From NCBI GenBank assembly GCA_963995525.1, contig OZ023207.1, forward strand, positions 3,688,105 through 3,752,104: a stretch of 64,000 nt of DNA, given 5' to 3'. The translations under genes were made by a program, and so were the position numbers. The notes under the pieces were generated by a model. That model saw nothing but the letters and a program-made list of their open reading frames with translations. It was not told the DNA's origin and made no database searches. This DNA comes from Escarpia spicata (lineage: Eukaryota; Annelida; Polychaeta; Sabellida; Siboglinidae). This document shows positions 1 through 64,000 of this stretch, piece by piece (position 1 is the first letter of the stretch; each line of letters begins with the position of its first letter).

Positions 1-720
1 TACTGTAAAAGAAAAGGACTTAGGGTTAACCATTAGTGCTGATATGAAGGTTTCAGAGCAGTGCGGAATTGCAGCTTCAAAGGGAAATCAAATCCTTGGA
101 TTAATTAGGCAAAACATAACGTATAACGAAAAAGAGCTAATAATACCGCTGTACAAAACAATAGTTAGGCCTCATTTAGAATATTGTATTCAAGCGTGGA
201 GGCCATATCGCAGGAAGGACATAGATATGCTAGAAAGAGTGCAGAGGAGAGCAACTAAAATGATACCAAAACTGAGGGATCTTAGTTTCGAAATACGCCT
301 AAAAAAATGCGGTTTAACAACACTAGAGACCAGAAGATTGAGAGGAGATCAGATAGAAGTGTTTAAAATATTGAAGGGTTATGAAAATATTGATAGAAAT
401 ATTTTTTTCTCAGTTAAGAAAGATAGAAGGACTAGAGGACATGAACTTGCATTAGCAAAGGAGCAGAGTAGATTGGATATAAGACATTTTTTTCATTTTC
501 ACAAAGGACTGTAAATGAATGGAACAGATTACCTGCTGATTGTGTGGGTGCTAGTAGCGTGAATATGTTTTAAAATAAAATCGATACATATAGATAAAAG
601 GGTCGGACTCTCGATAAACCAAATGGCTTCCTTGTCCACCTGCCACCTAGAGTTAATTCTCTGGGTGGCAATCTTGTTAAATCTTGTTAAATCTTGTTAA
701 ATCTTGTTAAATCTTGTTAA
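1..720 (+). mobile_element. CR1-like non-LTR retrotransposon, 3' fragment
   Basis: This is the 3' end of a CR1-like LINE. Its reading frame (44-514 open, then shifted in a T-run near 487-495) matches the C-terminal part of the reverse transcriptase ORF of the better copy at 11403-12539 almost residue for residue, including the motif ending in VRPHLEYCIQAW. The 3' untranslated part is shared with that copy, and the element ends in about five copies of a 10-bp unit CTTGTTAAAT, the short tandem tail typical of CR1 elements. The 5' part lies outside the window. The tail directly abuts the splice acceptor of the DUF229 exon at 726. Confidence 0.85.
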
Positions 721-725
721 ACTAG

Positions 726-896
726 GTAAACACGAAGAACGAAATCCCTTCATGTCGTTTCGTTTCCCACCGTCATTCGAGAAGAAACATCCGGACGCGA
801 TGAAGAATCTGCGAACGAACGTCCACCGTCTGTCGACACCGTTCGACATCCACGCCACGCTCCGCGATATCTACAACTACAGTGGAGTGCTAGTTG
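726..896 (+). CDS. DUF229-family protein, internal exon
   Basis: The 171-bp exon encodes a stretch containing ERNPFMSFRFPP and RLSTPFDIHATLRDI, which I recognise as the part of DUF229 (PF02995, a sulfatase/alkaline-phosphatase-fold family) just before its Cys-rich C-terminal region. An AG at 724-725 and a good donor GTAATG at 897 bound it. It ends in phase 1, while the next recognised exon (5969) reads in phase 0. A short exon between them is therefore missed, or a weaker donor (887 or 893) is used. Upstream exons are outside the window. The catalytic function of this family is not established. Confidence 0.75.
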
Positions 897-999
897 GTAA
901 TGTCAAAAATGTACGTCATTGCTTCCTCTTCTTGGGCCACAATTCGATCTCGTTCGTTTGGCTACTTGTACATACATTCCGACAGTCACGATGCACGCA

Positions 1000-1062
1000 C
1001 GTACGCACGTACACTCGCACACACACACACTCACGCACGCACTCACTCAGTCTTTTTTTAAC
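1000..1062. repeat. ACGC/CA-rich simple repeat
   Basis: Short degenerate ACGCACGTACAC / CACA tract inside the DUF229 intron. It has no coding meaning. Confidence 0.6.
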
Positions 1063-1079
1063 GTTCACATTTGACTTTA

Positions 1080-1292
1080 CACTTCATTCCGTTGGATGCA
1101 CCAAACGTTACACTTCATTCCGTTGGATGCACCAAACGTTACACTTCATTCCGTTGGATGCACCAAACGTCACACTTCATTCCGTTGGACGCACCAAACG
1201 TCACACTTCATTCCGTTGGACGCACCAAACGTCACACTTCATTCCGTTGGACGCACCAAACGTCACACTTCATTCCGTTGGACGCACCAGCC
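1080..1292. repeat. 31-bp tandem repeat, seven copies
   Basis: The unit beginning CACTTCATTCCGTTGGA recurs at 1080, 1111, 1142, 1173, 1204, 1235 and 1266. The first three copies carry GGATGC and the later ones GGACGC, so the array grew in two blocks. Because 31 is not a multiple of 3, all frames stay open and give spurious ORFs. It lies in the DUF229 intron. Confidence 0.9.
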
Positions 1293-1568
1293 TGTCACAC
1301 ACGGCCAGTTTTGTTATGTTTCATTTTTGCCTGTGACGCTTGTGTATAATTATTTTCAACGTAGTACATTGTTTGGACAAACAAACATTTTATAAATTGC
1401 TGCCACTGACGCTGCTTAAATTCATACTTAAATTATTTGGACGATAATTAAAGCCTTTTCAACAAGACATTCTTTTATACCCACAATTTCCCTGGAGGTG
1501 AAGACCTCTGACGTTTCTTTGCACATGTACTAAACGTCTTGTTACTTTGCACGGGCCATGCTGAGCGC

Positions 1569-1830
1569 GAACAATTAAACAACCTGTAACATTGTCATTG
1601 ATTGATCGCCAACACACTTTTTATAACCTACACATTTACATTATTGTTTAGAACAATTAAACGACCTGTAATATTATCATTGATTGATCGCCAACCCACT
1701 TTTTATAACCTACACATTTACATTATTGTTTAGAACAATTAAACGACCTGTAATATTGTCATTGATTGATCGCCAACCAACTTTTTATAACCTACACATT
1801 TACATTATTATTTAGAACAATTACACCGTT
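1569..1830. repeat. 82-bp tandem repeat, about three copies
   Basis: GAACAATTAAACGACCTG recurs at 1569, 1651 and 1733, with a partial fourth start near 1815. The unit includes ATTGATTGATCGCCAAC. Non-coding, intronic. Confidence 0.85.
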
Positions 1831-1939
1831 TTAGAACATTTTACTAGTTTCAAAATTTACTAATTTATGAAACATTATTTTATATTTCACCATTTTGACG
1901 CCAGAACGCTGTCACCAAGATAATGTGGGTGGCGGACGT

Positions 1940-2520
1940 TTTTTTATTGGCCGAACCATCCGTTTTAGGAATCGGCGAAGCGTAACTCGCGTGGGCAGTA
2001 TCAACCGTTTGTGTAACCGGTGCAATCGGGTCTGTGTGGGCCGAACTGTACTTCTTGTTTCTGTTGTGAAATCTGACTTGCGGCATGTGTATTGTGTGGT
2101 CTAATCGTTATTCTTTCTAGCGTATTCTTAGCGCGGACATGTATTTTTCGAATTGCGTCTTACGTATATTCTAACTAATATTATGACTTGCAACTAATTC
2201 GACTTGTGTATTCTCCTGGGGAAATCGTCCGAGGATTATTAATTCTTGTATTGTAACACACGCGTTCAAACCAACCAACCTACAGATAAACAAACAATAA
2301 AGACGCGGTAGGTAATTTATTGTGAAACATCCTAAACAATCTTCGTGTACACTGCAGAATTACTGCTTTGATAATTATTCGTGGGCCGAAACATCCGACA
2401 CCGCACAGCGACGTTTGGTGAAGTGGGCCGAACCATCCGGCGGGCGTGTTCCGAAACATCCGGGCCGAACCATCCGTCTGCGTGAGCCGAGCACATCGTG
2501 GGCCGAACCATCCGGGACCC
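1940..2520. repeat. Dispersed 15-mer GGGCCGAACCATCCG cluster
   Basis: The motif GGCCGAA(C/A)CATCCG occurs near 1950, 2382, 2428, 2452, 2460 and 2498, with a decayed version near 2038, at irregular spacing between AT-rich filler. No gene is recognised. It may be an old minisatellite or an array of protein-binding sites; nothing distinguishes these. Confidence 0.6.
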
Positions 2521-2729
2521 ACCAGAATGTCACCACTATTTTTATTGTGTGTTTTATTTTTACCCTGTTCTGCTGCTTCGAGAGGTCATGATTTTACTCT
2601 ATGCAAGCTACAACGGTCGGCTGACATTTCAACAGTTTCTCAATATACGAGAACACAAGATTCCTTGTCATATCTACACAGTTTGCCGTGCTTGTCTTTG
2701 TTTTAATCGAAAGTTATTGCCAATCCCTC

Positions 2730-5560
2730 GCTCTAAACCAATTTAGTTCAGATAATTAGCAATTATCTTACTACTAGCAGGAGATGTAATTCTAAATCCT
2801 GTATCTGCATGCTTACCGATTTATTAATTTCCTTGCTGGCAGTGAGACCTGTCTTAGGCCACATGACAAAGCCGCATGCATTACCGACATTTCTCCTTCC
2901 GGTTTCACCTTCTATCATCGCCTCGTTGGATTTCTCATCTCAAAATAGTTCAAAGTTAATTTGCATCCAACCCTGAGTATTCCAGTTTTTAGTCACTCTG
3001 TGTTGACATTTCACAGTCTTCTTTCTCTTGTTTGCATTTATCGCCCTCCAGGACACCCAACAAATTTATGTTAAGAATTTCAGGATCTATTTGGAAATTT
3101 GGCAACCATGCAGTCAAAATTTTACATTGTTGGTGATTTTAATCTTCATTTGGATATACCTACTGCAACAACAACCACATTTAATGGTATTCTGGCATCC
3201 TTTGATACGAAACAACATGTCACCTTTCTGACACATATACAAGGTCATTGGCTTGACCTCTTGATAACTCGTCCAACTTGTAAACATATCCAGACTCTAA
3301 CAGTTTCAGATGGCTTATCCGACCATCACACTGTCATTGCCGATCTTATAGTTTCTATAACCCCAGCCGTGTCCAAACACAATGTGCTTAACAGAGCCAT
3401 TCACAGGATGAACATTGCAGCCTTAATGGCTGATATCCTTAAATCCGACCTGATCACACATCCTAAAGAATACGTATCAGACTTTTATGGGCAGTAGTGT
3501 CAAGTACCGAAGGCTACTTCACAAACATGCACCAATTAAATCCAAATCTGTGTCATAAAAACACCAGCTCCAAGGATGACTCCAGAAATTAAAAAATCTA
3601 AAAGGCGCCGTCGTTATTTGGAGCATGTTTGGCAAAAATCACGCTCGTTCTTGGACAGGTCACGTTATTCAAGACAACGTCACTACTGCAATAGACAAAT
3701 AGCCAAAGCTAAATCGGATTATTACACAAATATGGTCTCCAATAACTTTGGTAGTCCACATCAGCTATGGAACTGCATAAATCAAATTTTACACAGACTG
3801 CCTGCTCCATCCCTACCAAATCATGCATCAATTGAGTCTTTGTGTGACTTGTTCTCTGGTCGCTTCAAGGACAAAATCCGGTCTGCTTTCCCAGGTCATA
3901 CTTCAAGTACTGTAAATGCTGACTCTCCACAAGTAAATTCAAACTTGCATCGTTTGAACCTGCCACAGATGAGGAAGTGAGGAAAATAATTGTGTCCTCC
4001 CAAATAAATCCTGTGATCTTGATCCATTCCCGACCATACTGCCAAAAGCATGTCTTGGTGCATTACTCAAACCAATAACGTATATCATAAATGCATCACT
4101 GTGCTCTGCCCTTTTTCCTGATGATCTTAAACATGCCTAAAGAAGACCCAAACAGTTATATTTCCAATTCCAACCTCAGCGCCATTTCCAAAATACTTGA
4201 AAAGGTTGAGCAAACCATCTAAAGTCTCACATCAGCACAGATGACTTAATCTAATGTGTTGCAATCTGCATACAAACAATTTCACTCCATAGAAACTGCT
4301 CTTTTAAAAGTACACAATGACATTAACCTAAACATCGATAAAGACAAAGCAACCGCACTTACCCTGCTTGATCTGGCTGCCGCGTTTGATACCATTGATC
4401 ACAACGTTCTTATTAAACGTTTATCAACATAGTACAGCATATCGGGCCTGGTTTGAGCTGGTTTTCTTCATACGTAACTGACAGACACCAAGCCATAAAG
4501 ATAGGTAACTGCTTTTCAGCAGTACTGCCCACTTCTTGTGGTGTCCCCCAGAGTTCTGTTCTTGTGCCTTTGCTTTTCATGCTCTACACCGCGCCCCTAC
4601 ACTCTGTTATCTAAAGTCATCATTTGGATCATCACCTTTACGCAGATACAAAACGCCCCCCCACCCCAAAACCAGCTCAGCGATATCTTCCATTGGATGA
4701 ATGACAGCAAATCAAAATTAAATGCAGATAAAACAGCATTTCTTTCATTGGTACTCCAAAGCAGCTTGGTAAACTTGATGGCTTTTTCACCACACGTATC
4801 TTGAGTCAACGTATCACACCAGCCGCCTCAGCGCGGAATCTCGGAGTAACGTTTGATGAAAACTTTAATTTTAAACACCACATATCCAAAACGTGTCGCA
4901 GCTGTTTTTACCATACCGTGATCTTCGTCGTATTTGCTGGTATGTCTCACTTAGAAGCTATCGCAACAGCTCTTGTAAGCTGCAGATTCGGCTACTGCAA
5001 TTCCCTCCTTGATAATATTGCAAGCAAGGACATAACAACATTTTAACGTGTCCAAAATTGTTTGGCAACGGTAGTCACGCGTTCTCGTTTTTCTCGCTCG
5101 GTGCCGCTTCTAAAATAATTGCATTGACTCCCTGTGCGATATCGAATTATTTTCAAGATTTGTACAATTTCCTATCAAGCCCTTTCATCAAAACAACCTG
5201 CATATCTACATTCGATGCTCACTCAGACAGCTACCGTCGACCAGTTGTAATCTTCTATTCATTCCCCGGGTGAAGACGAATGCTGGAACTCGAGCCTTCT
5301 CGGTTGCCGCACCAATTCTGTGGCATTCACTTCCTATCAGCATTAAATTAGAAGGAAATATAGTTTCATTCCGCCGTGGTCTAAACCCTATATTTCTAAT
5401 ATTGCCTATCCTCCTTAGCTTCCTAGCACTGTCATCCATATGTTGATGACTCACGCATTGTATACGATAACGAAACTGCTTAATCCTTTGGTTTTGTTGC
5501 GCCACTGAGATTGATTTTCGAGAATACTGGCGTACAAGAAGTCACTATTATTATTACAAT
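2730..5560 (+). mobile_element. L2/Jockey-type LINE relic (endonuclease + RT)
   Basis: A decayed non-LTR element in several frames. Endonuclease remnants (3099-3497) include the GDFNLH box and the LSDHH box. A spacer ORF (3576-3980) follows. RT remnants run from about 4260 ([15 protein letters not shown] block A) through a GVPQ-like box near 4540 to 5270. The 3' end shows ATTATTATTACAA-type sequence near 5540. Many stops and frameshifts make it inactive. Its RT relatives recur at 39533-39840 and 44576-45240. Confidence 0.75.
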
Positions 5561-5571
5561 ATCATGCGCAG

Positions 5572-5579
<8 letters not shown>

Positions 5580-5622
<43 letters not shown>
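5580..5622. repeat. (TA)n microsatellite
   Basis: About 20 uninterrupted TA dinucleotides directly after the L2-like element. From here to 5968 I see no gene or named repeat. Confidence 0.95.
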
Positions 5623-5624
<2 letters not shown>

Positions 5625-5968
5625 AATGTGTTACATTCATATAGGATATGACGATAATTTGCACTACAGCTTGACCTTGGATTTTCAATAGATATAGCAA
5701 CACTGCTTATTTCATGAACTTTTGTTTTAATTTGACCAATGATGGTAAGCTATTCGATAACAATAATATAACATCATCGTGTGTAAGAAGTGCTGGCCCC
5801 ACATTTTCCCCCTTTTTAATACATCGGCAATTGATAGACAACAAGCCAATGGTCAAATGACACGAATTACCACAGAAAGAAGAGAAGCTCTTCGAAATTA
5901 GCATATCAACAGAATGATACAGCTACGCACACCCATCGTTTGTTTCAATCGGTGCTCTTTGTTCACAG

Positions 5969-6192
5969 CGTGGTATCAGCCTCTTATCGGAGATCCCGGA
6001 GAATCGCACATGCGCACAGGCGAGCATCGAGCCTCACTGGTGCACGTGCCTGACGTGGACCAAGATGAACATCAGCGACCCGAAGGTCAAGAGATCAGCT
6101 GATGCTCTTCTGGTTACTATCAACAACAAGACGGAGTCGCAGCGAGCCAAATGTGAGACCCTCACCTTGCAGGAAGTGAAAGTGGCCGTCAG
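5969..6192 (+). CDS. DUF229-family protein, penultimate exon
   Basis: Encodes the conserved Cys-rich C-terminal region of DUF229: IPENRTCAQA, then PHWCTCLTW about eight residues later, then an NNKTES stretch. The acceptor is TTGTTCACAG ending at 5968 and the donor is GTAAGA at 6193, giving a phase-2 end. That phase joins exactly to the next exon at 6955. The reading frame is open throughout. This exon and the next give the clearest host gene in the window. Confidence 0.85.
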
Positions 6193-6349
6193 GTAAGATG
6201 ACCCTTGTCGCAGCGCGGCCGAACATTCTCCCTCCTTGACGTAGAGGCAATCGCTCCACATAGCCCTAACGTTGAAAACATCTATGAAATGCTGTGTCCA
6301 CATAGCTTTGTTGTGTATTTTATGAATCGCATGTAAACAACATTAGAAA

Positions 6350-6475
6350 GGTGAGTTCTTATATAGCACAGTATCCAGTCATTGGGATTGATCAAAGCGC
6401 TTTACACTTTATTCTTCCTGGCAGACCTGTTCAATCGAACACCATCTCGACTTCTCTGGGAAGCATTCAGCCTCG
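6350..6475 (-). mobile_element. SINE 3'-part fragment, inverted
   Basis: Within the intron between the last two DUF229 exons. In reverse complement it matches the 3' body of the SINE at 8950-9280, including GAGATGGTGTTCGATTGAAC-like sequence, AAAGTGTAAAGCGCTTTGA and the TATATAAGAACT end. It lacks the tRNA-like head. Confidence 0.75.
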
Positions 6476-6954
6476 CTGCAATTAATGCGCGAAGATATGC
6501 TATGCGAGGATTCCCTACTTAAAATGGCATGGGAGATATAATTGTCACTTCCGGAAATGTCCTATCTGACTCCTGTGCGGATACGATTTGAGTCGCTACA
6601 TAGTCACGAATTACAGCATGTGTTGTAAATACAATGGAACAGTATGGTGTGCTGTTGCTGCTGTTGAAAGGACATAGCTGAAGTCACGCGACTAATGAGG
6701 CGTTATTTCCTTTTCGATATAGTATGTACTTAAATTAAATAAGTAAATACATATAATGAGTTAATTAAAAATGCATCATAAATGCATAAATGGAATATTT
6801 CGGCACACGGAAGTAGATATAACTGCATCAAGTTAGCGTATTAATATACATACATATGTTGATTTACATAGGACCCAGTGGGTACAATAATGCAGCGTAT
6901 ATCCTGTATACAGCCTAAATTAATATGTATACAAGTATGTGTTTCTGTGTTCAG

Positions 6955-7252
6955 GTACGCACCAAACGAGAGCGTTCTCAAGTTTAAGCAGTCCGCAGAC
7001 AACGATGGCTACGTGGCCGATCTCAGCGACAAGATGAAGGCCAATTACGACATGTACCAGGTGACAATTACGACGAAGCCCGGCGAAGCCCAGTACGAGG
7101 GGACGGTGACACATCTACTGAAGGAGGACATGTACACTGTCAAGCTGACGGACATCAGCAGGACAAACCAATACGGCAACCAACCACACTGCGTCATGGC
7201 CGAGTTGCCGCACCTACGCGCGTACTGCTACTGCAAAGTACAGCTCAAGTGA
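6955..7252 (+). CDS. DUF229-family protein, terminal exon
   Basis: Follows the acceptor TTCAG at 6950-6954 and completes the codon split at 6192. It encodes 98 residues plus stop TGA. Family signatures are MYQVTITTKPGEAQYEGTV and, near the end, SRTNQYG...HC followed by AYCYCK; DUF229 proteins characteristically end in such a Cys motif. The frame continues from the previous exon without a break, so this is probably a functional gene end. The following UTR begins at 7253. Confidence 0.85.
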
Positions 7253-8950
7253 GAATCCGTCCACAGCACGTAGTCGGATTATCTACTCCGTTAGGTAAGT
7301 GTTGATATTTGTTTTTCAAATTAAAATGGTCTGCAACATATTTGTTATTATTGACCAGCACTTGTGTCATTCATTGATCAGCTGTTGTCTTATTCAAAGT
7401 ATTCATTTAGTTATTTGAATGTCATTTCCATTGTAGGGGGCCTAATTCGCAGTAGCTGTCAAAGTCAATGATATGTACATATATAACTCTGCCATATGCT
7501 ATCATTCCATGTTATGTTTTTCAAAAACTGTTTGTTTGTACCAATGTTATATGTTATATATCTGGGCACAAACAGTGTTGGTTTATTCATACCTATTCCG
7601 CACATAAGACAGTCGACGTTTAAAAGGTGTCGTATACAACAATATAATTATTTGCACCAGAGGAGGCCTCCGCGCAGGCACCAAAATCAGTTCATACGAC
7701 TGAACGCCGGAAGTTTGCCAGTCATTCAGTTTACAACGTTCGTGAGAGAATGTTACTCTGTTTAAGTCCGCTTTCGTTCCATAAACCCACAATATAATCA
7801 GTTCTCTGATGTGGTGAAATCATGAATGCGTTATGCTAATAAGACACGTCGTTTTGCTGGGAACCACCGCTGTTGTCGTTTGAAATAACATTTATAAACG
7901 TGCGTTTCTCATCTCCAGTACGAGCCTAATAAAACTTGTCGTCATCAACTCGAAAACGAGTGAACGACCTACGCTGCTAGTGCTAGTAGTGTACGGCAAT
8001 GTTCGCTAAGTAAACATTCCCATCACGTGGATAGCAAACTTGTTGTCATCCAATCGACAACGAGTGAATGACCTACGCTGCTAGTGCTAGTAGTGTACGG
8101 CAATGTTCGCTAAGTAAACATTCTTTCCCATCAATTTAACAATATTTAACAATATTTAAGTGATTAATACATAAATCACAAAGTAATTAAATAACACAAA
8201 TTAATCATTATAATACAGCTGTATTACATTTTAATACGACTTAATACTTTAAACAAGAAGCATAGCATATTACAATTGTATTCATAATCTGTTGTAACGT
8301 GTCAACAGTTTTAGATGTAGCTTGCTATAGTTTCCATAATATAAAATTGTGCGCATGGGAAAATAATTGTTTAACCAACACACTTGATACTTTTTTTATT
8401 ACAATGACAATAGAACATTAATTTTAATACACCAATCCAACAAAACGTAATAACTGGACAGCAAGTACTTACACACCAGTCAGGAAGTCTTTATCATAGT
8501 TCATGTCTGAACATGTCTGTAAACAAAGAATAACCAATTTGTGTTTACAAATGCTGCGTTCAGGAGACTAATGCATCTGTCCGTTATAAATAGCTTGTCC
8601 ATTTATATGCAAATACTGTGCTATGTCCACCACTCGGTCTGTGTTTTACCTTTTGATGTGTTTACGCATAATTAATTAATTGACACAATAAGCAGCTTTG
8701 GTTTATTAACTCAACTTTGCTTTCAGTTGATACTGATCCTATAAATCCATATGCACAATTTCTACTCCTGTAGTACGTAATCGATGATGATGCAATTTAT
8801 TTCACAATATCTTTGAGACAGAAAACATACATACATACCTGGTAGCTAGAAGAATTATTACACACTTAAATTGTGAATTTAACAAGATTTAGCAAGTGGA
8901 TTGTAACGATAACTGTATTTATCATATATTGAAACACTTATAGTTTAGTT
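7253..8950. other. AT-rich non-coding stretch after DUF229
   Basis: No gene is recognised. It contains one direct duplication (about 7930-8020 and 8040-8125): a block with ACGAGTGAACGACCTACGCT and GTACGGCAATGTTCGCTAAG occurs twice. The first copy carries a CTCG-AAAA-CGAG mini-hairpin. The rest is unique AT-rich sequence. Confidence 0.6.
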
Positions 8951-9280
8951 AAGTGGAGTGGCGCATTAGACAGAGCATTTGACTCTCAATTAGGAGAACC
9001 CGGGTTCGTATCCTGTGCTGCCATGTCGAACCTTGAGCAAGTGTGTTCACCCTTCGTTGTTCCAGTTCATCAGCTGTATGAATGAGTACCTGACTAGAGA
9101 CAGTGGTGAATATGTTAGTGTATGAATTGTCATTGCTCATTATTTGTAGCTTGGCTGGATGTTTCCCAGAGAAGTCGAGATGGTATTCGATTGAACAGGC
9201 TTGACAGGGAGTAAAGTGTAAAGCGCTTTGAGCTGTCCTGAGAACTGCATACTGCGTTATATGAGAACTTACCTTTTTAT
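8950..9280 (+). mobile_element. tRNA-derived SINE
   Basis: The head (8952-9022) has a plausible pol III A box (AGTGGCGCATTAGA, 8957-8970) and B box (GGGTTCGTATCC, 9002-9013) spaced as in tRNAs. A tRNA-unrelated body follows, with TGTTCACCCTTCGTTGTTCC, a GGTATTCGATTGAAC stretch and a tail around AAAGCGCTTTGAGC...ATATGAGAACTT. The same body occurs inverted at 6350-6475, showing it is interspersed. It does not fold as a proper tRNA through the acceptor stem. Confidence 0.75.
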
Positions 9281-9289
9281 GTTACAATA

Positions 9290-9865
9290 TGGATGATACA
9301 CCACCTAATAAAAGTCCTCCCATATTTAAAAGGAATGAATTGTTTGTAACAGTCAAACTCTTATTGTACTGACAAAAGCTTAGTTGCTCATGTTTGTAAT
9401 CATGTCTATGGTCCTTCCTCTGATGCATACATTGTAGCAGACCCCAAGGAAAAGTGTTTCGCTATGGGTCTCAAGCCCGGGTGTAGTCGGAAGTGTTATG
9501 GCCCCCATGCTTGTATACAATTTCCAAAGAGGGGCCTAACTATAACTACTTTACGCAGAGGTATAATAGTTCATATTTCGTTATAATGTGTCTATCTTAG
9601 TCACATGGTGTGATTGCAATAGTATTTAATGAGATAGACAATTGCTTTCTAAATCCTATCCATAGCATCGTATATTGAGTGTCTATTAAATGGTAATCTG
9701 GTCAACTAACTTGGGGCTGTTAGATAACTTTTAGCAGTAAGGATAATAACATTAAGATAAAAATATGCATTTTATCGTTGTATTTGTTTATCCAATGTAT
9801 TGGAAAACCAAACTCTTGTTAAATTGTCACAAAAACATTAACTAAATGATCAGGTAAAATGATTT
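9290..9865. other. Unannotated unique sequence
   Basis: AT-rich, no open frame of note, no repeat structure seen. Confidence 0.5.
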
Positions 9866-11398
9866 TACAATAATGCAACATTATGGGATAACGAAATACT
9901 GTTGTAGTATTGCATCAAGGGAATAGTACACACACCCATTAAGTCAAACGTACAGTAGTCCCTTGCTTTTGATAGTTTTAATATAACATTATGGGGTAAC
10001 GAAATACTATTGTAGTATTACATCAAGGGAATAGTTCACACACCCATTAAGTCAAACGTACAGTAGTCCCTTGGTGTTGATAGTTTTAATATAACATTAT
10101 GGGGTAACGAAATACTATTGTAGTATTACATCAAGGGAATAGTTCACACACCCATTAAGTCAAACGTACAGTAATCCCTTGCTTTTGATAGTTTTAATAT
10201 AACATTATGTGGTAAAGAAATACTATTGTAGTATTACATCAAGGGAATAGTTCACACACTCATTAAGTCAAACGTACAGTAGTCCCTTGCTTTTGATAGT
10301 TTTAATATAACATTATGGGGTAACGAAATACTATTGTAGTATTACATCAAGGGAATAGTTCACACACCCATTAAGTCAAACGTACAGTAATCCCTTGCTT
10401 TTGATAGTTTTAATATAACATTATGGGGTAACGAAATACTATTGTAGTATTATATCAAGGGAATAGTACACACACCCATTAAGTCAAACGTTCAGTAGTC
10501 CCTTGCTTTTGATAGTTTTAATATAACATTATGTGGTAACGAAATACTATTGTAGTATTACATCAAGGGAATAGTACACACACCCATTAAGTCAAACGTA
10601 CAGTAGTCCCTTGCTTTTGATAGTTTTAATATAACATTATGGGGTAACGAAATACTATTGTAGTATTACATCAAGGGAATAGTTCACACACCCATTAAGT
10701 CAAACGTTCAGTAGTCCCTTGCTTTTGATAGTTTTAATATAACATTATGGGGTAACGAAATACTATTGTAGTATTGCATCAAGGGAATAGTACACACACC
10801 CATTAAGTCAAACGTACAGTAGTCCCTTGCTTTTGATAGTTTTAATATAACATTATGGTGTAACGAAATACTATTGTAGTATTACATAAAGGGAATAGTA
10901 CACACACCCATTAAGTCAAACGTTCAGTAGTCCCTTGCTTTTGATAGTTTTAATATAACATTATGGTGTAACGAAATACTATTGTAGTATTACATCAAGG
11001 GAATAGTTCACACACTCATTAAGTCAAACGTACAGTAATCCCTTGCTTTTGATAGTTTTAATATAACATTATGGGGTAACGAAATACTATTGTAGTATTA
11101 CATCAAGGGAATAGTACACACACCCATTAAGTCAAACGTACAGTAGTCCCTTGCTTTTGATAGTTTTAATATAACATTATGGGGTAACGAAATACTATTG
11201 TAGTATTACATCAAGGGAATAGTTCACACACCCATTAAGTCAAACGGTCAGTAGTCCCTTGCTTTTGATAGTTTTAATATAACATTATGGGGTAACGAAA
11301 TACTATTGTAGTATTGCATCAAGGGAATAGTACACACACCCATTAAGTCAAACGTACAGTAGTCCCTTGCTTTTGATAGTTTTAATATAACATTATGC
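9866..11398. repeat. 108-bp satellite array, about 14 copies
   Basis: The unit contains ATAACATTATGGGGTAACGA, ACATCAAGGGAATAGT, CACACCCATTAAGTCAAACG and CCCTTGCTTTTGATAG, and repeats every 108 bp (for example 9983, 10091, 10199). Copies differ at a few positions (GTAGTCCC/GTAATCCC, ATAGTTCA/ATAGTACA, GTACAG/GTTCAG), and some variants recur every second or third copy. Each unit holds a perfect 7-bp inverted repeat AATACTA-TTG-TAGTATT. The array ends where the truncated CR1 begins. Confidence 0.95.
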
Positions 11399-12640
11399 AA
11401 ATATGTTATGTTTTTGGGAAGACATCACTAGGTGGGTAGATGAGGGATCACCAGTATATATCATCTATTTAGATTTTCAAAAAGCTTTCGACAAAGTACC
11501 ACATCAAAGATTACTCCTTAAGCTAAAGGCCCATGGCATAGGAAATGGTATAATAAACTGGATAGAAAAATGGCTGAATGACAGAAGACAACGTGTAGTA
11601 GTTGATGGGGAGGCTTCAAACTGGAAATCGGTATTGAGTGGGGTACCACAGGGATCAGTACTAGGACCTATATTATTCTTAATATATATCAACGATTTGG
11701 ACGATGATATAACAAGCAAGGTGTTAAAATTTGCGGATGATACAAAAGTGTTTAGAAGGATTAAACGTGATGGAGACAGACAGCATTTACAAGATGATCT
11801 TGATAGGTTGATCAAATGGTCTGAAAAGTGGCAAATGCTGTTCAATTTTGGGAAATGTAAATGCCTCCACACAGGTCATGGGAATGAAGAGGTAAAATAT
11901 AAAATGGGGGGTACTGTTCTAAGTACTACTGTAAAAGAAAAGGACTTAGGGTTAACCATTAGTGCTGATATGAAGGTTTCAGAGCAGTGCGGAATTGCAG
12001 CGTCAAAGGGAAATCAAATCCTTGGATTAATTAGGCGAAATAAAGCGTATAAGAAAAAAGAATTAATAGTACCGCTGTACAAAACAATAGTGAGGCCTCA
12101 TTTAGAATATTGTATACAAGCATGGAGGCCATATCGCAAGAAGGACATAGATATGCTAGAAAGAGTACAGAGGAGAGCGACTAAAATTATACCAAATCTG
12201 AGGGATCTTAGTTACGAAATACGCCTAAAAGAATGTGGTTTAACAACACTAGAGACCAGGAGATTGAGAGGAGATCACATAGAAGTGTTTAAAATATTGA
12301 ATGGTTATGAAAATATTGATAGAAACATTTTTTTCTCAGTTAAGAAAGATAGAAGGACCAGAGGACATGAAGCTACATTAGTAAAGGAGCAGTGTAGATT
12401 AGATATAAGAAAGTTCTCATTCTCACAAAGGACTGTAAATGAATGGAACAGATTATCTCCTGATTGTGTTGGTGCTAGTAGCGTGAATATGTTTAAAAAT
12501 AAAATCGACACACACCTTAAAAAGGCGGGATACATGTAGATAAAAAGTATTGGACTCTCGATAAGCCAAAAGGCTTCCTTGTCCACCTGCCATCCAGAGT
12601 AATTTTCTGGATGGCAATCTTGTTAAATCTGTTAAATCTC
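11399..12640 (+). mobile_element. CR1-like LINE, 5'-truncated, ORF2 C-terminal half intact
   Basis: A 378-residue open frame (11403-12539) starts inside the RT domain. Visible RT blocks are YLDFQKAFDKVPH (A), LSGVPQGSVLGPILFLIYIND (partly block B/B') and FADDTK (catalytic FADD, C), then the thumb and C-terminal region with VRPHLEYCIQAW and a late NEWNRLS motif. No endonuclease remains. The 3' UTR (12540-12610) matches the fragment at 1-720 and ends in a short AATCTTGTTAAATCTGTTAAATC tail. Lack of stops suggests recent insertion, but 5' truncation makes it dead. The 5' junction lies directly in the 108-bp satellite. Confidence 0.9.
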
Positions 12641-14220
12641 TCCGCCTGTACAGGTCGTCTACACTGGTAAGTTCCTCTCCGACCACCTCGGCGTTGAGGC
12701 AGCATTCGTCATACGTTCAAGTTCACTTTCATGAATGACATTTATAATTTCATTTTGAAATGTCATTACGCATAGTAAGACACATACATTCTAGTATCAG
12801 CCACGTGAAAAAAAATCAATGTTATTTACGACAATAATCATAAAACAAATATTTTCATACCTACATGAAACGCGGCGCTAGTGTATGTGGGCACTAAAGG
12901 GGAAACGCCGATGATACACTTTGCAAATGAATAACTAAAAGTTGTGCTGTTTTTTTAAACTTAGATTCTAAAGTTTATAATGAATGTGAGGATGCCCAAA
13001 TAATGTTTAGATATCTAACAATTAATGAGCATTTTGCACTTTAGATTTTTTACGAACATGACATGTGCATGCACTCGCGTCATTAAAATTCAACTTTCGA
13101 AAATTAATTACTCAGATCGTAAAAAACATGATCATTACAATGGTTCGCTACATTGGTTATTATTATTATTATTATTAATTATTACTGTTAGTAAATGAAT
13201 ACGTCACCACGTATTAATAGAAAATTATATAAATGTATAGCATGCAGCAAGTAAATACCAGCCTTATAATTCTACCGAGTGGGCGGAGCTTAACATGTAA
13301 ACAATTAGTGCGCATGACCTCTTCTAGCGGACATGATTGCAAACAAATAAGTGTCGCCATCTGCAGGATATTTTCTTAATTACACTTGAATACGCCATTT
13401 TGACCGTGTTCAGTCGCAGTGGTTTAATATACAAACTAGCAGCGTTCGTTAGTCAACCGTGTTCCCTAATAGAGGTCTACTTTCTCAACCAAGGTTTGGT
13501 CGAACAGATAATATGTATATTAGGCCACATATTAGCAAAAAGGTGTAATGGGTTTAGGTGAATCTGGTATATATACCGGAAACATTATTGTATAACAATG
13601 CAGTTATGTGCCCCACGTGAAATAATCACATATACAATACACTGTTTTGCCAATGTTAGCAAAGTTTTAGATTAATTAGTGTAAGATTGACAGGGATGGT
13701 GAAATATTGTATATTTGACACTACATAACTTATACAATACATAGTTCACGTATGTATAACCAAATCTAGCGCAAATGTGAATTTCGATATTTTAGTTTAA
13801 CAAAAAAATCCTAAGTATTCTTTAGTGCAGCCCGTTGCTTATTACCCCCACGCGCTTTGTACAATAACAACGTCACTGTTACTGTCAAGACCTTTACTGG
13901 ACTATCATTGATGTTGAAAATTCCATTATATGTACACCTTTCAAAATAATGTTCTTTATGGTTGGCAGATTCGATCACCATTTGTACATCAAAATGGCGG
14001 CGGTATCATCACTTGACCATGGCTACGATGCAAGATGTCAGCCGACGACTGCGTCCATCACTCTGACAGCGTGGCTTCAGTGACGTCACAAACCATAGTT
14101 ACTGTACCCGGATGTTGGAAGGGGATAGCGGCCATCGGTCTGACGACAATGTGTCAGTGACGTCACGTGATCATGTATAATTACTACGACCAGATATTGA
14201 AAAAGGGTGGTTTCCGGTGA
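12641..14220. other. AT-rich non-coding stretch with paired CRE-like sites
   Basis: No gene is recognised. It holds a short (TTA)n run near 13156. A roughly 77-bp degenerate duplication near 14056-14200 carries the palindrome TGACGTCA (cAMP-response-element consensus) at 14081 and 14158. Promoter activity is possible but no transcript can be seen. Confidence 0.4.
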
Positions 14221-14225
14221 ATCAA

Positions 14226-14650
14226 TAACTTCGTGTACAGAATCGAAGCAACAACAAACTGCACGGACTGCTTCGTATACACAAACATAGCAACAACAAA
14301 ATAACCGGAATATTTTGTGTACAGAAGCATAGCAACAACAAAAGAAAATGCACTGGATAATTTGTGTACAGAAACATATTAACAAAAAGTACAAGGAAAA
14401 CTTTGTTTACAGAAACATAGCAACAACAAAGTACACGAAGTACATTGTGTATAGAAACATAGTAACAGCAAAGTACACGAAATATTTTGTGTACAGAGAC
14501 ATAGTAAGAACAATGTACACGGAATGCTTCATGTACAGAAACATAACAACACCAAAGTACAAGGAACTCTTCGTGTAATGAAACATTGCAACAACAAACT
14601 GAACGAACTGCTTCGTGTAAAGAAACACAACGTCAACAAAGTACACGAAC
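14226..14650. repeat. 42-bp minisatellite, about ten copies
   Basis: The unit TGTACAGAAACATAGCAACA followed by ACAAAGTACACGAA-type sequence repeats about every 42 bp with considerable divergence. As 42 is a multiple of three, both strands stay open (14-residue period), giving ORFs that are unlikely to be genes. Confidence 0.85.
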
Positions 14651-15620
14651 AATTGTTCTTTTGCTAGCAGCTGTTCTGTGATCTCTTCGATAGATTAGCC
14701 CGTTGTACCATGAGAGGTGCAAGGAATTTACGTATATTTACCTGTAATGACATGTAATATTAAATGTTATTTTCATCAAAGAATATTTTTAAAGCCGTGA
14801 ATCTATTTAACACATTATTATCTGCGTAAATTTAACGACGAAACAGCACTGAGTTAAACAATATATATATATATATTGTTGTTATCTTACTACGTACACG
14901 ATTTAAAATGTTTTGTCTTGTAAATAATAACACTTAAAAAATTCCATTCCACTTCCTTTTACCATTGTAAATAAGCTGTCAACGAATACAATATGTGAAC
15001 GTTTCTGACGTTGTCGTTGATCTAAAACGGTAATTGTGTTTGATAAAAGGATATTACGACGATGTGAACATTTGCTGTTCTGGTAGTATGCATATGCTGA
15101 TATTACATTGTTTGCACTTGACAATTTAACATTTCAACGTTTTAAACCCATCTGCGTGACATCAAACATTGTAGTATTTAAAAGGCCATATTTATATTAT
15201 TATTACTGATACACGCATTAATACATTTTGTAATGTTTTATACATGCCCTTTTGTTATTTACAAACGCCATTTAGTGCCATCTGCTAACCAACTACTTGA
15301 ATAATCAGGATTAATGTCGTATCTCCAAACGATGGCTTAAGATGGCACTTATGGAGGCCATATTACCCTTCAGAGATGCAGTGTGATTTTAAGTGTACAG
15401 TTTATAGTTTTGTCGTCTTTGGGTCCTGCTGCTACTTATATTATTTCAACGACTGGCAGATGTGACGAACACATTCCTACTACCTTATAGAAGGACGGGG
15501 TTAACTTTATGTCAGCGTTGAGGGCTCAGACGAGGCCGTGGCGAGAGTCAACTCCATATTTGACAGAGCGGGTAATGAGGACCGTAACGATGAACTAGAT
15601 AATGAGCATGATGGCAATTG
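14651..15620. other. Unannotated sequence
   Basis: AT-rich; one short TA run near 14862-14877. No gene is recognised. Confidence 0.5.
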
Positions 15621-15627
15621 AAGAGGG

Positions 15628-17072
15628 TTGATTGAGAGAGGAGACAGCCGTGAAGAAGATGGAATAGAGTTAGCTGACAGTGATGGCGAGGGTAGAGGAG
15701 GGTGGTTAGCTGACAGTGAGGACGAGGGCAGAGGAGGGTGGTTCGCTGACAGTGATGGCGAGGGCAGAGTAGGGTGGTTAGCTGACAGTGAGGACGAGGG
15801 CAGAGGAGGGTGGTTCGCTGACAGTGATGGCGAGGGCAGAGTAGGGTGGTTAGCTGACAGTGATGGCGAGGGCAGAGGAGGGTGGTTAGCTGACAGTGAG
15901 GACGAGGGCAGAGGAGGGTGGTTCGCTGACAGTGATGGCGAGGGCAGAGGAGGGTGGTTAGCTGACAGTGATGGCGAGGGCAGAGGAGTGTGGTTAGCTG
16001 ACAGTGAGGACGAGGGATGAGGAGGGTGGTTAGCTGACAGTGGTGGCGAGGGCAGAGGAGGGTGGTTAGCTAACAGTGAGGTCGAAGGCAGAGGAGGGTG
16101 GTTCGCTGACAGTGATAGCGAGGGTAGAGGAGGGTGGTTAGCTGACAGTGAGGACGAGGGCAGAGGAGGGTGGTTCGCTGAGAGTGATGGCGAGGGCAGA
16201 GGAGGGTGATTAATTGACAGTGAGGACGAGGGCAGAGGAGGGTTGTTCGCTAACAGTGATGGCTAGGGCAGAGGAGGGTGGTTAGCTGACAGTGAGGACG
16301 AGGGCAGAGGAGGGTAGTTCGCTGACAGTGATGGCGAGGGCAGAGGAGGGTGGTTAGCTGACAGTGATGTCGAGGGCAGAGGAGGGTGGTTAGCTGACAG
16401 TGAGGACGAGGGCAGAGGAGGGTGGTTAGCTGACAGTGATGGCGAGGGCAGAGGAGGGTGGTTAACTGACAGTGAGGACGAGGGCAGAGGAAGGTGGTTC
16501 GCTGACAGTGATGGCGAGGGCAGTGGAGGGTGGTTCGCTGACAGTGATGACGAACGCAGAGGAGAGTGGTTAGCTGAGAGTGAGGACGAAGGCAGAGGAG
16601 GGTGGTTAGCTGACAATGATGACGAGGGTAGAGGAGGGTGGTTAGCTGACAATGATGACGAGGGCAGAGGAGGGTGGTTAGCTGACAGTGATGGCGAGGG
16701 CAGATGCGGGGGCTTAGGTGACAGTGATGACGAGGGCAGAGGAGGAGAATTAGTAAGCAGTGGAAAAGAACATATTGAAGATAGATCAGTTGACGATAAA
16801 TCAAAGAGCGACTGTTTATCTGATTTAGATGATGGTGACGATGAAAGGAATAGAACAAGTCACGAAGTTGTTGAAATTACTCGCAGCGAAACAGTACACA
16901 GAAATGATGATGATGATGGTAATGATGATCTAATGAGCAATCCGCCACTATTCCCGAACATACATATGACACTCGCATCCGATTTTACAATGTTGGGCAC
17001 CATAAATCGCGTGTCCATAACTCGACCACGCGATTACATATTTCGGCTACTTTATCAGAAGTTTGAACTTTG
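15628..17072 (+). pseudogene. Acidic 12-residue-repeat ORF, broken
   Basis: About 30 copies of a 36-bp unit (15670-16750) encode ADS-(D/E)-(G/D)-EGRGGW-(L/F), followed by a unique acidic tail rich in D, S and E that stays open to a TGA at 17070-17072. No ATG precedes the repeats in frame. In-frame stops interrupt the array at about 16018 (TGA), 16207 (TGA), 16263 (TAG) and 16314 (TAG). I recognise no family. It could be a decayed acidic repeat protein or only a minisatellite kept open by its 3n period; the open unique tail slightly favours a former gene. It runs directly into an RT fragment. Confidence 0.45.
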
Positions 17073-18000
17073 ATTCTGACTGTGACAATATTGTGAGCAT
17101 CAGAAGACTGATGCTCGAAGCCCGTCCAGGAAGTGGCGATTTATGTGTTATTGCACCTAGCCCCAGGGGCCTCCAGGCATTACTGAATATTTGTGCCATC
17201 TTTGGCTTCGATAATGACATTATGTATCATCCTATAAAGTCATTATGCATGGTTTTCAAACAACATGGTTTTCACCTCAAATGTCCAGATATTTACTTGC
17301 ATAGAAACAAACTGGGATATCTTGAAATGACAAAATATTTAGGGGTGAATATCTGCAATGACTTGAAGGATGATGAAGATATGCTAAGACACTTGCGCTG
17401 CTTTTATGCCAGGTCTAACAGCATCATCCGAAAATTCCACAACTGTTCCATCGGTGTTAAACTTCATTTGTTTCATGCATAGTGTTGTTCAATTTACTGT
17501 TCAAAACTCTGGATACATTTTGAACAAAGGCACTTATTTAAAACTTAAAGTCGCATACAACAATGTGCATAGACGGATCCTAGGTTACCACCGATGGGAC
17601 AGTGCAAATAATATGTTTGTAAATAATGCTATTGACTCATTTGACGCCCTATTGTGCAAATTTTTTATTGATTTTAGAAAGCCCGGGTTCTTAATATTGA
17701 CAATACTGTAATAAAATATATGTGTAACTGTAGAGAAATTGTTAATGGGCCCATGTGGTCCTGCTGGTCAAAATCCCTATATGTTGTAAAATAGTAACTA
17801 TGTTATATATCTTTTTACATATTTTTATATATATTTTTCTCCCATTTTTATTATTCTTTTTATCTCTTAGCTTATTAGCTTGGTTTACTTATTTATAGAT
17901 TTTACTTATTATTTGTAATAGTGTACCATTCATTGCTATAAGCATGTATTGCTTAAATGTATATGTACTATGGGTTTGTGTACCTGAAATAAAAACATTA
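17073..18000 (+). mobile_element. LINE reverse-transcriptase C-terminal fragment
   Basis: Two overlapping frames (17085-17482 and 17406-17711) together resemble the post-catalytic part of a non-LTR RT: DLCVIAPSPRGLQ (just after the missing catalytic YxDD), YHPIKSLCMVF, YLGVNICND and, after a frameshift near 17470, NNVHRRILGYHRWDSANN. A 3' UTR follows, with AATAAA near 17990. 5'-truncated and frameshifted, so inactive. Confidence 0.7.
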
Positions 18001-18484
18001 ATTCATTCGTAATAATTACGCTCAAGATCATTACTAAAATATAGTAGGCTTACCATTGTAGATATGCAGGAGTCAGAGTTGGTGGAGCCGCTAGACAAGT
18101 CAGTTTGCAATTTGTGTCAAAATGTGTTTATTTCACAACATGATTATTTTCGTTTAAGGGCGACTGCGCATGTTCTCATTATAAAATAATTTGCAGAATT
18201 GTGAAATGGACGAATTGGATGTAATGTGTTTACTCAATACCTTGATAATATACATGTATATTTTTTCTAGGTGTAATTAATACATTATATGAATTTTTTC
18301 CAGACACGGACAGAAAAGGACATTCATTGTATTATTGACCTCTTCAAGCATATGATACTATGTTTAGCGACAATCATATATCCTGGTGTGATGCTTTCTA
18401 AAGCACAACAACGTTTTGTTATTTTCTTGTATCTTCTAGAGCTTTCTGACATCCATCTTGCAGCCATATATTCTGAATATATAA
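18001..18484. other. Unannotated sequence
   Basis: AT-rich spacer between the LINE fragment and the 69-bp satellite. No gene is recognised. Confidence 0.5.
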
Positions 18485-20620
18485 AAAGATAGAAAGAACT
18501 ATAGTTACCATTGACATTGTTGTAAAGTCATACTTAGTTGACTCAATACATAAACAGATAGAAAGAACTATAGTTACCATTGACATTATTGTAAAGTCAT
18601 ACTGAGTTGACTCAATACATAAACAGATAGAAAGAACTATAGTTACCATTGACATTGTTGTAAAGTCATACTGAGTTGACTCAATACATAAACATATAGA
18701 AAGAACTATAGTTACCATTGACATTGTTGTAAAGTCATACTGAGTTGACTCAATACATAAACATATAGAAAGAACTATAGTTACCATTGACATTGTTGTA
18801 AAGTCATACTGAGTTGACTCAATACATAAACAGATAGAAAGAACTATAGTTACCGTTGTCATTGTTGTAAAGTCATACTGAGTTGACTTAGTACATAAAC
18901 AGATAGAAAGAACTATAGTTATCATTGACATTGTTGTAAGTCATACTGAGTTGACTCAATACATAAACAGATAGAAAGAACTATAGTTACCATTGACATT
19001 GTTGTAAAGTCATACTGAGTTGACTCAATACATAAACAAATAGAAAGAACTATAGTTACAATTGACATTGTTGTAAAGTCATACTGAGTTGACTCAATAC
19101 ATAAACAGATAGAAAGAACTATAGTTACCATTGACATTGTTGTAAAGTCATACTGAGTTGACTCAATACATAAACAGATAGAAAGAACTATAGTTACCAT
19201 TGACATTGTTGTAAAGTCATACTGAGTTGACTCAATACATAAACAGATAGAAATAACTATAGTTACCATTGACATTGTTGTAAAGTCATACTGAGTTGAC
19301 TCAATACATAAACAGATAGAAAGAACTATAGTTATCATTGACATTGTTGTAAGTCATACTGAGTTGACTCAATACATAAACAGATAGAAAGAACTATAGT
19401 TACCATTGACATTGTTGTAAAGTCATACTGAGTTGACTCAATACATAAACAGATAGAAAGAACTATAGTTACCATTGACATTATTATAAAGTCATACTGA
19501 GTTGACTCAATACATAAACAGATAGAAAGAACTATAGTTACCAATGACATTGTTGTAAAGTCATACTGAGTTGACTCAATACATAAACAGATAGAAAGAA
19601 CTATAGTTATCATTGACATTGTTGTAAAGTCATACTGAGTTGACTCAATACATAAACAGATAGAAAGAACTATAGTTACCATTGACATTGTTGTAAAGTC
19701 ATACTGAGTTGACTCAATACATAAACAGATAGAAAGAACTATAGTTACCATTGACATTGTTGTAAAGTCATACTGAGTTGACTCAATACATAAACAGATA
19801 GAAATAACTATAGTTACCATTGACATTGTTGTAAAGTCATACTGAGTTGACTCAATACATAAACATATAGAAAGAACTATAGTTACCATTGACATTGTTG
19901 TAAAGTCATACTGAGTTGACTCAATACATAAAAAGATAGAAAGAACTATAGTTACCGTTGTCATTGTTGTAAAGTCATACTGAGTTGACTTAGTACATAA
20001 ACAGATAGAAAGAACTATAGTTATCATTGACATTGTTGTAAGTCATACTGAGTTGACTCAATACATAAACAGATAGAAAGAACTATAGTTACCATTGACA
20101 TTGTTGTAAAGTCATACTGAGTTGACTCAATACATAAACAAATAGAAAGAACTATAGTTACCATTGACATTGTTGTAAAGTCATACTGAGTTGACTCAAT
20201 ACATAAACAGATAGAAAGAACTATAGTTATCATTGACATTGTTGTAAAGTCATACTGAGTTGACTCAATACATAAACAGATAGAAAGAACTATAGTTATC
20301 ATTGACATTGTTGTAAAGTCATACTGAGTTGACTCAATACATAAACAGATAGAAAGAACTATAGTTACCATTGACATTGTTGTAAAGTCATACTGAGTTG
20401 ACTCAATACATAAACAGATAGAAAGAACTATAGTTATCATTGACACTGTTGTAAAGTCATACTGAGTTGACTCAATACATAAACAGATAGAAAGAACTAT
20501 AGTTAACATTGACATTGTTGTAAAGTCATACTGAGTTGACTCAATACATAAACAGATAGAAAGAACTATAGTTATCATTGACATTGTTGTAAAGTCATAC
20601 TGAGTTGACTCAATACTAAA
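18485..20620. repeat. 69-bp satellite array, about 31 copies
   Basis: The unit includes GAACTATAGTTACCATTGAC, TTGTTGTAAAGTCATACTGA and GTTGACTCAATACATAAACA. The period is 69 bp (23 codons), so the minus strand is open for long stretches as a hydrophobic 23-residue repeat; breaks occur only where a unit has lost one base (GTTGTAAGTC) near 18937, 19347 and 20038. A variant unit (ACCGTTGTCATTG with GACTTAGTAC) occurs at 18852 and again 1102 bp later, showing a block of about 16 units was duplicated. Confidence 0.95.
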
Positions 20621-21852
20621 CATGCTTCCAGATCTACATGTATGTGTACGTATAATCAGCAAGTAGGAAACCGATCTGTCGAATATGTTAGCCCAGTGTG
20701 AAAATGGATTCTCCCTCACTCACCAGTTCTAATAATATTTTATTATGTAAATGGTTCACAAACACGGAAACGTTATGGTCTCGTTTTATATATAATCATA
20801 TATTGGGGTAACAAATGCTTTCTCTCAATATGATGATAATTTATCTTCTTAAATTAGTCACATTCAGGTAAATAATCACATATAAACGTGTGTTAATCAC
20901 TCTAGGATGGACAAAAGGTTTGACGACTTTGACCCAGGTCTAACCCGCCGTGTGCTTTGACCCGACTTGTAAACACTGTTTGTAACTCATATTTCTGGTC
21001 AAACAAAAACAGAAAATGTTTAGATATTTACATATTCGTGAAATGCAACTCAATGTCTTTCTAAATACATGACAATACTCCAAATACATGGCAATTATTC
21101 AAAATATTTATGGCATGTTGCTCATATTTCCAAAGGGCACATATCAATCGTTAGCAGGTAAAATTGTATGTGAGACTTGGCGAAAGTTTGCTAACAGATG
21201 TAGAATTTTACATCCTTTACCGAAATCGTAATTTAAACTTCTCAATAAACGTTCCCAGCGGTTGTTTTGAAGTTCGTTATATTTCAACGCGTGCGTACTA
21301 TCTGTTCAGTGACCTAAGCGTACATTAGATGTATTCTTCAAACATAAAATCTGTGATTTCTTCAATTTGTAAATGTATATTTATTTGTTATCAAGTGTTG
21401 TTCTGCTGTATGAGTCTCAGTGGGGTGGGGGTGGGTGTGTACGTGTGGGCATGCGTGCGTGCGGGCGTGCGTGCGTGCGTATGTGTGCAGCATAGTTCCA
21501 TTAACGTATGAATACATAGTACATGTCGCCTTGTGTTAGACATAGGTCTTGCAAACGTTGATCTTATTTAACCAATTTAATTATGATGAGTGTACCCAAT
21601 ACATTAGTGGTGCAAGCATGTGTTCATACATAAGCATGTATTTACGAACATATGCACGCAAACAAATATGCACGAATTTATGTATGCACGTATGCACATA
21701 TACTCATATGCACAAAATATATATGCACTTATGCACATATGCAATGCAACTATGTAAAACGTTTAAGAGAAAATAAAACTACAGAAAATAATTCAACAAT
21801 GTGAGTTTTATTTAAAAGGAAAACACAAACTTAGCAAATAATAGCGAATATG
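20621..21852. other. GPCR 3' flank with duplicated sequence and GT/ACGC repeats
   Basis: No gene here. From about 21230 to 21850 the sequence is, in reverse complement, similar to the 3' flanks of the GPCR genes at 46350-47280 and 53100-54300 (shared GTGTTAGACATAGGTCTTGC-like sequence, TATGCACATATGCA-type runs, and a GTGTGCGTGCGT microsatellite at 21425-21490). It marks the edge of an old segmental duplication. AATAAA signals for the GPCR transcript would be read on the minus strand near 21800. Confidence 0.6.
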
Positions 21853-22413
21853 TTACAAACACTGTGTAACATTGTTGAACCACGTCGAAATCATGTTAGC
21901 CGTTTTACTTCGAACTGACGGGAAAAAGATTAAATAAATCATACTATTGACAGAAGAATTGCACATCATTATCCAAACTGCTGCAAATCTATACGAATAA
22001 GGCAAATATTTGTTCATACCTATGACTGATATGAATACGTGTATTATAATAGGAATAGTTACAATCAGATACGACAGACATATAAACAAAATACTTCTAC
22101 CAGAGCGAATGGATTTCAAAGTCACCGATGGAATGCTTTCAACATAGGCAGCTCCACCACCGATTGAGTTCACTTGCGCGGTTATTTGAAGGTGAGTTCG
22201 CACAATCACGGACAATATCCTTGCATTGGCATAAACGATGACAATGACCGGTACTACTATCACCAGTATCAAACCTGAAAGTAGTGTAGCTTCAATTGAG
22301 GAAGTTATTTCTACATCGAACATGCATGTGTCAATGCCCCACATTGTTGTTCCTTGGAGAAATGCCGCAGATAAAATCGCCCCAGTCAACCAAATGCAGC
22401 AAATGATGACGTA
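21853..22413 (-). pseudogene. GPCR gene, C-terminal half (TM4-TM7), cut by Polinton
   Basis: 187 codons, uninterrupted, matching residues 129-314 of the intact paralogue at 45400-46344 at most positions: TM4 start YVIICCIWLTGA, extracellular-loop Cys in DTCMF, TM5, the IL3 stretch SIGGGAAYVES, TM6 and the TM7 box NSSVNSMIYLIFF. At 22414 the frame runs into the Polinton terminal repeat. The N-terminal half (TM1-TM3) is at 39085-39471 on the same strand. The two halves were one intronless gene of about 315 codons before insertion; neither half can make a receptor now. Confidence 0.92.
22408..22413. other. Polinton target-site duplication, left copy
   Basis: GACGTA directly before the left terminal repeat. 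Its partner is GACCTA at 39082-39087, one base different. The paralogous GPCR has AACGTA at the equivalent position. Six bp is the usual Polinton duplication length. Confidence 0.85.
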
Positions 22414-22715
22414 AGTAGTATACAAACGAGGCAGAGGCTCGCCCCGCCCCTTTTTGACCTACTTTAGGCCTAACTCTATGCATAAAAAACGTCCTTATCT
22501 TTTTCGGGAACCTACTTATAAAAAAAAGATCAAAAGGTTTTTGTGACACTAAACGTTTTCGGGAACCTACTTATAAAAAATGTGATTGATGACCTGTCAC
22601 TTTTGATTGATTACCCTTCCCTTGAGGTGCCACCTAGCGGTGATCCCAGTGATTAATTTAACCCTAGCGATCAACGTCGGACCTAGCGTGTGCTTACGTA
22701 AGCATTTATATAGCG
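22414..22715 (+). repeat. Polinton left terminal inverted repeat
   Basis: Matches the reverse complement of 38780-39081 almost base for base. It contains a doubled block TTTTCGGGAACCTACTTATA (near 22499 and 22555), the CTCF-like motif on the minus strand at 22627-22640, and at its inner edge the palindrome TGCTTACGTAAGCA plus TTTATATAG. Confidence 0.95.
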
Positions 22716-22915
22716 CTTACGTAAGCATATATATATATATATATATATATATAGCGTCCCTAGCGTGTGCTTACGTAAGCATTTATATAGTGCTTACGTA
22801 AATATATATATATATATATTTATATATAGCGCTTACGTAAGCATTTATATAGTGTGCTTACGTAAGCATTTATATAGCGTGTGTTTACGTAAGTATTTAT
22901 ATAGCTAAAACCACT
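22691..22915 (+). promoter_or_regulatory. Array of TTACGTAA palindromes with TATA-like boxes
   Basis: Seven copies (two imperfect) of the palindrome TGCTTACGTAAGCA or its core, starting near 22691, 22714, 22768, 22791, 22830, 22855 and 22882, most followed by TTTATATAG; two TA runs separate them. TTACGTAA is the known core of PAR-bZIP/E4BP4-type binding sites. The TATA-like boxes face inward to the element's genes. Promoter or enhancer function is inferred. Confidence 0.55.
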
Positions 22916-23260
22916 GTGGTTATAACTGCGCTAAACCTACTGTGTATGAGAATACCCCGCTGTACCCTATACAGCGCTGAGCGATTGCAGCAGAGGTGGC
23001 CTATGATCCGGCGGCCTAGTTGCGGGCGGTTAAATTTAGCTCTACGGCTTAGCTGGCGTTGTGCGTTTAACGGCGTAAATTTAGCCGTATAGTTGGCGCT
23101 GTGCGTTTAACAAAATGAAACCAAATGCATTCAGTGGTGAAACGTTTAAAATGTACTCAGCGGCCTGGTAAGGCAGGATGTTTATGTGCGGTGGATATAG
23201 ACGAATGGGAAGCAACGGTGTAAGTAATACAGTATTTTATTAAAAAGGAACTAGAATGTT
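22916..23260. other. Polinton non-coding left region
   Basis: No gene. A short duplication around 23032-23110 repeats TTTAGC...GGCG(T/C)TGTGCGTTTAAC. A minus-strand AATAAA (plus-strand TTTATT near 23234-23240) lies just past the minus-strand ORF that ends at 23261. Confidence 0.5.
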
Positions 23261-23740
23261 CTAGCAATCACGGAGCGCCTCCCGGGGACTTTGCGTCCAG
23301 GCTCTTGTAATAGCGGCGCGTGAACCGTCAGTGTCCCGTGTCGCACTTCCAAGATGCGGGAGATGCGTCGAGCGGGAATTGGCGGCATCAAAGCGCCGTT
23401 GTAACATGCTAGCACGTCCGGCGGCAATCAACGGCGCGTGAAAGCCGCGTCGTTCGTATATCTCGTCCCGTGGTATCGGCGTATACCACAACCCGTTTGA
23501 CCCCCGTATTGAAAACGATGATGTGAGTCCATCGGGTTCAACGTCATCGCTGTCAGGTGTCGGTGGTCGGCTTACGGCTGCTGGTGGAGTGACCGGCCTG
23601 TTGATGGCTGGTGGCTGGTGGCTGGCTGCGTGGTGTCGGGAGGACGACGCATGTAGGTTTGCGGGTAAGGAATCCGCGTGTAGGCAGTTGGATTCTGTGA
23701 AACATGAATAACGTCTGTGGATAATGAGGAGGCTCCTAAA
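23261..23740 (-). CDS. Unrecognised minus-strand ORF near left terminus
   Basis: The frame is open from about 23740 down to a stop at 23261, but I find no ATG in it; a recoverable section is 23261-23491 (WYTPIPRDEIYERRG, then an Arg/Ala/Ser-rich tail). The upstream part is Pro/Ser/Thr-rich. Support is the GC-rich composition shared with other Polinton genes and an AATAAA signal about 20 bp past the stop. No family is recognised. It could be the last exon of a spliced gene, or chance. Confidence 0.3.
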   Translation of the reverse strand, partial: FRSLLIIHRRYSCFTESNCLHADSLPANLHASSSRHHAASHQPPAINRPVTPPAAVSRPPTPDSDDVEPDGLTSSFSIRGSNGLWYTPIPRDEIYERRGFHAPLIAAGRASMLQRRFDAANSRSTHLPHLGSATRDTDGSRAAITRAWTQSPREALRDC

Positions 23741-24560
23741 TTAATGAGACACAACATGAATAATGAGCCTCTTATTAATTAATTAATAAAGACTCATGTA
23801 AAAGCCAATCTACCGCTCTATTGATAAAGAACTAAAAAATAAATAATAAAGAATAGGACTCATGTAAAAGCCAACTTACCGCTCTATTGCTAAATGCCTG
23901 TGAATAATGAGGAGGCTCCCAAATTAATGAGAACTAATACACAACATGAATAATGAGGTTCTTATTAATTAAAAGTAATTAATAAAGAATAGGACTCATG
24001 TAAAAGCCAACGTACCGCTCTATTGTTAAAAATAATTAATAGGACTCATGTAAAAGCAAACTTACCGCTCTATTGCTAAATAATAAGAACTAAATAAAAT
24101 AAATAATAATTTTGCGGGTAAGGAATCCGCGTGTAGGCAGTTGGATTCTGTGAAACATGAATAACGCCTGTGAATAATGAGGAGGCTCCTAAATTAATGA
24201 AACGCAACATGAATAATGAGCCTCTTATTAATTAATTAATAAAGACTCATGTAAAAGCCAATCTACCGCTCTATTGATAAAGAACTAAAAATAAATAATA
24301 AAGAATAGGACTCATGTAAAAGCCAACTTACCGCTCTATTGCTAAATGCCTGTGAATAATGAGGAGGCTCCCAAATTAATGAGAACTAATTCACAACATG
24401 AATAATGAGGTTCTTATTAATTAAAAGTAATTAATAAAGAATAGGACTCATGTAAAAGCCAACGTACCGCTCTATTGTTAAAAATAATTCATAGGACTCA
24501 TGTAAAAGCCAACTTACCGCTCTATTGCTAAATAATAAGAACTAAATAAAATAAATAATA
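23657..24560. repeat. 454-bp tandem duplication containing eight iterons
   Basis: TTTGCGGGTAAGGAATCCGC begins copies at 23658 and about 24112; the copies are nearly identical. Each holds four iterons of the form GGACTCATGTAAAAGCCAAC followed by (T/G)TACCGCTCTATTG (near 23792, 23858, 23995, 24046 and their partners 454 bp later), plus AATAATGAGGAGGCTCC blocks. AT-rich and non-coding. It could be a replication or transcription control region. Confidence 0.9.
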
Positions 24561-25248
24561 ATAACTCACCGCTGCATTTTCGTAGAAGACGTTGTACCCG
24601 ACGCCATACTTGTATGAAAATGAGCAACGACCGCTGATTTTTTTCCTAAAGCAAAACTACGCAATTATGCGTTAAGAGCGCATGCGCGAAGGCGACGCAA
24701 AAACACTGAATGTGAAGAGAGAACGAAAAGATAAAAGCATGAAATTAAGCGTTGTATATGATTAGTTAGGACTCGGGAAACGTGTGGTGCAGTAATATGA
24801 GAGAAAATCGATGTAAAAGTCACATTTGACAACGAACGCACTAACATAACCGTTGATTTTTTCCTAAAGCAAATACCTCGGAGCCGAGTGGCGACGCAAA
24901 ACACTGATAAGCTTATCGCGATAGGAATGTGAAGAGAGAACACTGCCGTTTCAAAAACACTAAACGAAACGCTAAAAACATGAAATTAAGCGTTGTATAG
25001 GATCAGTCGGTCTTAGGGAATTATGTGGTGCATTTATATAATATAAATTCGATGTAAATACACATTTGACAACGAACGCACTAACATGACCGGTGATTTT
25101 TTTCTTAAAGCAAATACCTCGGAGACTAGTCAGTTATGCGTTAGGGCGCATGCGCAAAATGTTGTAATAGAACTGTAGATTAGCGCGTTATATGTTAAGT
25201 GCGTATACGCCATATGTTGTGCATATATAAAACGGTTGAAAAATTGTT
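24560..25248. repeat. About 230-bp degenerate triplicated block and RPA-like gene promoter
   Basis: CCG(C/T/G)TGATTTTTTTCCTAAAGCA recurs near 24631, 24850 and 25090, each with GAATGTGAAGAGAGAAC, AAACATGAAATTAAGCGTTG and CACATTTGACAACGAACGCA partners. A TATA box (CATATATAAAA, 25222-25232) precedes the RPA-like gene. Otherwise non-coding. Confidence 0.75.
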
Positions 25249-25311
25249 ATGTTGTATAACGCAAGTGGTCTGACTTATTACAGCAGCAGCATACGTCATC
25301 CAGCCGCAAGA

Positions 25312-26022
25312 ATGGCCGACACTACTGAGATAACACCGAAAAAGCTTAAGGCAATACGCAAGCAGGCGTCAAAGGCGACCGGAGGTCAGCAGCAGCCGAC
25401 AGCAGCGGTCGGAGCAACGCCTGCTGATGCTAAGAGGCCCGTAGTGGTTATTGCGCCGCCGATCGGCCGTAAGCGTGGGGCCGACGAAGCGGCTTTGGAG
25501 AAGCCGGCGCGGAGCGCGTCGCTTGAAAGAGAGTGCAGCGCCGAATCGTCGACACGCGCTACATTGGTGAGTGTGAGGGAGCTGGCGAGTGCCGAGAATG
25601 GCGTGTATAAAATTAAGACGCCCGTCCTTATTGAGGCTGTGTAGTACAAAGACAAGTGCACTTATAGAGGATGTTCTCGGTGCCGGCGCAAGCTGTATCA
25701 GAAAGTCAAAGATGGTCTTATGATATGTCGAACGCACGGTGAGCAGGGTGTGGGGAAGAATTTCTTTGCGATGCGTGTGATGGTGCGAGATGGTGAGGAC
25801 GACGAAGATGAGCTTTGGCTTACGCTGTTTGACACGCAAATGGCTAATCTCGTTGAGTACCGGGCCGATTACTTGGAGGAATTAAGTGACGAGGACCTTC
25901 GTGATACTGTGCTGGAGTTAGCCGGCACGAAAGTGGAGCTCAGTGTGCGTAAGACGACTTGGCAAGGAGAGGCGTCTTATACGGTGCGCACACAGAAGAG
26001 ATACGACGACGATGATGACTAA
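25312..26022 (+). pseudogene. RPA1 (DBD-C)-like ssDNA-binding protein with in-frame TAG
   Basis: A 236-codon frame is broken once by TAG at 25642-25644. The N-terminal 80 residues are Lys/Ala/Pro-rich and probably disordered. After a start of the OB fold (NGVYKIKTPVLIEAV) comes a zinc ribbon: C-x4-C-x2-C in TYRGCSRCRRK, then MICRTHGE. The rest has the DBD-C pattern of the large subunit of replication protein A: DEDELWLTLFDTQ, YRADYLEELSDED, ending TYTVR-like and an Asp run. The role would be coating single-stranded DNA during protein-primed replication. A TATA box at 25222 favours the ATG at 25312 over 25249. It is not part of the usual Polinton core. Confidence 0.7.
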
Positions 26023-26039
26023 TGTGTTTCTTGTGTTGT

Positions 26040-26545
26040 TTGTGTAGGAGTCCCCGCTGCTGGTAGCGTTGGTGACGCATAAACCGACAAGTGACTAGGC
26101 TGCGCGCCTACTAGCCGAGATAGCCGAAAATTACATAATGGCATGGTGCTCACATTACGAAGCGAACTTATTTTAAGCATGACATTTTTTTTCCTGTAGG
26201 ATGTGCGTCGCGTACTGCTGGACATGTTAGCGAACAACGAAAGGATGCGTGCAAGGTATGCGGAGGTTGCCACGTTCGTACAAACACTGCTGGACCGGGG
26301 AGTGGCGGATAGTGAGGCGAAAGATGCTGCGCTGCTGGCCCGGGTTGATAAGACGGACTAATCATAATAATGTGTGTTTGTAGAGGGCCGAACGTGAAAA
26401 CGCCGCTGAGGTTGCCGCGTTCGAGAGAATACTACTGAACTACGACAATGCGGTGCGTGCAAAGTATGCGGAGGTGTTAGTACAAACACCGATGGACAGG
26501 GAACAGTGAGAACGCTGCTGCGGAATACTTATAATGTATGTTTGT
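26040..26545 (+). other. Two short duplicated ORF fragments behind acceptor-like motifs
   Basis: Two related open stretches occur: 26203-26361 (with MRARYAEVATFVQTLLDRG) and 26384-26509 (with VRAKYAEVLVQTPMDRE), clearly duplicates of one another and helix-rich. Each, and the gene at 26560, is preceded by a T/G-rich tract ending TGTAG (26045, 26200, 26383, 26547); two of the four have a CTAAT just upstream (near 26021 and 26358). These look like branch point plus 3' splice sites, so small introns or trans-splice sites are possible. No function is recognised. Confidence 0.35.
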
Positions 26546-26559
26546 AGGCGGCACGCACC

Positions 26560-27162
26560 ATGCGTAGACGTGTCGATAACGAGTTGGACGTTATCATCGA
26601 GGAGGCCCTTGGTGTGCGAACCCCACCGCCGGCTTACGAAAGTCTGTACCAGTTGGTGCCAACGTGTTGGTCCACAACACGGCCGGAAGTGAGACAAGTC
26701 GTCGCGATGGGCCGGGGCCCGTTGGCCTGTCGCTATGAGCGGCACGCAACGTCTCTCTTCGCCGAACACGTCGGGGAGATGATACTGGAGAGGGCGCGCG
26801 ATCGATGCGGCGCATGCGAACCCAATGAAGGCTGCCCGTACGTGCATATGGTCGACTATCGTGCGGGTCGGCCGACTCGTGTGTACACACAGCGCTACGA
26901 CAACGTGTCCGACCTCGTCACGCATCACTTCAACGCCGTGTTGGAGACGTGTCTACATCGATCGCTTATACCGACATTCACGCGTCTCGTGCAGCTACTG
27001 CACGCTAAGGCGACCGGACAGCAGCAACCGGGGCGTGCGGGGAAATGTATCTGGTCCAGTTCGTGTCGGACTGGCTGCTAGGCACGGACTGGCGCGACTT
27101 CGTCAACCGCGCTCTACTGGAATCGGCCGTCCATGTGTACATTCAGTGCCGAAGTGGTCTCT
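26560..27162 (+). pseudogene. Unrecognised Polinton protein with PPxY motif, frameshifted
   Basis: The ATG at 26560 sits in a good context (CACCATG). Open to 27081; the 3' part continues in another frame (a stretch with FVSDWLLGTDWRDFV) to a TAA at about 27160, so one frameshift lies near 27040-27050, in or beside a G-run. Near the N-terminus PPPAYESLYQL holds a PPxY motif (residues 23-26) and overlapping YxxL-type sequence. A central CGAC...GCPYVH cluster might bind zinc. AATAAA follows at about 27228. I do not recognise a family; its position beside PolB is the only context. Confidence 0.55.
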
Positions 27163-27302
27163 AATCTGAATGAACATTACTGCTTATTTGCACTTGAACA
27201 TTACTGCTGATTTGCTTTGTCGTTTTAATAAATTCGCTTTATGTTGTACGATACGCTTAATAAAACGTTGAAAAGGTACGTTCCGTTTCCGAGTTACTTA
27301 AC

Positions 27303-27386
<84 letters not shown>

Positions 27387-27569
27387 GTGTTCGAAAGCAC
27401 CCACCACCACCCCCACTGTTAATAAAACGTAACAAAACACACAACACTAGGTGTTGGAAAGCACCCACAACCACCACCCCATCACGCACACCACTGCGCG
27501 TGTCCGTACCACCACCACGGCACCCCTGTTATAAATAGGGGTGCTCGAAAAAGTAGCAGCACAAAAAGT
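27163..27569. other. PolB upstream region: (CA)n and TATA box
   Basis: About 38 CA dinucleotides at 27306-27383, then two near-copies of ACTAGGTGTT(C/G)GAAAGCACCCA (27383 and 27447). A TATAAATA box at 27531-27538 lies about 30 bp before the PolB start and is a convincing promoter element. Confidence 0.7.
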
Positions 27570-30500
27570 ATGCCTCCGCCTCCTACTAGGTGGCAATGTC
27601 CGAAATGCGGTACTTATTTCGCAAAACAGTCGACGTTAGAGCGACACGCAAAGAGTTCGAAACGATGCGGCGATAACGCGCTATTCGTAAAGCGACGAGA
27701 GTGTCCGAAATACGGCGCAACGTACAGTACGCGCTCCATTGTGCTACGACACCTGAGGGAGCGGTGCGGCCGTCATCAGGTGTCGCCACCTCCTGATGAT
27801 CCACCTTCCAATCCACCACCGGCCGACAACGACGTCGTGGACGAGCGCGTCGTGGACGAGCATCGACGTAGCATAGAGACGTCGATAGCGCGCGGTACCG
27901 TGCAGTCCCGCTACAACTATCGCATGACCGCCTGTACGAGTACGCGGGTGCTCGAACCGCGTCTGAGGGTTATGTTTCGCGAACAAAAGAATGCGTTTAA
28001 AATTAACGTGAGCTATGGTTTCGTGTTACGACACAAGGTGTCGGGTCGTTACCGCTATTTTCAATCGTCCTGTAACTGCTGCGGTCGCCTCCTCGAAACG
28101 CCCGCCCTCGTTACCGATAGCCGTTCTTTCGAACGCTTCCTCGACGTCGTGCGCACGACCGACGTACTACAGTCCGTCGTCGCGCAGCGCCCCGTCTCGG
28201 GGTGGGTGGTCGAGCTCGTAACGAACGCCACCTACTTCGTGAACGCCATCCTAAACCATCCTATCGGGTGCGTTGGCGCCGCGCTCCCCGCCTACGTGCG
28301 CAACAACAAGCACGTCGTGACGTTGACGAACGATCGTCGAGGCACGCTCTACGACGATCATCTATGCCTCTTCCGGTGCATCGGCCTCCACCTGCAAGGC
28401 GGCGGCCGACAACGCGGAACGCGGAACGGCCCCAAAATAAATTCGACCCGTTTAACGCGAGTCGCTAAACAACTAAACGCGCGCTACGGCACGGCCTCGA
28501 CGAACGGCGTGCGCCTGAATGAACTGGAACGCGTGGAGTCGGTTTTCGGCATCAACATCGCCGTTAATCGATTGACGGCGGCTGGCGCCGCCGAACTAGT
28601 CCGTAGGTCGCTCGAAACGCACCCCACGACCCTGAACGTCAACCTGTACGAGACGCACTTCTCGTACATAATCGACCTGCGCGCGTACGCGAAAACGTAC
28701 AAGTGCTCGAAATGCGGTAACTCCCTCTGGCTGTACCCGTCGGATTTTCGACGTCACGAAGCGACGTGCGAAGGTGGCGTTCGTCACGTGTTTCCCGGCG
28801 GCGTCTACCGACCGACGCCGTCCGTATTTCAGCGGCTCGACGACGAAGGCATCGACGTCGGCGCCGACGACCTGCGCTACTATCCGTACCGCGCTACATT
28901 CGATTTTGAATGCTATTTTGCCGCCAACGAGCTGCCGCCGGATACCTACAAATGCCGGTGGCTAGCGCGACACGAACTGCTCAGCGTGAGCGTCACGACG
29001 AACGTGCCAGGACACGAAGCGGCGCGCTGTTACGCCACAACCGGCGATTCGGCCGAACTAGCGCGCCGCCTCATCGATGACCTGGAAGCCGTGAGCGCGG
29101 CGGCGTGCGCGGCTCTGCGCCCCCGCTATGACGCGGTCTTCGAGGCGCTCGACGCGCTCGACGAAGACTGGCGGCGACGACGAGGCGACGACAACGATGC
29201 GTCACCGTACGCCGCACTCGCCGACCGCCCGTGGACGCACCTTCGTCAAATGCCCGTACTGGGCTTCAACAGCGGTAAGTACGATTTGAATGTCGTCAAA
29301 AAGTACTTGACCCCCTGCTCATAACCGACGACGAGCAGCACATATCGTCGGCGTTCACCATTAAACGACAGAACAATTACATGTGTCTGACGACGTCGAC
29401 GTTGAAATTCCTCGACATAACTAATTACCTCGCGCCCGGTGTCAGCTACGAGCGCTATCTGAAAGCGTACGGCTGCGCGGCGACGAAGGGGTACTTTCCG
29501 TACGAGTAAATCGACGCGTTGACGCGCCTGGACGAGACCGTCCTGCCGCCGCGCGAGACTTTCTACAGCCACCTGAAACGCGAAGGAATCTCCGCGGAGG
29601 CGTACGAAATTTGTGCGAAGGCATGGCGTGACGAGCGCATGACGACGATGCGCGATTTTCTAATCTGGTATAATAACCGAGATGTGGTGCCGTTTCTCGA
29701 GGCCCTCGAGCGGCAGTTCGCCTTCTACCGACGCCAGCGCATCGACATGTTGAAGGACGCCATCAGCGTACCGGGGTTGACGTTTTTGGACCTATTCAAC
29801 GACCTGCCGCTGTCAATCCATTTCTCGCTGTTCAACGAACCCAACAAAGACCTGCACCGCCCACTGTAGTCGCAGATCGTCGACGGCACATCGATCATCT
29901 TCGCGCGTCATCACGAGGCCGGCGTGACGTCGATTCGAGGCACCAACCCATGTCGTTCGATAGTCGGCTATGACGCGAACGGCCTCTATCTATCGGCGAT
30001 GATGCGGAAGATGCCGACGGGTTGGTACACGCACCGACGCGCGGAGAACGGTTTTCGAGCTGAACGCGTGCACCGCTACGGTCGTATGGCCGTGGAGTGG
30101 TTGACGTACGAGGCGGAACGAACCGGCACTCGTATACGGCACCAGTTGAACGTACGCGAGAAGCTCGTCGGCAATTACCGAGTCGACGGTTGGTGCGCCG
30201 CCACGCGAACGGCGTATCAATTTCACGGCTGCTACTTTCACGGATGCCCGACGTGCCAGACGCACGTGACGACGAACGCCGTCAACGGTCGACCGATGAC
30301 GACGCTGTACGCCGCGACGATCGCCGTGACGACCTACCTGCGCCGCCACGTCGACGCCGTCGTCGAAATGTGGGAGTGCCAGTGGCGAGCCGTGCGACCC
30401 CCCGCGGCGCCGACGCCGCCCGACGCGTCACGATTGCAACCGGGGCGGGGCCCCCTTACGCGCTCGACGATACTGGAGGTAGTACGCGACGGCTCTTTGT

Positions 30501-31705
30501 TCGCCCTCGTGCAGTGCGATATCGCCGTGCCGGAAACGCTGCGCGCTAAGTTCGCCGAAATGCAGCCCATATTCAAGAACGTCGATATCACGCGCGACGA
30601 TCTCAGCCCGTTTATGCGCCGCTACGCCGAGTCGCACGACCTACTCACCCGACCTCAACGGACGCTCGTCAGTAGCTACTTCGGCACGGCGATCGTGCTC
30701 GCCACGCCCCTCCTACGCTGGTATCTGGAGCACGGGCTCGTCGTCGCGCGCATCTACCAGGTGATCGAGTACACGCCGATCGCGTTCTTTCGCCGCTTCG
30801 GCGACACGGTTTCGATGGCGCGACGCGAGGGCGACGTCGACCCTGACAAATCGATCATCGCCGATACATTTAAACTACTCGGCAACAGTTCGTACGGGAA
30901 AACGATTACGCTCGTCGATCGGCACCGGGATATCAAGTACGCCACGCCGGTCGGCGCCTCGCAACTCGTCAACAAACGTCGCTTCCGGCAACTCGACGTC
31001 GTCGTCGACGACGAGCTGTACGAAGTGGCGCTGAAAAAGCGCACCGTCGTCTACGGTCTGCCGATTCAAATCGGCTATTTCGTGTATCAATACGCGATAT
31101 TGAGAATGCTCGAGTTCTATTACGATTTCGTCGACGCTTACATCTACCGCCCGCTCTTCCAGTACTGCGCTATGGACACCGACTCGGCGTACATCGCCCT
31201 TGCGGGCCACGACATCGACGCGCTCATACCGGAAGCGCGGCGCGAACACTACTTCCGGAATCGTTCGCTCTGGTTTCCGGCCGAATGTTGCGACGCGCAC
31301 GTGGACGCGTACGTAAGGCGCCGTGTCGCCGGACTGACGTGGGAGGCGGGGGACTGCTGTGCGCGCCGGCTTCTGTTCGATCGTCGAACGCCGGGTCTCT
31401 TCAAAGAAGAGTGGCGCGGCGACGGAATCGTGGCTCTGTGCAGCAAGACGTACTACTGCTTCCGCGGCGACAACGGCGCGAAGTACAGCACGAAGGGTCT
31501 GAGCAAGCGTCAGAAGGATATCGACGAGAACACCTTCCTCGCCGTACTGCGCGGCCGACGCAGCGGCGTCGGCTTGAACCGCGGCTTCCAGGTGAAAGAC
31601 TCGTCCGTGTTGACGTACGTTCAAGAGCACGCGACGTTGAGCTACTTCTACGCTAAACGCCGCGTGCTCGACGACGGTGTCACCACGGCACCGATACTCG
31701 TCTAA
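27570..31705 (+). pseudogene. Protein-primed family B DNA polymerase (Polinton PolB)
   Basis: Replicates the linear element from its protein-capped ends. N-terminus: a CCHC-type finger (C10, C13, H26, C33), a second decayed finger in which the second Cys is Tyr (CPKYG), and a third near residue 380 (YKCSKCG). Exonuclease: Exo I FDFECYF (about 28905), Exo II NSGKYDLN (about 29268). Polymerase: motif A DANGLYLSAM (about 29970), motif B KLLGNSSYG (about 30872), motif C MDTDSAY (31172). Between A and B, at 30182-30260, is a VDGWC...FHGCYFHGCP..C block resembling a Vsr/REase-like insert. Lesions: a one-base loss in a C-run near 29312, TAA at 29507 and TAG at 29867. About 1,380 codons in all. TATA box at 27531; an ATTAAA lies near 31806. 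Confidence 0.95.
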
Positions 31706-31883
31706 CTCGTATAACTAACTCGTCTAACTCGCCTAAGGACTGGGAGGGGGGTGGGGGCCGCCTAGGGGTAGGTAGGGTTCTGTATGTATGTATGTATGGT
31801 AGGGTAATTAAACAAAATTGCGTACATTTGTTGTCATCGTTTTTTATTACTACTACTATACACGTAAAAGCGAAGCGTTAATG
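31706..31883. terminator. Convergent 3' ends of the two Polinton gene sets
   Basis: Short G-rich tract, a (TATG)n run at 31783-31798, ATTAAA near 31806 for the plus-strand PolB transcript, and minus-strand AATAAA (plus-strand TTTTTTATTAC, about 31840-31850) for the leftward transcripts. The layout fits bidirectional polyadenylation. Confidence 0.6.
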
Positions 31884-32342
31884 CTATGGCTTTAGCCAAT
31901 CGAATACGAGACAGTCATTGGACACCCGATCGGTGCCGAATAGGTTCTGGAACGTCGTCAACGGCATACCGCGACATCGGAGGAGTAGGTAGGCGACGCA
32001 ATATTGACCGCACACGTTAGAGACGACGCTCTGCAACCGCTTGTCGTTGTACGTCCACGCGTCGCCGCAGTGACGGTGCAGGAACGCGCGGAAGTCGGCG
32101 TGCAGCGGCGGCAGACCGTACGAATCGAAGTACTCGCCGCCGCCGCCTCGCCGGTCGACGTAGACGGCCACCCAGTGTTCCCCCGGCTCGCCGCCGTCGT
32201 CGGTGTTGCACACGAAGGCCATCGGGTAAGTGGCGGCGGCGGTGGGGGTGGTAAGTAGCGCGTCTTTAGGCACGACGCCGACGACGATGTGTTTAGCGTA
32301 CGCATTGCGTTCCAGGCGACGCATCAGTTGGAACGTATCCAT
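31884..32342 (-). CDS. Adenain-like cysteine protease (virion maturation)
   Basis: 152 residues, intact. The adenovirus-protease (C5) order of catalytic residues is visible: His in GEHWVAVYVD (about 67), Asp in EYFDSYGL (about 82), Gln in RLQSVV (about 113) and nucleophile Cys in VCGQYCVAYL (about 121-125). Length fits the compact Polinton form. The expected role is cleavage of capsid and core precursor proteins during maturation. The ATG lies only 2 bp after the MCP stop. It is the last gene of the leftward array, followed by an AATAAA at about 31845. One of the few undamaged genes of the element. Confidence 0.9.
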   Translation of the reverse strand: MDTFQLMRRLERNAYAKHIVVGVVPKDALLTTPTAAATYPMAFVCNTDDGGEPGEHWVAVYVDRRGGGGEYFDSYGLPPLHADFRAFLHRHCGDAWTYNDKRLQSVVSNVCGQYCVAYLLLRCRGMPLTTFQNLFGTDRVSNDCLVFDWLKP

Positions 32343-32344
32343 AG

Positions 32345-33658
32345 TTACGACGTAAAGTCGTACAGGACGTTCCGGCTCCTGTCGATCTCCATCACCGTCT
32401 CGAATTCCGCGTACACGACGACGTTCGTCGGTCGGGGTAGCGGCGTCTCGAAGTGCATTTCAGCGCCCACGGTCCCCTGACGCACGACGTTGAAATGGTC
32501 CCCGTCGCAACAGTCGGGGGTCAGGTCGAAAGCGAAGACGGTGTAGTCGGCGTCGAAGTCCGAGCGCGATATGTCGTTCCCCTCGTCCTCACCCGCCTTT
32601 CCGGTGGCATCGAAGAGATTTATGTAGCTTCGGATGCACCGGTGGCGCGGGAAGTCCGGCTGCAGCGGCTTTATCGGCACCTGACGTCCGTCGACGATGA
32701 GCGTGAGGAAGTTTATGTCGTTGTGCAGCGCGTCGAACGGATTTCTAATGTAGTCTCCGTTATAGGCGGCTTTGTCGATCATCATCAGGATTAGTCGTTT
32801 CGGAATCACACCCATCTACAAGTTCTCGTGCGTATGCGACAGCGTGCCTGCCGTTATCGAGAACGACTTGCAGTCGACGCTGCGCATCGGGAACTTAGCC
32901 GTTCCCAATCCCCACGCTTTGATGTGACCCAGCTGGACTTCCGGGTTCAACTTCACTTTTCGTACGTACAGGCAAATCGATCGTATCACGATACGGCACC
33001 CCGGCGCGACTGCCGGGGTCATGAGTGCGAAGGCGTCCTTCGAGCGCACCATGCGTATTTTCGTGTCGACGCCGTTCGGTAGGAGGTGGTTTAGCATAAA
33101 CGCGTCGACGTGTAGGCGTCCCATCATCTCCACCTCTTCGCTGGCCGCCGTTAGGTGGCGCCGCGCTACGAACCCGGTGTTGTCGTCCCCGCGCGCTTTC
33201 ATGTGTCCGGGGCTGTCTTTGTACCACAACGACCCCGTGAGATGCGATCGTTTCGCGTCGCTACCGTAACTCAGCAAGGTCTCGATGTAGGCCCGGTACG
33301 CGTACGTATTGGTCGACGGCGTCACGAGCGTGCCGTTCAGCGACACGTCGATTTGACTGAACATCGAATGCAGGAAATTGTTGACCGGCGCCACGTTGGC
33401 GCCGGCCCCCAGATTGGTACCGTCCCCCTGAATCACTTTGAAGCGGACGAACGTTTGAAGGCTCGCCAGGGCCGTATAGTCGTTGCCTGACCCCGGGATG
33501 AGGAACTCGATAGGGCCGCCGGCGTCGAGAGCCGTCAGCGGTTGGTAGACGGTCCACTGACAGCTCTCGATGTTCCTCTGCGTCACCGGTCCGGTGAACA
33601 GGTCCATTTCTGCCTTCACGCCCTCGCACGCTGTGCAGCTATTCACGAACGCCATCAT
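32345..33658 (-). pseudogene. Major capsid protein (double jelly roll) with in-frame TAG
   Basis: Two same-frame segments of 280 and 156 codons are separated only by TAG at 32816-32818. The N-terminal section has the Polinton MCP pattern, with CQWTVYQPLT, a SMFSQIDVSLNG strand region and YRAYIETLLSYG. The C-terminal section begins at the NPFDALHNDINFLTL region and continues into the second jelly roll (YINLFDATG, DYTVFAFDLTPD). Such proteins form the pseudo-hexameric capsomers of an icosahedral particle. Total 436 codons. The ATG overlaps the stop of the pX-like gene by one base (TAATG). Confidence 0.9.
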
Positions 33659-34061
33659 TACGCGTCGAATATATCGACCGGTCGACGCTCTCTCTTCCGT
33701 CTACTGACGGTCGTCACAGTTCGACGCGGCTTCTTTATACGCTGCACTTTTTTCCTCTTCGGCGCCTGCCCTTTCAATAGGCCGTCGAGAAGATCGACGC
33801 CGGCCTCCTTCTCGCGTCGTTTTACCGAAGCTTTCAGATTGCCGCCGGCGACGACGTCCCGCGCCACGCTCACGCCGGTTTTGAGCGCGCGTTTGCCAAC
33901 GCCATGGCGCCTCTCTTAAAAAGCGGCATGACGCTCCGAAACAGGCTCCCGAAGATATTACCCAGACCGTGTCCTCGTTGACCCCGACCACCGACGAAGA
34001 CCGGCAGGTGATCGCCGACCTGTCGAACATAGTAGTCCTCGTACGGGTTCGTCGTCGGCAT
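33658..34061 (-). pseudogene. pX/pVI-like virion core protein, frameshifted
   Basis: Two overlapping frames. The first (33870-34061) has the conserved YEDYYVRQVGDHLPVFVGG, then QRGHGLGNIFGSLFRSVMP, a pattern I know from Polinton/adintovirus core proteins compared with adenovirus pX and pVI. The second (33658-33873) continues as VARDVVAGG and a Lys/Arg-rich tail with RKRERR. The break is a single-base shift near 33885-33900. Small, basic and with an amphipathic region: the likely role is genome condensation or membrane disruption at entry, which is inferred from the family. Confidence 0.75.
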
Positions 34062-34066
34062 CGTGG

Positions 34067-34933
34067 TTAAAACAATCTCGATTTACAGCGTCTGATGTGA
34101 AGCGTCGCCACTAGCTTTCCCCGCTCGAATGGTATCGGTTGACCGCGATCGTCTCTTATATCGACCTCGATCGTATCGAATTGATGCCGCAGCAGCTTCA
34201 CGTATTGGACGCGGTCGAACGTTTCCGAAATAACGCTACCGTTCGTACCGAAGACGGCGATGTTTCGAAGGAGCGGCGCGTACACGTCACCGACGACGCG
34301 CGATTCCACGAGATCCGTGTACACGTATAGGGTGTCGACGCCCGCCTCATATCCACCGTATTGTTACCTTCGTACGCGTACGTGTACGCGACGGGGCTGG
34401 TCTCGATAACGACGCCGCCTCCCGGCTCGGGGCCCATCATCGGGGGACTCGTGATAACGTTGTTATGGAAACCTAGCACGCTCTTCAGACGGCTCGTATC
34501 GGGTAGGGTAAAGGTGACACCCGGCGACATATACAGCGTCATTCGGTTAGAGACGTCGCTGTACTCTAGACGCACCTTGACCTGATCGCTGCTCAATTTC
34601 ATTAGCTGCTCGTTGATCTGGCGCCGCAGCTCGTGAACGTCGTTGTAGAAACCGTGACTAATCGTAACCTGTCGGTATATCATGACACCGTCTATGGTCG
34701 TGTAAAGACCCGGATCGCCCAGCGGGGCCGACAAGTAGAAGTAGGCGTCCTCCTTTCTCACGTTGTACCACGTGTGCGGGTATTGTAGCGTCACCAGTCC
34801 GCATTCCCATTCTCCACCCCCCGATAGATCGAAACGGCAGCGTCGTGATGTAGTGCGTCAACGTATTTTCGGGGTGCCGCTTCATAGACGCGTTGCTCGG
34901 TAGCGTCAGGTAAAAGTCAGACGATACCGCCAT
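34067..34933 (-). pseudogene. Minor capsid protein (penton-like, single jelly roll), two frameshifts
   Basis: Three overlapping segments: 34658-34933 (starts MAVSSDFYLTLPSNAS, then PENTLTHYITTLP), 34198-34794 (TWYNVRKEDAYFYL, YNDVHELRRQINE, KSVLGFHNN) and 34067-34324 (YTDLVESRVVGD, LRNIAVFG, then DTIEVDIRDDRGQPIPF). This is the family of Polinton minor capsid proteins that form the five-fold vertices. Frameshifts lie near 34790-34820 and near 34335-34345. Roughly 290 codons. It overlaps the preceding membrane-protein gene by 17 bp, and its stop is 5 bp from the pX-like start. Confidence 0.85.
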
Positions 34934-35258
34934 CGCTTTGTCGTCGTCGACCGCCGCCGCTCATAGACGGACTCGGGAGCAGGTAACCGAGACAATTGCT
35001 CAACAGCGCCGTCCACAGGTTGGAGTCGCCTTGACCCCGCGTCAGATTGTATATACTAACGGCGATGACGAAGTACAGGACGATGACCTGACAGATGAAT
35101 ACGATTTCGACCTTAGGGCATTCGTTACCGCAGAGCCGCCATGGAACAGGTTCGAGGACAGTGTCGAACTCGGCGGGTGCGTCGATAACGTCCTTGCTGG
35201 CGGGCACGTCTGGAGTGGTATCATCGATGGTAGGCGACGCGTCAGAATCGTCGATCAT
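34917..35258 (-). CDS. Conserved Polinton single-pass membrane protein
   Basis: 113 residues, open. An acidic N-terminus is followed by PVPWRLCGNECPKVE, a hydrophobic segment (about 50-70: IVFICQVIVLYFVIAVSIYN), then NLWTALLSNCLGYLLPSPS. I recognise this arrangement (Cys-bearing stem, one membrane helix, LLS-C-GYLLP box) from proteins encoded beside the minor capsid gene in other Polintons; the role is unknown. A minus-strand TATAAG element (about 35296-35303) lies some 40 bp before the ATG, suggesting this gene heads the capsid array. Confidence 0.65.
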   Translation of the reverse strand: MIDDSDASPTIDDTTPDVPASKDVIDAPAEFDTVLEPVPWRLCGNECPKVEIVFICQVIVLYFVIAVSIYNLTRGQGDSNLWTALLSNCLGYLLPSPSMSGGGRRRQSDGGIV

Positions 35259-35403
35259 CGTCGCGCCACTGCGGTCTGCTGATACAGCAGGGCCCCTTAT
35301 ACGGAAAGAACGAAGTTCAGTTGCATAAGCCCGCCTCGTGCAGCCGCCAGCATCCCTCGTGGCGAGTCCAACGAGTCGTCATGCCGCCGCCGCCGCCGCT
35401 CTA
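35259..35403. promoter_or_regulatory. Intergenic region between integrase and capsid array
   Basis: The only clear gap of more than 100 bp in the leftward gene set. It holds the TATAAG element for the membrane-protein/capsid array and a GCC-rich tract (CCGCCGCCGCCGC at 35384-35396) near the integrase stop. Confidence 0.4.
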
Positions 35404-36140
35404 TTATAGGTCCACGAGCGACTCGGCGTCGATCCAGCTGTTGAAGGAGGCCGGATAACCGCTCCATTTTACGAACGCCTCCGACCCGCCGCGCCGACGG
35501 CGACGCTGTAGAACCGCCTCCATGCGATACAGTTTGTCCTTCGGAACGACTACGCGTTGTAGTTCCGGTTCGTAGAAAGCGCCCTCTACCGGCGTCCCGG
35601 CGTCGTCCTTCAGGCGATAAACGGGCGGTTCGGACGGGTTCGCCTCTACGACGGTGAAGAGCTCCTCGCTCCAGTAAGCCATGTATCCTTTTTTGAATTT
35701 GCCCCTCGTCTTACTGATACGCACGCGATCTTCCTCGCGCAGTTTCGGTTTTTTCCGCCGGCCGCCGCCGCCGCCGTACATGCGTTGCCATACGACCTCC
35801 TGATTCGTCGCGTCGACGCTCGCCGGCGTCCTACCGATGCTTCTTCAACGGAACGCACCACGCCCGCTTCGAAAACACGTCGATGACCGTCAATAGGAAT
35901 GTTATACCGTCGTTGTGTTTTTTCCGCCTAGTCAAATCGACCAGATCGGCTTGCCACTGCTGGTTTCGACCGCCCACGATGACGCAACGTCGTTTGAAAT
36001 GTCGTTTAACCGGTTTGTGTAGGGTATAGGCGTCCTGCGCCGCTAACCACCTCTCGACGGCCGGTCGTCGTCGTCGTGTCGAAGCCCGATGCAACGCGTC
36101 GACGCCGCCGTAACTCCCCCCCGTTTCGGATCGAAGTAGA
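35404..36140 (-). pseudogene. Retrovirus-like integrase with chromodomain, catalytic core deleted
   Basis: The N-terminal zinc/DNA-binding region reads SYGGVDAL, AAQDAYTLHKPVK, then the core start WQADLVDL (first catalytic Asp) and TVIDVFSKRAWCVPLKK. At about 35842 the sequence jumps straight to the end of the core (GRTPASVDATNQEVVWQRMYG) in another frame, so roughly 100 residues holding the second Asp and the Glu are missing. The C-terminal 126 codons (35404-35781) contain the VRISK...FKKGYMAYW SH3-like region and a chromodomain (VKWSGYPASFNSWI). Further damage: a shift in a 7-base G-run at about 36116-36122 and no start codon. It cannot catalyse strand transfer. Confidence 0.9.
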
Positions 36141-36146
36141 GTTAAT

Positions 36147-36356
36147 TCAGTTCGTCGTCGTCGTCGTCGTCAACGGTTCGTTGTCGAAGCTTTCGTTTTG
36201 GACGACGACGACGACGCCACCCGGACACCATGATGACGACGACGACGACGACGACCAAAGAACGACGAATATTATACACATATAGAGAGCGATAACCGTG
36301 ATGACAAGGCCGACGACGATGGCCGTTCGTTGTGCCGGCATCACGCCGATTCCCAC
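36147..36356 (-). CDS. Small single-pass membrane protein with Ser/Thr runs
   Basis: 69 codons. After MGIGVMPAQR comes a 20-plus-residue hydrophobic helix (AIVVGLVITVIALYMCII), then eight Ser, five Val and a final run of Thr. Support: it starts inside the last codons of the preceding gene (16-bp overlap) and ends right at the integrase start, the same tight spacing as its neighbours. The homopolymers come from trinucleotide runs (GAC/GTC) that could also be simple repeat growth. No family recognised. Confidence 0.45.
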   Translation of the reverse strand: MGIGVMPAQRTAIVVGLVITVIALYMCIIFVVLWSSSSSSSSWCPGGVVVVVQNESFDNEPLTTTTTTN

Positions 36357-37081
36357 GTCACGACGTCCAACGCTCGTTGTCTCTTTCTAGACCCACGTCG
36401 TTTTCGCCCCGCCTTCCCCGCTGAACTGACCGCCGACTCCTCCGACTCTTCTCTTTGTCGCAGCCGCCGCCGCCGCTCCATGTACTCCCGATACCGCGGG
36501 TTGCCGACGAACTCCATAGGAATGTTCATACCCTTCAAGCGCAACCCGAACTCTCGCCATCCTAGGGGCTGTGTTGTCTTTGTTCTCGTTCGCATAAGAT
36601 CGTTCACTAGATCGACCATGTTACTCCCCGCGATCGTTTTACCGTCGTACACGAATTCGCCGCGGTCGTTCCATCGAACCAACGGATCGACTTTCATTTT
36701 CGCGATAAGCAGACCCGCCTTCCCTTTCAGCGTTTTCGGCATGCTGGCTACGATTTCGCGCTCTACGGCCTCCGACGATGGCGGTGCCGCCACCACCGCG
36801 GGCGGCGCCGGTATCTCGCCGCCGTCGGCTTTGACCATCGACACGCGTACCGGTTGCGCCGCTCGAGCCGCCTCTATAGTGTTGTAGCGACTCAGCAGTT
36901 GATTGTACGACGCCACCTTTTCGCGTTCGGATAAATCCGATCGCTCTAGAATGTCCTTCATGTCGCTCTCCAGGCTACTCAGCACACGTGATCGGGGCGT
37001 GCTGCTCGACGGCTGTGGTAGAAGGAGGCGTTCCACCAATCGCGGGTCGACCAACGCCATCTTCTTTGCGTACTGCATCAA
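36341..37081 (-). CDS. Conserved Polinton protein of unknown function, 246 aa
   Basis: Open throughout. It begins MMQYAKKMALVDPRLVERL, has a Ser/Pro linker, a helical region (LSSLESDMKDILERSDLSEREKVASYNQ-type, LLSRYN), a middle KTLKGKAGLLIAKMK, a folded-looking stretch with VRWNDRGEFVYDGKTIAGSN and LGWREFGLRLKG, and a very basic tail with KAGRKRRGSRKRQR. I recognise the start and the GSN-x-VDLVNDLMR region as a recurrent Polinton protein without known role; the basic tail could bind DNA or be a nuclear signal. Its ATG directly follows the stop of the upstream gene. Confidence 0.65.
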   Translation of the reverse strand: MMQYAKKMALVDPRLVERLLLPQPSSSTPRSRVLSSLESDMKDILERSDLSEREKVASYNQLLSRYNTIEAARAAQPVRVSMVKADGGEIPAPPAVVAAPPSSEAVEREIVASMPKTLKGKAGLLIAKMKVDPLVRWNDRGEFVYDGKTIAGSNMVDLVNDLMRTRTKTTQPLGWREFGLRLKGMNIPMEFVGNPRYREYMERRRRLRQREESEESAVSSAGKAGRKRRGSRKRQRALDVVTWESA

Positions 37082-37492
37082 TTAACCCCCGATGACCTGT
37101 TTGAGTAGTGGCAGGAGAACTGTGCTCGTTAAAGGCGCTAGCAGGGCCGTCAGAAAACCACCCGCCCCCGTTTGCAAGATGGCTCGCTTCCGCTTCACCA
37201 GAATTCGTTTGTTGACCAGGTCACGCATGTGATCTCTGTATTTCGTCAACACGCGTTTCTGCTTCGGCGACACCTTCACGTTCCCTCTCAGAATATTGTA
37301 CGCGCAATCGCACAGACTACATATGAGACCGACCTCCGAGTGGGCGAGCACGGCTTTTTGCAGATCGATGTTCCGCTTATGCCTATCCAACAGCTGCAAG
37401 GCGAAAATGTGTCTCTTCACGCGTTGCTCCGACACCGTCGGCGCCACCTTTGGTCGTCGCTTCGCCGCTACCACTGCGCGTCGTCCCGTCAT
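37082..37492 (-). CDS. Basic Polinton protein with hydrophobic C-terminus, 136 aa
   Basis: Open. The N-terminus is Arg/Lys-rich (RRAVVAAKRRPKV), followed by a helical stretch (RHIFALQLLDRHKRN), a Cys pair ICSLCDCAYNILRG and a KRKRAILQTG basic patch. It ends in a glycine-bounded hydrophobic segment, GGFLTALLAPLTSTVLL. Basic plus hydrophobic-tail proteins of this kind are common in Polintons and adintoviruses and have been compared with virion membrane-active peptides; I cannot assign this one. Its ATG overlaps the ATPase stop by 4 bp. Confidence 0.6.
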   Translation of the reverse strand: MTGRRAVVAAKRRPKVAPTVSEQRVKRHIFALQLLDRHKRNIDLQKAVLAHSEVGLICSLCDCAYNILRGNVKVSPKQKRVLTKYRDHMRDLVNKRILVKRKRAILQTGAGGFLTALLAPLTSTVLLPLLKQVIGG

Positions 37493-38043
37493 AACGACTG
37501 TTTCAGATCCACGAAGAGATAGCCGTACGCCACCGACGTCGCGTCTTTGAAAGCCTCTATCATGTAGTTGACCTTTCCCGGGTACATCTGTTTCGCAAGG
37601 TCACCTACTTGACCGGCGCCTCGGGGGTTCTTGAATAGCGCTAAGTATTGGGCGTTCAGGCTGATTGTAGGGTTTTCTTTCCCTTTCGGAAACATGTTCT
37701 GTCGGAGTTGTACGACCGACGTATTACAATGATGATTTTTTTTAGTAAATAGTGCCGTCACCCCGCTATCGGTCTCCTCCATGAGGTCGTCGAGTACTAA
37801 AGGCGTCCTCTTTTTACCGTCTAAATGTGTCGTAGCCGGCAGGCCGTCTACGAAGTCTATTTTCGGAGGCATAGACGAGTAGGCGGTCTGCCACTGCCCG
37901 TAGCACCACAGGATTTTTTCGGGGGGTGTATCGATCATAGCGTGTCGTATCAGACGGTCGACGAACGTCGTCTTACCGCATCCCGTAGGACCGGATACTA
38001 TACACGTAAACGGATGCTTCAACAGCGGTCCGCCCATTTTCAC
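37489..38043 (-). CDS. Genome-packaging ATPase (FtsK/HerA, A32-like)
   Basis: 184 residues, open. Walker A is GPTGCGKTTF (about 19-28) and Walker B is TPLVLDDLMEE (about 80-90), in the order and spacing of the A32-type packaging ATPases of Polintons and large DNA viruses. Downstream are a sensor-like VVQLRQNMFPKG and NAQYLALFKNPR. It would power translocation of the genome into the capsid. It overlaps the next gene by 4 bp and lies 22 bp after the NADAR-like gene, suggesting joint expression. Confidence 0.9.
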   Translation of the reverse strand: MKMGGPLLKHPFTCIVSGPTGCGKTTFVDRLIRHAMIDTPPEKILWCYGQWQTAYSSMPPKIDFVDGLPATTHLDGKKRTPLVLDDLMEETDSGVTALFTKKNHHCNTSVVQLRQNMFPKGKENPTISLNAQYLALFKNPRGAGQVGDLAKQMYPGKVNYMIEAFKDATSVAYGYLFVDLKQSL

Positions 38044-38065
38044 GACTGATACTGGCTAACGCTTT

Positions 38066-38513
38066 TTACGCGTCTTTATAAGCGTCGCGCACCTCCATCA
38101 ACAGTTTACCGAGCTTGTTCTCCCCCGCAACGTCCCCGATCCTGGTACCCCAGAAACCCTCCCTACTCGGTACCCATTCGGCGTCCCCGGTGGCCAATAG
38201 TTCAGCCTTCAACTTGGCTGACCCGCCAAACTTACTCATCAACAACGCCTTCATACACGCGACCCTAACGGCGTTCCATTCGGTTCCCGTTCTCTTTTTT
38301 TCGAATTCCGTAAATGAGTCGTTTCGCTAAATAGGGCGATCGCGATCTTTTGATACACGCGGCGCATTCGAGGTCTTCGTTGAATATCGCTTTCCTATAC
38401 TGATAGGCGTGCTCGACGGATCGGAAGCCCCGACTGTACGCCGTCGATCGGCACGCGTACATATTCGACAAGAACGAGCGCGATCCGCCAAACTTTATAG
38501 GATCCGACAACAT
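38066..38513 (-). pseudogene. NADAR (YbiA/DUF1768)-domain N-glycosidase-like, frameshifted
   Basis: The NADAR fold is read across two frames: RSFLSNMYACR (F-x-N motif), RSVEHAYQYRKA (conserved Glu), then after a shift in a 7-A run near 38296-38303 a conserved Trp, MKALLMSKFGG, LLATGDAEWVPS, GFWGTRIGD and ENKLGKLLMEVRD. NADAR proteins split N-glycosidic bonds; studied members remove ADP-ribose from guanine or cleave riboflavin intermediates. The ATG at 38513 is chosen because a TATATAAG box (38545-38553, minus strand) lies within the longer frame from 38585. It is the first leftward gene inside the right terminus and sits directly before the ATPase. One frameshift makes it non-functional here. 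Confidence 0.85.
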
Positions 38514-38779
38514 GACTACCGATAACCCGCTACCGGCACCACTTATATAGAGCCGCCGGCACGCCGCCGCCGCTAGATGGAGCATCTAAAAAGAGGGCCG
38601 ACGTACGGATTCGGACCCGGAATCTTGCGATCCCTAGTCGAACGCTCTCCCAGGAGAGCTAATCCGGCGCCGGCGCTTATGAGTGGTTTTATCGCGGTTA
38701 TATACAACTATACGCAACGGCAGCACACCGCTATGCTTACGAGGTTGATCGCTAGGGACGCTGCTTACGTAACTAGGGA
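38514..38779. promoter_or_regulatory. Leader and promoter region of the leftward genes
   Basis: Contains the minus-strand TATATAAG box (38545-38553) for the NADAR-like gene, another TATATAAC (about 38697-38704), and a decayed TGCTTACGTAAC half-palindrome at 38762-38773. No gene. Confidence 0.5.
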
Positions 38780-39081
38780 CGCTATATAAATGCTTACGTA
38801 AGCACACGCTAGGTCCGACGTTGATCGGTAGGGTTAAATTAATCACTGGGATCACCGCTAGGTGGCACCTCAAGGGAAGGTTAATCAATCAAATGTGACA
38901 GGTCATCAATCACGTTTTTTTATAAGTAGGTTCCCGAAAACGTTTAGTGTCACAAAAACCCTTTGATCTTTTTTTATAAGTAGGTTCCCGAAAAAGATAA
39001 GGACGTTTTTTATGCATAGAGTTAGGCCTAAAGTAGGTCAAAAAGGGGCGGGGCGAGCCTCTGCCCCGTTTGTATACTACT
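38780..39081 (-). repeat. Polinton right terminal inverted repeat
   Basis: Reverse complement of 22414-22715 with roughly seven substitutions and small A-run length changes. On its inner edge lies CGCTATATAAA next to the palindrome TGCTTACGTAAGCA (38791-38804), facing the leftward genes. The CTCF-like motif is at 38855-38868, plus strand. Confidence 0.95.
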
Positions 39082-39087
39082 GACCTA
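39082..39087. other. Polinton target-site duplication, right copy
   Basis: GACCTA, differing at one base from GACGTA on the left. That change turns the receptor's Tyr codon into TAG on the minus strand, which is why the N-terminal GPCR half ends here. Confidence 0.85.
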
Positions 39088-39471
39088 ACATCGATTCCTA
39101 GTGAGTATTTGTTCATATCTCAGAGGTTTCGTTATGGCAACCATCTTGCACACAGTCACCCAGCAGAGACTGTGCATGGAGTTGAATACGAACCAAGAAC
39201 TGCAGACTACTTGAAGCTTAGGCAGGTAGCGAGTCATGTTACGTACATTCGGCGTCAAGTTGGAACACACGGCAGCGCTGATGGGCATCGTCGTACAGCC
39301 GTTGGCGAGATCAGCCAGCGTGAGAGATAACATGAACAGCGTCTTACGATCTTCGCGCAGTTGCGGATGTTTGACAATTACCGCGATCACGAGCAAGTTC
39401 AACGTTATGTTCATCACGATCACAGCACTTATTACCACAGGCTTGATGTCTTCAAAATAGCTTACATCCAT
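39085..39471 (-). pseudogene. GPCR gene, N-terminal half (TM1-TM3), cut by Polinton
   Basis: 128 codons from the ATG at 39471, matching residues 1-128 of the intact paralogue: TM1 AVIVMNITLNLLVIAVIV, the KHPQLREDRKTLFML loop, TM2 with LADLANGC, the TM3 Cys in LQVVCSSWF, WVTVCKMVAITKPLRYEQ (in place of DRY) and the TM4 lead-in LTRNRC. It stops at a TAG created in the target duplication. The rest of the gene is at 21853-22413. No other break is seen, so the gene was probably intact at insertion. Confidence 0.92.
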
Positions 39472-39840
39472 ACTTAATTTATATTCTCAATGTATGTAAC
39501 ATGCATGTTTGTGTCAACGCTAGTCATGATCAATGTCACACCGCCAACTATATCAAACAAAGTGCTTACGTATCTGTCTTAATTGTCAACAACGCCTTGT
39601 TGATTGGTTTACAGTCCTCAGTGCCCGGATGATTCCACGCGCTGTAAATGGTGCTACCGTATTGTACGGCATATTTGGCACAACACTGAGCTGGTTTGCT
39701 TCACACCTAACTGATCAATATCAAACCAATAAGATTGGGAACTGTTTTCGCCTGCACTGCCCACTTTATGTGGTGTTCCCCAGGGTTCTGTTCTTGGGCC
39801 TTTGCTTTTCACTGTCTTCACAACACCACTAAGCTCTGTT
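39472..39840 (+). mobile_element. L2-like RT fragment upstream of GPCR
   Basis: RT box GVPQGSVLGP-like sequence occurs at about 39770-39830, preceded by LVDWF and ...SWFASHLTDQYQ fragments in mixed frames. The reverse complement of this stretch matches 45060-45400 upstream of the intact GPCR, so it is part of an inverted duplication. Confidence 0.65.
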
Positions 39841-39889
39841 ATTAACAGATTAATTATCTAAAACATCATCACTTCAAGGGCTCCATCAC

Positions 39890-40505
39890 AGTGCTCTGGA
39901 ATTAATCTTGAGACATATTGGGCCATTTCTACAACATTCTACGGTTGGCTTGCTTGCGTGATAACACACAGTTTATCTTCACCGGGACTAACTTCTTATC
40001 CTCTGAAAACAAACATGTCCAAATAACTGGTTTCTGCTCACATGTTTCTTTGTTTGCCACGACATTGTCTCTCTCTTTGGCTGAAACACTTTCTTCCCAA
40101 CTTCGGTGTGCTCATCCGCTGTCTGACTCTACATTATGATGTCATCAAATATGTTATTTACACCTGGAGTTCCAATCAGCATATCAGTAACTGTTTTCTG
40201 ACACAACTCTGCAGCAGAGTTGATGCCCATACGTAAAGGCCTTATTATGGTACATGCCTCTGGGTGTGGCAAACGTTGTGATGTATCTACTGTCAGTAGC
40301 AAGCTGTAGCTGATGATATCCTTTGTTGATGTCTATCATCGAGAATAGCTTTGACTCAGTCTTATCACCAATCGGGTCCTGTATGATATCCGTGTGATAC
40401 AGTTCTCGCTCGATGGCGGTGTTGACGGCTCGACTATTGAGACATATTCGCACTTGGCCATTTGGCTTGAGCACCGCCTCAATTGGACTCACCCATGGCG
40501 TGGCA
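39890..40505 (-). mobile_element. Ty3/gypsy pol fragment (RT)
   Basis: The frame at 40184-40492 (minus) shows the gypsy RT start: SPIEAVLKPNGQVRICLNSR, then KLFSMIDINKGYHQLQL and TTFATPRGMY. The rest is decayed. The break at about 40500 joins a CR1 3' end at the same gypsy position as in three other copies in this window. Confidence 0.8.
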
Positions 40506-40539
40506 CCGTCGGAATCATCTATCGAACCTAAATAGTTCA

Positions 40540-41800
40540 GTCTCTATCCCTTTTACAAGATTGATCAAAAATACTGTACAGAGAAATAACTAAAAAGCCT
40601 TTTGGCCAACCCTTTTTATCTACGTGAATCCCGACCTTCTGAGGTATGTGTCAATTTTATTTAAAAGACATTCACGCTTCTAGCACCCACACGATGTATA
40701 CAGCTTTCTAAATGAGTCCTAACTATTGTTTTGTACAGCGGAATTATTATTTCTTTTTTCCTGACACGCTATATTTCGCCTATTTAATCCAAGGATTTGC
40801 TTTCCATTTGAAGCTGCAATTCCCCAATTCTCTGAAACCTTCACATCAGCACTAATGGTTAACCCAAAGTGTTTTTTTTACAATAGTACTGAGTACAGTA
40901 TCCCCCATTGTATAGTATATATCTTCGTTCCCATATCCTATTTGGAGACAGTTTTCAGACCATTTGATCAACTTGTCAAGTACATCTTGTAAATGCTGTC
41001 TATCTCCATCACGTTTAATCCTTCTAAGCACCTTTGCAGGATCCGCAAATAACAAAATCAACACCTTGCTTGTTATATCATCGTCCAAATCGTTTATATA
41101 TATACTCAGGATAATATAGGTCTCAATATTGATCCCTGTGATACCTAACTGAAAACTTATTCCCAGTTTGCAGCCTCCCCACCAACAACTACCCGTTGTT
41201 TTCTGTCAATCAGACATTTTTATATCCAGTTAATTACACAATTGCCTATGTCATGGGCCGTTAGGTTAAGCAGTAATCGTTGATGTGGCACTTTGTGGAA
41301 AGCTTTATGAAAAATGTGGTGATCCCTGGTCTACCCAATTTGTGATATCTTCCAAAAATATAACTTATTTTTAAGCATGATCTCGCTTTTAGAAACCCAC
41401 GTTGAGATGGGTTTACGAAGTTATTTCTAACAAGAAAATCCACCATGTGTTCTTTAATTAGTCTTTCTAATAATTTGCCAATCACCGATATTATAATCAC
41501 TGGTCTGTAGTTCTCTGACTTGTTTCTCGAACCTTTTTTTTAAATAACGGCATAATGTTAGTTTCTTCCATTCTTAGAAAGTAACCACTTCCTCTTCTAA
41601 TGACCAGTTGAAAATTGTTGCAAGCGATATGCTAATTTGTTTTATAATTTAGAAAATATTATTATTAAAATAACAAAATAATTGTTTGTCCCTAATCCCA
41701 TCCACACCATGTGATTTATTATCCTTCATAGCCCATATTTTCTTCATTTGTTTTAATTATCTTTATTTCTTTAACTGACTTTGTAATGTGTTTTACTTCT
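40540..41800 (-). mobile_element. CR1-like LINE copy, decayed
   Basis: Minus strand. The 3' UTR (AAGCCTTTTGGC, plus strand, about 40592) is followed by RT remnants: 40852-41088 (DDDITSKV, FADPAKVLRRIKRDGD with the catalytic FADD lost) and 41261-41500 (IISVIGKLLERLI, LVRNNFVNPSQRGF). Many breaks. Same family as 11399-12640. Confidence 0.8.
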
Positions 41801-42160
41801 ATGAGCGTAATGATTAGCTAATGGAGTTAGAGATCGCATATCAAAAATCTATTTTGTTGTTATTATTATGCTACTGTGAATAAAAATAAAATGCAAAGAG
41901 GCATTGGCAATATGTGAACTTATCGAGGTGGTTAGAGATCAGCTGGCTTGTTGCCTTTTGTAGCCATTAGAAGTGCTGTCTTACTGTTCATCTGCTGTCT
42001 GTTTTGAAAACATAATTTATTATGACAAAAATTTCCATGTAGAATCTTGTAGCTTTCTTCTGCTTCTAACAAATACTGGACTTGGCCCTTTCCGGGCGAT
42101 AAATGTCCAACGAAGCTGATGCGCTTTTGGTATTAGCTTTTGGCGTCTGTTTTTGGCACA
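41801..42160. other. Unannotated sequence
   Basis: AT-rich; similar to part of 50260-50460, so it belongs to the duplicated retroelement block, but carries no recognisable domain. Confidence 0.45.
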
Positions 42161-43420
42161 ATTATTTATGAACATGCTGTGCAGAGTTTATAGTATGTTG
42201 GCAGAGTCTGTAGTTAATTATCTCTATATGACGGTGTTGATTGTTGGCCGACCAATCATCTAAATCACTATTATCTGTTGAGGTAGATGTGTGCCAATCA
42301 TGATTCATTGGATTCTGATTTGATACGTCATAAAGAGCCACTATTCCAACAAGGCTATACTTTCTTGGCACGACTGTTCAACCAAATATCCACGCAGTCT
42401 TTCTCTGTATATACTGATGTCTGCTGTCTGCACAATTCATCAACTGAAATTCCTTGCAGCATCACTATAGTCCACTCAATGTCCACTCTATGTCCATTCC
42501 CACCGACCTCTAATTGACCAATTGCGAGATGACCAGCTGACCAACTGTCAACAGACTGACATTTTCCAGTGCTCTTCATGTCTCATCTGCCCCGCTTCAA
42601 GTACGTGTATGACCACGCAACACACAAGGACAAACACTGACTAACGCATTGCAGGACAGTTATGCCTTTGTTGAATGTACAGACACAGCCGGCAGCAGTC
42701 TTTATGTCAGGCGCCGTTTACCAGTGATTAGGGGCCGATCTTTGTCTTGTCGATGTGTCATCCCACTCGAGGTGATTCTAATAGTCTGACAAACTATTCG
42801 CAAATGGCACTTGCATGTCGGAAAACATCTGCTTACTGGCTAATAATGATGGCACGATAATGGCGGTTTAGTGAAAAATCCTGCTGCCATAAAATACTGA
42901 CTTCCCTTAATGCGCATGTTCGTACGTAGAAGTTCGCAGTGTAAAGAAATATTCTACCCCGAATGTTTGCTGGTCACGTTATATTTCAGACTCGAATGGA
43001 CAGAAATGAGTCTAACCGGTGATTCATCAAGGTTGGACCACACTCTCATTTGCGTAACGGATGTTGTCACACATTTGTCCAGGGTATAAAATACATTCCA
43101 ATCATACATGACAGCTCATCATTGTGATTACGGTATGGTGCATTATTAATTATTGACACGGTCAACTTCATCTCGGACATGGAACGGAATGAGTCTCTCC
43201 TTCTGAGCTATCGTCTTCACATCTTCGTTGATGTTCAATTTGACTTGTACAACCTTCATCCTGCCTAGGCCTTCAAATTTGTCTTTGTGTTCGTCTGCTA
43301 CTTTGTGAAAGGTTATTTCATCCACATTCTGTGTGAATATTATTAAGCCAATCTTCTCAGCAGTTTCACAGCCTAACAGATTGTTGTCTTTTCCTGTCAT
43401 GACATATATGTCAGAAACGG
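42161..43420 (-). mobile_element. Repeated 1.1-kb gypsy-derived block, copy 1
   Basis: Matches 50520-51690 and 51690-52660. At its right end (43146-43400, minus) it encodes the gypsy PR-RT linker (TGKDNNLLGCETAEKIGL, FEGLGRMKVVQVKLNINED, IPFHVRDEVDR). The left 900 bp has no domain and carries TCACACATTTGTCCAGGGTA and ACCAGCTGACCAACTGTCAA in all copies; it may be an LTR or internal spacer. Confidence 0.7.
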
Positions 43421-43599
43421 TTTCTTATGGAACTTATGTAAAATGTACATGACGCAGACACGGTATAACTTTGGCTTGAAATAAACCTCTTTGTACCTTG
43501 GTGGGTCTAGTATAATCTCCATCTTCAGCAATGTCTTAAAGACTCTTCAGAAGTTTTCTTCCATCTACGCCTATGGAAAGGAAAAGCATATGCCTCAAA

Positions 43600-44045
43600 C
43601 TCCTCCTACTTGGATGCTATAGCACGTTCATCTGTCACAAAATCTCTCGTTTTTTGAATTGCACCTTTTCAAACGTTACACACATTGGGCTGGTGTAGAG
43701 TATCGATCAAGAATTGTGGCCGAGAAGATCTTGATGCAAGAACACCCCTAAATGTTTCCACGAACACTTTGAGGCATAAGACTTCAACAACAACAACATG
43801 AAGAATAACTTGAAATGGTATGCTATTCCTACACAACCGAAGCAGGCCAAGCCTGACCGCATAGTTCCACCAGTCTTCATAAGTGCACCACCAAAAGCTA
43901 GTAAACTGCCAAATAAAATATATTACTTGATGGCGGTGTTGACGGCTCGGTTGTCGACATATTCGCACTTGGCCACTGGGCTTGTACAACGCCTCAATTG
44001 GACTCACCCACGGCGTGGGACCCTCTGAATCCTATATCCAAACTA
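43600..44045 (-). mobile_element. Ty3/gypsy RT fragment
   Basis: The minus-strand frame ending near 43669 starts SPIEALYKPSGQVRIC, then breaks. It joins a CR1 3' tail at about 44045, the same composite junction as at 40505, 49270 and 56270. Confidence 0.7.
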
Positions 44046-44049
44046 TACC

Positions 44050-44340
44050 TTTCTGTCTCTATCTCTTTACAATATTTAACAAGATTTAACAACATTTAAA
44101 AATATTTCACAAGATTTAACAAGATTGCCACGGAGAGAATTAACTGTAGATTGCATTTGGACTTTTTCCTTATACGATATATTTTGTCTAATTAATACAA
44201 GGATTTGATTTCACTTTGAAACTGCAATTCCGCACTGTTCTGAATCCTTATTGTCAGCACTAATGGTTAACCAAATGTCCTTTTCTTTCATAGTAGTATT
44301 TAGTAGTGTATCCCCATTGATTAAAATGAGGGGTACTGTA
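44050..44340 (-). mobile_element. CR1 3'-end fragment with tail
   Basis: The minus-strand tail AACAAGATTTAACAAGATT-type repeats (44070-44130) is followed by about 200 bp of CR1 sequence (complement of AATTGCAG...AAATCCTTG). The internal UTR is deleted relative to 12540-12640. Confidence 0.7.
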
Positions 44341-44575
44341 CAATAGGAACAACAAGAAAATCAGAACTAGATGATCGAAACTGGATGTGCTTTTTTAGAA
44401 GAGTAGTTAATATGCATATGCTGGTTGCTTACATGAAAGTGTCTGATAGGTAATGGTACAAATCTTAGAAATACTACGTTATTGTACACGGAGCCAGTGC
44501 GAAGATTTGAGAAGATGCACTGAGTGAGATAACCGCGGAGACCGTGTCACAACGCATGTAGACGTTGTAGTCGAG

Positions 44576-45399
44576 TTATATTGTGAAAACGGGAATTGCT
44601 ATAGTCAAGCCTATTAGTAATAAGTGCAGTTGCGATAGTTTTTGCAACAAAAAGAGGCAAGATACGGCGAATACGTCGTAAATCACGAATTTGAAAATAG
44701 CAGCAGCAAATTTAATTCTAAAATTGAAATGATCATCAAAGATCACTCCATGATTCCGTGCTGAATGTGCAGGCGTAACATACTGGCTAACCATAGGTGT
44801 GGGGAAAAAAGCTTTTAATTCACACACTGCCTCTGTGTACCAATTATAAAAAAGGTTTCAACAGCATTTAACTTTAATCTTCTCTGAATCATCCAAACGA
44901 AAATGTTATTAAGACAATTTCTAAGCTGGCCTAAGGAGCAATTAATATCAGACGTAGATAGAGAAATGTAAATATGGGTATCGTCTCCATAAACATGATG
45001 GTTTAGATTATGACTGTTAATAACATAGCTTAGTGGTGTTGTGCAGAGAGTGAAAAGCAAACGCCCAAGAATATAACCCTGAGGAACACCACATAAATTG
45101 GGCAGTGCAGCTGAAAAGCAGTTCGCAATCTTAATGGTTTGGTATGTATCAGTAAGGTGTAAAGAAATGCAGATCAGAGCTGTACCAGATATGTATTACA
45201 TTACCTCAGCACAACGTACAAGGCGTGGAATCATCCGGGCACTGAGGTGCGTAAGCCAATCACCAAGCGTCATTCACTATTGATAAAAGATATGGCATAA
45301 TGTACGTATGTTGTTGGAGAGAATCGGCGGTGTGACATTGATCAAAACTAGCGTTGTCACAAAAGTGCATCTAACATACATTGAGGATATAAACTAAGT
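44576..45399 (-). mobile_element. L2-like RT fragment upstream of intact GPCR
   Basis: Minus-strand frames 44815-45060 (LSYVINSHNLNHHVYGDDTH, with YGDDT as the catalytic YxDD; then QLRNCLNNIFVWM) and 44576-44827 (VTPAHSARNHGVIFDDHFNF) are RT blocks C to E. The plus-strand part nearest the GPCR (45060-45399) mirrors 39472-39840. Confidence 0.75.
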
Positions 45400-46344
45400 A
45401 TGGATGTAACATATTTTGAGGATATGAAGCCCGTCATCATCAGTGCAGTGATCGTGATGAATATAACATTGAACGTTCTCGTGATCGCGGTAATTATAAA
45501 ACATCCGCAACTGCGAGAAGATCGCACGGTTCTCTTCATGTTGTCTCTCATGCTGTGTGATCTAGCCAACGGTTGTACGGCAATGCCCATCAGCGCTGCC
45601 TTGTGTTCCAACGTGACGCCGATTACCCGTAACAGGACTCGCTACCTGACTAAGATTCAACAAGTCTGCAGTACTTGGTTCATATTCAACTCGATGCACA
45701 GTCTGTGCTGGGTGACTGTGTGGAAGATGGTCGCCATAACGAAACCGCTGCGATATGAACAAATCCTCACTAAGAATCGATGTTACGTTATCATTTGTAG
45801 CATTTGGTTGACTGGGGCGGTATTTGCTGCGGCATATCTCCAAGTAACAACAAGGTGGGACATGGACACTTGCATGTTTAATATAGAAGGAACTTCTGCA
45901 CTTGAAGTTAAATTTCTTACAGGGTTAATACTGATACTAGTAGTGCCGGTCATTGTCATCATTTATACCAATGCAAGGATATTCTCCGTGATTGTGCGAA
46001 CTCACCTTCAAATAACCGCGCAAGTGAACTCAATCGGTGGCGGAGCTGCCCATGTTGAAAGCATTACATCGGTGACTTTGAAGTCCATTCGCTCTGGTAG
46101 AAATATTTTGTTTATATGTTTGTCGTATCTCCTTCTAACTATTCCTATTGCAATATACTTATTCACAACAGTCATAGGTGTGGACAAGTATTTGCCTTAT
46201 TCTGATATGTTTGTAGCAGTTTGGATAATGATGTGTAACTCTTCGGTCAATAGTATTATTTATTTAATCTTTTTCCCGTCTGTTCGAAGTAAAGTGGCTA
46301 AAATGATTTCGACGTGGTTCAACAATGTTACACAGTGTACTTAA
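45400..46344 (+). CDS. Intact orphan rhodopsin-class GPCR
   Basis: 314 residues, single exon. Seven hydrophobic segments at about 11-33, 43-65, 90-112, 129-147, 161-182, 223-245 and 260-282. Features: extracellular Cys pair C90 (QQVCSTW) and C148 (DTCMF); N-glycosylation sites NVTP and NRTR in the first extracellular loop; WKM where class A receptors have DRY, followed by VAITKPLRY; TM7 NSSVNSIIY in place of NPxxY; no CWxP in TM6. The ligand is unknown; the altered motifs are shared by the split paralogue, so they belong to the family. A 3' AATAAA lies near 46384. It is the unoccupied counterpart of the Polinton target and stands head-to-head with it. Confidence 0.9.
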   Translation: MDVTYFEDMKPVIISAVIVMNITLNVLVIAVIIKHPQLREDRTVLFMLSLMLCDLANGCTAMPISAALCSNVTPITRNRTRYLTKIQQVCSTWFIFNSMHSLCWVTVWKMVAITKPLRYEQILTKNRCYVIICSIWLTGAVFAAAYLQVTTRWDMDTCMFNIEGTSALEVKFLTGLILILVVPVIVIIYTNARIFSVIVRTHLQITAQVNSIGGGAAHVESITSVTLKSIRSGRNILFICLSYLLLTIPIAIYLFTTVIGVDKYLPYSDMFVAVWIMMCNSSVNSIIYLIFFPSVRSKVAKMISTWFNNVTQCT

Positions 46345-47300
46345 AATATTCGCTTGTATTTGTGTGTTTGTGTTTTCATTGTAAATAAAATTCACATCGT
46401 TGAATTATATCGAGTAGCTGTGTTTACTGTTAGAACGTTTTGCTTAGCAACACTGCATATGTGCATAAGAACATACATATTTAGTGCGAATAAATACATG
46501 TGTACATACGTTCATACGTAAATTCGTGCATGTTTGGTTGCGTGCATTCGTTCGTAGATACATGCGCATGCATGAACACATGCGCGCACAACTAATGTAT
46601 TGGGCACACTCAACATAATTAAATTGGTTAAATAAGTATAACTTTTGCAAGACCTGTGCCTAACACTACGCGACAACTTTCATGGAACTATGCGGTACAC
46701 GCACACAAGCACGCACGCACGCACGCACACACGCACGCACATACTTACCCCCCCCCACACACACAAACACATACACAGAGCATAAGTTTGTTTCTTTTTC
46801 AACACTAGATAACAAAGAAATATACATGTATGCGCCATTGTCATATACACCATTCTATGCAAAGCAATTATGTAAAACAAGAAGTCAAGTGTATATTGAA
46901 ATAGGCCGACGTAATTATATTTTACTTTTATTCATTTACATATATCATGTAAACGACAACATAAATACATTAATACGTATTCACAGCAAGCATGCCGGCC
47001 CCAATGGTATTGCTAACCAATACCTATAAGTCGTAGACGTAGTACCAACCACCAGTACTAATTATATCTCTACACTATTTTTACAATTGACACCGTATAG
47101 GTGAGGTCACTAAGAAATATGTTTGAAGAAAATATATAATGTGCACTTAGGTTCGTGAACCGATGCACGCATACGTGAAAGTATAAACAAGTTCAAAACA
47201 ACGGTTGGAAAGTTTACTGAAAAGTCGAAGTTACGATTTTGAATAAAGAATTTAAAATTCTACATCTGTTACCAGAAATATCGCCAATCATACTTGCTAC
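46345..47300 (+). repeat. Duplicated GPCR 3' flank with CA/ACGC microsatellite
   Basis: Collinear with 53100-54350 and, inverted, with 21230-21850. It includes the polyadenylation region, TATGTGCATAAG-type runs, an ACGC/CA microsatellite (46697-46780), the AACACTAGATAACAAAGAAA block near 46800, and TTCAAAACAACGGTTGG near 47190. No gene. Confidence 0.75.
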
Positions 47301-47985
47301 CCCAGCGTATCGCCAAGTCCAAGCAGGTTAAATTGTCAACATATTGTACACATTAAACTCAATAGTTTATAACTCTAATCACGATATCAACCAGCGGATT
47401 TCCCCTAAAATTCGCCATCTTGGAATGCTAATCAGCACAGAACAAACAACGAAATAATCTACAAAATAGCTAAGTGCCACTAAATTGTGTCAACTGCGCT
47501 TAAGATAGTCCTGCTCAAACTTCAACCTAAGTAACATCGTCCCCTAGCACCGATACGCCTATGGGCCTACTGCGACTACCTTCCACGTCAATAAAAAATA
47601 AAAAAGACGCATTCACTGTTTCACAGCTTTATGTATCCATTTTGATTATAGGCGGCTAGTATCAATGCAGTGGAAAGAGAATTCACTGTAATAAGCTTTC
47701 TACTAAATGGCCTTTCGTGAACACGCTCTTTACGCCCAATAATATGGTCCAGCGGCAGAGCCACAGTGAAATTTTACATTTTGCAATCGCGCTGCACAAG
47801 CTGCTTGACGTTCGTACAGTCATAGTACGCCTTTGGATTAAAATATATATGGTTATTTACACCTTCGTAGGTACCCATCCTCTCGATCGAAATAATGTAT
47901 TTAAAATATTTTAAAAACAAGTATTTTATTAAACCAGCTATGAATAATACTTAATTTAAACAATTAAAACTCCACAAATATGAAC
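47301..47985. other. Non-coding spacer, partly duplicated
   Basis: Unique to about 47770, then duplicated at 54335-54600 (shared TTTTGCAATCGCGCT, ACACCTTCGTAG, CATCCTCTCGATCGAAATAA). No gene. Confidence 0.6.
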
Positions 47986-47986
47986 A

Positions 47987-48190
47987 TCAATGATGTAGAA
48001 ATCGTGATGATTCTACTACTAATAACAGTATCAATATTGTAAGAAATGTAGCTTCACTTGCATAAGTTCGTCCTATTTTGAACATGCATGTGTCAATGCC
48101 CCATGTTGTCGTTCCTTGGAGAAATGCCATAGCTAAAACTGCACCAGTCAACCAAATGCAACAAATGATCACGTAACATCGATTCGTAGG
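47987..48190 (-). pseudogene. GPCR relic, TM4-TM5 only
   Basis: The minus-strand frame reads NRCYVIICCIWLTGAV, then FLQGTTTWGIDTCMF and a decayed TM5 start. Closest to the split receptor's C-terminal half. It begins at nearly the same codon (NRC-Y) where the Polinton cut the other gene; the DNA before it is retroelement sequence. No upstream or downstream receptor part is attached. Confidence 0.8.
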
Positions 48191-48299
48191 GAATATATAC
48201 ACAGTACGGTTCTGTGATATCTCCGGGAGAGCGATCCTTTTTTCTCGTCCAGTATAGAAAAATCGTCTTTGGCACGCAGGCACTCAGCGTATTTGGCAT

Positions 48300-49290
48300 A
48301 TATTTTGTTCCACTTTCCTATAAAAATGCAGTTCAACACAAGCTGCAGTCCCTCGTCTCCTTCCATTTAATTACGGAGGTCTTCTCGGATAATTTTCTTA
48401 ATTCCTTCATTCTGGTAGCTCTCAATTGCGTTGACGTTAAGTTGATTAGTCTGCAAATCTAGCCATGATTTGCTATCTTGTTTTCCTGGAGACGGAGTAG
48501 ATTGAGAAAGATCATCTACCGACTCTTCTTTCCTGGACAATATACCACTTCCATCTTGTAAGGCTGGAGATGCAGCACTATTCGATGTAGTCTCGCTGTT
48601 GGTAAATTTCCTCATGATGCCCTGGAGAGGTTTGTTGTCTGTGACGATCATAAACTCTGAAACGTCAGTGTAGTTATAGAAATGCTCACAACCCCAGACT
48701 GTAACTAATGCCTCTCTTTCAGTCTGGCTAAACCTCGACCCCGCATGTGTTTGCGCTCGACTGCCATATTCTACTTTGGAATTATCTCCATCTATCTACT
48801 TCTGTGCAATAATTGCCAATAGACCACGTGGGCTTGCATCCTTCACGAGTTTGGTGGGTAGTTTCGTATCAAAATAACTCAGCATTTCCCATTTCGCCAT
48901 TAAGGATTTCAGCTCACTGAAAACTTGTCGCTGTTCCTCTCCCCATTCCCAGGGATAATCTTTTTTTGTGAGGCGTCTCAACTGCTCAACTCTGAGGCAG
49001 AATTGATGCCCATATCGAAGGACTTATACTTGATGTGGTGCAAACTTGATTGATCTACTCTCAGGAGCAAAGTCTGGCTGATGATATCCTTTGTGGAGGT
49101 ATATCTTCGAGAATATCTTTGACACATTCATATCAGTAATCGGGTCCTCTATGGTATTGGTGGGATATAGATCTAGTTCGAAGACTGCGCTGAAGGCTCG
49201 ACTGTCGGCACATATTCGCACTTGGCCATTGGGTTTGTGCACCGCCTCAGTTGGACTCACCCATGGCGTGGGACCCTCAGAATCCTATGT
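48300..49290 (-). mobile_element. Ty3/gypsy pol fragment (RT to RNase H)
   Basis: Minus-strand frames in order: 49260-49024 (SPTEAVHKPNGQVRICADSR, KIYLHKGYHQPDFAPESR), 48981-48796 (RRLTKKDYPWEWGEEQ, DASPRGLLAI, connection/RNase H), 48651-48367 (VTDNKPLQGIMRK, RNase H end). Multiple stops. Closely paralogous to 54760-56270. Confidence 0.85.
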
Positions 49291-49309
49291 CAAACCTAAA
49301 CGTATAATG

Positions 49310-50260
49310 TTTCTAGTTATTTTCTTTTACAGTAATACTTTGTACAGTGCCACCCATTGTAAATTGTACATCTTAGTTCCCATGTCCTGTGTGGAGGAAT
49401 TTACATTTCCCAAAATTGAACAACATTTGTCACTTGTCAGACAATTTGATCAATCTGTCAAGATCATCTTGTAAATGTTGTCTATCTCCATCACGTTTAA
49501 TCTTTCTAAACACTTTTGTAGCATCCGCAAATACAAAATTACACCACCTTGATTGTTATATCATCGTCCAAATCGTTTATTTATACTATGACAAATATAG
49601 GTTTCAGTACTGATCCCTGTGGTACCCAACTCAAAACTGATTTCCAGTTTGAAGCCTCCCCATCAAGTACTACCCGTTGCCTTCTGTCAATCAGTCATTG
49701 ATGTGGCACTTTGTGGAAAGCTATCTAAAAAGCTATTTGGAAATGTAAATTATATATAATGGTGGTCCCTCGTCTACCCACCTAGTGATATTTTCCAAAA
49801 AAACATAACATATTTTTAAGCACGACCTCGCTAATAGAAATCCTTGTTGAGATGGGTTTATTAAGTTATGTCTAACAAGAAAATCCACCACGAGATCTTT
49901 AATTAGTCGTTCTAATAAATTGCAAATGACCGATGTTATATTTACTGGTCTGTTGTATTAATAAAAGTATAATGTTTGTTTCTTTCCATTTTATAGGAAT
50001 CACTCCCTCTTCTAATGACAAATCGAAAACTATTGCAAGCGGTATGCTAATTTGTTCAACAATTTCCCGTAGGTGTTTGTGCGGAATCCCATCCACTCCG
50101 GGTGATGATTTACTATCCATTATAGCCCTTATTTTCGTAGCTACCATTTCCGGGATTACCGAATTTCCTAGTGTTATTAATTGTGCCAGGGTTATTTGCT
50201 TCATTACCTTCATGTTTTTAATTGACTTTGTAATGTGTTTAATTATATGAGCGCATTGCT
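49310..50260 (-). mobile_element. CR1-like LINE copy, decayed
   Basis: Minus-strand RT remnants, including the complement of the GNEEVKYKMGG and FGKCK regions near 49330-49430 and, at 49899-50213, MDSKSSPGVDGIPHKHLREI and PLAIVFDLSLEEGVIP, the RT N-terminal region. Same family as 11399-12640. Confidence 0.8.
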
Positions 50261-50519
50261 TAGCTTATGAAATTAAAGATCGCATATCAAAACATATCTT
50301 CTTGTTGTTATTATCTTTAGATATCAAGACACCAGAAGGGCTGTCTTTCTCTCCATCTGCTGTCTGTCTTTGACACAATCATTTATTACCATCAACATCT
50401 CCAGGTAGAGTCGGTGTATCTTTTTGTATTTGTTTTTGGCACAATTATTTATGAACCTGCCGTACAGAGTCTATACATATTTTGGCAGTGTCTGTAGTTA
50501 ATTTTCTCTCTTCACAAGA

Positions 50520-51690
50520 CCAATCACATAAGTGTCAAATATATTTTGAGTAAGATGGATGCCAATCATGATTCATTTGATTTGATACGTCGTAAATAGC
50601 CATTATTCCAACAAGGCTACAGTGCCTTGGCACACTTGTTCAACCAAATATATGTATATTCCAACAATTGTCTATTGGCACGATTATTCAAACAAGAATC
50701 TGCTCAGTCTTTCTGTGTATAATCTGATGTTTGCTGTCTGCACGATTCGTCAACTGAAATTCCTTGCAGCATCACTACAGTCCACTCTATGTCCACTCTA
50801 TGTCCATTCCCACCGACATCTAATTGACCAATTGCGAGATGACCAGCTGACCAACTGTCAACAGACTGACATTCTACGGTACTCTTCATGTCTCGTCTGC
50901 CCCGTTTCAAGTACGTGTATGACCACGCAACACTCATGGACAAACACTGACTAACGCATTCCAGGATATATGTCTTTGTTGAATGTACATACACAGCCGG
51001 CAGCAGGTGTTGGTCTTTATGTCAGGCGCCGTTTACCGTTGATTAGGGGCCGATCTTTCTCTTGTCGAGGTGTCATCCCATTCGTGCTGATTCTAATAGT
51101 CTGACAAGCTATTTGCAAGTGGCACTTGCATGTCAGAAAACATCTGCTTACTGGCTAATAATGTTGGCACGGTAATGCCGGTGTAGCGCAAAACTCATAC
51201 TGCTGTAAAATACTGCCGCACCGTCCCTTAGTGCGCATATTCGGAAGTAGAAGTTCGCAGTGTAAAGAAATATTCTACACCGAATTTGCAGGCCACATTA
51301 TATTTCGGACTCGAATGGACAGAAATGAGTCTAACCGGTGATTCATCAAGGTTGGACCACACTCTCATTTGCGTAACGGATGTTGTCACACATTTGTCCA
51401 GGGTATAAAATACATTCCATTTATACATGACAGCTCATCATTGTGATTACGGTATGGTGCATTATTAATTATTGACACGGCCAACTTCATCTCGGACATG
51501 GAATGGAATGAGTCTCTTCTTCTGAGCTATCGCCTTCACATCTTCGTTGATATTCAGTTTGACTTATACAACCTTCATCTTGCCTAGGCCTTCTATTCTG
51601 TCTTTGTGTCCGTCTGCTACTTTGCAAAAGGATACTTAATCCACATTACGTATGAATATTATTAAGCCAAGCTTCTCAGCAGTTTCACAG
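50520..51690 (-). mobile_element. Repeated 1.1-kb gypsy-derived block, copy 2
   Basis: About 90% similar by eye to 42280-43400, ending in the same PR-RT linker region near 51480-51690. Followed immediately by copy 3. Confidence 0.7.
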
Positions 51691-52660
51691 CCTAACCTAG
51701 CCAATCATGATTCTTTTGATTTTATACGTCGTAAAGAGCCATTATTCCAACAAGGCTGTAGTGTCTTGGCACACTTGTTCAACCAAACATCTGTATATTC
51801 CAACAATAGTCTGTTGGCACGATTGTTCAAACAAGTATCGGCTCAGTCTTTCTGTGTATATTCTGATGTTTGCTGTCTGCACGATTCGTCAACTGAAATT
51901 CCTTGCAGCATCACTATAGTCCACTCTATGTCCATTCCCACCTACCTCTAATTGACCAATTGCGAGATGACCAGCTGACCGATTGTCTGTCAACAGACTG
52001 ACATTCTACGATACTCTTCATGTCTCATCTGCCCCGCTTCAAGTACGTGTATGACGACGCAACACACATGGACAAACACTGACTAATGCATTGCAGGATA
52101 GATGTCTTTGTTGAATGTACAGACACAGCCGGCAGCAGGTGTTGGTCTTTGTGTCAGGCGCCGTTTACTGGGTGATTACGGTCCGATCTTTGTGTTGTCG
52201 AGGTGTTAACCCACTCGAGTTGATTCTATTAGTCTGATAAGCTATTCGCAAGTGGCACTTGTCTGTCGGAAAACGTCTGCTTACTGGCCAATAATGATGA
52301 CACGTTCATGGCGGTTTATCGACAAAACCTGCCGCTATAAAATACTGCCGCATCGACCCTTAATGCGGATGTCCGGAAGTAGACGTTCGCTGAGTAAGGA
52401 TAGTTGCTACCCCGAATCTGCAGGCCTCGTTATATTTCAGATTCGAATGGACATAAATTAATCTAACCGATGATTGACCAAGGTTGGACCACACTCACTT
52501 TCATTTGCGCAACGGATGTTGTCACACAACTGTCTAGGGTAAAAATGCATTCCATTTACACATGAAAGCTCATCACTGTGATTCCGGTATCGTGCATTAT
52601 CAATTCTTGACACGGTCAACTTGATCTGTCGTTTCTTTACTCTCTCTCCTGGAAACAATC
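51691..52660 (-). mobile_element. Repeated 1.1-kb gypsy-derived block, copy 3
   Basis: Starts at CAATCATGATTCTTTTGATT and follows copy 2 through to CATTATCAATTCTTGACACG near 52610. The PR-RT linker is lost. Copies 2 and 3 form a direct tandem. Confidence 0.7.
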
Positions 52661-52989
52661 TGGCAGTGATTACTTTCCTTTATCACTTTCTGGAACGTAC
52701 GAACACAGCTCCTTCTTCGGTCGACTATGCTTCTGGATTTTTAACTCTCGAAAAGTGTCCTCTCCTCTCAGGTTCAGTAGAGCACTGAAGTCTACTAGGC
52801 AGCAGATATCTACTTCTGACATAATTACAGTTGTACATCTAGTTAATATTTTCGGTCCTCACCAGAAACGCAAGGTACTGTCACATATACTTCATCGGAT
52901 ACTCGGCTCACTATTTTTGACTGTGAGTGACATTTCATTTCGAAGTGTCCAAATCTGTCACACGGCTTTTGTGTGGGTATTGTCTTACA

Positions 52990-53099
52990 AAACGAAAACG
53001 GTCAATAGTATTATTTATTTAATCTTTTTCCCGTGTGTTCGAACTAAAACGGCTAAAATGATTTCGACGTGGTTTAAATATTTTACAGAGTGTATGTAA
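52990..53099 (+). pseudogene. GPCR relic, TM7 and C-tail
   Basis: KTVNSIIYLIFFPCVRTKTAKMISTWFKYFTECM-type sequence (given here only as the family name of the match) parallels the last 34 residues of the intact GPCR; the key box is VNSIIYLIFF. AATAAAACT at 53141 and the flank after it copy the region after 46344. TM1-TM6 are absent, replaced by unrelated sequence and gypsy block copy 3. Confidence 0.85.
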
Positions 53100-53414
53100 C
53101 ATATTCGCTATTATTTGCTAAGTTTGTGTTTTCATTTCAAATAAAACTAACATTGTTGAAGTATTTCCAGTAGTTTTGTTTATTACTAAAAGTGTTACAC
53201 AGTAGCACTGCATATGTGCATAAGTGCATACATATTTAGTGTGTATGAGTATCTGTGCATACGTGTATACATCAATTGGTGCATGCATACTTGTGTGGAT
53301 ATGTATTGTGTGCGCTCAGCAAAATTAAATTGGTTATATAAGATTAACTTTTTAAAGACATGTGACTAACACTAGGCGACAAATACATTGTATTCAGACT
53401 TTAATGAAACTATG

Positions 53415-53513
<99 letters not shown>

Positions 53514-54350
53514 CACGCACGCACGCACGCACGCTTGCACGTATGCACATATACACGCCCGGACGCCCGGATGCACGCACACACGCACACACAGAGACAC
53601 ACACAGAGACACAAACACGAACACACGAACACACGAACACACGAACACACGAACACACGAACACACGAACACACGAACACACGAACACACGAACACACGA
53701 ACACGCGAACACACGAACACACGAACACACGAACACACGAACACACGAACACACGAACACACGAACACACGAACACACGAACACACGAACACACGAACAC
53801 ACGAACACACGAACACACAACAGATGTTTGTCTCTTTTTCAACACTAGATAACAAAGAAATATACATGTATGCGCCACTGTCACATACACCATTGTATGA
53901 AAGGCAACAATGCAAAACAAGTGTATTTTGAAATAGGCCAACTTAATAACATTTTAGTTTTATTTGGCTATATATATCATGCAAAGGACAACATAAATGC
54001 ATCAATACATATTCAGAGCAAGCATCCCAACGCCAATGGTATTGGTATTCAATACCTACACGTTTGAGACCTATTATTAACCACCAATACTAACTAAACA
54101 ATTGTTTTAATTATCATTACACTATATTTTCAATTGACACCGTATGGGTAAGAAACACATATATATAAACTGAAGAAATTACACATATTATATTTGAAGA
54201 AAACAAATAATGTGCACATAGGTCCCTGAACAGATGATACGCATGCGTAAAAGTATTAAAAAAAGTTTAAAACAACGGCTCGCAACATTTATTGAAAAGT
54301 CAAAATTATGATTCACGTTTAAGTTCTACATTTTGCAATCGCGCTACACA
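53100..54350 (+). repeat. Second copy of GPCR 3' flank with CA and GAACACAC arrays
   Basis: Collinear with 46345-47300. Within it, (CA)n at 53417-53507, an ACGC run at 53510-53535, and about 24 copies of an 8-bp unit CGAACACA at 53625-53820. The arrays have grown greatly relative to the short ACGC/CA tract in the sister copy. Confidence 0.85.
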
Positions 54351-54760
54351 AACTTCGTGAAGCTCTTCCAGTCATAATATGATATGCATAGTTCGCCTTT
54401 TGATTAAAATATATAATAGGTTATTTACACCTTCGTAGTTACCCATCCTCTCGATCGAAATAATGTATTTATTTTGAAATTTTGAAACATTTTGAAAGCA
54501 AGTATTTTATTAAACCAGTTGCCCATAACCCTTAATTTGAAGAAATAAAACTTCATAAATATGAACGTAAACGAACCAGAAATCGTGATGATTATATTTA
54601 CTTGCAGAGGGAGCTTTTTGTAAACACCTACGACACACAATAGCCAATGACGTTATAGAGTGGATGCTGTTAACTGGAGAGGTATTTGTTTATTACCTCA
54701 CTGTGTCGGTTGTTGTCGGCTGAACGTCAACATGCAGGAGTAGAACTATCGTCCTTATGG
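54351..54760. other. Duplicated spacer
   Basis: Copies 47790-48010 (AGAAATCGTGATGATT at its end), then unique sequence. No gene. Confidence 0.55.
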
Positions 54761-56270
54761 TACCCTGATGGCTGGCATGGGCAATATTCACAGCACGGTT
54801 CTGTAAAATCTCCGGGAGAACGATCTTTTCTCCTCGGAGAACTACTCAATCCAGTATAGACAATTCGTGTTTGACACGCAGGTACGCAGCGTATTTGTCA
54901 TCTAATTCGTTCCACCTTTTTGGAAAAATGCAGTCCAACACAAGTTGCAGTCCTTCGTCTCGTGCTGTTTCATTATTGAATTCTTCTCGGAAAATACTCC
55001 GATTTCCTTCATTTTAATAGCTCTGAATTGCGTTGATGATAAAGTGATTAGTCTGCAAACCTAGCTATGATTTGCTATCTTGTTTTTCTGGAGACGGAGT
55101 ATGTCGAGAAAGATCATATATGGATTCTTATTTCCTGGACGATATACCACTTCCATCTTGTAAGGCTGGAGACGCAGAAATATTCGATGAAGTCTCGCTG
55201 TTGGTAAATGTCCTCATGATGCACATGATGCACATGATGCACATGATGCACATGATGCACATGATGCACATGGTGCACATGATGCACATGATGCACATAA
55301 TGCACATGATGCACATGATGCACATGATGCACATGATGCACATGATGCACATGATGCACATGATGCACATGATGCACATGATGCACATGATGCACATGAT
55401 GCACATTATGCACATGATGCACATGATGCACATGATGCACATTATGCACATGATGCACATTATGCACATGATGCACATGATGCACATGATGCACATGATG
55501 CACATTATGCACATGATGCACATGATGCAGACAACCACAAACTCTTAAACTTCAAGGTAGTAATTGAAATGCTCACAACCACAGCATTTAACTAATGCCT
55601 CTCGTTCAGTCTGGCTGTACCTCAACTCCGCGTCTATTAGCGCTCGACTGCCATATCCAATTACGGAATTCTCTCCATTTATCTTCTTCTATGTAAGAAT
55701 CGCCCCTAGACCACGTGGGCTGGCATCCACCACGAGTTCGGTTGGTAGCTTCGTATCAAAATAACTCAAGCATTTTGCTTTGCACAATTCATTCTTTCAG
55801 CTCACTGAAAGCTTGTAGCTGATCCTCGCCCCTTTCCAATGGACAATTGTGTTTCGTGAACAGTCTCAACGGCACTGCCACAGTGCAGTGTTCTGGAATG
55901 AACTTGGATACATATTTGGCCATTTCTACAAAATTCTGCTACTGGCTTGCTTGCGAGATAACATACACTTTGTCGTCAACGGGGCTAACTCTATCTCCAT
56001 AGAACTGGTTTCTGCTCTTGAGAATTTCACATTTTTCTCTGTTTGCCGTGACTCAGGAACAAGCTCTACCTGATGATATTCTTTGTTGATGTCTATCTTC
56101 GGGAATATCTTTGACCCATTCATATCAGCAATCGGGTCCTCTAAGGTATTCATGGCAAACATTTCTCGCGGTTTTGACGGCTCGACTGCCGAGACATATT
56201 TGTAACTGGCCATTGTGTTTGTGCACCAATTCTAATGGACTCACCCATGACATGGGACCCTCTGAATCAT
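54760..56270 (-). mobile_element. Ty3/gypsy pol fragment, sister of 48300-49290
   Basis: Follows the same order as 48200-49290 with many differences. The RT start lies at 55926-56213 (KIFPKIDINKEYHQVELVPESR). RNase H remnants are interrupted by a 9-bp repeat array at 55214-55530. Confidence 0.8.
55214..55530. repeat. 9-bp array (CACATGATG)n inside gypsy
   Basis: About 35 copies of ATGATGCAC with occasional ATTATGCAC or ATGGTGCAC variants. The sister gypsy copy has a single CTCATGATGCCC at the same site (48612), so the array arose from a one-copy seed. All frames on both strands stay open. Confidence 0.95.
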
Positions 56271-56279
56271 CTAGATTTG

Positions 56280-56600
56280 TCAGTCTCTATCCTTTTAAAA
56301 GAATTAACAAGATTGCCACCCAGATAAATAACTAAAAAGCCTTTTGGCTTATCGATAATCCAACCCTTTTTATCTACGTGTATCCCAACCTTCTGAGGTA
56401 TGTATCGCATTGGTTAAACATATTCACGCTACTAGCACCCACACAATCAGCAGATAATTTGTTTAATTAGTTTAGAGTCCTTTGTGAAAATAAAAACTTC
56501 CTTATATAATATCTACACTGCTCCTTTACTAATGTAACTCCATATCCTGTAGTCCTTCTATCTTTCTTAACTGAAACAAAATATTTTTATAAATATTTTC
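56280..56600 (-). mobile_element. CR1 3'-end fragment
   Basis: Minus strand: short tail remnant AACAAGATTGCCACC (plus strand, 56307), the AAGCCTTTTGGCTTATCGAT UTR block, and a piece of the ORF end to about 56600. Confidence 0.75.
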
Positions 56601-56619
56601 AAAACCGTTTCCCATCTTC

Positions 56620-56690
56620 CCGCAGGAGGCACTACCTCCAGTACATTCCGCTAGGTGGCATTACATCCACTACATGCCGCCAGGAGGCAT
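56620..56690 (+). promoter_or_regulatory. Three tandem CTCF-like motifs
   Basis: CCGCAGGAGGCA (56620), CCGCTAGGTGGCA (56648) and CCGCCAGGAGGCA (56677), all on the plus strand and 28-29 bp apart. All fit the animal CTCF core CC-x-C-x-AG-G/A-x-GGC-A. The middle one equals the motif in both Polinton terminal repeats. Binding is inferred from sequence only. Confidence 0.4.
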
Positions 56691-57954
56691 GTCACGTGAC
56701 CACAATGGCAACCGCAATCTTAGAATTTCACCATGGGTGCCCATGCCCCGCCGTCATTGCTTATTACAAAACCCGATGTAACTAGCATCGCAGTACATCT
56801 CATCTTTCGATATGACATCACATGGCAGGTACACATTAAAAGTAATGATGGCACGCTTTGAGTAGTTATGTTAACTGCACATATTCTATTATAGTTCATG
56901 ATGACTGGGGAAACAGTACATTTTAAGGAACTTTTCGATAAAATTAACGGAACATCCACCGTAGCCTCTGCCTCTTAAAACACACATTATTATCTATTTC
57001 AGAGACATTATGAGATCAAATGCTAACATTGTTATCATATCATATGTTTTAATCCTATGAAATTGAGATACCCTTAACCAGTGTTCCTGAGGTAAAACAA
57101 AATATTGTAAAAAATAATTAAATCAGGTCCTAACACGCGATGCGTGCTTTTAAAGCGAAATTTATTAATGCTAACGCAAAACGAAAAAACGAAATAATGC
57201 GCCCTGTTCCCGTTATGTCTGGCATTCGACGTCTTGAAAACGATGAAGCGTAATTGACGATTTTGTGGGGTACGACATGTGTATAATGGGCTTTTATTAA
57301 CGGCGAATGTCCCAATAAGTGCTTCAAACAAGATATAGAAAGAGTATCGCCATCTAGTGAGTATAGGACAACCAAGTGCTAACACAGTAGTGCCATCTTG
57401 CGGGAAATCATTTTTTAGTATTTGTGATGTTTGAAAACGACATTCGGATGACCGTCGTGCATTCGCGCTGTGTGGACTTCTGACTTAAGGAACACCTGGT
57501 TAATAGTTAAAACCGTTGTATTGCTCGCATACCCATGCAAATAACGAACATCGAACATATCTTCTAATTTCAAATTCGTTTAGCGTACAAAAGGCAAACC
57601 AACTAGTATTCATTAAAACATGGTGGCTCGTTTGTTAGTTAGTGATAATAAACATTTTACACTCTACTAACTTATTTAACACTGGATCCAGAACCAATTA
57701 AAGTAATTCTCGTGAGTGGCCCTACCAACTGAAAATGCAGTTTTAATGACACAACTGGTTGTTAAAAAAACTGATGTAAAGCTAGACTACCAATCCCTGG
57801 TTAGCATAGGTGCATTTTCACACATGTGGTCGTCATACAAATATAATAATGATTTACCCATGACTTTAATTGTCGTTTAACTTAGCCTGATGTAAATAAA
57901 CACGGGTACTCGGGTCTGTGTTCTATGCTTTATTAAACATATTACAGTTGAATT
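56691..57954. other. Unannotated AT-rich sequence
   Basis: No gene or recognised repeat. The start of a block ATCAG(G)TCCTAACACGCGAT occurs at 57123 and again at 58468, so a small interspersed element may be present. Confidence 0.45.
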
Positions 57955-58043
<89 letters not shown>

Positions 58044-58045
58044 GC

Positions 58046-58121
<76 letters not shown>
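57955..58121. repeat. (TG)n microsatellite
   Basis: About 80 TG dinucleotides with a few interruptions (TATG, GCGTGTGCGTATG). Confidence 0.97.
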
Positions 58122-58189
58122 TAGAAGCACAATACACACACATACGCTCGCATGCATGCACACCCACGCACGCACACAACGCAAACGGA

Positions 58190-58345
58190 GATAGTGCCCG
58201 TATTCTCGAAGAAACATATTTCCTACGTAAGAAGTCACGCAAAATATGGCGGATAATTACTTAGTTGCGCGAAATTTCGCAAGTTGGTATTCTCGAAACG
58301 TTTGCCAATTTTCGCAACTAAGAAATTCGCAACTTGCGTACGGAA
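58190..58345. repeat. MITE-like stretch, CCCGTATTCTCGAA type
   Basis: TGCCCGTATTCTCGAAGAAA is followed by two internal inverted pieces (TTAGTTGCGCGAAATTTCGC and TTTTCGCAACTAAGAAATTC). A related start, GGGCCCGTATTCACGAA, occurs at 63152. Such ends are common in PIF/Harbinger-type elements of marine animals; no transposase is seen. Confidence 0.4.
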
Positions 58346-58467
58346 ATCTCGTCAGATTTTGCTTGCGTTGCAACAGCCACGGTCACTGATATTTTAGTAG
58401 TAATATTAATGATCTGCAATGGTGATGAATAACAGATGCGTGATGAACCATGATTATTGCGTATTTC

Positions 58468-59370
58468 AGATCCTAACACGCGATCCGTCTTTTCAGTTTA
58501 CCACGTGTTTTGGAGACTGGAGACCCCTGTGTTTTGGTCCGTGTATATATCAAAAGAACAAATACAAAAAATGGAGGTAGAACTTAGGGAAACCTGGTTG
58601 GTATGGGATGTGATCGGGATCGGAGAATTCAGAAGAAGAGAGGGATGCTTCATTACCTTAAAAAGCGGCCACCTTCAGTACCATTCCACGGCGACCAACG
58701 GCCAAGTAGAAGTAGGTTTTCTCATATACAAGAAATGGAAAGACAATAGCGAGGTTTAAAAGCATCAGCCCCAGAGTTGCAGAACTTGTTTTATGCATAA
58801 CAAAACCCTACAAACAAAATACAGTACAAGTTTATGCACCAACAACATGATATATATATATATATATCAGAAGAAAACACAAACAACTTCTACAACAAGG
58901 TGGATGAGACCTTACAAAAGCCAACCCACTACACGAGAGTGATGTGAGAATTGTATGCGCAAGTAGGGAAACGAACAAACATTTCGAAAACGGCAACAGG
59001 TAAAATTGGATTAGGTGTGAGAAACGAAAGAGGTGACACCTTGGTAGAATGGGCAACATCAAGAAAATACAAAATCATGAATACCATGTTTCAGAAGAAA
59101 GCAGAGAGGAGATGGACGTGGAAAAGCCTAAGTTGAGAAACAAAGAACGAAATAAATTGACTACATCCTCACAAACAGGCCATATATGGTCACTATGTAA
59201 CTTTCATCAACCAAGTCGGAAATGGACACAGAATGGCACTAAGCAACACCAAACTGAACGTAAAGGCTGAAAGGAAGAAATTTATAAACAAAAGCCCACC
59301 AAGTATTGATAGATCAAAATCAAGAGAGGAGTACAACAGGGTGACTACTCCGAACAGACTGAAAAAGAAC
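58468..59370 (+). mobile_element. LINE endonuclease fragment (craniofacial-development-protein-2-like)
   Basis: The plus-strand frame to 58759 and its continuation read KKWKDNSEV..., SISPRVAELVLCITK, QVYAPTT, then after a (TA)n insertion NNFYNKVDETL, AQVGKRTN, NERGDTLVEWATSRKYKIMN and ERRWTWKS. This is the APE-type endonuclease of a LINE often mis-annotated as craniofacial development protein 2. The GDFN box is lost and several stops occur. Confidence 0.7.
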
Positions 59371-60190
59371 TAATGAAGGTATGAACGCAGAGCATACTGT
59401 ATTTTATGCAATGACCAGGACAGGCCTAGTGCGGGTAGTGAGGTAACTGGCTGAGGCGATAATTACTTCCAGCTGTTTGGCTTAATAAAACCGCCCAGCG
59501 CCTTCAGCCAATCATGACATGCCAGGATTAGGCCCCAGCGTACGATTTGGATTAGCTGTTAAGCCGCCACTTGCGCGTTAGGTATCTGTGTCTCATGTTG
59601 TGTATATCATGATACTTCTAAATCCGCCCTCCTCCCCACCTTTTTGCCTAGGCACGTTTAGTTAAACAACTATTGTACACCGTTGGTAGAAAAAGAAGTT
59701 GGAAAATGTCGCAACGCTTTCCCAAATTTCGGAGTGAACACAGGGCATATCCCAAATTCTTGAATGTGTTGGGTTTTGGTGCGTCGACAGGCTTTTTGTT
59801 TTACAAACGGTATATATATATTTCCTTATGTTTATACAGGATAGGCGGAATGGCCCCACCTTTTTGTAATTGCATGTGTCTATTGGTGGTGGAATGTTTG
59901 TATTGTTTGCTTAGGTTTATATTCATAGTGGTTTTATACCTCTATAGCGACAAACAATGTATGTCTGTATATTGTCGTCATGTTGTAGGAATGTGTGCCT
60001 GAGAAACTTTGATGGGGCTGTACAAGGGTTCAGTTTCCCATCTGGTTTGCATGTTAGACATCACATTCCTACTATCTTTATGCCCAAAAGTGGCTGCATT
60101 AGAAGCAATCCACTTTCCTATAAAAAACGTCATCCTTTGGCCAATTTCAATTCTCAAACTACAATGGGCTTGTGTTGGTTATTACATAAA
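59371..60190. other. Unannotated sequence
   Basis: Short open frames only (for example 59673-60002). No domain is recognised and no repeat seen. Confidence 0.45.
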
Positions 60191-60194
60191 ATAA

Positions 60195-60490
60195 ATTATA
60201 CTGTTGCCCAAGGAATTACACATCATTATCCTATTTGCAGCACATCAATATGAAGAGAACAGATACTTGTCATTTCCTACAGCGGCTGTGAATACGTCTA
60301 TAACAAGACGAACAGTTAGAATTATATACCCCAAACATATAAAGAGCACATTTCTTCCAGAGCGAATCGATTCCATTGTCAGTACGGGCAGTTTTTCCGT
60401 CGATCTAGTTCACTTGCGAGGTGAATGATAGTGTGTATGAACAATCACCCAGAATATCCTTCAGTGGGGTATAACATAATTCTCGTGCAA
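60195..60490 (-). pseudogene. Highly decayed GPCR relic (TM5/IL3-TM7)
   Basis: Plus-strand landmarks line up in order and spacing with the split GPCR (21955-22245): ATTACACATCATTATCC, GTGAATACGTCTATAA, CTTCCAGAGCGAATCGATT, GAGTTCACTTGCG-like TAGTTCACTTGCGAGG and AGAATATCCTT. The coding frame is lost. It shows the receptor family was once more widely copied here. Confidence 0.7.
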
Positions 60491-61150
60491 TGTACGTCAA
60501 GTGGTGTGGGCTGTGTCGTAATCTCCGACTGTGTCAGAAGTCTGTGGTTGACAGACTTCTCATCGATATGCACCAGATACTTATATCTTCCGCAATATCT
60601 ACTTCAATAACAGTCGCCCGTGGGTTGTCAATTAACGAAGTAAAAACAGAGAAAGTTACTTATAGTGATTGGACACTATATTACAACCCAGTGTGTATGG
60701 AATGTTAATTGATGACAACATTTATAAATGCATTCCTCATTCATAAAGTGGCTCTTAGGACAGCGACTACATTTAGTTTTAGTAGGAGTCTTCCTTCCCT
60801 TACGATGACATAATATTTTATTTTTCTACAGTACAGTATATATTTACCCCATTTGTTATCATGTCTACTCGATTACAATATAGTGTTTTTTGTGTCTGTA
60901 ATAATAATTATGGTGTTTTGTGGATTTTGGGACACACAAATGTATCCTCTTATCATTTCAGTGTCTCCGTAACAAGAACACTGATTTTGGCCTTTCAATT
61001 GAGCTTTAAATGACCTTGTATGAAGGTAAATAAAAAAATCGGAAAATCGGAAAAACATTGTTCAGCCACTAAATATTTAGTGTACGTATTCGTACGGGGC
61101 GTCCTTTGCATTAACTAATGACGCTTCTAGGATATTCCATACAATTAAAG
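60491..61150. other. Unannotated sequence
   Basis: AT-rich, no gene or clear repeat. Confidence 0.45.
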
Positions 61151-63100
61151 TGCGGAGAAAAAATTAGTTTCTATATTCTTCAGTGTTGGCTCTGATGTGT
61201 TTATGTTTGTAAGGGTGATTTGAGCGTGTCGGTCTGTGTGCAGATACTAAAATGTGCCTGGACGGGACAGCAATTTCATTGTGAACGATTTTGAACATTT
61301 GTAATAATCGGAGGTTCATTCTCCTCTCCTCTAGATTTGACCTACATAAATCATTTATCATATTTATTACGCTGCTATTTTAATTGTAGTGGCCGTTTGT
61401 ATTTTTTCGAGTGTGTTTATATCTTTTTGTAAGTGTGGGTCCCATATTGTGCAGCCGTATTCTAGAAAGGGGCGAACAAGGGTAGTATATGCTCTTTCTT
61501 TTAGGACCTGCGGACACGATTTAAGATTTCTCCTTAAGAATGATAAAATGACATTGGCTTTGTTGCAAGTTTGGGAGATATGTGTTGACCAGGATAAGTT
61601 GTCTGCTATCATTACCCCATGGTATTTCCCTATTTCAACTTGTTTTAGTATATGATTGCCACGTGAGTATGATCTGGAAAATGTATTTGAATTTGGAGTT
61701 CTTGCGTTTCGCATTACATTGCACTTTGTTGCATTAAAGTGCATACCCCAATCTTCCCCATTTATTGAAAGCGTTTAAGTCGGTTTGAAAGGCTAACTGG
61801 TCCGTCTGTGAATGGACGGGTCTGTATAACAGACAATCGTTTGCAAACAGGCGGACATTGGAAGACACTTGCATGGGTAGGCCATTTATATATAATAAAA
61901 TAGCAGAGGGGCTAAAACAGTACCCTGAGACACGCCTGACTCGACATTAACATTATCCGACAAAACTCCCTTCTACAAGGACTCTCTTGGTACGCTGTTT
62001 AAGAAAGTTAGCTATCCAGCGATGTGTGTTACCATTTATGCCATAATGACTGAGTTTACAAAGACGTTTGTTTTGAAGGGTAGAGTGTCGAAAGCTTTAG
62101 GTAAATCTGGGATAGCAAGGTCCACTTGGATCTTACTATCTTACTATACTTTTTGCAGATTTTGAAGAGTTGTTAGTAGCTGTGACTCGCATGAGTGCTG
62201 TTTTCTAAAACCATGTTGAATAGGAGTTAAACTGTCATTCTCATCAATATGTTTACGGACATGTGAGCAGATGATATGTTCAAATAGTTTACACGCTACA
62301 CATGTTAATTATATAGGCCTGTAGTTGGACGCATCGTGGACATTGCCTTTCTTATGTATCGGCATAACATCTGTCTTTCTCCAGTCTAATGGTATTTCCC
62401 CTGTTTAGTGACTGGTTAAAGAGGAGTGTGGAAATTGGGACAAGCTCAGTTGCAAGTTCCTTCAACACACGACAGGGAATGTTATCTGGACCGGACGCTT
62501 TAGAGGGGCTAATGTCCGACAGTAGCTTCTTGATACCAAAGTGTCAGCATGTAATGTACTTATGGATGGGAAGCTTTAGCCTTGGATATTGGGCATGGCT
62601 TTGCCGTCATCTTTAGTGAAGACAGATTGGAACTGCCTATTTAGAATGTATGCTTTCGTTGTACTGTCAGTGTGAGCAACGCTAGACTCCCTCACGAGAG
62701 GTATTCCAAAGTTTTCTTGTCTCTGGGATTTTATATACCGCCATAAAGGTCTGGTGTTATTTTCCTTTATACTGGTTGATAGTTTGTCGTTGATGTAATT
62801 CCAGTGTGCCTTTCTTATCTCTTGGGCAACAAGTCTTTCACAGTCTTCGAATTTTGCCCAGTCCTGATGGTTTTTGGTCTTACGTGCGCGTTGATTTAAT
62901 TTTTGTGTTCTGCACATTCGCTTGAGAGCAGGTGTCAGCCAAGGGAGATGACATCTGACAGATGACATCATACTTGGGACAAACGTAGTAATGATTGTAG
63001 AAATGTGGGTTTTAATGCCATTCCAGTTTTCATTTGACATTCCAGTTTTCCTTTGTTGTACTTGTAGACTAGTAAATACGCTGTTCAACACTAGTCGTTG
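61150..63100 (-). mobile_element. Jockey/CR1-type LINE relic
   Basis: Minus strand. 62576-63091 encodes the region between endonuclease and RT (SVRCHLPWLTPALKRMCR, RKAHWNYINDKLS, NTRPLWRYIKSQR). The RT middle is decayed (61745-62575). 61367-61744 and 61164-61361 encode the RT C-terminus (LSWSTHISQTCNKAN, LVRPFLEYGCTIWDP, NLEERRMNLRLLQMFKI). A different family from the 11399-12640 CR1. Confidence 0.8.
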
Positions 63101-64000
63101 TCTATGTCCGTTCCCCTCACAGTCATATGTTTACGAACACAAAATGCCGGGGCCCGTATTCACGAACGACTTACGAATTTCTTTGCGCCATTTTTACATT
63201 AAAACGACGTAAAACAGTGATTTTTTCGCACGTGCTATTCTCGAAATATTTAGGTATGGATATTCGCAAATATTTCATCGTAAATTTACCAATGCAAGAG
63301 GTTTTTCGTAACTGTCGTGGTAGTGCGTTCAGATGAAGATCTCCTTGTTATTTGGTGTTAAAACGTCGGCAAAATGAATTAGTAAATTGTATGTGATTCA
63401 ATGACACTGATGCGTGCTTGAGATTTTATATTGACCGCTGTAATTGCACAAAGACCATGATTGAAAGCGGATCGCGCGCCTACGCAGGTAGTCAAATTGC
63501 TAGTCATGGCATGTCCGAGTTTCAATGTGTCCTTCAGGCATTGCGAAGAAAAGAAATGCACACCCACGTATAGGCTTGCAGAAGATGATGTTAATGGAAT
63601 CAAATGTTGATGTCATTGCAGCACCATCACATGGAGCAGCACCTGCTACGCATGATTCACACATTGTTTGGCAACTTCAGATCTTTTTTCTGCAGCTAAA
63701 CGTCATCTTGGTACTGCAGCATGCACAGCTATTATCTGCCAATTTTTTATTTCCAAATGCAGCAGTCTCCAAACGATAAAGTTTCTTTCTGAAAACTCAC
63801 ATCAACACGTCATTAATATGTTGTTTTATTTGTAAATACAACCATATTGGATACGGTGTTTTACTGTGCTAATTGTGAAACATATGACATAATAATAAAT
63901 GTAGACATGTGATAAATATATATACTGTTTAGTGTCTACTTGATACATAGGCAAAGAAGAAGAAGAAGAATTTGTTTTACTTGACCCATACATTTCAAGT
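63101..64000. other. Unannotated sequence with Harbinger-like end
   Basis: GGGCCCGTATTCACGAACGA at 63152 resembles the start at 58190, with CTATTCTCGAAATATTT about 80 bp later. Short open frames at 63379-63779 on both strands have no recognised domain. A (GAA)n-like run lies at 63957-63970. Confidence 0.4.

What the first reader, a model, noticed from the sequence alone, without database searches (positions are those of the whole stretch)
21853..39471. Polinton integrated inside a GPCR codon pair, with the empty site preserved in a paralogue
The receptor halves at 39085-39471 and 21853-22413 join at residues 128/129 of the intact paralogue. A 6-bp duplication (GACGTA/GACCTA) and 302-bp inverted repeats starting AG mark exact ends. 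The paralogue at 45400 carries ...AT-AACGTA-AC... at the same place (minus-strand view), confirming the unoccupied state. One substitution in the right duplication makes a TAG in the receptor frame. This dates the insertion after the GPCR duplication and gives a clean boundary for the element.
Basis: seen in the sequence. Interest (0 to 1): 0.75.

Follow-up and report, generated by a model that had tools for sequence, protein, structure and literature searches.

The report
Virus-like transposon splitting a receptor gene
A 16.7-kb virus-like transposon (a Polinton, also called Maverick) has inserted cleanly into an animal receptor gene, and two sister copies of the gene still show the site before insertion, so its ends and relative age can be read directly; the event is ordinary, though the element also carries an unexpected NADAR-type gene.

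Summary
Observation confirmed, interpretation supported. The element spans 22414-39081 (16,668 bp), with 302-bp terminal inverted repeats (295 of 303 columns identical) that begin AGTAGT and end ACTACT, flanked by GACGTA and GACCTA. It splits a rhodopsin-like receptor after codon 128; the duplicated 6 bp are codons 129-130, in phase. Neutral divergence of the paralogues is about 0.25, of the two repeats 0.020; if the repeats were identical at insertion, the element arrived in roughly the last 8% (3-18%) of the time since the gene duplicated. Gene content is Polinton-like, but several genes carry stops or frame changes; four in-frame stops are seen, 3.7 expected from decay after insertion. So: an ordinary, fairly young, decaying Polinton. 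Besides, the element holds a frameshifted NADAR-domain gene; the searches made found none reported in Polintons. Host species, sister copies and empty alleles remain unchecked, because the genome search did not complete.

The parts
22408..22413 (.). left target-site duplication GACGTA (receptor codons 129-130, minus strand)
39082..39087 (.). right target-site duplication GACCTA (one difference; gives TAG in the receptor frame)
22414..22715 (+). left terminal inverted repeat, 302 bp, starts (AGT)2
38780..39081 (-). right terminal inverted repeat, 302 bp, ends (ACT)2
39088..39471 (-). receptor A, N-terminal half, codons 1-128
21853..22413 (-). receptor A, C-terminal half, codons 129-314 and stop
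45400..46344 (+). intact paralogue B, 314 aa rhodopsin-like receptor (Pfam 7tm_1); empty site 45784-45789
48015..48196 (-). third receptor fragment C with empty site at 48170-48175
25249..26022 (+). RPA-like (Rep_fac-A_C) gene of the element, in-frame TAG at 25642-25644
   Evidence: (E 4e-8)
27570..31705 (+). family B DNA polymerase, broken: frame change near 29.30-29.36 kb, in-frame stops at 29507-29509 and 29867-29869
31884..32342 (-). putative adenain/Ulp1-like cysteine protease, 152 aa, no lesion seen
   Evidence: weak match to a viral cysteine protease, E 0.0011; C48 E 0.18
32345..33658 (-). putative major capsid protein, split by in-frame TAG at 32816-32818; identity by recall of sequence and by position, no database match
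34067..34794 (-). putative minor capsid (penton) protein, frame change near 34.2-34.36 kb; identity by recall
34917..35378 (-). open frame with a hydrophobic segment, function unknown
35404..36169 (-). retrovirus-type integrase core (rve) and chromodomain in two frames (broken; N-terminal part not found)
36341..37081 (-). open frame, 246 aa, unknown
37082..37492 (-). open frame, 136 aa, unknown
37489..38043 (-). packaging ATPase (Adeno_IVa2/Pox_A32 type); C-terminus conserved in the aligned relatives is missing
38066..38513 (-). NADAR-domain gene in two frames (38513-38268 and 38254-38066)

Best explanation
A Polinton/Maverick inserted as one linear 16.7-kb DNA into codons 129-130 of one member of a local receptor family in an animal genome. 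Shown: its retrovirus-type integrase gene (broken), the 6-bp duplication of the target, the (AGT)2 ends, and the unoccupied site in two paralogues. Inferred from established knowledge of the family: the DNA was made by protein-primed replication by its own polymerase B and joined to a 6-bp staggered cut by the integrase, and gap repair made the duplication. Inferred from divergence: the element was intact or nearly so on arrival, in about the last tenth of the time since the receptors duplicated, disrupted the receptor at once, and has since decayed along with it at about the neutral rate.
For: Exact ends, 302-bp repeats and 6-bp duplication. Two empty paralogous sites. Colinear homology of gene and flanks with the intact paralogue. 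Gene content: polymerase B third piece (853 homologues with E <= 0.001 among 7993 scored candidates, 120 listed; the top ones by E-value 62% identical over the whole piece, some lower-ranked up to 65% over 68%), ATPase (1385 homologues among 1557 candidates), rve plus chromodomain. Element coding stretches are 53-60% G+C, the host DNA around 38-40% (but the receptor N-half is 47%, and the element's repeats and left non-coding 2.5 kb are 40-42%). Clock: TIR divergence 0.020 against 0.24-0.26 between receptor flanks and dS 0.258. 4 in-frame stops seen, 3.7 expected (1.3-7.8) over 10,314 coding sites. The disrupted receptor departs from the family at 3 of 87 columns conserved at 90%, the intact paralogue at 2 of 87, homologue median 3; 8 and 8 of 119 at 80%, 2 and 2 of 57 at 95%.
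Against: One of the six duplicated bases differs. Synonymous divergence is uneven between the halves (0.383 N-half, 0.178 C-half; dN 0.097 and 0.122), which a single clock does not explain. Identical repeats at insertion is an assumption. The 18 coding pieces used for the stop count were chosen by me, a fifth stop (ATPase, TGA 37489-37491) is uncertain, and four frame changes (polymerase, minor capsid candidate, integrase, NADAR) have no computed expectation. Pfam's polymerase and rve matches are below its own cut-offs (16.9 of 25.8 bits, 20.5 of 32.6 bits). Capsid pieces have no usable database match here (structure model useless, pLDDT 28.8).
Confidence: 0.94

Rival explanations
1. The element was already dead when it inserted and was mobilised by enzymes of another copy.
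For: Six of its recognised genes carry lesions (two of them capsid candidates named by recall), a seventh, the ATPase, looks truncated, while the receptor has one stop.
Against: The element has about 11 times the coding length of the receptor (10,314 against 942 sites); the four stops agree with 3.7 expected from decay after insertion, and the receptor's one stop with 0.32 expected. The 95% range (1.3-7.8) is wide, so some lesions may be older.
Confidence: 0.15
2. Assembly artefact: two receptor fragments and an unrelated element were joined wrongly, or the frameshifts are sequencing errors.
For: No reads were available. Two of the eight TIR differences are one-base gaps in A runs.
Against: A misjoin would not give a 6-bp duplication at exact (AGT)2 termini at both ends, in phase in one receptor gene, with colinear flanks on both sides. 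In-frame stops with the same frame open on both sides are not homopolymer length errors. For the frameshifts alone this stays possible.
Confidence: 0.03
3. The insertion is older than the receptor duplication and the other copies lost it by precise excision or by gene conversion from an empty allele.
For: Uneven dS between the halves hints at some gene conversion in this family.
Against: Two separate copies would each need a perfect loss; TIR divergence is about a twelfth of the paralogues'.
Confidence: 0.03

Closest known systems
Polinton/Maverick, vertebrate intact elements (PMC8097293, passages seen)
   Same: Ends 5'-(AGT)2//(ACT)2-3', 6-bp target-site duplication, mean size about 17 kb there and 16.7 kb here, polymerase B, ATPase, integrase; most loci degraded (96% there).
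   Different: Gene order: here polymerase B (with the RPA-like gene) on one strand and the other recognised core genes, ATPase included, on the other, whereas the paper groups polymerase, ATPase and PZ in one module; RPA-like and NADAR genes here.
Polymerase B proteins that carry an organism's name in the list: Littorina saxatilis, Nucella lapillus, Oculina patagonica, Patiria miniata
   Same: 46-48% identical over 99-100% of the 611-aa polymerase piece.
   Different: The top-ranked relatives (58-62% over most of the piece) are ENA sequences without names, so the host was not identified.
NADAR domain of other viruses and of animals (PMC9503650, passages; PMC11125620, passages)
   Same: Pfam NADAR match in two frames.
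   Different: PMC9503650's passages list phages, nucleocytoplasmic large DNA viruses and RNA viruses, and its text holds neither polinton nor maverick. PMC11125620 reports NADARs in animals themselves (arthropods, mollusks, echinoderms and others), so a captured host gene is possible here.

Membership tests
Polinton/Maverick | Terminal inverted repeats with a conserved end motif, (AGT)2 or (AG)3 | tested here: met
   302 bp, AGTAGT...ACTACT; motif from PMC8097293
Polinton/Maverick | 6-bp target-site duplication | tested here: met
   GACGTA/GACCTA, 5 of 6; two empty paralogous sites
Polinton/Maverick | Protein-primed DNA polymerase B | tested here: met
   62% identity to the top homologues, several with Pfam DNA polymerase B annotation; Pfam's own match to the window piece is weak, E 0.0031, below cut-off; frame lesions. 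Protein priming itself is recalled, not tested.
Polinton/Maverick | Retrovirus-type integrase | tested here: met
   rve E 6e-4 (20.5 bits, below Pfam's cut-off 32.6) and chromodomain E 3e-7 (above its cut-off) in adjoining frames; N-terminal part not found
Polinton/Maverick | Packaging ATPase | tested here: met
   Adeno_IVa2 26 bits, cut-off 21; 84% to the top homologue over 79% of the query
Polinton/Maverick | Cysteine protease | tested here: inconclusive
   E 0.0011 to a viral cysteine protease, C48 E 0.18
Polinton/Maverick | Double and single jelly-roll capsid proteins | tested here: inconclusive
   No usable match for the pieces: Pfam, NCBIfam (only a chance-level E 0.034 for the minor capsid candidate), PHROGs, PDB for the major capsid N-piece; model pLDDT 28.8. 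Assigned by recall and position.
Rhodopsin-like receptor (host gene) | 7tm_1 domain | tested here: met
   paralogue B: 7tm_1 E 1.3e-21; beta-adrenergic receptors top in the PDB, E 2.5e-13
NADAR | NADAR profile over its length | tested here: met
   pieces match positions 10-79 (E 0.0011, 19.7 bits, below cut-off 35.1) and 93-161 (E 9.9e-10, 39.3 bits, above cut-off) of 163; TIGR02464 E 1e-5, below cut-off; phrog_1017 E 6e-11
NADAR | Hydrolysis of ADP-ribosylated guanine | not testable with these tools
   activity as stated in the abstract of PMC11125620

The most novel reading that the evidence does not exclude
This animal Polinton lineage carries its own NADAR enzyme gene next to the packaging ATPase, as large DNA viruses and some RNA viruses do, to undo host ADP-ribosylation; the young, nearly intact arrival of this copy means the lineage was active or infectious recently in this host.
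Probability: 0.3. Interest if true: 0.55.

Novelty: new member of a known kind. Interest (0 to 1): 0.33.

Why it matters
Clean Polinton insertions with a known empty site are useful for fixing element ends, target duplication and age relative to host genes, and this one shows the element interrupting a coding gene. It changes no concept. The NADAR gene, if found in intact relatives, would extend to Polintons a domain known from phages, large DNA viruses and RNA viruses.

Tried and rejected
Genome-wide search for sister copies and empty alleles: the tool did not answer in nine attempts. Relatives in IMG/VR by the polymerase piece, a polymerase alignment, the capsid N-piece and the ATPase: none confirmed. 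Structure of the putative capsid N-piece: useless model, not searched further. Host identification: the listed homologues are mostly unnamed; two ATPase hits (62-63%) are filed under a bacterial endosymbiont of the tubeworm Escarpia laminata, which I take as host DNA (inference), but this does not name the host of this window. tRNA-like stretch at 38668-38589 minus, considered as a tRNA or a Pol III RNA: ARAGORN 0 in the whole window (bacterial code), no tRNA among 26 Rfam matches up to E 5, fold little better than shuffles (z -1.22, 27 of 200 as good); the B-box-like pattern is the only match in the window but about one is expected by chance (own arithmetic, no call); left open. TAG among the in-frame stops (3 of 4) considered as readthrough: TAG is expected at 46% from codon use, so dropped. 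Frame errors in my first stop count (two pieces out of frame, one with its own stop) were corrected. Papers seen as passages only and not used further: PMC6431247, PMC11071308 (no NADAR in its text), PMC4028283 (none of the terms found). A search for OB-fold or cargo genes in Polintons listed 12 of 30 papers, none read for this.
Full report
Observation. The element is 22414-39081, 16,668 bp. The repeats align over 303 columns with 295 identities, 6 substitutions and 2 one-base gaps. In the receptor's reading direction the N-half ends ...CGA TGT followed by TAG GTC (right duplication), and the C-half begins TAC GTC (left duplication) ATC ATT; the intact paralogue reads CGA TGT TAC GTT ATC ATT. 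The insertion thus lies at codons 129-130, in phase.

A second empty site. A self-comparison of the window found a receptor fragment on the minus strand at 48196-48015, which also carries the uninterrupted site (CGATGT-TACGTG-ATCATT). Over 150 bases from the site the three copies are equally distant (122, 123 and 121 of 150 columns identical). The base that makes the TAG in the right duplication is therefore the odd one out against the left duplication and two paralogues.

Homology beyond the gene. Similarity of the split receptor with the paralogue runs on into both flanks, in one colinear inverted unit, and both halves find the paralogue as best match among the paralogue plus 120 homologues (120 listed of 224 found). 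This is one gene split in two, not two unrelated gene fragments.

What the element is. End motif (AGT)2//(ACT)2, 6-bp duplication and a size near 17 kb are those described for vertebrate Mavericks (PMC8097293, passages). Polymerase B is clear by homology (Pfam's own match is weak), the ATPase by homology and Pfam, the integrase by rve and chromodomain in adjoining frames (rve below Pfam's cut-off). Protease, major capsid and minor capsid are assigned by recalled sequence features, order and, for the protease, one weak match to a solved structure's sequence; no usable library match was found for the capsid pieces.

State of the element. RPA-like gene: in-frame TAG. Polymerase: one frame change and two in-frame stops. 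Major capsid candidate: in-frame TAG. Minor capsid candidate, integrase and NADAR: frame changes. ATPase: ends before the C-terminus conserved in the 11 relatives aligned. The protease candidate shows no lesion. The copy is not autonomous as it stands (inference from these lesions).

Age. TIR divergence is 0.0202 (Jukes-Cantor; 6 of 301, 95% 0.0073-0.043), so 0.010 per copy if identical at insertion. Neutral divergence of the receptor pair is 0.263 in the 5' flank (847 ungapped columns), 0.244 in the 3' flank (957 columns; both flank alignments also have many gaps, 64-65% identity with gaps counted) and dS 0.258 in the gene. The insertion then falls at about 8% of the time since duplication (3-18%). 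Cross-check: 10,314 coding sites in 18 pieces that I chose, at 0.010 substitutions each, would give 3.7 new stops (1.3-7.8); 4 are seen, 5 if the ATPase stop counts. This check uses the same TIR rate, so it tests consistency and is not a second clock. In the receptor 0.32 are expected and 1 is seen. Conserved receptor positions are as well kept in the split copy (3 of 87 departures) as in the intact one (2 of 87). These agree with an element that arrived working or nearly so and decayed in place. Against a simple clock, dS is 0.383 in the N-half and 0.178 in the C-half; gene conversion or small numbers may explain it, and I did not resolve it. No absolute age is given, because the host and its mutation rate are unknown.

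Novelty. Paralogous empty sites are a standard proof of insertion (recalled; a search for Maverick with empty site, target site duplication and paralogous listed 15 of 25 papers, none read for this). Insertions of large transposons in genes are ordinary (recalled). A search for Polinton or Maverick with disruption of coding sequence listed 10 of 27 papers, none read. I therefore make no claim that such an insertion is unreported; it is a new member of a known kind.

The NADAR gene. Between the ATPase and the right repeat lies a gene whose two pieces match NADAR positions 10-79 (weak, below cut-off) and 93-161 (above cut-off) of 163, one frame apart (a solved NADAR protein, 8bau, matched at E 0.0027). 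No paper in the library holds both Polinton and NADAR (0 papers); of 49 papers with at least two of NADAR, Maverick, polintovir and adintovir, the 10 listed have no NADAR. A survey of NAD and ADP-ribose systems in viruses places NADAR in phages, large DNA viruses and RNA viruses (PMC9503650, passages); animals carry NADARs of their own (PMC11125620, passages). Whether this is a stable Polinton gene or a stray capture, from the host for instance, needs other copies, which I could not search.

Noticed in passing
38513-38066 (minus): NADAR-domain gene inside the Polinton, in two frames, next to the packaging ATPase; not reported for Polintons in the searches made.
   Followed up: partly
38668-38589 (minus): tRNA-like stretch just upstream of the NADAR gene: D-arm-like hairpin, B-box-like GGTCCGAATCC (the only match to the pattern tried in both strands of the window, about one expected by chance) and a run of five T; not called by ARAGORN or Rfam.
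   Followed up: partly
25249-26022 (plus): RPA C-terminal-type OB-fold gene in the element (Rep_fac-A_C E 4e-8), a possible single-strand binding protein.
   Followed up: no
22682-22903 and 23658-24562: Inside the left end of the element: repeated TTACGTAA palindromes with TA runs, and a 452-bp unit duplicated in tandem at 98%.
   Followed up: no
40204-43377 with 48987-52627; 46244-48985 with 52999-55873: Large diverged duplications around the receptors, with further receptor fragments at 52971-53093 and 60460-60173.
   Followed up: no
9877-11397; 15669-16745; 18476-20622: Long tandem arrays (108 bp x 14, 36 bp x 30, 69 bp x 31); of four open frames tested in the last array, one matches DUF6358 just above Pfam's cut-off (29.6 against 28.4 bits).
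   Followed up: no
11403-12539 (plus): Reverse transcriptase open frame (RVT_1 E 8e-24), directly after the 108-bp tandem array.
   Followed up: no
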